Source: a virus
Strand: one strand, 5' to 3'
Length of the DNA stretch: 28,256 bases
IMG/VR virus record: IMGVR_UViG_3300023196_003264
Location: 1-28,256 of that record
Shown: one piece after another, positions 1 through 28,256 of the stretch
How the letters are laid out: each line of letters starts with the position of its first letter
How positions within the stretch are numbered: position 1 is the first letter of the stretch
The notes under the pieces: model-generated
Databases searched by the model: none
Seen by the model: only the letters and a program-made list of their open reading frames with translations
What the model was told of the DNA's origin: nothing
Translations under genes and position numbers: made by a program

Positions 1-1633
1 CCCTTGTAGATGCGATATATGTTAACATACCTCTCATTACACCAGTAATATCAGTGTCAGGGAAAATATCCCAAGTAATTTCAATATTAGGGTATAGAGC
101 AGCAAAATCCAATTTTCCTACATTCCTAGTATATCCAACTTCTAATAATCTTGATAGACCACCAACAAATGTTTTTCTTGGTTTTAAATCTGGAATAGCT
201 AATCTATTCTCATATGACCAAGCTAACATAATCAACTTCCAAATACCAGCGGTACCCATTGTTGTTGAACGCATGTATGTTGTAGGAATAATTTTAGATA
301 ATAAGAAAGATGCTTGATTGTAAACGCCATCAACTTTTTCAGTTTCCCATAAATCATCCTTTAGATAACGTCTAATAATAGTATTACCTTTAACTTGCTC
401 ATATCCTTCTTTTAAGGGCTTTTCTTCGGTGATTGGGTAGTAATCCCCATTGGAGTCATTAAAGGCGTAATCAGTTACCTTATCGTTCCAGATTTCGAAT
501 ATTTTATTACCTTCCACATATACACGATTCTCTTTATTAAGTTTCGAATATTTTGTGATATATTTTAACCCAGCACTTTTGATATTTGAGTTAATTGCTT
601 TAGCTCTACGTACTGCATGATAAACGTCAACGATATTATAACCCCACATTGTTGTTTGTTTATAATATTCACGCTCACCACCCAATTTGATACTTTTATC
701 AACTCTTCTAATTTTAGAACCACCTTTCTTATCCAATGTTTTAGCATATACTTCAATATCAATCCCTAGGATATCACATCTTGTGAATATAAAATGCCAG
801 TCAAAATTTTCAGAATTATAACCAGCGATAACATCAGGTTTATTTTGGTCAATAATGTTAAAAAACTTAACAATTGCATCTGCTTCGAATTGTCTCAATT
901 CTTCTTTAGTTCCTTCTTGTTTTATTTCTATAATTTCTTCAACACCTCTATTATCTTTGATTCCTATTTGAAATATCTTGTGGTCTTTATGTCTAATTGG
1001 TTCATTAGAAGAATTAAATTCATATAATTTACTCAAATCTTCACCATCTGAAATACGAGTTTTAATATCTAATATATCTTCATCTGATAAAAGCCTCCCT
1101 TTAGGATATAAACCAGTTGTCTCTAAATCAAATTGTAATCTATGTAAATCATCATAATCGTCCATTCCCTTGAATAAACGCTTCCCTGATGCAATTAAGT
1201 ATTGTTCAACTGGATTTATAGTGATAAAAAGACTTCTGTGACGTTCTCCATAAACATCTATACCACCTTCTTTGAAGAAATTAAGGATTTTACTGTATGA
1301 ACCCTTAGTTTTAGCCATAAATTTGTAACCTGAAGCCATTTTTTTAGGTACAGCTTCATTTGGCATCGAAGTTTTAAGTTTTGTAATTGTAATTCCGAAT
1401 TTTTTTGTAGCTTCTTTTATAAGCCCTCGTTTGCCACCATACATTTTTTTAGTAACTTCTTCTTTGAACCAAATAAATGACGTAAGGGTGTCTTTTGATA
1501 TAAATTTCCCTCTTTCAGGGTCATTTATTATAAGTGAAACGTCAGGACTTCCGTATGGAATCTCTACACCTACAATATATTTTTTTTGATTTCTACCTTC
1601 AAGAAATCTAGCGATTACATCTTCATTAATCAT
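1..1633 (-). CDS. Family B DNA polymerase, N-terminal part (cut by window edge)
   Basis: Replicative DNA polymerase with a proofreading exonuclease; 544 codons are visible and the gene runs off the left edge. The Exo I motif FDLETTGL places D169 and E171. Exo II is GYNSENFDW around residues 271-279 and Exo III is the Y-x-x-x-D at Y423/D427. Polymerase motif A, LDFAALYPN, is near residues 508-516 just before the edge, so palm motifs B and C lie outside the window. The region before motif A is about 100 residues longer than in T4 gp43. The start is the ATG at 1633, with no Shine-Dalgarno sequence but an A/T-rich leader. The gene is divergent from the terminase-like gene at 1747. Family assignment is secure; closeness to T4 gp43 is inference. 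Confidence 0.95.
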   Translation of the reverse strand, partial: MINEDVIARFLEGRNQKKYIVGVEIPYGSPDVSLIINDPERGKFISKDTLTSFIWFKEEVTKKMYGGKRGLIKEATKKFGITITKLKTSMPNEAVPKKMASGYKFMAKTKGSYSKILNFFKEGGIDVYGERHRSLFITINPVEQYLIASGKRLFKGMDDYDDLHRLQFDLETTGLYPKGRLLSDEDILDIKTRISDGEDLSKLYEFNSSNEPIRHKDHKIFQIGIKDNRGVEEIIEIKQEGTKEELRQFEADAIVKFFNIIDQNKPDVIAGYNSENFDWHFIFTRCDILGIDIEVYAKTLDKKGGSKIRRVDKSIKLGGEREYYKQTTMWGYNIVDVYHAVRRAKAINSNIKSAGLKYITKYSKLNKENRVYVEGNKIFEIWNDKVTDYAFNDSNGDYYPITEEKPLKEGYEQVKGNTIIRRYLKDDLWETEKVDGVYNQASFLLSKIIPTTYMRSTTMGTAGIWKLIMLAWSYENRLAIPDLKPRKTFVGGLSRLLEVGYTRNVGKLDFAALYPNIEITWDIFPDTDITGVMRGMLTYIASTR

Positions 1634-1654
1634 AATTATTTGTCTATTTGTTGC

Positions 1655-1684
1655 AATATAACTACTTTTTGAGCCAAAAAACAA
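1655..1684 (-). promoter_or_regulatory. Sigma70-like promoter for the DNA polymerase gene
   Basis: Read on the minus strand, TTGTTT (1684-1679) is followed by an 18-nt spacer and TATATT (1660-1655), 21 nt before the polymerase ATG. The ATATTTAT element found in front of virion genes is absent in this orientation. If the host is a Bacteroidetes, the host consensus would differ (TTTG / TAnnTTTG), so this match is only suggestive. Confidence 0.4.
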
Positions 1685-1734
1685 GCATTTTTATATATTT
1701 TTTATAATAATTTGTTGTTTTCCAGGTTATTGAT

Positions 1735-1742
1735 ATATTTAT
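1735..1742 (+). promoter_or_regulatory. ATATTTAT late-promoter-like element, 4 nt before ATG
   Basis: The octamer ends exactly 4 nt before the ATG at 1747. The same spacing recurs at 6524-6531 and 19688-19695. If the octamer acts as a -10 element, transcription would begin at or next to the start codon, giving a leaderless mRNA. Confidence 0.55.
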
Positions 1743-1746
1743 TTGT

Positions 1747-2643
1747 ATGACAAAAGATATAAAATGTAATACAAAAGATATCCATGAATTCATGGAGTTT
1801 AAAAGTGGTTGGGACTCAATTAAGGGTTCTGAGGGGTTTTTCGAATATTTTCCATTTGAAAAGAATGTTGTGAATCATATTAATGATAATAGATTTAGCA
1901 TTATAAAAAAATCTAGACAAATGCATATGACTACAGTATTAGCCACATACGGTGCATGGAATATGTTAACTCAAGATAAAAATGTTTATTATTTTGGCAA
2001 TAGATTGGATGCTGGTAAACATTTTGTAAGAAAAGTTAAATCTATAATTGAAAATGCTAATCCTAAAATAAAATATAATAGAAACACTACTGTTGAGGGT
2101 AGATTAGAAGATGGAACTTTACTTAAATGTTTCTCTAGTTCGGTTTGCGCCTCTAAAGGTCATACTTTAGATGGTATTGTTATTATAGACGAAGCTGCAT
2201 ATTTAAATAATTTTTCAGAGTTATTAAGTGTGCTATTACCTACTATTTCGGTGGGTTGTAAAGTTATTGTAGTTTCTACACCTAACGGGGTTGGTGATGG
2301 AGATAAAAAATTAAACGGATTTTTCGAATTATATCAAAGTTCGATTGTAGGTGAAAATAATTTTAATCTTATGTCAATAAATTATAAAGATAACCCAAGA
2401 TTTGACAAAAAATGGAATGACCATATGATGAAAATTTTAAGTCCCGCTCAATATAAACAAGAAGTGTTAGCTGAATTCGTTCAATCTGAAGAAATTAAAA
2501 AAATTAATAAAAAGTTAGATTCTATTATTCAATTCAGGCTTAGTGATGATTTATTAAATAAATTATCGAGAAAGTTAATAAAAGAAGATGTTAATATTTC
2601 GAAGTATATGAGAAATTTAATTCTCAAGGATGTGAATGTTTAA
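1747..2643 (+). CDS. Terminase large-subunit-like ATPase with ribbon-helix-helix-like tail, no nuclease domain
   Basis: 298 residues resembling the ATPase half of phage large terminases (T4 gp17 family), which power DNA packaging. The P-loop region is KKSRQMHMTT (residues 54-63). The usual G-K before T is replaced by H-M, with lysines only at the front (K54/K55), as in the deviant K-x-R-Q type P-loops of many terminases. Walker B is IVIIDEA (144-150) and the coupling motif is STPNG (177-181). The segment ending QEVLAEF (238-244) matches the end of the ATPase domain. The C-terminal nuclease that should follow is missing. Instead, residues 258-298 read like a ribbon-helix-helix DNA-binding unit (strand IIQFRLSDD, then two helices). 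The 3' end overlaps the convergent gene at 2617 by 27 nt. It may be a split terminase, a stand-alone paralogue or a remnant. Confidence 0.75.
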   Translation: MTKDIKCNTKDIHEFMEFKSGWDSIKGSEGFFEYFPFEKNVVNHINDNRFSIIKKSRQMHMTTVLATYGAWNMLTQDKNVYYFGNRLDAGKHFVRKVKSIIENANPKIKYNRNTTVEGRLEDGTLLKCFSSSVCASKGHTLDGIVIIDEAAYLNNFSELLSVLLPTISVGCKVIVVSTPNGVGDGDKKLNGFFELYQSSIVGENNFNLMSINYKDNPRFDKKWNDHMMKILSPAQYKQEVLAEFVQSEEIKKINKKLDSIIQFRLSDDLLNKLSRKLIKEDVNISKYMRNLILKDVNV

Positions 2644-2979
2644 TTCATCTTTAATTGGGACCAATAGGGTCCCTGAACCATTATTGAATATGATTTTAAA
2701 TTCACCAACGAATGTACCAGCTTTTCTAGTTTCTTTTGCTGAAAATTGATATCCGATGAAATATTCTTCACCATTACAATCACTTGAAGGTGCTTTAAGA
2801 ATACATAAAGCTGTTTTATTACCAATTCTTTTAACACCAGTTGTAGTGTCTTCCATAGAAAATGTAATTGTAGAGTTTTGTACCAAATCGTGGAAATCAT
2901 CGTAATCATTTCTCCCATCGTTAATTAATTCCATCTTCAAGATAGGTAATGTCGCTTTTTTGTTTATATAAAAATCCAT
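2617..2979 (-). CDS. Small beta-rich protein, possibly BppU N-terminal-like
   Basis: 120 residues with alternating short hydrophobic strands and a pattern reminiscent of the N-terminal domain of phage upper-baseplate (BppU-type) proteins: an opening 'FYINKKATLPIL', a middle 'STITFSMEDTTTGVKRI', and a late 'AGTFVGEFKIIF'. No catalytic motif is seen. It starts at ATG 2979 with an ATATTTAT element 15 nt upstream on the minus strand, so it appears to have its own late-type promoter although it follows the glutaredoxin gene by only 29 nt. Its 3' end runs 27 nt into the terminase-like gene. A structural role is inference from the fold-like pattern and the promoter. Confidence 0.65.
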   Translation of the reverse strand: MDFYINKKATLPILKMELINDGRNDYDDFHDLVQNSTITFSMEDTTTGVKRIGNKTALCILKAPSSDCNGEEYFIGYQFSAKETRKAGTFVGEFKIIFNNGSGTLLVPIKDELNIHILEN

Positions 2980-2994
2980 TTAATCCGTTTTATT

Positions 2995-3002
2995 ATAAAT
3001 AT
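2995..3002 (-). promoter_or_regulatory. ATATTTAT element on the minus strand
   Basis: ATAAATAT on the plus strand reads ATATTTAT toward the gene starting at 2979, 15 nt before its ATG. It is the only such element in the window serving a minus-strand gene. It implies late expression of a gene lying among replication genes. Confidence 0.5.
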
Positions 3003-3008
3003 AAATTA

Positions 3009-3266
3009 TTAAGAAATAATCATCTTTTGTATTAAATCAATTGCGTTATCTATCGTCACAAAACTTCTTTTTGGGACCAAGATGTGCGGTGCGATGACAA
3101 TAATTGGAATTACAGGTTCGCCAGCTTTCTTGAACATCGACTCAACATGCTTTTTATTTTTTTCATCATCAACATTGATTTCAAGATATTTTAATTTATT
3201 ATCTTCTAACTTTTCTTTTAATTCTGTACAGAATTCACATTGTTTACTTGTATATATTTGTATCAT
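3009..3266 (-). CDS. Glutaredoxin-like protein
   Basis: 85 residues, the normal size for a phage glutaredoxin (compare T4 NrdC). The redox site is C10-E-F-C13, directly after the first beta strand (MIQIYTSKQ). V-I-P54 supplies the cis-proline next to the active site. Such proteins reduce disulfides in ribonucleotide reductase or other cytoplasmic partners; the partner is not visible here. Its ATG overlaps the last 4 nt of the helicase gene, so the two are translationally coupled in one minus-strand operon. The stretch after the cis-proline (IIVIAPHILVPKRSF) is less typical, so substrate specificity is open. Confidence 0.88.
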   Translation of the reverse strand: MIQIYTSKQCEFCTELKEKLEDNKLKYLEINVDDEKNKKHVESMFKKAGEPVIPIIVIAPHILVPKRSFVTIDNAIDLIQKMIIS

Positions 3267-5116
3267 AATTCTAATCCATTTTCTTCTAAATCATCCATTA
3301 ACATTTTTAATCTAGCACCATGCTCATCGTTTTTACCAATGATTTTATTAATAACTTCTTGTTTCTTCATAAGTGTATACCACATTACAAGAGATATAGT
3401 ACCTGTAAATAGTTGATAATACACTGAAACATTATTTTCTTGCCCAATACGATAGGTTCTATCTTCAGCTTGTTCATTATCGCCAGGCACCCAACTAAAG
3501 GAATTAAAGATAACTACAGTACCTTCAGTAAGTGTAATCCCAACTCCAGCCGACATTACGTTTCCAACAAAAACCTTACATTTTTTGTTATTTTGAAATT
3601 TATCTACCGATTTTTGCTTTGCGTTGGTGGTCATCTTACCATTATGTATTACACATTCAGTATTGGTAAAACTATCCGCTATTTCATTCAATTCATCAGT
3701 AAATGTTGTAAATATAACCACTTTTTGTCCTTGTTCAACAGCGTCTTTAGCTAATTGAATGGTATGTGGTATGGTTTCCATAGCAATAAATTTCCTAAGA
3801 AGACCTAATTCTACAATATCTTTGGATAAATCACTAATCCTACGTTTACCTTCTTCAGCTCTTTTTTCTATGTATTCGTCCCAAAGATTTTCATACTCTC
3901 TTTCACCACGTTTGGATAATTTATGGTAAATGGTTGAAATCGTTTTATCTGGCATATCCAATACATCATTTTTCAATCTTCTTAAAAGAGAATTTTTGGT
4001 CCTGATAGCTAATTCATCTAAATTACTGGCACCATTGGTAATCCAAATTTGTCTTCTTTGACCATTTTTAAGTGTTTTATAAAAACGATTAGCATCACAA
4101 TATCTTTGCGCAAAGAATTTCCAATTATCAGCTAGAGGTGATTTAATCATCTTTAGGATATTAAAGAAGTCCATTGGTCTATTCGCAATTGGTGTTCCTG
4201 TAAGTTCCCAAACCCTTTCAATACCATGAGTTAATGCGAGTTCGTTGCATATTTTACCTCTTTGAGTTTTATGGTCTTTAATTTTATGGGCTTCATCAAT
4301 AATAACCAAATCATATTTTTCATCAACAAGGTTTCTGAAATGTGGATTAGGGTTACCGTCTTTATCAAATGTTTGTTTACCTATTGTATGAAAATTCTTA
4401 AGAATATCAAAATTAATTACAGTAAAACGTCCTACATCAGGAAATTTACTCCCACTAACAATAATAGCTTTTTGACCAAAGGCTTCAATTTCTCTTTGCC
4501 AACTTATCTTAACACTCGCTGGGCATATAACTAGAACTTTTTTAGCATCAACCTCTAATGCTGCAATTATAGCTTGCATACTTTTTCCTAGACCCATATC
4601 GTCAGCTAATATCGCACCTTTCCTACATACGAGGAATTTAATTCCTTCTTTTTGATGGTCATATGGGTGCCTACCTGATATGTCCATTTCCTCATACTTA
4701 TCCCAATCAATTTCAATATTACATTCAGTATAATAAGGGTCATCCAATACAAGTGTTTTTGGCAACCAATACATTTTAGAATTTTTTTGATTTTGTTTTA
4801 ATTTACCATATATGTGATATGTTTTTTCTTGGTCAGCAAGCATTGCTTGTATAAGAATTTTTTCAGGTAAAAATGATAATCCATCTTTGGCTTGAAGGGA
4901 TTCACCCAATAGAGGATTTATTTTAACCACACGATTCAACACTTGTGGTGGTGTATCATGAAATTTATTTATGTATTCAACTTGCCCTTCGGTTAAAGAT
5001 ATTTTAGTATCTCTAAGCAATTTCTTATTCAAGTCTTTTAAATACGGATTAACTCCGCTATATGTCTGTAATAGGGTGACTGCACCTCTACTTTTAATGT
5101 CTTCTAAATTTACCAA
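3263..5116 (-). CDS. SNF2-family (superfamily 2) DNA helicase/translocase
   Basis: 617 residues with the full SNF2-type motor. Motif I is DDMGLGKS (172-179), motif II is DEAH (274-277), motif III is TGTPIANRP (306-314), and motif V is near GVGITLT (524-530). Motif VI, QAEDRTYRIGQ (549-559), is the hallmark of SNF2/RapA/SMARCAL1-like ATPases. Phages use such enzymes in fork remodelling, recombination or transcription-complex removal; T4 UvsW is a functional comparison but a different subfamily. The N-terminal 150 residues show no recognisable domain. The start ATG at 5116 follows a TTGACT-N17-TATATT promoter and a perfect palindrome. The gene heads an operon with the glutaredoxin gene (4-nt overlap). 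Confidence 0.93.
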   Translation of the reverse strand: MVNLEDIKSRGAVTLLQTYSGVNPYLKDLNKKLLRDTKISLTEGQVEYINKFHDTPPQVLNRVVKINPLLGESLQAKDGLSFLPEKILIQAMLADQEKTYHIYGKLKQNQKNSKMYWLPKTLVLDDPYYTECNIEIDWDKYEEMDISGRHPYDHQKEGIKFLVCRKGAILADDMGLGKSMQAIIAALEVDAKKVLVICPASVKISWQREIEAFGQKAIIVSGSKFPDVGRFTVINFDILKNFHTIGKQTFDKDGNPNPHFRNLVDEKYDLVIIDEAHKIKDHKTQRGKICNELALTHGIERVWELTGTPIANRPMDFFNILKMIKSPLADNWKFFAQRYCDANRFYKTLKNGQRRQIWITNGASNLDELAIRTKNSLLRRLKNDVLDMPDKTISTIYHKLSKRGEREYENLWDEYIEKRAEEGKRRISDLSKDIVELGLLRKFIAMETIPHTIQLAKDAVEQGQKVVIFTTFTDELNEIADSFTNTECVIHNGKMTTNAKQKSVDKFQNNKKCKVFVGNVMSAGVGITLTEGTVVIFNSFSWVPGDNEQAEDRTYRIGQENNVSVYYQLFTGTISLVMWYTLMKKQEVINKIIGKNDEHGARLKMLMDDLEENGLEL

Positions 5117-5139
5117 AATCTGTTCTTTTTTTTACTTTT

Positions 5140-5160
5140 TAACAATATTATATATTGTTA
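5140..5160. repeat. 21-bp palindrome at the helicase promoter (operator candidate)
   Basis: TAACAATAT (5140-5148) and its exact complement ATATTGTTA (5152-5160) flank TAT. On the minus strand the palindrome lies immediately downstream of the TATATT hexamer, covering the likely transcription start. This is where a repressor would block initiation, though A/T-rich palindromes also arise by chance. Confidence 0.4.
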
Positions 5161-5188
5161 ATATACTTAAAATTAACGAAAAAGTCAA
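5160..5188 (-). promoter_or_regulatory. Sigma70-like promoter for the helicase-glutaredoxin operon
   Basis: On the minus strand TTGACT (5188-5183), exactly 17 nt, then TATATT (5165-5160). This is close to the classical sigma70 consensus with ideal spacing and lies 43 nt before the ATG at 5116. Confidence 0.55.
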
Positions 5189-5216
5189 TACCTTCCAACT
5201 ATTTATATAATATTAA

Positions 5217-5224
5217 ATATTTAT
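5217..5224 (+). promoter_or_regulatory. ATATTTAT late-promoter-like element
   Basis: The octamer lies 20 nt before the ATG at 5245 and opens the plus-strand virion block. A second imperfect copy (CTATTTAT) lies at about 5199-5206. Confidence 0.5.
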
Positions 5225-5244
5225 CAATATACACTTTAAAGAAT

Positions 5245-5763
5245 ATGAGTAATAAAAGAAAAATACCAATTAAAAGAATCGATAAATTTTTCTCTGGAAG
5301 AGATTTTGATTTAGAAGTACAAATGGGTCGTGAAGCAATTGAAGGTGATGGTAATTTTACTGTCATACTATATAGAGTTGATAACGAAACAACCCAAGTG
5401 GATGATTTATATGGTGAAGCTAGTGCTAGTGAAATTAACTATCTACCACCAGTTGAATTATATGTTGTCCCTATCATTGATAAGGCTGAGAACAAAACAT
5501 ACTCTAAAGGGCATCTGAATTATTTAGAAGACGGAAACCTTACTTTCATTGTTTATAGTCAACACTTAGAAGAGTTGAATGTTGATATTACTATGGGTGA
5601 TTATATCGCTTACCCAATAGATGAATCAGACGTTGTTTATTTCTCTGTAACCAATGCTGGTCAAAAAAATTACGATAATGCCCATACAATTATGGGGTAT
5701 AAAGGTGCGTATAGAGTAGTTACATGTACTTTTGCTAACGAGGATGAATTCTCAGGAATATAA
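5245..5763 (+). CDS. Neck-protein-like (T4 gp14-like) virion protein
   Basis: 172 residues if started at ATG 5245, which I prefer over an in-frame ATG 90 nt upstream because that one lies before the late-promoter-like element. Two stretches recall the T4 gp14 neck family: 'VDDLYGEASASE...PPVELYV' in the first half, and a late 'MGDYIAYPIDESDVVYFSV' followed by 'YRVVTCTFANEDEFSGI', like the gp14 ending with E/D-E-x-F-x-x-G-I. gp14 helps close the filled head and join the tail. It is followed 10 nt later by the first tail-completion-like gene, which suits a neck role. The call rests on pattern memory, not an alignment. Confidence 0.55.
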   Translation: MSNKRKIPIKRIDKFFSGRDFDLEVQMGREAIEGDGNFTVILYRVDNETTQVDDLYGEASASEINYLPPVELYVVPIIDKAENKTYSKGHLNYLEDGNLTFIVYSQHLEELNVDITMGDYIAYPIDESDVVYFSVTNAGQKNYDNAHTIMGYKGAYRVVTCTFANEDEFSGI

Positions 5764-5773
5764 AATATAGATT

Positions 5774-6517
5774 ATGCCATTACCAAAAGGTTTTAGAAAA
5801 AAAGTAAATTTTATAAAGCAAAATGTTGGACCCGAAAAGAGACAAGATTTTCTTGATGATATAGATTATAAAGGAACTTACTTACCCAAAGGAGTTGATT
5901 ATGAAGATATTGATAGAGGATTTCTTGATTTTGTTGATAGTGAGTTATCTGTTGAAATTGATGATGATTCAGTTCCTGTAAGATTTTTAACACTCCAAAG
6001 ATTTGCTGAATTTAGTAAAACTTGGACGTTTTCAGATAAATTTAAAAATCTAAAGATGCCATTTATAACCGTAGTTAGACAACCTGATATTCAAGTTGGT
6101 TCTAACCAAGCGGGGATATGGAATATTCCAGGACAACAGGTTTATACATACATGAAAATACCTACATTTATTGACGGTAGGAAAGGGATGGATACCTATA
6201 AAATTCCACAACCTACTTCAGTTGATATTACATATGATGTTAGATTCTTTTGTAATAGAATGAGAGATTTAAATATTCTACATAAAGTAGTTCAAACAAC
6301 ATTTAATTCAAGACAATTTTATATTACAGTAAATGGGCACCCAATGCCAATTCATTTAGAAAAGATTGGTGATGAAAGTCAAATCGATGATTTCGATAAG
6401 AGAAGGTTTTATGTTCAACATTTTGAAATGAAGATATTAGGATATATATTAGATGAAAATGATTATGAACATATTCCAACTGTTAATAGAGGTAATATTC
6501 GATTTACAGAACAATAA
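5774..6517 (+). CDS. Tail-completion/terminator-like protein, shorter paralogue
   Basis: 247 residues, about 70% identical by eye to the first 240 residues of the next gene. Near-invariant blocks include GPEKRQD, DDIDYKG, QRFAEFSK, VDITYDVRFFCNRMRDLN, GHPMPIHLEKIGDES and RRFYVQHFEMKILGYILDE. The arrangement (a 'Y-D-V-x-F' strand, a helix, a strand of 'FYITVNG' type, then an R-R-F...K-I-L-G-Y-I-L strand) resembles small tail-terminator/sheath-stabiliser proteins (T4 gp3/gp15 type), and its place after a neck-like gene agrees. It has no signal peptide or catalytic motif. It ends with IRFTEQ at the point where its paralogue continues into an extra domain. Confidence 0.6.
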   Translation: MPLPKGFRKKVNFIKQNVGPEKRQDFLDDIDYKGTYLPKGVDYEDIDRGFLDFVDSELSVEIDDDSVPVRFLTLQRFAEFSKTWTFSDKFKNLKMPFITVVRQPDIQVGSNQAGIWNIPGQQVYTYMKIPTFIDGRKGMDTYKIPQPTSVDITYDVRFFCNRMRDLNILHKVVQTTFNSRQFYITVNGHPMPIHLEKIGDESQIDDFDKRRFYVQHFEMKILGYILDENDYEHIPTVNRGNIRFTEQ

Positions 6518-6523
6518 ACGTTT

Positions 6524-6531
6524 ATATTTAT
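6524..6531 (+). promoter_or_regulatory. ATATTTAT late-promoter-like element, 4 nt before ATG
   Basis: Lies in the 18-nt gap between the two paralogues, ending exactly 4 nt before the ATG at 6536. The second paralogue can therefore be transcribed separately, probably as a leaderless message. Confidence 0.55.
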
Positions 6532-6535
6532 TAAT

Positions 6536-7567
6536 ATGCCACAAGGATATAAAAAAAATGTAAAATTTATAAATCAAAATGTCGGACCTGAAAAAAGGCA
6601 AGATATTCTTGATGATATAGATTATAAAGGAAGTTACTTACCTAAAAGTATCTATTATGAAGATATCGACAGAACATTTCTTGATTTTGTTGATAGAATT
6701 CTAGAGATAGAAATTAATGGGTCAAAGGTTCCTGTCTATTTTTTTACAATTCAAAGATTTGCTGAATTTAGTAAATTGTGGGATACTTCAGATAAATTCA
6801 AAAATGTAAAAATACCATTCATAACTATAGTTAGACAACCTGATGTTCAGGTCGGTTCTAACCAGAATGGTTTGTGGAATATTCCAGGTCATAAACTCTA
6901 CACATATATGAAGGTACCTACATTCAACGGTGGGCATAAGGGTGCTGATTTATATAAAATCCCACAACCTACTTCGGTAGACATTACATATGATGTTAGA
7001 TTCTTTTGTAATAGAATGAGGGATTTAAATATGTTTAATAGAAAGACACAATTTACTTTCCAATCAAGACAATATTATATAAATGTTAGTGGACATCCAA
7101 TGCCAATTCATTTAGAGAAGATTGGTGACGAGAGCCAAGTTGATGATTTTGATAGAAGAAGGTTTTATGTTCAACACTTTGAAATGAAGATATTGGGATA
7201 TATATTAGATGAAGATGATTATGAATTTGTACCAACTATTAATAGAATGATAGTTTTTACAGAATTAATTGATAATAAAATAAAACCTAAAATTGTAATC
7301 AGGTCATTTAAAGATATTGATGAAATATGTTTGAATGTTGTGATAAAACCTGACCATTTTAGTGATGAATTTATAATAACAATGGTATATGATGCGGAAA
7401 TAACCACATTGAATTTTATAACCAATGTTACCAATGTTGATATAGCAATAAATGGGGTTCAACAAACATTTCCATTTAATATTTCAGCCAATCAACAAAT
7501 GGTATTAACCGTTGCTAGGGATGAAACCAAAGAAGCTAAATTTCAATTAATTGGAATAGTTAAATAA
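6536..7567 (+). CDS. Tail-completion/terminator-like protein, longer paralogue with extra C-terminal domain
   Basis: 343 residues. Residues 1 to about 240 duplicate the upstream gene closely, including the VDITYDVRFFCNRMRDLN and HPMPIHLEKIGDES blocks. From about residue 240 (after IVFTE, the counterpart of IRFTE in the short copy) it adds about 100 residues rich in beta strands and isoleucine/valine, ending LIGIVK. This looks like an added Ig-like or beta-sandwich domain. It may form a mixed ring with, or stack on, the shorter copy at the head-tail or tail-tip junction, as T4 uses related gp3 and gp15 rings. That assignment is inference. Confidence 0.6.
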   Translation: MPQGYKKNVKFINQNVGPEKRQDILDDIDYKGSYLPKSIYYEDIDRTFLDFVDRILEIEINGSKVPVYFFTIQRFAEFSKLWDTSDKFKNVKIPFITIVRQPDVQVGSNQNGLWNIPGHKLYTYMKVPTFNGGHKGADLYKIPQPTSVDITYDVRFFCNRMRDLNMFNRKTQFTFQSRQYYINVSGHPMPIHLEKIGDESQVDDFDRRRFYVQHFEMKILGYILDEDDYEFVPTINRMIVFTELIDNKIKPKIVIRSFKDIDEICLNVVIKPDHFSDEFIITMVYDAEITTLNFITNVTNVDIAINGVQQTFPFNISANQQMVLTVARDETKEAKFQLIGIVK

Positions 7568-7594
7568 AAAGCTCTAACATAATAGAGAGAGATT

Positions 7595-7966
7595 ATGAGT
7601 AAAGTTGATAAAACATATGTATTTGAAAGTGTATTTACTTCTGGTGGAACTTCTGGTTCAACCGCTGATGATTATACTATTACCGCTGAACTTAGTGGTG
7701 ATACTCTAGAATTTACAAGATTGTCTGGTGGAACATATAATGTTGTTTTATCTGGGTTAACAGGTTCTACCGTTGCTGGTCCAATTACTTTTTCTGCGGA
7801 AACTCTTAGCGGAACTACAACTTATGTTGGTTATGGTGAGGTTGGTGCTTGTAAAATAAGAAGAATAATTACTACTTCTGGGGCTACTTATTCAGCATTT
7901 TGGTCCAACGGTGAAGAAGATTTAGATAAAATTTGGGTAAATAGGTATACTTACTCGTATTTTTAA
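7595..7966 (+). CDS. Small virion-associated protein, function unknown
   Basis: 123 residues, rich in threonine, serine and glycine, with short alternating strands (YTITAELSGDTLEFTRLSGG, then VVLSGLTGSTVAGPITFSAE). This composition is shared with the large appendage proteins downstream and is typical of beta-structured virion parts. No cysteine motif or transmembrane segment. It follows the longer paralogue by 27 nt, with a purine-rich GAGAGAG 4 nt before the ATG. That is one of the few places in the window with something like a Shine-Dalgarno sequence. A cap, decoration or small fibre role is possible. Confidence 0.6.
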   Translation: MSKVDKTYVFESVFTSGGTSGSTADDYTITAELSGDTLEFTRLSGGTYNVVLSGLTGSTVAGPITFSAETLSGTTTYVGYGEVGACKIRRIITTSGATYSAFWSNGEEDLDKIWVNRYTYSYF

Positions 7967-7984
7967 TATTTATTGTATATTTAT
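7966..7984 (+). promoter_or_regulatory. Two ATATTTAT elements, 11 bp apart
   Basis: Octamers at 7966-7973 and 7977-7984 are spaced by one helical turn. The second ends exactly 37 nt before the ATG at 8022, the same distance as at the sheath and tube genes. The 37-nt leader is almost pure A/T with a run of ten adenines. Strong expression of the downstream gene is inferred. Confidence 0.6.
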
Positions 7985-8021
7985 TAATAACACATAAATT
8001 AAAAAAAAAATAAATTAAAAA

Positions 8022-9710
8022 ATGGCAATAAATCACACAGACGTATCCGTAGCCGCTAATGGCGATATTAGATGGACGGGAGGCGCAACTCCAAATTACA
8101 CAGTATTAGAGCTACACAGATTCTTAGGGGCTTTAGCGGATGATGCTTCATCTATAAATGATGACTTTGTGGATATTACCCGTGATACACCTTCTGATAG
8201 AAGTACGGATAATATTATCACACTTCTTACGACTTATAACATCGATGATACGATGGGTGAACACTTATATGATGGTTCAATTTCACAATCTTCGGGTGCT
8301 GTATTATATTCAGGACTAAGAGTGTTAGGTGCGGTAAATAATACTGACACACAATTGATGGTGATTCAAGATAATGACCTTTACCAATTTACTACTACCG
8401 ATACGGCACCTTTCTGGGGTACTCAAGCGACTGGTGGTTATAATGGTGATTCAGTAGCGGGTATCTTAATGCGTTGTTTAATTAAATCTAGAACAGGTGG
8501 TACAGATATTGATGGTAAAAGAATTAGAGTGCAAGCGAGACATTGGGGAGATACTTATGATTTCTTCAACGTGTCACTAGGACAAGGTGAATCGGTGGCT
8601 GCGATTGGTACAACGCCAGATGCGCAAAATACAACTGATTATTCAGCTGTAACCGCATATACACATACAGTAAACACAACTGAAGGATATAACCTTATTG
8701 ACCTTAATAATGGTAATGGTCCTGAACCTTACTATTCATTATGGACTTATGGTGCTGATACATCAGGTGATGGACTTAAAGGTGTATGGGAATGGATAAA
8801 AGCCGAATCGGGTAACGGAACTGCTTCAACTCTTTATGGACAGCCAGGTGAATTATTCTTGGGTGTTACTCATGAATTTTTTATAAATACTCCAACAGGA
8901 ACATGGCAAGAGCCAGAAGTTGTTGGTTGGTCTGCTGGTACAGGTAATTTATTAGCGATTGATAGTACAACTGCTGGTACTGTTATGTGGATACAACTTT
9001 TAACTGGTGTAATTCCAGTTAATGAGGCGATATCTGGTGTAACATCATCTGCGACTGCTCAAGTAAGTTCGACAGCCGCTAAAACGATTCCTAAGACTTT
9101 CTTAGGTTCATATACGGGTTCACTTATTGGCGCATTCGGTGTGGGTGTTGATTCTGATGATTTAGTTGCGACTGATACAATTCAAGATTTATCAGGTACA
9201 ACTCAAACACCTCCGAACAACGTAACATTTACTGTTTCAGGTCTTGTGGATATAGAAGATAGATTACTTGTAGGTCCAAGAACTGGTTCAACACTTAACG
9301 TAAATCAAATGCAATCAACTGCGGTTTCAACAAATGACCAAACTATTACAATGTTTGCTTCTATTCCAACTGATACACCAACTTCTGGTACAATTAGAGT
9401 GTTGGGTGATGGTGGTGTATATAATAGAATTAAATATTCAGCATATACTGGAACTGATTTCGCACTAAGTGGGGATTCTTTTGCTCCTGACAATGTTACC
9501 AATGGTGCGGCAGCATATGTGACATATATTGATAAAGATGTTACTAACACTGGTGGTACAGAATCATTTACAACAGTATTCGATACTACTAGACTTTTAT
9601 TCGTAAGGGTAAGAGATGGTAAATCAACACCGATTAAAACATTCGAGTCACAAGCTACATTAGCTTCAACGGGTGGTTCAACCGTGGCTTCGAGGATTAC
9701 TGATGAGTAA
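8022..9710 (+). CDS. Major virion appendage or decoration protein, unknown class
   Basis: 562 residues with a composition dominated by Thr, Ser, Gly, Asp and Asn and almost no lysine or cysteine, as in secreted or virion beta proteins. The N-terminal part (residues 1-130) has helical content (LELHRFLGALADDASSINDD). The middle holds aromatic stretches such as RHWGDTYDFFNVSLGQGES and EWIKAESGNG. The C-terminal 250 residues are serial beta strands ending SRITDE. No enzymatic motif. It has its own doubled late-promoter-like element with the 37-nt leader otherwise used for sheath and tube, suggesting high copy number. It is followed by a strong terminator-like hairpin, so it is probably monocistronic. 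A fibre, collar or capsid decoration role remains open. Confidence 0.7.
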   Translation: MAINHTDVSVAANGDIRWTGGATPNYTVLELHRFLGALADDASSINDDFVDITRDTPSDRSTDNIITLLTTYNIDDTMGEHLYDGSISQSSGAVLYSGLRVLGAVNNTDTQLMVIQDNDLYQFTTTDTAPFWGTQATGGYNGDSVAGILMRCLIKSRTGGTDIDGKRIRVQARHWGDTYDFFNVSLGQGESVAAIGTTPDAQNTTDYSAVTAYTHTVNTTEGYNLIDLNNGNGPEPYYSLWTYGADTSGDGLKGVWEWIKAESGNGTASTLYGQPGELFLGVTHEFFINTPTGTWQEPEVVGWSAGTGNLLAIDSTTAGTVMWIQLLTGVIPVNEAISGVTSSATAQVSSTAAKTIPKTFLGSYTGSLIGAFGVGVDSDDLVATDTIQDLSGTTQTPPNNVTFTVSGLVDIEDRLLVGPRTGSTLNVNQMQSTAVSTNDQTITMFASIPTDTPTSGTIRVLGDGGVYNRIKYSAYTGTDFALSGDSFAPDNVTNGAAAYVTYIDKDVTNTGGTESFTTVFDTTRLLFVRVRDGKSTPIKTFESQATLASTGGSTVASRITDE

Positions 9711-9741
9711 TTACTAGATTCACAGAAAATAGTTTACAATT

Positions 9742-9783
9742 ATCCTTATCTTATTATATTTATTAATAAGATAAGGATTTTTT
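9742..9783 (+). terminator. Terminator-like hairpin whose loop contains the promoter-like octamer
   Basis: A perfect 15-bp stem (9742-9756 with 9764-9778) encloses the 7-nt loop TATTTAT and is followed by a T6 run to 9783. It fits an intrinsic terminator for the 562-residue gene. The late-promoter-like octamer occupies the loop and one adjoining stem base. Confidence 0.75.
9756..9763 (+). promoter_or_regulatory. ATATTTAT element in a terminator loop
   Basis: The octamer coincides with the loop of the hairpin at 9742-9778 and lies 30 nt before the ATG at 9794. Messages starting here would carry only the 3' arm of the hairpin and could not refold it. Confidence 0.5.
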
Positions 9784-9793
9784 AATTGTGGAT

Positions 9794-10252
9794 ATGAGTA
9801 AAAAAAATATAAATAAATGTGGAGATTGTACCTTGTGTTGTGTTGTTTTTCCTGTTAAGGAATTAAAAAAGACATTTAATACACCTTGTTCGTTATTATG
9901 TAGTACTGGGTGTAGTATTTATAATAATAGACCAAAAGAATGTTCTGATTATTATTGTGCTTGGGTTCAAGAAGATAATGTTACGGTAGAACTAAGACCA
10001 GATAAATGTGGAATAATGTTCACCAAATTAGATGAACGAATTATGTTTGGTCTGATTGACCCAAATAATACGCCCAGTGAAATGGGAATTATGCAGATAC
10101 ATGCATTTGTTGACCAAGGATATTCAGTTGTAATGTCTAGTAAACATAGAAAGGATAATAAATTTTTTATCAACTCAGAACATAAAGAAGAAGATATAAG
10201 AAATGAATTTCAAATATATATAATAGAATATTATGGCGACTTACGGGACTGA
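9794..10252 (+). CDS. YkgJ-type cysteine-cluster protein (putative metal-binding)
   Basis: 152 residues from ATG 9794; an in-frame GTG at 9788 would add two residues. The first 57 residues carry nine cysteines in the YkgJ/UPF0153 pattern: C9-x2-C12-x2-C15-C16, then C32, C36, C40, the conserved I-Y-x-x-R-P-x-x-C50, and C55. This family is thought to bind zinc or an iron-sulfur cluster, but its biochemical role is not settled. The C-terminal 95 residues have no recognised motif. It heads an operon with the next appendage gene, whose start overlaps its last 20 nt, and is expressed from the octamer in the preceding terminator loop. It could modify or help assemble a neighbouring virion protein; that is inference only. 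Confidence 0.8.
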   Translation: MSKKNINKCGDCTLCCVVFPVKELKKTFNTPCSLLCSTGCSIYNNRPKECSDYYCAWVQEDNVTVELRPDKCGIMFTKLDERIMFGLIDPNNTPSEMGIMQIHAFVDQGYSVVMSSKHRKDNKFFINSEHKEEDIRNEFQIYIIEYYGDLRD

Positions 10253-12080
10253 TTTAGTATTATTAGCAACTGGTTCAGATGCAGAGAGTGGAACTTGGGT
10301 GGAACTTGAGTCACCTTATAATGCTGGTGGTGGACCAGGTATTGACCCAGAGAACTTTATTCAAGGTAGCAATTCCTTTTCCCAATCTATGGGTAATAAA
10401 TTTGCTGTTGGTAAATCAGTGGCTTTTGATGCTGGTTCAGATATTAGTGGTTCATTTGGTACTGGGGATGTAGTTTTGGCTTGGGTATTCTTTATTGCGG
10501 GGTCTAACCTTTATGATTATGCCACAACGGGTGGTCATAGATTTGGTATTTCTGCGGATTCTATTGGTGTACCATCTGGTTTGGATATGTGGTTCATTAG
10601 TGGTGATGATAGACCACCAAACCCAGAAGGCGGGTGGTGGAACGTTGCTATCGACCCAACACACCCAACCGATGCCACAGCAAGTGGTGGAAATGGTGGC
10701 GTATATTGGTATTTCGGTTCAATACTTGAGGGTATGAGAGCTGCGATTTCAAAAGGAACGCCACATGCTGTGGATGTTATGAGAATGGGTAGAGGTGAAA
10801 TTTATTGTACTGGTACAGACGCTACTTTTAGTGGTATGTCAGCCACAAATGATAGTAATACAAATAAATGGGGTCTATTTAAAGATACTGGTGGTGGTAC
10901 TTACCAATGGAAAGGGTTGATGTCACTTGGACAATCTGGAACAACAACAACGTTTACTGACTCTAATAAAACAATAGTAATTGATGACACTGAAAAAGTT
11001 TATAAATCATTTAATAAAGTTGAAATAAGACATACTGGTTCTACTATTACATTAACTAATATATCTTTTACATCAAAAGGAACAACATCCCCAGGTCAAT
11101 TTGAAATGGTTGAAGACTCTACATTAACGATGGATGGTTGTAGTTTTAATAATTTGGATACGTTTATTTTTCAATCAAATGGTACTATAACTAATACGAA
11201 TTTTAATTCATGTGCACAAATAACCCAAAGTGGGGCTACATTAACTGCTTGTAACTTTAATACTTTCACATCTGGAAGTACTTTAGTTACTGATAGTTTA
11301 GAATTAATAACTGATTGTACATTTACTAGTGATGGGTCAAACCATGCTATTGAATTAATTGATATTGGTGATGGAACTTTGGATTGGAATAATACCCTTG
11401 ATTCTTATGTGGTGGGGGCTTCGGGTTCTCCAGCTGCAACTGGGGCAACTGGGAATGAAGCTATTTATGTTACAGAAACTAGTGGTACTTTAACTATTAA
11501 TGTAGGTGCTGGTTATTCAATACCATCAATAAGAACCAATGGTGTAGTAGTAAATGTTGTTGCGGGTCAAGTTACGACATTAATTACCGCAACTGATATT
11601 TCAGATTCATCGTTAATTCAAAGTGCTAGAGTGATAGTAGAAGCGTTTTCAGGTGGGACAGCTGATTATAGAGAACCAGTTTCAATAACTGATGATGGAG
11701 TTGGTGCGGCTACTGTAACCGATTCAGGTCACCAAATTATTGTTGGGGATAAAGTTAGAATATTAGGTGCTGTCCAAGAGGAATATAATGGGGTAAAAGA
11801 AATAACGGGTACAACATCTACCACTTATAAGTTTGCCACTAGCGGAACTCCAGTAACTCCAGCAACGGGGTCACCAACCGCTACCATAGTATACATAGAT
11901 GGTGAAACTGATGTTAATGGTGAAATATCAGATACAAGGACTCATGGGTCAGACCAACCTGTTAGAGGTAGAGTTCGAAGGGCTACTAGCGGTACGTTAT
12001 ATAAAACGTCACCTATTGTAGGTACGATTGATAGTGTTTCTGGGGTGAGTTTGGTAGTTCAAATGATTCCAGATGAATAA
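10233..12080 (+). CDS. Large virion appendage protein, beta-helix-like
   Basis: 615 residues, beginning inside the YkgJ-type gene (20-nt overlap). The N-terminal 200 residues include aromatic, glycine-rich segments (GGWWNVAID, GGVYWYFGS) that could be a jelly-roll or lectin-like domain. Residues of roughly 260-400 show repeated short strand-turn units with periodic N/S/T/C positions (LTMDGCSFNNLDTFIFQSNG, TNTNFNSCAQITQSGATL), typical of a right-handed beta helix. The C-terminal part has Ig-like strands with YREPVSITDDG and ends VVQMIPDE. No catalytic residues are identified. A tail-fibre or baseplate-appendage role is inferred from fold-like repeats and neighbours. Confidence 0.7.
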   Translation: MATYGTDLVLLATGSDAESGTWVELESPYNAGGGPGIDPENFIQGSNSFSQSMGNKFAVGKSVAFDAGSDISGSFGTGDVVLAWVFFIAGSNLYDYATTGGHRFGISADSIGVPSGLDMWFISGDDRPPNPEGGWWNVAIDPTHPTDATASGGNGGVYWYFGSILEGMRAAISKGTPHAVDVMRMGRGEIYCTGTDATFSGMSATNDSNTNKWGLFKDTGGGTYQWKGLMSLGQSGTTTTFTDSNKTIVIDDTEKVYKSFNKVEIRHTGSTITLTNISFTSKGTTSPGQFEMVEDSTLTMDGCSFNNLDTFIFQSNGTITNTNFNSCAQITQSGATLTACNFNTFTSGSTLVTDSLELITDCTFTSDGSNHAIELIDIGDGTLDWNNTLDSYVVGASGSPAATGATGNEAIYVTETSGTLTINVGAGYSIPSIRTNGVVVNVVAGQVTTLITATDISDSSLIQSARVIVEAFSGGTADYREPVSITDDGVGAATVTDSGHQIIVGDKVRILGAVQEEYNGVKEITGTTSTTYKFATSGTPVTPATGSPTATIVYIDGETDVNGEISDTRTHGSDQPVRGRVRRATSGTLYKTSPIVGTIDSVSGVSLVVQMIPDE

Positions 12081-12092
12081 AAATAAAAAACG

Positions 12093-12425
12093 ATGAAAAA
12101 AATAGAAGATTTAATTAAAGCGGAACATATAGAAGAAGATATCAAGGATGATTTATTATTGGATATTGAAGAATTAAGGTATAAACATATCTTACTTAGG
12201 AATTTGCAAAAAATTGCAATAGGGGAGATTAATAAATTAGAAAATAAAAATGTATCCTTAAATAAAGAAATAACTGAACTTAGGGAATCAATCAAAGCTT
12301 TGACTGAAAATAACGCTATTAATCAAAAACTGATGATTGGTGCCTTAACCAATAATAACGCAATGAAGGATGACTATCGTAATAGGATTCAAGATTTAGA
12401 AAAACAATTAAAGGATAAAGAATAA
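12093..12425 (+). CDS. Small coiled-coil protein
   Basis: 110 residues that are almost wholly helical and highly charged. From about residue 45 leucine, isoleucine and asparagine fall in heptad-like positions (KLENKNVSLNKEITELRESI, then IQDLEKQLKDKE at the end), indicating a coiled coil. There is no cysteine, signal peptide or membrane segment. The gene sits 12 nt after one appendage gene and 7 nt before another, so it is co-transcribed with both. Its role could be trimerisation, assembly chaperoning or a short structural rod; none is proven. Confidence 0.7.
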   Translation: MKKIEDLIKAEHIEEDIKDDLLLDIEELRYKHILLRNLQKIAIGEINKLENKNVSLNKEITELRESIKALTENNAINQKLMIGALTNNNAMKDDYRNRIQDLEKQLKDKE

Positions 12426-12432
12426 ATAAGTA

Positions 12433-13701
12433 ATGGCAGTATCAGGACTTACCATAACATGGGCAACAAAAGTAATAAATGTTGCTAAAACATATTTAAC
12501 AGCAACTGCAAATCCAACTTCTTTTAATCTAGATACTGACACATTTAGATTAGATTTAAAGGATTTGGAAGATGATGAAGAAGGTATAGTTTATCTAGAT
12601 ACTCATCAACATAATACTGAAGTTCCTTTAGGTGGTATTATTTATGCGAGGGTAATTGAAATCATCAATGGTTATACAATTACATTCGAAGATGGGCAAT
12701 ATGCTATTAACTTATTTGGTTCTAACAATAATATAGGTGATGTTGTAAATCTAAACCAAGTTTCAGTAAGAACCAATAACTCAGCTGGTTTGATTGTTGA
12801 CCCAGGTATTTCAGAGTCTCTAGATTATGGTGATGCTATTATTTATGATGAAATTAGTGGCACAACTGGAACTCGACACCCAATAGGTACATGGGCAAGC
12901 CCTGTTAATAATATACCAGATTTAAAAGAGTTAATGTCATTTTATGGTAGAAGTAATGTTATTCTTATTAATAGCATGACCGCAACCGAAAATTTTTTAG
13001 ATGTTTCATTTAGATGTTTCACAAATGATGAATATATTGATGCTAATGGTTTTAGCTTTATTGATTCATCATTTACTAATATAGAATTAAGGGGTGATTT
13101 TAATCATAGTAATGTTGATGCTGATAAGTGTACAATCGTTAATGTTCAAAACTTAGGCGGGATTATGAATAATTGTAACCTAACTGGAACTATAATTATG
13201 TCTTCAGCACATCCTTTAACAATAAAACATTCGGTGTCGGCAATCCCAGGCACTGTCTCACCAATTATAGATATGGTAAATGGTTTGCCAACATTATTGA
13301 ATCTTAGAAATTATTCTGGTGGTATTAAAATTATTAATTGTGATGTGAGTGGTGATACTGCAACGCTAGAGATGGCTCAAGGTAAAATTCATTTGGAACC
13401 ATCAAACATTGATGGGTTAATAGATTGTAGAGGGGTTGCTCTGTTAAATGATAATACAAGTGGGACGACTGTTATTACTACAGCATTATTGGACCCATCA
13501 AATATATCTTTAAGCGGTGGCACATTTACTGGGGATACGGAACAAATTGCGGCTGCTGTTTGGGATAAATTAACTGCTGACCATCAAATTGGTGGAAGTT
13601 TTGGTAAATTATTAACTGATTTAATAGTCAAAGCTGATTTACACCAACATACTTTAAATGTGAATACTGACCTACTAAACAATAAACCAAATAATCCATA
13701 A
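12433..13701 (+). CDS. Virion appendage protein with conserved N-terminal attachment-like domain
   Basis: 422 residues. The first 120 carry a pattern I associate with tail or appendage proteins of many marine phages: FRLDLKDLEDDEEGIVYLDT, then NGYTITFEDGQYAINLFGSN and the NSAGLI end. It probably anchors the protein to the virion. Residues of roughly 165-340 are beta-helix-like repeats (IDSSFTNIELRGDFNHSNVD, GGIMNNCNLTGTIIMSS). Near the C-terminus is AAAVWDKL, a motif frequent at the ends of phage fibre-like proteins, and then a short helical tail. It is the last gene of the operon that starts at 9794. The precise appendage is not identifiable from sequence alone. Confidence 0.7.
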   Translation: MAVSGLTITWATKVINVAKTYLTATANPTSFNLDTDTFRLDLKDLEDDEEGIVYLDTHQHNTEVPLGGIIYARVIEIINGYTITFEDGQYAINLFGSNNNIGDVVNLNQVSVRTNNSAGLIVDPGISESLDYGDAIIYDEISGTTGTRHPIGTWASPVNNIPDLKELMSFYGRSNVILINSMTATENFLDVSFRCFTNDEYIDANGFSFIDSSFTNIELRGDFNHSNVDADKCTIVNVQNLGGIMNNCNLTGTIIMSSAHPLTIKHSVSAIPGTVSPIIDMVNGLPTLLNLRNYSGGIKIINCDVSGDTATLEMAQGKIHLEPSNIDGLIDCRGVALLNDNTSGTTVITTALLDPSNISLSGGTFTGDTEQIAAAVWDKLTADHQIGGSFGKLLTDLIVKADLHQHTLNVNTDLLNNKPNNP

Positions 13702-13733
13702 TAGGTTGTTAGGGTGATTTATTCATATTTATA

Positions 13734-13892
13734 TTATAGGTCGTCACCATAGATGTCTTTAGCTTTTTTACAAGCATCTCGAATTAATTTCTCGACATAC
13801 CCAAACATTTTAAGACCATTATCATTACAATAATCTTTTAAAATTTTGTGCGTTGCGGGAGTTATTTTCAAGTTTTTACTACGTTTCAACAT
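13734..13892 (-). CDS. Tiny ribbon-helix-helix-type DNA-binding protein
   Basis: 52 residues, between two plus-strand virion genes. After a basic start (MLKRSKN) comes a strand LKITPATH, a helix KILKDYCNDNG, a turn, and a second helix KMFGYVEKLIRDACKKA. This is the Arc/CopG/MetJ ribbon-helix-helix layout, with the typical 'ITPATHKILKDY' opening. Such proteins act as dimeric repressors that insert a two-stranded sheet into the major groove. A TATAAT hexamer lies 7 nt before the ATG, so the mRNA would have little or no leader. Two inverted repeats and a tandem 11-bp repeat lie just upstream, between this gene and the sheath gene, and are natural operator candidates. Confidence 0.65.
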   Translation of the reverse strand: MLKRSKNLKITPATHKILKDYCNDNGLKMFGYVEKLIRDACKKAKDIYGDDL

Positions 13893-13905
13893 GTCTTTTA
13901 TTATA

Positions 13906-13936
13906 AGTATGACAAAAGGCAGACAAAAGTCATACT
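13906..13936. repeat. Inverted repeat AGTATGAC/GTCATACT with tandem 11-mers inside
   Basis: AGTATGAC (13906-13913) and its complement (13929-13936) are separated by 15 nt. Overlapping them, GACAAAAGGCA (13911-13921) and GACAAAAGTCA (13922-13932) form a direct repeat phased by 11 bp, about one helical turn. This lies 14 nt upstream of the small DNA-binding gene's start and suits an autoregulatory operator. Confidence 0.45.
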
Positions 13937-13938
13937 AA

Positions 13939-13963
13939 TTATGATGTATTACATACATCATAA
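13939..13963. repeat. 25-bp perfect palindrome upstream of the sheath gene
   Basis: TTATGATGTAT (13939-13949) and its exact complement ATACATCATAA (13953-13963) are separated by TAC. The palindrome lies 22 nt upstream of the sheath's late-promoter-like element and 47 nt upstream of the divergent small DNA-binding gene. It could be a protein-binding operator or a transcribed hairpin. Confidence 0.5.
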
Positions 13964-13984
13964 AAACTTTTGCTTTTTATTTAC

Positions 13985-13992
13985 ATATTTAT
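13985..13992 (+). promoter_or_regulatory. ATATTTAT element for the tail sheath gene
   Basis: Ends exactly 37 nt before ATG 14030. The leader contains AAATAAACAATT at the same offset at which the tube gene leader has AAATAAACGATT, suggesting a shared translation-enhancing leader. Confidence 0.65.
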
Positions 13993-14029
13993 TTAGAAAT
14001 AAACAATTACAAATTAAAAATATTAAATT

Positions 14030-16474
14030 ATGGCATCTAACAGCAGAGTATTCGTAAGCCCAGGAGTTTACACTTCAGAAAAAGATTTATCATTCGTAAC
14101 ACGTCAAGTTGGTGTAACAACATTGGGGTTAGCTGGTGAGACCACAAAAGGTCCAGCTTTCCAACCAATTTTTGTTTCTGACTTCAACGAGTTCAAATCA
14201 TTCTTCGGTGGGTTAGACGGTACAAAATATACTAGCACAGGTTACCCAAAATATGAATTGCCTTATATCGCAAAATCATATTTTACAAAATCAAATCAAT
14301 TATACATAACAAGAGTATTAGGATTTTCAGGTTATGACGCTGGAAAATCTTGGGCTATAACAGCCGATAATAACCAAGTAATCGCAACTTTAAGAAGTAG
14401 AGCGGTATATGATGCTGATGAAATATTAACATTTGAAATTGCCACTGAAGGTGATTTATATATTGCGGGTGATACTGACCCTATTACGGGTGACACCAAA
14501 GGTGATTTTACTCTTAGCGGAACTTCTGTAACAAACGGGGTATTTTCATACAACGTTTCTTTTGATTCAACTCAAAAGAATTTCATTACTAGAGTGTTAG
14601 GAACTAACGCTGAAACAGGTCAAGCACCAATTTATGTTGAAGAAATTTATTCTAATGCGTTAGATGAATTCATATCTGTATCAGGTGTGACAGGATTAAC
14701 AACTACTTTATTTTCAAACGGAACTAGATTCGATAATTATAAGGCTGAATATACACCAGCGGTAACACCATGGGTAGTTTCAGAGGTAAATGGTAATGTT
14801 ATTAAAAAATTATTTAGATTCATTACAATTAGTGATGGTAATAGTGCCAATTCAGAAGTTAAAATTTCTATTGAAAACATAAAACCAGATGCTAGAGAAT
14901 TTGATGTTAGAGTTAGAAATTTTTATGACACTGATGCAAGCCCTATTACATTAGAAAGATTTTCAAGATGTTCTATGGACCCAACTTCTGACAATTTTGT
15001 TGCTAGAAGAATAGGTACTTTAGATGGTTTTTACGCATCTAAATCTAATTATTTATTACTTGAACTGGATACGGATGAAGACACATCTGTTTCATTCCCA
15101 GCTGGTTTCACAGGTGTACCAACTAGACTTTATTCTGGTAGTACAGTATCCGCTGCGACAATAAACTATAACACAGCTTATGCGGCATACGCTAAGCTTA
15201 GAAAAATATATTTAGGTCTATCTGACACAGTTGGTATTGACCAAAACTTCTTTAATTATTTAGGGAAAGCTGAAACACCATCGTACATAAGTGGTGTAAC
15301 TGACGGATTCCACATGGATGTTTCGGCTAGTACAGCAACTTTAGCTGGTTACACATTTGCATATGGAGATTCTCTATTCCAAACTGATGCTCAATTAGCT
15401 TTATCTGGTAATAGTTATACTAAATTATATTCAAGAAAATTCACAATGGCACCTTATGGTGGTTTTGATGGATGGGATATTTATAGAACTAGTAGAAGTA
15501 ACGGTGATACGTACACTATCGGTGGAACAAAAAGTAATTCTGCGATTGCTAGTACTGCAATTGCAAGTAAAGTTACCACAACTGGTGATTTAGGAACTAC
15601 ATCTGATTACTATGCTTATTTCGAAGCGATAAACACGTTCAATAACCCTGAAGCTATTAATATTAACGTATTAGCGACCCCAGGTATTGACTTATTAAAT
15701 AACACAAATCTTGTTGAAGCTACTATTGAAATGATAGAAGAAAAGAGGTGTGATTCAATTTATCTTGCAACTACTCCTGACATAAATGAAGGTGATGATG
15801 TAATTATGGATGTTGATGATGTAGTGTCACAATTAGACAATACTGGAATCGATAGTAATTACACGGCAACGTACTGGCCTTGGGTTCAAGTGAACGATAC
15901 AGACAACAATGTGTTGATATATTTACCACCAACTAGGGATGTTTGTAGAAACATTGCATTAACTGATAACGTGGCATTTCCATGGTTCGCAGTAGCTGGT
16001 GTTCAAAGAGGTATTGTTCAAGCGGAAAAAGCTAGAATTAAATTAACCCTTGACCAAAGAGATACGTTGTATGAAGGTAGAATTAACCCAATTGCGACAT
16101 TCGCATCTGAGGGTCTTGTGATTTTTGGTAACAAAAACTTACAAGTTAAAGAAACTGCTTTAAACAGACTTAACGTAAGAAGATTATTATTACAAGCTAG
16201 AAAACTAATTTCTGCTGTATCAATAAGATTATTATTCGAACAAAATGATGAAGTTGTAAGAAACCAATTCAAAGCATTGGTTAACCCAATTCTTGAAAAT
16301 ATCAGAAGTGAAAGAGGTATGGTAGATTTCCGTGTGGAAGTTGATAATACACCAGAAGCTATTGATAGAGGTGAGTTAAACGGTAGAATTTTTATCAAGC
16401 CAACTAGAGCTTTAGAGTTCATAACTGTAGAATTCGTAGTGATGAATACAGGTGCTTCATTCGAAGATGTATAA
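14030..16474 (+). CDS. Contractile tail sheath protein (T4 gp18-like)
   Basis: 814 residues, longer than the 659 of T4 gp18. The N-terminus has the sheath signature SPGVYTSEKDLSF followed by VTTLGLAGETTKGPAFQP, and then the 'EFKSFFGG' segment common to tail sheath proteins. The C-terminal domain carries the conserved core: ATYWPWVQV, PPTRDVCRNIALTDN, PWFAVAGVQRGIV, then RLNVRRLLLQARK and a final FITVEFVVMNTGASFED. The surplus length lies in the middle, probably as surface-exposed insertions. The protein polymerises around the tube and contracts at infection. It has its own late-type promoter element with a 37-nt leader and a terminator-like hairpin 10 nt after its stop, so it is probably monocistronic and very highly expressed. 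Confidence 0.96.
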   Translation: MASNSRVFVSPGVYTSEKDLSFVTRQVGVTTLGLAGETTKGPAFQPIFVSDFNEFKSFFGGLDGTKYTSTGYPKYELPYIAKSYFTKSNQLYITRVLGFSGYDAGKSWAITADNNQVIATLRSRAVYDADEILTFEIATEGDLYIAGDTDPITGDTKGDFTLSGTSVTNGVFSYNVSFDSTQKNFITRVLGTNAETGQAPIYVEEIYSNALDEFISVSGVTGLTTTLFSNGTRFDNYKAEYTPAVTPWVVSEVNGNVIKKLFRFITISDGNSANSEVKISIENIKPDAREFDVRVRNFYDTDASPITLERFSRCSMDPTSDNFVARRIGTLDGFYASKSNYLLLELDTDEDTSVSFPAGFTGVPTRLYSGSTVSAATINYNTAYAAYAKLRKIYLGLSDTVGIDQNFFNYLGKAETPSYISGVTDGFHMDVSASTATLAGYTFAYGDSLFQTDAQLALSGNSYTKLYSRKFTMAPYGGFDGWDIYRTSRSNGDTYTIGGTKSNSAIASTAIASKVTTTGDLGTTSDYYAYFEAINTFNNPEAININVLATPGIDLLNNTNLVEATIEMIEEKRCDSIYLATTPDINEGDDVIMDVDDVVSQLDNTGIDSNYTATYWPWVQVNDTDNNVLIYLPPTRDVCRNIALTDNVAFPWFAVAGVQRGIVQAEKARIKLTLDQRDTLYEGRINPIATFASEGLVIFGNKNLQVKETALNRLNVRRLLLQARKLISAVSIRLLFEQNDEVVRNQFKALVNPILENIRSERGMVDFRVEVDNTPEAIDRGELNGRIFIKPTRALEFITVEFVVMNTGASFEDV

Positions 16475-16483
16475 AAATTTTTA

Positions 16484-16518
16484 GAATATGTGAGGAAAAA
16501 TTCTTTCCTCACATATTT
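16484..16518 (+). terminator. Terminator-like hairpin after the sheath gene
   Basis: ATATGTGAGGAAA (16486-16498) pairs perfectly with TTTCCTCACATAT (16504-16516) around a 5-nt loop, extendable by one A-T and one G-T pair outward. The following T stretch is short, so termination may be partial. The tube gene's promoter-like octamer overlaps the 3' foot of the stem. Confidence 0.65.
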
Positions 16519-16520
16519 AT
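16513..16520 (+). promoter_or_regulatory. ATATTTAT element for the tail tube gene
   Basis: Ends exactly 37 nt before ATG 16558 and overlaps the 3' arm of the sheath terminator hairpin. The leader holds AAATAAACGATT, aligned with the equivalent stretch of the sheath leader. Confidence 0.65.
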
Positions 16521-16557
16521 AATTAAATAAACGATTTAAAACTTAAAACAAAATATT

Positions 16558-17046
16558 ATGAGTGATTTACTAATGAAAATGCCAGTTCCTTACGAACCAA
16601 AGAAAAAGAATAGGTGGTTAATGAGATTCCCAGCGGAATTAGGTATTCAACAATGGTGGTTACAATCAGCATCACGTCCTTCAATTGAACAAAATGAAGT
16701 TGAGATTCCATTCTTAAATACGTCAACATGGGTAATCGGTAGATTTACATGGTCAACTATTGAAGTTGTATTTAGAGATGCAATTGGACCTTCATCTTCC
16801 CAAGCTATTATGGAGTGGGTAAGATTACAATCAGAATCTGTAACAGGTAGACAAGGTTATGCTGCTGGTTATAAAAAAGATATTGAAATTGAAATGTTAG
16901 ACCCAACTGGAGTTGTTGTTGAGAAATGGCAATTGCAAGGTTCTATGTTAACAAATGTAGGTTTTGGTGACCTAGCAATGGACGATGATGGTATTGCTGA
17001 TATTACAGCTACTATCAGATTTGACAGAGCAATCTTAATATTTTGA
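16558..17046 (+). CDS. Tail tube protein (T4 gp19-like)
   Basis: 162 residues, essentially the length of T4 gp19 (163). The N-terminal MPVPYEPKKKNRWLMRFP is the usual tube-protein opening. It is followed by the pattern W-x-L-Q-S-A-S-R-P-S, an 'NTSTWVIGRFTWSTIEVVF' strand pair, the 'IMEWVRLQSES' helix and a late 'KWQLQGSMLTNVGFGDLAMDDDG' loop, as in gp19-family proteins. It stacks as hexameric rings to make the inner tube through which DNA passes. It lies directly after the sheath gene with its own promoter-like element. A terminator-like hairpin follows before the endonuclease gene. Confidence 0.93.
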   Translation: MSDLLMKMPVPYEPKKKNRWLMRFPAELGIQQWWLQSASRPSIEQNEVEIPFLNTSTWVIGRFTWSTIEVVFRDAIGPSSSQAIMEWVRLQSESVTGRQGYAAGYKKDIEIEMLDPTGVVVEKWQLQGSMLTNVGFGDLAMDDDGIADITATIRFDRAILIF

Positions 17047-17109
17047 CATATTGATTATCAGATAGTTAATTACTTTATAGTAAAATAGTTCTATCAAATA
17101 AGAGCTTTG

Positions 17110-17159
17110 AGCTTTACTTTATATATTTATTTAAGTATATTAGGGTAAAGCTTTTTTTT
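17110..17159 (+). terminator. Terminator-like hairpin gating the endonuclease gene
   Basis: AGCTTTAC (17110-17117) pairs with GTAAAGCT (17145-17152), followed by a T8 run ending one base before the ATG at 17160. The 27-nt loop (17118-17144) contains the ATATTTAT element. A smaller nested hairpin (GATAG...CTATC around TTACT-TTAT-AGTAA) precedes it at 17061-17095. Confidence 0.65.
17123..17130 (+). promoter_or_regulatory. ATATTTAT element in the hairpin loop before the endonuclease gene
   Basis: Lies within the loop of the 17110-17152 hairpin and 29 nt before the ATG at 17160. A transcript begun here lacks the 5' arm, so neither termination nor occlusion of the start by the hairpin would occur. 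Confidence 0.55.
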
Positions 17160-18029
17160 ATGGAAAAAATTAAATGTAAAATATGTGAAAAAGAATTCAC
17201 ATCGATATTAGGGTTAAGTAAACATAATTCACAAAAACATAATATGTGTTCGGAAGATACTTTTATTGAATATCAATTAAGTGGTAAAAAACCAACGTGT
17301 AAATGTGGTTGCGGTGAAGAAGTTAATTTTTTATCAATTAAAAAAGGTTATGTTGAATTCGTGAGAGGTCATTCACAACGAATTAGTAATAATTGGGGTC
17401 ATAACCCTAAAGCTTTGAAAAAATCTCATAAAACTCAACAGTTAATGCATGAGTCAGGTGAATTGAAAATGTGGAATGATGGGTTAACTATTGATGACCC
17501 CAGAGTTAGAGATAATATAGATAAGGTGATGGCAAATCCAAATAGAAGTAAAAAAATATCTAAAGCTTTATCTGACGTACCTAAATCTGAAGGACATAAG
17601 AAGAAATTATCTGATATAGCTAATATTCGATGGTCTGACCCTAAAGAGAGGGAAGCTCAACGATTTCGTAGATTAAATTACTTTAGAACTTCACAATCTA
17701 GGAAAAGGTCAAAATTAGAACAATTTTTTGATGATTTATTAACAAATATGGATATTGATTTTGAAAGTTCATATAGTGTTGATGGGTATCTATATGATTT
17801 TTACATTAAAAATTATAATACCTTAATAGAAGTTGATGGTGATTGGTATCACTTCAATAATAAGGTTCATTCATTACCATTATCACCTATTCAAGAAAAT
17901 ACCATTCAAAATGATAAGAAGAAAAATATAGTGGCTAAAAATAATAATATTACACTTCTTAGGTTTTGGGAATATGATATCAAAAATAATCTAGGTGAAG
18001 TAATTAATAAATTAAAAGAATTTATATAA
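17160..18029 (+). CDS. Vsr-like (EDxHD-type) homing endonuclease with zinc fingers
   Basis: 289 residues. A C2H2 finger (C6, C9, H22, H27) is followed by a second cluster (C47, C49, C51, H71). A NUMOD3-like basic linker follows (NRSKKISKALSDVPKSEGHK, residues 128-147). The C-terminal nuclease core has E187 in SKLEQFF, D213 in YDFYI, EVDGDWYH (224-231), N-D252-K-K-K and LLRFWEYDI (266-274). That is the order seen in Vsr-related homing endonucleases such as I-Bth0305I (EDxHD family). These free-standing enzymes cut a related phage's allele and spread their own gene. It sits just downstream of the tube gene, behind a terminator-like hairpin, and 1 nt before a second endonuclease gene. All expected catalytic residues are present, so it is probably active. 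Confidence 0.88.
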   Translation: MEKIKCKICEKEFTSILGLSKHNSQKHNMCSEDTFIEYQLSGKKPTCKCGCGEEVNFLSIKKGYVEFVRGHSQRISNNWGHNPKALKKSHKTQQLMHESGELKMWNDGLTIDDPRVRDNIDKVMANPNRSKKISKALSDVPKSEGHKKKLSDIANIRWSDPKEREAQRFRRLNYFRTSQSRKRSKLEQFFDDLLTNMDIDFESSYSVDGYLYDFYIKNYNTLIEVDGDWYHFNNKVHSLPLSPIQENTIQNDKKKNIVAKNNNITLLRFWEYDIKNNLGEVINKLKEFI

Positions 18030-18030
18030 T

Positions 18031-18810
18031 ATGAAAAGTTGTAGTAAATGTAAAATAGAAAAAGAATTATCTAATTTCTATGTTTGTAGGACTAGAAAGT
18101 GTGGTTACCATAATGAATGTATAGAATGTGTAAAAAAAAGAAATAACAAAAGACCTAGGTCAAAAACTGGCACTATTTGGAAACAGTCATTACATACTAA
18201 AAATTTAAAATATTGTGAATTATGTGAAAATGTTAAACCATTTAATGAATTTGGTAAAAATAAAAATAATATTGTTGGTTTACAAAATTATTGTAAACCA
18301 TGTAAAAGAAAAAAAGATAAAAATTATAGAAAAAGTTTAAAAGATAGAGGTATATACACGGAAAGGAAGAGAGCTGATTATGTTAAGAATATGGACCAAT
18401 ATAGAGCGTATGGTTTAGAGTATAATAAAAGTAAAAGGGATTATAAATCTGAATATAAAAGAGTTTTAGAATATAGAGAAAAAAACCCGTTAGCTAAATT
18501 AAAGAATGCGTTGAGAAATCGAATTTTAATAGCTATTAAAAATCAAGGGTATGTAAAAAATATGAAGACTAAAAAAATGTTAGGTGCTGAATGGGATGTT
18601 GTTGAATCTTTTATATCGAATAAATTTACAGATGGGATGACATGGAGTAATCATGGTGAATGGCATATTGACCATATTATTTCATTAAAAACAGCTAAAA
18701 GTGAAGAAGAATTAATAAAACTTAACCATTATACTAACTTACAACCTCTATGGGCGACAACGAGAGAGATTAATGGAGTTATTTATGAGGGTAATCTGAA
18801 TAAAGGTTAA
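18031..18810 (+). CDS. HNH endonuclease with two zinc-ribbon-like clusters
   Basis: 259 residues. Two CxxC...CxxC clusters (C4/C7 with C30/C33, and C62/C65 with C88/C91) precede a lysine-rich helical linker. The HNH core is GEWHIDHIISL (209-219) with the catalytic-type H-x-D-H (H212, D214, H215), followed by HYTNLQPLWA (233-242). In many relatives the last part reads N-x-x-K-G, but here it is REINGVIYEGN, so the final metal ligand is uncertain. Phage HNH proteins of this form are usually free-standing mobile endonucleases. It starts 1 nt after the preceding endonuclease stop, so the two form one transcription unit and may have arrived together. Confidence 0.88.
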   Translation: MKSCSKCKIEKELSNFYVCRTRKCGYHNECIECVKKRNNKRPRSKTGTIWKQSLHTKNLKYCELCENVKPFNEFGKNKNNIVGLQNYCKPCKRKKDKNYRKSLKDRGIYTERKRADYVKNMDQYRAYGLEYNKSKRDYKSEYKRVLEYREKNPLAKLKNALRNRILIAIKNQGYVKNMKTKKMLGAEWDVVESFISNKFTDGMTWSNHGEWHIDHIISLKTAKSEEELIKLNHYTNLQPLWATTREINGVIYEGNLNKG

Positions 18811-18817
18811 TTTAATA

Positions 18818-18825
18818 ATATTTAT
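18818..18825 (+). promoter_or_regulatory. ATATTTAT element after the HNH gene
   Basis: Lies 8 nt after the HNH stop and 89 nt before the next ATG. A terminator-like hairpin stands between it and the next gene, so its main product could be a short RNA, with read-through supplying the gene at 18915. Confidence 0.45.
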
Positions 18826-18867
18826 AATAAAGGATTAAAAACGGTTTGAGATAACAATAAAAATATT

Positions 18868-18898
18868 AAACCTTTATTTAATTATAAAGGTTTTTTTT
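18868..18898 (+). terminator. Intrinsic terminator
   Basis: AAACCTTTAT (18868-18877) pairs perfectly with ATAAAGGTTT (18884-18893) around a 6-nt loop, followed by more T residues (eight in all from 18891). It separates the endonuclease pair from the membrane-protein gene. Confidence 0.8.
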
Positions 18899-18914
18899 AT
18901 ATAAAAAAACGATT

Positions 18915-19601
18915 ATGTATATAAAATTTATATTAGGACAATTAAAAGTATTTGGGATGGTAATAATAGGGTTTTTTATTTTCCCGTTTATAACATACCC
19001 AAGAAGACGAGAAATTTGGGCAATGGAGAATGACCCCTTAAAAAAATGGTATTGGTATTATTTTGATACTTCTGAAAAATGGGGTACTGAAGAACAAAGT
19101 TATCTTAACTCCGTATACGGTTTATATGAACTTGTTAAGAAAAGGGATGAAAATGGTAAATGGGTTGCTGATTATGAAAAGTTCGCAACATTTAGTAAAT
19201 TAAGAAAATGGTTCATATCTTATCATTGGTTGGTGTTCAGAAATGGTGCATGGAATTACATTAGGACAAACAAACCTAAAATGAATGATATAACAAATCT
19301 AAGATGTTTAAAGTTAATTGGAGATGCTGATTGTGATGTAGTAAGAAATAGACACATACATGGACTTCAATCACTAAAATGGGAGGCAGAAGGAACGCCT
19401 TATTTTTTATATTCGTACACTAAGAAAGCTAGATGGTTTAATATACAAAGATTTTTAGCATTTTTCTTTAACCTATTTGTGTTAAAAATAGTATGGTATA
19501 AATATTATACATTCGTTTGGGGTGTATCAGCATGGAATGAAAAAGAATCGGATAATAGGTTCTTAGTGAAAACAAAAACATTTAATATTGAAGATAATTA
19601 A
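18915..19601 (+). CDS. Membrane-associated phage protein, unknown function
   Basis: 228 residues. An N-terminal hydrophobic segment (about 5-27, FILGQLKVFGMVIIGFFIFP) is followed by a basic Y-P-R-R-R, suggesting a membrane anchor with the rest in the cytoplasm. The middle is rich in tryptophan and tyrosine (KKWYWYYFD, WLVFRNGAWNYIR). A second hydrophobic stretch (about 177-198, FLAFFFNLFVLKIVWYKYY) precedes the C-terminus. Proteins of this look, aromatic and 200-odd residues with an 'FRNGAWNY' core, occur in many large phages without an assigned role. Possibilities include a virion-interior or lysis-related protein; I cannot choose. It lies between two terminator-like hairpins. Confidence 0.7.
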   Translation: MYIKFILGQLKVFGMVIIGFFIFPFITYPRRREIWAMENDPLKKWYWYYFDTSEKWGTEEQSYLNSVYGLYELVKKRDENGKWVADYEKFATFSKLRKWFISYHWLVFRNGAWNYIRTNKPKMNDITNLRCLKLIGDADCDVVRNRHIHGLQSLKWEAEGTPYFLYSYTKKARWFNIQRFLAFFFNLFVLKIVWYKYYTFVWGVSAWNEKESDNRFLVKTKTFNIEDN

Positions 19602-19640
19602 AATAAACGGTTTAGGACCGCTTATAGTCTAACGGCTATC

Positions 19641-19680
19641 AAAACCACTTAAGTTCGCTACTAAAGTGGTTTTCTTGTTT
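19641..19680 (+). terminator. Intrinsic terminator
   Basis: AAAACCACTT (19641-19650) pairs with AAGTGGTTTT (19664-19673) around a 13-nt loop, then C-T-T-G-T5. It ends the membrane-protein transcript 27 nt before the next start. Confidence 0.75.
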
Positions 19681-19687
19681 TTACCAG

Positions 19688-19695
19688 ATATTTAT
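19688..19695 (+). promoter_or_regulatory. ATATTTAT element, 4 nt before ATG
   Basis: Ends exactly 4 nt before ATG 19700, directly after the preceding terminator. It is the third case of this spacing and probably gives a leaderless mRNA for the following three-gene operon. Confidence 0.55.
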
Positions 19696-19699
19696 TATT

Positions 19700-19858
19700 A
19701 TGAGAAAAGAAGATAAATTAAAAAATATGATTCAAGCCAATAAACGTTTTCAAGAGAGGTTTAATGGTGAAAGTCCAAACACTCAAGAAGAAGCATTTGA
19801 ATATACACCAATTCGAGATGCTAATCCACAATTAACGAATTTAATTCAAGGGTTATGA
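19700..19858 (+). CDS. Short protein with the shared M-R-[RK]-x-D-K N-terminal module
   Basis: 52 residues: MRKEDKLKNMIQANKRFQER, then an acidic/proline-containing tail ending NLIQGL. Its first about 20 residues resemble the starts of the next two genes, so this protein is little more than that module. The ATG follows a promoter-like element by 4 nt and the stop overlaps the next ATG (ATGA), giving coupled translation. No known domain is recognised. It may be a small internal virion protein or a regulator; the shared start suggests common targeting. Confidence 0.6.
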   Translation: MRKEDKLKNMIQANKRFQERFNGESPNTQEEAFEYTPIRDANPQLTNLIQGL

Positions 19859-20688
19859 GAAGATACGATAAAAAGGGACATATGAAAAGGGTTAATCTTT
19901 TATTCGAACAAAGAGTTTTTATTGAAAATGATATTTTATTGGAAATAGAATCATTAGATTATACAAGTAGTAGTGGTAAGTATGAGGATAGTGAAAATTT
20001 AAGTTATAAATTCAATGCATCTGGAATTCCTTACACCGTTAGTATTTGGCATGATACAACTAAACATCATTTTGGTGTTTATGAAGTCCAATTTTACACT
20101 TCTGAACAAAAACATAGTGGTGATAGAACTGGGTTAGATTTGAAACATTTAAATAAGGTAATTTACACTGTATTTAATATTGTTGAGACTGCTGTTAAAA
20201 AATATAAGATACAAAAAGTTAAATTAGAAGGTGCTCGTGATGAAAAGGATTCATCTGACGCATATTTTAAAGGTAGTATTAGGTCAAAACTTTATTTAAG
20301 GTTTATAAATAATAGATATCCACAAGAAGCTGTTGAATCGATTGGTCCTTGGATAAATATTGATATGACTAAGGTTTTCCCTGAAATTTATGCTTCAGAA
20401 GAAAATAATGTTGATAACTTGGTTAATACATTATTGGCAATATCTGATGGTGACCCGAATAGAAATTATATTATTAAGGGTTTAGATGGTAGTTCAGAAG
20501 AAAATATTAGTTATGGTGGTGAATTAGAGAATAATAAATATGGTTTAACGCTTATTGAAATTAGTAACGACCCATCTTATGGGTTTGACATTAATTGGGA
20601 TATGTATGATAGTGAAGGTGAGGGTGAAATTCGCAATATAAAGACACTTCCTGAAGTGATAGAGTTTTTAAAAAATAAATTCTTATGA
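19855..20688 (+). CDS. Unknown protein with the shared N-terminal module and an alpha/beta core
   Basis: 277 residues. It begins MRRYDKKGHMKRVNLLFEQR, related to its two neighbours. The middle (about 55-170) alternates strands and helices: YTVSIWHD, YEVQFYTSEQ, LNKVIYTVFNIVETAVKKY, IQKVKLEGARD, then IRSKLYLRFINNRYP. I recall similar 'VF.TV...' plus 'SR..LY.R' arrangements in uncharacterised large-phage proteins, sometimes loosely likened to acetyltransferases, but no catalytic motif is clear. The acidic C-terminal third is rich in N, D and E. It overlaps both neighbours by 4 nt (ATGA junctions), so the three genes form one tight operon. Confidence 0.65.
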   Translation: MRRYDKKGHMKRVNLLFEQRVFIENDILLEIESLDYTSSSGKYEDSENLSYKFNASGIPYTVSIWHDTTKHHFGVYEVQFYTSEQKHSGDRTGLDLKHLNKVIYTVFNIVETAVKKYKIQKVKLEGARDEKDSSDAYFKGSIRSKLYLRFINNRYPQEAVESIGPWINIDMTKVFPEIYASEENNVDNLVNTLLAISDGDPNRNYIIKGLDGSSEENISYGGELENNKYGLTLIEISNDPSYGFDINWDMYDSEGEGEIRNIKTLPEVIEFLKNKFL

Positions 20689-21029
20689 GAAGACAAGATA
20701 AGTTAAAAAATATAGAAAAATTAAACAGACGTTTAAATGAAAACAGATTTAGTTGGGATGGTACATATGCCAATGAAGTTAATGAAGATGAGTATTCTTA
20801 TCCATATGACGCTGAAGAAACAACTGATAGTGAAGATATAACTGACCCATATGAACTTAAAGAAACGGAAACTGTTGATGAAATTGTAGTTGGTTTAGGA
20901 GATGATATTGAGATAGTTGATGAAGATTGTGGATGTCCTTTAAATCAACCAGAACCAACTGACGTGAAAAAGAGTCAATGGTTCTCAGATGTTGATGGGG
21001 AACGAATTACAGACAAACAAGTGGATTAA
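20685..21029 (+). CDS. Acidic short protein with the shared N-terminal module
   Basis: 114 residues: a basic 20-residue start (MRRQDKLKNIEKLNRRLNEN) followed by a strongly acidic, probably disordered body (runs such as DAEETTDSEDITDPYELKET) and one C-G-C near residue 86. The split between a basic N-terminus and an acidic body resembles scaffold-associated or internal head proteins whose N-terminus targets them into the prohead, but that is inference. The start overlaps the previous stop by 4 nt. It is the last gene of the three-gene operon, and no hairpin terminator follows it. Confidence 0.65.
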   Translation: MRRQDKLKNIEKLNRRLNENRFSWDGTYANEVNEDEYSYPYDAEETTDSEDITDPYELKETETVDEIVVGLGDDIEIVDEDCGCPLNQPEPTDVKKSQWFSDVDGERITDKQVD

Positions 21030-21051
21030 TCCAAAAAAAACTTTACTTTAA

Positions 21052-21059
21052 GTATTTAT
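21052..21059 (+). promoter_or_regulatory. GTATTTAT variant of the late-promoter-like element
   Basis: Ends 35 nt before ATG 21095. It is one base off the consensus (G for the first A) and 2 nt short of the 37-nt spacing seen at the sheath and tube genes. Confidence 0.45.
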
Positions 21060-21094
21060 AGTATATAATATAATTAAATTAATGTTTTTATAAA

Positions 21095-22204
21095 ATGGAA
21101 AATAAACCAGAAGTATTCGCATCTCCAAAGATGTCAGATGCCATGAAAGAGGCAAACGAAATGGGCACTAAAATTGCCGACCAAGCTAACCAAGAAACGG
21201 GTGTTATAAAAAAACACAAAGGTGAAGGTGAACTATCTGCTCAAGAGCAAATGAAAAAAGATAGTCTTGATAAGTTAGAAGAACAATTAAAGGCAAGAGA
21301 TAAATTAATCGCTGATAGAAAAGCTGAGGCTGAAGGTGTTGATGTTGAATCTCCAATTCAAAACACACCTCAAGTAACTTACGCACAACCCGAAACAACT
21401 CCACATAAAAAATTAGATTTTTCAGATGACGATAAATTTGAGGCTTTAAGTAGACCTCAAGAGAATGCACCTTATGACTTAATCAAATTACCAAGTGAAG
21501 GGTTATTATATAAAAATTGTAAAAGTGGCTTAAAAGTGGCTTATTTGAACGCTACGGATGAAAATATCATCACCAATCCAAACCTTTTACAGTCTGGTAA
21601 GTTTTTAGAAGTATTAATCAATAGAAAAATACTAAATCCAAACATTAGATATAAAGATTTACATATTGGTGACAGAAATGCGATTATGATTTGGTTGCGT
21701 TCTACTGGATTTGGTCCAATGTACAAAATTAAACTAGCTGACCCAGAAAATGATTATAAAGAATTCGAAGCTGAAGTTGATTTATCTAAATTAGAAGTTA
21801 AATATTTGGCTGAGAAACCTGATGAAAATGGTTATTTTAAAGTTAAATTACCAATTAGTCAAACAACAGTAACATTTAGATTATTAACTGTTGGTGATGT
21901 AGATGATATTGAAAATCATATTGAAGAGGTTACTAAAGAATTAGGACCTGAATTTGTTGATACCTCAACATATGCACTTGGAAAGCAAATAGTTGCTATA
22001 GAAGGTGATTTCGATTCTGAAGTGGTTAAAGCTTTTGTTGAACAAAAAATGAGATTAGGTGACGTAAGAGCATTTAGAAAACACATTAATGAAATTGAAT
22101 CTGGTATCGATATGGCGATAACAGTTGAGACTCAGGGGGGTGGGTCTCTTGAAACGTTTCTTCCCCTTAACCTCGCATTTTTTTGGCCTGACCTTGGAGT
22201 ATAA
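21095..22204 (+). CDS. Baseplate hub protein, T4 gp26-like
   Basis: 369 residues. The first 120 are charged and low in complexity, with a helical stretch (KDSLDKLEEQLKARDKLIAD). The conserved domain starts with DLIKLPSEGLLY (128-139) and continues with ATDENIITNPNLLQSGKF, a segment typical of the T4 gp26/'T4 base plate protein' family (PF12322), then IHIGD-like 'LHIGDRNAIMIWLRSTGFG'. The C-terminal GSLETFLPLNLAFFWPD is the usual ending. gp26-type proteins act in assembly of the central baseplate hub. T4 gp26 is 208 residues, so this one carries an extra N-terminal half. Its 3' end overlaps a +1-frame reading frame whose product is the usual partner of this protein in other phages. Confidence 0.75.
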   Translation: MENKPEVFASPKMSDAMKEANEMGTKIADQANQETGVIKKHKGEGELSAQEQMKKDSLDKLEEQLKARDKLIADRKAEAEGVDVESPIQNTPQVTYAQPETTPHKKLDFSDDDKFEALSRPQENAPYDLIKLPSEGLLYKNCKSGLKVAYLNATDENIITNPNLLQSGKFLEVLINRKILNPNIRYKDLHIGDRNAIMIWLRSTGFGPMYKIKLADPENDYKEFEAEVDLSKLEVKYLAEKPDENGYFKVKLPISQTTVTFRLLTVGDVDDIENHIEEVTKELGPEFVDTSTYALGKQIVAIEGDFDSEVVKAFVEQKMRLGDVRAFRKHINEIESGIDMAITVETQGGGSLETFLPLNLAFFWPDLGV

Positions 22205-22412
22205 ACGATATCTACTAGAAGAAGTATATATTTGTAAGAAACATTTAGGGTTAGCATATAGTGATGTTATGTCTATGCCAACATATGAAAGAAGATTCTT
22301 TTTAGTGACATTACAAAATGAGATTATGGACGCAGAAGAGAAACGTACTGGTGGTAGTAGTGTTACTAAAACTGGAAAATGGACTCAAACTAGAAAATTC
22401 TCTCCAAAATAA
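22125..22412 (+). CDS. Small baseplate or hub-associated protein; start uncertain, frameshift possible
   Basis: The open frame from ATG 22125 has 95 codons, but the first 23 overlap the conserved end of the gp26-like gene and look like non-coding shadow. The believable protein begins near a TTG at 22194 and reads LEYKRYLLEEVYICKKHLG, then DVMSMPTYERRFFLVTLQNE and a basic end. A short protein with 'MP-x-x-x-R-x-F/W' next to gp26 is common in large contractile-tailed phages. No ATG with a fitting signal exists at its proper start. It may be made by TTG initiation coupled to the upstream stop, or by a +1/-2 ribosomal frameshift. The terminator-like hairpin follows 5 nt after its stop. Confidence 0.7.
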   Translation: MRLRGVGLLKRFFPLTSHFFGLTLEYKRYLLEEVYICKKHLGLAYSDVMSMPTYERRFFLVTLQNEIMDAEEKRTGGSSVTKTGKWTQTRKFSPK

Positions 22413-22416
22413 TATT

Positions 22417-22440
22417 AACCCCTATTTTTAGGGGTTTTTT
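22417..22440 (+). terminator. Intrinsic terminator
   Basis: AACCCCTA (22417-22424) pairs with TAGGGGTT (22429-22436) around a TTTT loop, followed by T4. It is a compact GC-containing stem, unusual in this AT-rich region, and ends the baseplate pair's transcript. Confidence 0.85.
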
Positions 22441-22449
22441 ATTTATTAG

Positions 22450-22457
22450 ATATTTAT
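22450..22457 (+). promoter_or_regulatory. ATATTTAT late-promoter-like element
   Basis: Lies 10 nt after the terminator and 16 nt before ATG 22474, heading the two-gene unit that ends with the tape-measure-like gene. Confidence 0.55.
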
Positions 22458-22473
22458 ATAAAAACAATTAGTT

Positions 22474-23685
22474 ATGAACGATATGACATATGCAAAAGAA
22501 ATAATGAATTCATTATTGATGGAAGCTGAATTAAAGGATAGTTTCGGAGAATTTGCTGAAGAATCAATTATTAGGTTAGTTCTATTAAATAATTCTGAAG
22601 AAACTTTTCAAGTTACTAAAAATCATGCTGGTAGAATTGAAATGGTTAATTTGAAGACCCATATTAAATACACCTTTACCAAGGATGCGATAGATGATGG
22701 TGTTATGACATTACATAAAGTTGATTCTAAAAAACCTAATACTGAGGGTGCCAAAATAACCCTTAAATTAAAGGAATTTATGACTAGTAAAAAAAATGGT
22801 GAATTAGTAAATGTTGATATTGTTGATGAGGATATGGTTGAAAGACAAACCGAAATTAATAATGAATTAAGAAGTGCTAAAAAAAATGACATTCTTTATA
22901 TTACTACTGATGAAAAAAATTCTAAAGGTAATATAATGAATAATATTTTATTAAAAGTCGTTGATAAAGAAGTTAAAATGTTAACTTGTATTTTAGAGGA
23001 TATCGAATCTACAGACGGTGAGGGTAGTAGTACAAAAAGTTATGCTATGAATAAACTAGGTGACATATTTGGTCGTCATAGCATTTATATACATAGCTCT
23101 GATTTAGTTAAAATTATCAAGGGTAGTTTAACCTTAACAGTACAAGTAGGTGGAAAACCGTTAGATATTAAAAATATAATTCAAATTGAAGCTCATGATG
23201 AACCTGAGAGAAATTTAGACCCTCAAGATAAAGAGGTGATGGCAAAACAAGAATTTCTTAAAAAATATGGACATTCTGAAGAATTCCTTCAAGCAATTGA
23301 GAAAACTCCAAGTTTTTGGGAAACATTAGTTGGTGCGTCACCAAAAGGGCGTAGCCAAATCGAAAAGATTATAAACAAAAGTATGACCAATAATAGTTAT
23401 TTTACTAGAGGGTCTAAAATAACGTTTATATTAGCATCACCAACTGTACATGGTTCAAATAACCGTTCTTTGGTTTCAACAACAAAAACATATGTTGGTA
23501 CTATGTACCCAAATAAAATTTTACAAGTTAATGATAAAAGAACTGGTCATTTTGAACTTGAATTAGTTAGACAACCAAATCCATTAGAACCAATTTACAA
23601 TGTTAAAATAAGATATTGTGATAAAAGGTTAAGATGTAAATATAAAGGTGTTGGTGTAATAAATGTAATAAGAAATAATGGCTAA
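22474..23685 (+). CDS. Unknown protein, probable tail or baseplate component
   Basis: 403 residues, not recognised. The N-terminal 100 contain a beta-rich section (FQVTKNHAGRIEMVNLKTHI). The middle is charged with a conserved-looking stretch DILYITTDEKNSKGNIMNNI. The C-terminal third holds SFWETLVGASPKGRSQIEKI, followed by strands that end YNVKIRYCDKRLRCKYKG with two cysteines. No transmembrane segment, signal or enzymatic motif is seen. The position after gp26-like genes and before the tape-measure-like gene (8-nt overlap, coupled translation) suggests a tail-assembly or baseplate role. T4 counterparts in this neighbourhood would be hub proteins, but I see no specific match. Confidence 0.65.
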   Translation: MNDMTYAKEIMNSLLMEAELKDSFGEFAEESIIRLVLLNNSEETFQVTKNHAGRIEMVNLKTHIKYTFTKDAIDDGVMTLHKVDSKKPNTEGAKITLKLKEFMTSKKNGELVNVDIVDEDMVERQTEINNELRSAKKNDILYITTDEKNSKGNIMNNILLKVVDKEVKMLTCILEDIESTDGEGSSTKSYAMNKLGDIFGRHSIYIHSSDLVKIIKGSLTLTVQVGGKPLDIKNIIQIEAHDEPERNLDPQDKEVMAKQEFLKKYGHSEEFLQAIEKTPSFWETLVGASPKGRSQIEKIINKSMTNNSYFTRGSKITFILASPTVHGSNNRSLVSTTKTYVGTMYPNKILQVNDKRTGHFELELVRQPNPLEPIYNVKIRYCDKRLRCKYKGVGVINVIRNNG

Positions 23686-26266
23686 GAAAAACACACCTTT
23701 TACTGTTAAAGAACATGAACAAAGAGTCAGGTTAATCAGAGAAGCTTCTGAAAGCTTAAAGGATTATAATGACCTTTTGGTTGAAACTAGGGAGTTAGAG
23801 ACTAATCTTAAACACCAAAAAGTTCAGCAACAAAAAATTATAGATTTATTAAAAGCTAATAAACTCAAAGCTATTGGTAATCAATTATCTCAAACTGAAG
23901 TTGATATTAAGGAACAAGAAATTGCTGATTTACAGGAAATAATTAATATTACTGAAAGACAAGTAGCTGTTTATAAATCTTCTGTACAACAAGTTCAGGT
24001 AATGGCTCTTACTTTCAAAGATATTGGAAGACAAGTTAAGGGTTTAGGGAAATTAATTCTTCAACAAAAAGGTTATCTTTTAGAACAACAAAAAGCTGTT
24101 AAAGGAACCGAACTTTCAATGGGTATTCTTTCTAACCAATCAAAAGGGTTTAGAAATAATATTTACAAAACGTCACTAACAACAACACAAATAGGTGTTG
24201 GGACCAAGGAATTAGCTGAAATGCAAGGTACTTATAGTGATAACATTGGACGTGGTGTTCAATTATCAGAAGAACAATTAATTGCAATGTCAGAATTAGC
24301 TAAAGGTACTGTTTTAGGTGCTGAAGGTGCCGCAGAATTTGTTGCTAATATGGAGCATTTTAATGTTTCGGTTGAGGGAAGTGCTGGATTGATTGATGAT
24401 ATGCTTAAAACAGCTCATAAAATGGGTGTGAATAGCGGTAAGGTAATTAAAAATGTTCAAAAGAACGTTAGATTGCTTCACAGTTATAATTTTAAGGGTG
24501 GTGTTAAAGGTTTAACGAAAATGGCAGCTCTAGCTACCAAATTTAAATTTGAGATGGAATCAATCGCTGGTTTCGCTGATAATTTAATGACACCTGAAGG
24601 TGCTGTAGAAGCTGCGGCTAAATTACAAGTATTAGGTGGCGCATGGGCTAAAATGGGTGACCCGTTTGAACTTATGTATAGAAGTAGAAATGATATGGCT
24701 GGTTTAACCGAAGATATTATTGATGCTACAAGTGCAACCGCTAGATTTGATGCGGTGACTGGGGATATTTCTATTGACCCAATGGAATTACATAGATTAC
24801 GTGAAGTTTCTAAAGTAACTGGAATTAGTGTTGAAGAGTTTTCTAAAATGGCTAAAGCGAAGGCTAGATTTAACGCAATTACAAGTGAAGTATCTAGTGC
24901 TTTTAGTGAAGAAGATAAAGAATATATTTCAGGTTTAGCCACTTGGGACGATAAAAAGAAAGAATTTGTTATTACAACTCAAGTAGAGGATGAAACTGTT
25001 ACTGAAAGTGTTAATGCTCTTAGACAGATAACACCTCAAATTATTAAATCTCAATTAGATTATCAACAAAGTCTTAAACAAAATGCTGAAGAAGCTATGA
25101 CATTTACCGAAAGGTGGGATGGGTTAAAGAATATGTTTAGAAGTATTCTCTTACCTGGCTTCGAGGCGTTTGCAAACGCTTTAGAACATAGTATTGGTGA
25201 TTTCCATAAATGGGCGGTTGAAGACGGTCTTGTTGATACTTTAGTTAGTTGGGGTAAATGGGCTGGGGAATTAGCGGGTGGTTTAGTTAAATTTGCGGCT
25301 GATAATCCAATTAAAACATTAGTAGGATTAGGTTCTGCTTATTTAATAGGTAAAGCTGCTCAATGGTATTTAAGGGGTGTTCAATTAGGGGTAGGATTCA
25401 ATACTGTTGCTGGTGGTGGCTTCGGTAGAGGCGGCTTCAGTGCGGGTAAAGGTGGTGGATTCAGTAATATGAAAAGACATGCGGCTGGTACTGTAATTAA
25501 CGGTAAAAATGTTGGTGGTCAAATGTATAATGCTGGTGGAATGAGTGGAATGGGTAGAATGGGTGGAATGAAAATGGGTGCTGGAATGGGTGCTATGGTT
25601 GGTGTAGGAATGGGTATGAATGAATGGTCTACAAATAAAGAATCTGGTATGGATAGTAATGAAAATATTTGGCGAACTGGAATGGTTGGTGGTGGTGGTA
25701 TTCTTGGTGGTGCCGCTGCTGGCGCAGCTCTTGGTTCAGTCGTTCCAGTTATTGGTACTGCAATTGGTGGTCTTATCGGTGCTTATTTAGGTGCTAAAGG
25801 TGGTGACTTACTTGGTGATGCTATTTATTCTGATTCTGGACCGTCACATATGAATGACTTTATTTCAAGAGAAGGTGGGAATCCTGTTCCGTTTAGTAAA
25901 GATGATACAGTACTTGGAGCTAAGAAAGGTGGTCCGATTGATAACTTATTAAATAAAGCCACACCAGGTGATAACGATAGTAGTTTCAACACTCAAACTA
26001 TATTATCATCTAATGTAGGTAAAGGTATAAAAGGTAATGCGGTTGAAGATGGGAAGTCTGTTATCCCTAGTAATAACAAGGTTTCAGTTGAATTTAAACC
26101 TTTGCGAATTGAAGGAAGTTTAACTTTAAACTCTGATGGACAAGTAGCTGAAATTGATTTAGATGACCCAATATTGATGAGAGATTTAAGTAAAGTTATT
26201 AATGAACAATTAAGTAAATCGATTAGTGGAGGTAAAATATCTTCTAACCCTGTAGTTGTATCATAA
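23678..26266 (+). CDS. Tape-measure-like tail protein
   Basis: 862 residues, the longest protein here. Residues 1-145 form charged coiled coil (LVETRELETNLKHQKVQQQK and on). The middle (about 190-480) is helical with 'EFVANMEHFNVSVEGSAGLI', as in tail length tape-measure proteins. Residues 580-650 are extremely rich in glycine and methionine. About 670-715 is a hydrophobic glycine-zipper-like stretch (GGILGGAAAGAALGSVVPVI, then GTAIGGLIGAYLGAKGG) suited to membrane insertion during DNA ejection. It probably sets tail length and later helps form the channel. The start overlaps the previous stop by 8 nt. T4's tape measure (gp29) is shorter (590), so a longer tail or an added terminal domain is implied. 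Confidence 0.75.
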   Translation: MAKKNTPFTVKEHEQRVRLIREASESLKDYNDLLVETRELETNLKHQKVQQQKIIDLLKANKLKAIGNQLSQTEVDIKEQEIADLQEIINITERQVAVYKSSVQQVQVMALTFKDIGRQVKGLGKLILQQKGYLLEQQKAVKGTELSMGILSNQSKGFRNNIYKTSLTTTQIGVGTKELAEMQGTYSDNIGRGVQLSEEQLIAMSELAKGTVLGAEGAAEFVANMEHFNVSVEGSAGLIDDMLKTAHKMGVNSGKVIKNVQKNVRLLHSYNFKGGVKGLTKMAALATKFKFEMESIAGFADNLMTPEGAVEAAAKLQVLGGAWAKMGDPFELMYRSRNDMAGLTEDIIDATSATARFDAVTGDISIDPMELHRLREVSKVTGISVEEFSKMAKAKARFNAITSEVSSAFSEEDKEYISGLATWDDKKKEFVITTQVEDETVTESVNALRQITPQIIKSQLDYQQSLKQNAEEAMTFTERWDGLKNMFRSILLPGFEAFANALEHSIGDFHKWAVEDGLVDTLVSWGKWAGELAGGLVKFAADNPIKTLVGLGSAYLIGKAAQWYLRGVQLGVGFNTVAGGGFGRGGFSAGKGGGFSNMKRHAAGTVINGKNVGGQMYNAGGMSGMGRMGGMKMGAGMGAMVGVGMGMNEWSTNKESGMDSNENIWRTGMVGGGGILGGAAAGAALGSVVPVIGTAIGGLIGAYLGAKGGDLLGDAIYSDSGPSHMNDFISREGGNPVPFSKDDTVLGAKKGGPIDNLLNKATPGDNDSSFNTQTILSSNVGKGIKGNAVEDGKSVIPSNNKVSVEFKPLRIEGSLTLNSDGQVAEIDLDDPILMRDLSKVINEQLSKSISGGKISSNPVVVS

Positions 26267-26497
26267 ATTAATCTCTTGAAAGCCTAGTAAAATAAGGGTG
26301 ATTGAAGATTTATTAAAAATAGTTTCAAATTTACTTGTATTTTCTTTAATTATTTTGTTTTTTTTATATTATTAATTGAACTTAATAGATATTAATATTT
26401 TTATATATAAATTAATACTAATAATATACTAATATTGCGTAATTTAAATTTTAAGTAAAAAAATACTTAATATTAATATTTATAATAAAAGAAAGCT
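26267..26497. other. 231-bp AT-rich intergenic region
   Basis: It has no ATG on either strand and is almost purely A/T, with scattered TTAATATT-like repeats. A perfect 7-bp hairpin (TTAAGTA 26451-26457 with TACTTAA 26464-26470, loop A6) lies 5 nt before the promoter-like element at 26476. No convincing terminator for the tape-measure gene is seen. This is the longest plus-strand gap without a gene. Confidence 0.7.
26476..26483 (+). promoter_or_regulatory. ATATTTAT late-promoter-like element
   Basis: Lies 14 nt before ATG 26498, at the end of the long AT-rich gap and just downstream of a short perfect hairpin. Confidence 0.5.
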
Positions 26498-28256
26498 ATG
26501 GCTAATTCGATAAATGATTTATCACCCGAAATAAGAGATTCCTTATTAAATAAAAATTTAATATTTTCAGACACTATATCTGAAAATGGTTTAAGTGGTC
26601 TTGGTAATGGATTAGGTTTACCTTCAACCGATACTTTACTTACTTATGTGCCAGCTTCAGAAAATTTAGAAGTAACTGGTGAGGATATACGTAGTGGTCT
26701 AGTTAGTAGAAATAGATATACTTCAATCGAAGATATGGTATCTGCAACCATAATAGATAATGGTTATAATTATGAGCAACGTGATGGTGGATATATTACT
26801 GAAAACAATGAATTAAATTTTGGTGGTGCTGGAACAGATGGATTAGATACTCTAGATGCTATCACATCTCAAGATGGATTTGGATTAGATAGTGGTGGTT
26901 TATACCCTCAAGGAGATATTAGAACTACTGTAACTGGTAGAGTGTTAGGTGCCACTGGTGCTATTAATGATACTCCATTAGGTATTATTGGTGGTGAACA
27001 ATTATTATTAGCTTTACAACAAAGGGCAGCATTCAACGCACAAAGAGAATTATTCGGACAAATAAATCTTCATCCATTTAGTTTATTAAGTGGTTCAGAT
27101 TTTATTGTACCTGATAATAGTATTACAATTAGAAGTACTACGGCTGGTAGAATTGGTGATATCGCTTTAGATGTAACTGGTTTCAATTTACCAATTGATA
27201 TTATTGGTGATGAAGCTTCAATTGAAAACCAAGATAGTTTAGAAAGAAATAATTCATTAATTAAATATACTGGTAAGGGGCAATTGATGCGTTTATTTGA
27301 TAATTTAAATCGAAATAAATATAAACCCAATTATAAATCTGATGGTGCTGGTAGAAGTAAGTTAGGAGTTAATCCAGTTATTGAGGAATATGAACCAGTA
27401 ATTGGTGAAGATACCGTTTTTCTTGATAAATTTGAAGATGCTGATAAGATTTGGGACCCATTTTATAAACCAGGTAATGGATATGATAATGAAAATTCAT
27501 TATTAACTAATACTAAAAAATTATTTAATAATGATTTAGATAGAATACAAATATCAGGTGGAAAAGGTGAGAATTATGATTTATATAAATCAATGTTTGA
27601 AAAACAAGGAACTGCTTCTCTAGGTGATTCACCATTAATTACACGTTCAGGCGATAGATTATCAAGAGGTAGTGGTGTTTTAAGTGAAGAATTTTTAAAA
27701 GGAGGTGATAAAGAAAATGTTTTCAGTAGAACTTGGACTTCAACGGACTCTTATTCCACTGTAAATAATTTACAGAAGAATTCTGGATTACATGATTATA
27801 AAAATAAAATCAGAAATGATATTGAAGATTCAGTATTAGGTTCAAATGGATTTGTTAAAATTTCACCATATAAAGTACCTAAAAGTGAAGAAGATATTTA
27901 TGATGCAAAGAAATTTATGTTTTCAATTGAAAACCTTGCATGGAATGATGATTTAATCAATCTTCCAAAATTTGAAATTGGTAACGGTGACCCTAAAACA
28001 GGTACTAAGGGTAGAATTATGTGGTTCCCACCATATGATATTAAATTTACTGATAAAACTTCGGCAGATTGGGATACAACTAAATTTATTGGTAGAGCTG
28101 AACCTATATATACATACAATTCTACTGAAAGAAGTGGAACTCTTTCATTCAAGATAATTATAGATTATCCTGATTATATGAATGATAGTAAAATTAACAC
28201 AAATGATTTAATGGCTAGTTTAGCCGCTGGAAGTTTAGATTATGATAAATATTTCT
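26498..28256 (+). CDS. Large baseplate-type structural protein, N-terminal 586 residues (cut by window edge)
   Basis: The open frame continues past the right edge. The first 230 residues are serine/glycine/asparagine-rich with few charges (SGLGNGLGLPSTDTLLTYVP). A segment near 165-185 (GGEQLLLALQQRAAFNAQRE) is helical. The last part visible contains KGRIMWFPPYDIKFTDK and FIGRAEPIYTYNSTERSG, then TLSFKIIIDYP. This 'G-R-x-x-P-x-Y-x-Y-x-x-x-x-R-S' segment followed by a strand of F-K/x-I-I-D-x-P type is common in baseplate and tail-tip proteins of contractile-tailed phages. Exact T4 counterpart not identified. It has its own promoter-like element. Confidence 0.7.
   Translation, partial: MANSINDLSPEIRDSLLNKNLIFSDTISENGLSGLGNGLGLPSTDTLLTYVPASENLEVTGEDIRSGLVSRNRYTSIEDMVSATIIDNGYNYEQRDGGYITENNELNFGGAGTDGLDTLDAITSQDGFGLDSGGLYPQGDIRTTVTGRVLGATGAINDTPLGIIGGEQLLLALQQRAAFNAQRELFGQINLHPFSLLSGSDFIVPDNSITIRSTTAGRIGDIALDVTGFNLPIDIIGDEASIENQDSLERNNSLIKYTGKGQLMRLFDNLNRNKYKPNYKSDGAGRSKLGVNPVIEEYEPVIGEDTVFLDKFEDADKIWDPFYKPGNGYDNENSLLTNTKKLFNNDLDRIQISGGKGENYDLYKSMFEKQGTASLGDSPLITRSGDRLSRGSGVLSEEFLKGGDKENVFSRTWTSTDSYSTVNNLQKNSGLHDYKNKIRNDIEDSVLGSNGFVKISPYKVPKSEEDIYDAKKFMFSIENLAWNDDLINLPKFEIGNGDPKTGTKGRIMWFPPYDIKFTDKTSADWDTTKFIGRAEPIYTYNSTERSGTLSFKIIIDYPDYMNDSKINTNDLMASLAAGSLDYDKYF

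Follow-up and report, generated by a model that had tools for sequence, protein, structure and literature searches.

Late promoters of phage T4 are activated by the sliding clamp gp45 together with the co-activator gp33. The T4-type late promoter reads TATAAATA in T4 and KVP40 and NATAAATA in S-PM2 cyanophages (PMC2984593, PMC7892883), while the Bacteroidota sigmaABfr promoter combines a -33 TTTG with a -7 TAnnTTTG (PMC6847099). Here we show that the window (the whole 28,256-nt stretch of viral DNA that was analysed) carries an octamer, ATATTTAT, whose marking of transcription units is real, and that TATTTAT signals are common to hundreds of related phages and mark a T4-like clade. Like the T4-type late promoter, the motif is a putative -10-type element without a -35 that stands, in the coding direction, before virion genes (as judged from gene content) of T4-related phages encoding a gp55 homologue; unlike it, the sense strand reads TATTTAT, which is the T4 element in reverse complement. 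We class the system of this clade as a variant, and a new one, of late promotion in T4, and we found no earlier description of TATTTAT late promoters in the open-licence literature. Our reading, to which we assign a probability of roughly three in four, is that (A)TATTTAT(A) serves as the late-promoter -10 element of this clade, whose members mostly infect Bacteroidota, and is read by a gp55-like sigma.

Distribution in the window and across the clade

In the sense-strand gaps of the window the octamer ranks first among all 8-mers under order-0, -1 and -2 models, with 12 copies against 1.2 expected from 1000 dinucleotide shuffles (shuffle maximum 8). As [AG]TATTTAT it lies in 14 of the 19 gaps of at least 12 nt and upstream of 13 genes, compared with 1.4 from random 110-nt windows. 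The two strands of the window together hold 22 matches against 9.06 in shuffles, and none of 100 shuffles reached 22. A sequence-only reading of the same DNA had listed copies of the octamer before genes, and each was located again in the correct orientation (Table 1); just as it had said, there are only two plus-strand copies inside genes (15477 and 27894). It overlooked one intergenic plus-strand copy (13725-13732) and left unmentioned five minus-strand octamers antisense to genes (19498, 20353, 20534, 27315 and 28245). Its proposal that the octamer predicts operon boundaries is good overall but not strict, as the genes at 6536 and 2979 carry the octamer in gaps of 18 and 29 nt, which puts both less than 30 nt from the gene before them. 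No TATTTAT was found upstream of the minus-strand gene 1633-1 or of the helicase gene.

Table 1. Motif sites and assigned genes, in window coordinates.
Feature	Position	Strand	Context or match
ATATTTAT	1735..1742	+	upstream of gene 1747 (terminase-like); leaderless start predicted, with the ATG at index 11 of TATTTAT
ATATTTAT	2995..3002	-	before minus-strand gene 2979-2617
ATATTTAT	5217..5224	+	before gene 5245
ATATTTAT	6524..6531	+	before gene 6536; predicted leaderless
ATATTTAT (two copies)	7966-7973, 7977-7984	+	before gene 8022
ATATTTAT	9756..9763	+	before gene 9794; in loop of terminator-like hairpin, 15-bp stem
ATATTTAT	13725..13732	+	intergenic; directed at gene 14030 across minus-strand ORF 13892-13734
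ATATTTAT	13985..13992	+	before tail sheath gene 14030
ATATTTAT	16513..16520	+	before tail tube gene 16558; inverted repeat immediately 5'
ATATTTAT	17123..17130	+	before endonuclease gene 17160; in loop of terminator-like hairpin, 13-bp stem
ATATTTAT	18818..18825	+	before gene 18915
ATATTTAT	19688..19695	+	before gene 19700; predicted leaderless
GTATTTAT (variant)	21052..21059	+	before gene 21095 (baseplate-hub-like)
ATATTTAT	22450..22457	+	before gene 22474
ATATTTAT	26476..26483	+	before gene 26498
Candidate host-type promoter TTG-N21-TATATTG, imperfect	1654..1684	-	before gene 1633-1; weak, single site
Terminase large-subunit ATPase-like, 298 aa	1747..2643	+	phrog_2, 3.8e-24
DNA helicase (UvsW-like by position and family)	3263..5116	-	phrog_62, 1e-106
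Tail sheath (gp18 family)	14030..16474	+	phrog_23, 5.6e-57
Tail tube (gp19 family)	16558..17046	+	phrog_4542, 4.3e-29

The clade was delimited through its tail sheath gene (gp18 family). Of 45 relatives, 45 have TATTTAT upstream of this gene, and among the 7-mers in the relatives' gaps it ranks first (398 against 82 expected). The core of the signal is this heptamer, with A favoured directly before it (63%). Sampled genes that follow it in G001, a 205-kb relative, are mostly tube, fibre and head-tail adaptor genes, and it is from such gene content that we infer the lateness of the downstream genes. A replicative helicase gene of G001 is also preceded by TATTTAT and some sites fall outside structural regions; 'late' is therefore not absolute. 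A related motif, TATTTAA, precedes the sheath, tube and portal genes of Rhodothermus phage RM378 (23 against 2.2 expected), which like the clade has a gp55-like gene (p020, 2.1e-14); unlike in the clade, the seventh base is A, not T. In the huge phage LR756508 the TATTTAT signal is not clear (4 against 2.2 expected), and ATATTTAA occurs 6 times against 1.1.

A gp55-like candidate reader

Because no sigma gene was found within the 28-kb window, the candidate reader comes from the relatives. A gene for a gp55-like protein of about 240 aa is present in G001, G002, G005, G009, the Flavobacterium phage immuto (immuto_2-6A, in which it is gp118), the Microcystis phage Mel-JY01 and RM378, and also in LR756508 despite its unclear TATTTAT signal. 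It is absent from the contigs of G003 and G004, which miss the whole syntenic 30 kb and were for this reason dismissed as counterexamples. Most members match phrog_234, the family of T4 gp55; phrog_256 was a wrong guess at the family, and phrog_12791 gave no result. A family HMM of the gp55-like proteins finds T4 gp55 at 4.6e-5 and S-RIM2 gp55 at 4.1e-6; the less broad profile of the gp55-like alignment A1 against the single T4 gp55 reached a probability of only 6.5. Pfam Sigma70_r2 identifies sigma region 2 at about 2e-4 in single sequences.

In the predicted structure, for which the alignment comprised exact translations of loci only, the fold is that of sigma domain 2: 91 residues superpose on sigmaE in complex with its -10 strand (Z 10.1, rmsd 2.4). 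With modest confidence in the AlphaFold model (pLDDT 72, pTM 0.42) and weak Foldseek matches (E-values from 0.1 upwards), a sigma4-like reading of the C-terminal domain is tentative. The clade protein shares sigma domain 2 homology with T4 gp55 but differs in region 2.3, which is [KR][AV][FY]SY rather than the NPxAY of T4 and S-RIM2, and in having an extra C-terminal helical domain. A T4-like clamp-binding tail is not obvious: inspection of the gp55-like C-termini revealed no clear counterpart of the short acidic-hydrophobic motif. A search for PF02916, the clamp family of T4, detected it in T4 itself but not in the relatives, and small ORFs beside the gp55-like gene, considered as gp33 candidates, had no PHROG match.

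The reader of TATTTAT is likely to be a divergent gp55-like sigma, and of the two mechanisms first suggested for the octamer, a phage sigma factor or a remodelled host polymerase, the former is the better, given that such a sigma is encoded in relatives. According to this model, the host core RNA polymerase would carry the phage-encoded protein (domain 2 plus the C-terminal helical domain), which would recognise TATTTAT, placed at about -12 to -6, and make no -33/-35 contact; transcription would begin at an A located 11-13 nt beyond the first T. Mainly virion genes follow the sites, which stand at the starts of transcription units, often directly behind or within terminators. Early and replication genes would use host -33/-7 promoters. 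The sliding clamp or gp33 may also participate.

A full-length RpoD-like phage sigma (regions 1.2, 2 and 4) could instead read TATTTAT, leaving another role to the gp55-like protein. Such a sigma occurs in G001-G004 and several jumbo relatives, and a shift in -7 specificity within its region 2 is conceivable. However, immuto and Mel-JY01 have both TATTTAT and the gp55-like gene, and a full RpoD-like sigma was not found in either with Sigma70_r2. From a sigma with region 4 one would moreover expect a -33 signature, of which TATTTAT sites have none, and in RM378 it is a gp55-like gene that the related motif accompanies. We consider this alternative unlikely.

If the gp55-like protein is the reader, a large, mostly uncultured branch would have a different -10 sequence covarying with a divergent gp55, a natural promoter-and-sigma switch in which the evolution of domain 2 specificity could be studied. 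It is possible, at somewhat less than even odds, that this T4-related branch rewrote TATAAATA to TATTTA(T/A) along with its sigma, that one polypeptide unites domain 2 (gp55) with a sigma4-like C-terminal domain performing the flap-binding of T4 gp33, and that a large number of its late mRNAs lack leaders, in hosts without Shine-Dalgarno signals. Leaderless late mRNAs are a testable prediction, and TATTTAT offers a simple annotation rule for late operons in many Bacteroidota phages.

Host-type promoters and predicted start sites

The sequence-only reading had also related the octamer to the host -7 element. Aligned on TTT, TATTTAT is set apart from TAnnTTTG mainly by an A in place of the G, and the two occupy the same ATG distance classes, as might a weak or degenerate sigmaABfr -7 element used by the host polymerase, perhaps in remodelled form. 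However, G001 carries both TTTG-N19-21-GTATATTTGC and TATTTAT, and there the true TAnnTTTG sites, which show a strong G together with a -33 TTG, make up a class of their own that almost never shares a gap with TATTTAT: a single gap has both motifs, and 42 and 32 have one alone (p = 3e-8). The -33 TTTG, about 19-21 nt upstream, is present at the TAnnTTTG sites of G001 and absent at its TATTTAT sites, and no -7 TAnnTTTG was found at TATTTAT sites in the window and relatives. Both promoter types are AT-rich and lie in the same region relative to the predicted start site and start codon, but TATTTAT lacks the -33 partner and the TTTG and serves other gene sets, with both classes in one phage genome; genes sampled after the host-type sites include primase, RNA ligase and tRNA nucleotidyltransferase. 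TATTTAT is, furthermore, present in Mel-JY01, whose recorded host is cyanobacterial. Use of the motif as a host -7 element is therefore improbable. No third promoter class was evident by eye in gaps with neither motif.

When the relatives' sites were aligned, no conserved -35 or other upstream partner of TATTTAT was found. At the sheath gene, a CTTTTG that precedes TATTTAT by about 13 nt was considered as a -35-like element and rejected, as it is not conserved over all sites; it probably represents terminator T-tracts. Downstream, A occupies indices 11, 12 and 13 in 86, 94 and 85% of sites of the 19-25 distance class. Distances from TATTTAT to the ATG favour 11-13, 19-25 and 37-46 nt and nearly avoid 14-18 (46 sites at 11-13, 2 at 14-18 and 70 at 19-25 in four genomes and the window), a pattern absent from the antisense control; these classes predict leaderless transcripts and leaders of about 10 and 30 nt.

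A processing site, a piece of a terminator or a translation signal might also give structured ATG distances, and some copies do lie in terminator hairpins. Against such a non-promoter RNA or DNA element, which we regard as highly improbable, the A-rich triplet 11-13 nt downstream is common to sites whose ATG is 22 nt away and sites where it is 45 nt away, and the closest distance class puts the ATG exactly at that position, as a start site would; TATTTAT sites also come after terminators, and sense copies within genes are rare. The evidence supports the view that TATTTAT behaves like a -10 promoter element, with the triplet as predicted start site. The initial interpretation as a late promoter is thus backed by conservation, the lack of a -35, the A-rich triplet, the leader lengths and the segregation from host-type promoters.

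That TATTTATA exactly reverse-complements TATAAATA, as had been remarked, is literally right, but AT-rich chance and T4-type promoters on the opposite strand can be set aside, since the dinucleotide-preserving shuffles and the 3 antisense against 12 sense copies in the same window gaps exclude chance, and octamer orientation follows the downstream gene, which sets the direction, on both strands. On the sense strand of the window gaps neither TATAAATA nor NATAAATA emerged as a consensus; TATAAATA occurs there 0-1 times, and ATAAATA is at about chance level. As positive controls in the same pipeline, T4 and cyanophage S-RIM2 gave (T)ATAAATA in the sense orientation.

Conserved octamer in the window and its relatives

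The window is a 28-kb piece of a T4-like myovirus encoding a terminase ATPase, a UvsW-like helicase, sheath (814 aa), tube, a baseplate-hub-like protein and a tape-measure-like protein. Its sheath has hundreds of relatives in IMG/VR, the closest at 73% identity, and the best matches among isolates, at about 30% identity, include Microcystis phage Mel-JY01 and Flavobacterium phage immuto. The sequence-only reading had proposed an octamer before almost every transcription unit, and every copy that it listed was found in the place and orientation given, with only two sense copies inside genes; an intergenic copy at 13725 had been missed. In the sense-strand gaps of the window ATATTTAT is the most over-represented 8-mer under every background order tried, with 12 occurrences where 1000 dinucleotide shuffles give 1.2 (maximum 8), and 13 of the 28 genes have a copy within 110 nt upstream (1.4 for random windows). 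The further proposal, that absence of the octamer before genes starting within about 30 nt of a preceding gene predicts operon boundaries, held in general, with exceptions at the genes at 6536 and 2979.

All 45 relatives with a readable region upstream of sheath (sheath identity roughly 41-73%) carry the heptamer core, TATTTAT, within 90 nt of the sheath start codon, in most cases some 30-60 nt upstream. TATTTAT is also the top gap 7-mer over 81 sequences (398 vs 82 expected) and occurs 38 times in immuto (6.7 expected), while ATATTTAT is found 46 times (vs 4.9) and 26 times (vs 4.4) in the near-complete relatives G001 (205 kb) and G002 (191 kb). Judged from these sequences, TATTTAT is a real promoter element throughout the clade. 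It appears to work like a T4 late promoter but does not have the defining sequence, and is a variant rather than a canonical member.

Two promoter classes and their predicted leaders

G001 additionally has about 30 host-type promoters, TTG-N19-21-GTATATTTGC, which fit the known Bacteroidota -33/-7 consensus; from such promoters in relatives, not from the window itself, we infer a Bacteroidota host. The two motifs avoid each other: in G001, 42 and 32 gaps hold one motif only and 1 holds both (p = 3e-8), with the same direction in three further relatives (G002, p = 0.04; G003, p = 0.19; G004, p = 0.007). TATTTAT-only gaps are enriched in the G001 structural block (odds ratio 8, p = 8e-4). Among the genes sampled, those after TATTTAT encode tube, fibre and head-tail adaptor, together with one replicative helicase and several unknowns; primase, RNA ligase, kinase and tRNA nucleotidyltransferase genes are among those following host-type sites. 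The kinds of gene involved, and the parallel with T4 (PMC2988020, PMC7892883), suggest the designation 'late'. Similar promoters of early type, GTTG(C/G)-N20-TATATTTAGGTATcAATAATT, number about 20 in immuto (22095-76217; loci L081, L082) and lie before genes that are mostly small and unknown.

With the first T of TATTTAT taken as index 0, an alignment of the sites shows just two further clearly conserved features, an A before the heptamer (position -1, 63%) and an A-rich triplet at indices 11-13, and nothing comparable at the -33/-35 position. As the host -7 element of F. johnsoniae spans -12 to -5 (PMC6847099), a TATTTAT starting at -12 would place +1 at index 12. Over four genomes and the window, distances to ATG are trimodal (46 sites at 11-13, 2 at 14-18 and 70 at 19-25); another group, at 37-46, stands out in the window and at sheath promoters. 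The antisense control ATAAATA gave no such classes. Indices 11, 12 and 13 are 86, 94 and 85% A in the 19-25 class, and in the 11-13 class the predicted start site falls on the A of ATG, which would make these genes leaderless. The distance classes of TATTTAT in all relatives and of G001 host-type sites are alike, and leaders of about 2-6 nt are nearly missing from both, which suggests a translational constraint requiring either no leader or one of at least about 8 nt.

A gp55-like sigma factor as candidate reader

No sigma gene was found in the window. Among relatives, the T4 gp55 family (phrog_234) weakly matched a single ORF (about 240 aa) in G001, G002, G005, G009 and immuto; it is absent from G003 and G004, contigs that miss that segment. 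Close relatives occur at 76 loci, and their profile recovered immuto (8e-24) and Mel-JY01 (5e-17); widened with these two and the huge phage LR756508, it reached p020 of Rhodothermus phage RM378 (2.1e-14) and gp55 of cyanophage S-RIM2 (4.1e-6) and T4 (4.6e-5). The structure model (pLDDT 72) resembles sigma factors throughout; its best match (Z 10.1, rmsd 2.4), over residues 17-118, is sigmaE region 2 in complex with its -10 strand. A full RpoD-like sigma (regions 1.2, 2 and 4) is also present in G001-G004 (264-273 aa) and in jumbo contigs G013-G017 and G021, and was not found by the same test in immuto or Mel-JY01. Because both phages carry TATTTAT before late genes, the shared factor is the gp55-like gene. 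Searching the relatives for the T4 clamp family gave no match.

T4 and S-RIM2, which have classical gp55, gave (T)ATAAATA in the same pipeline, unlike TATTTAT, and in region 2.3 the change from NPxAY in classical to [KR][AV][FY]SY in gp55-like proteins coincides with the motif switch. RM378 has TATTTAA (23 vs 2.2), and its late motif TTATTTAAA is apparently undescribed; its gp55-like p020 is annotated as hypothetical (L239, L240). LR756508 has a gp55-like gene and only a weak ATATTTAA signal. The gp55-like genes at loci L165, L171, L172 and L178 carry about 70-75 extra codons, inserted in frame at a single place in the N-terminal part of the protein, and at L186 a similar gene reads with stops.

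Terminator-like hairpins and other features of the window

Late promoters also lie in the loops of terminator-like hairpins, usually with a T-tract, in the window (see table) and at loci L066, L003 and L188. With stems of at least 10 bp there are 9 such sites, against 0.6 expected when flanks are swapped. RNA begun in the loop lacks the 5' arm and would therefore evade the terminator that halts upstream RNA.

Features of the window by position
Position	Feature	Observation
1747-2643	terminase gene	298 aa only, ATPase part; terminal segment resembles a ribbon-helix-helix protein by eye; possibly split or truncated; predicted leaderless
5774-6517	first paralogue	N-terminal part very similar to that of its neighbour (tandem duplication)
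6536-7567	second paralogue	own late promoter, predicted leaderless type
9729-9785	hairpin	late promoter in loop
17105-17160	hairpin	late promoter in loop
17160-18810	two endonuclease genes, HNH/homing type and endonuclease VII-like	inside the tail gene cluster, directly after tail tube; own TATTTAT
19700	gene start	predicted leaderless
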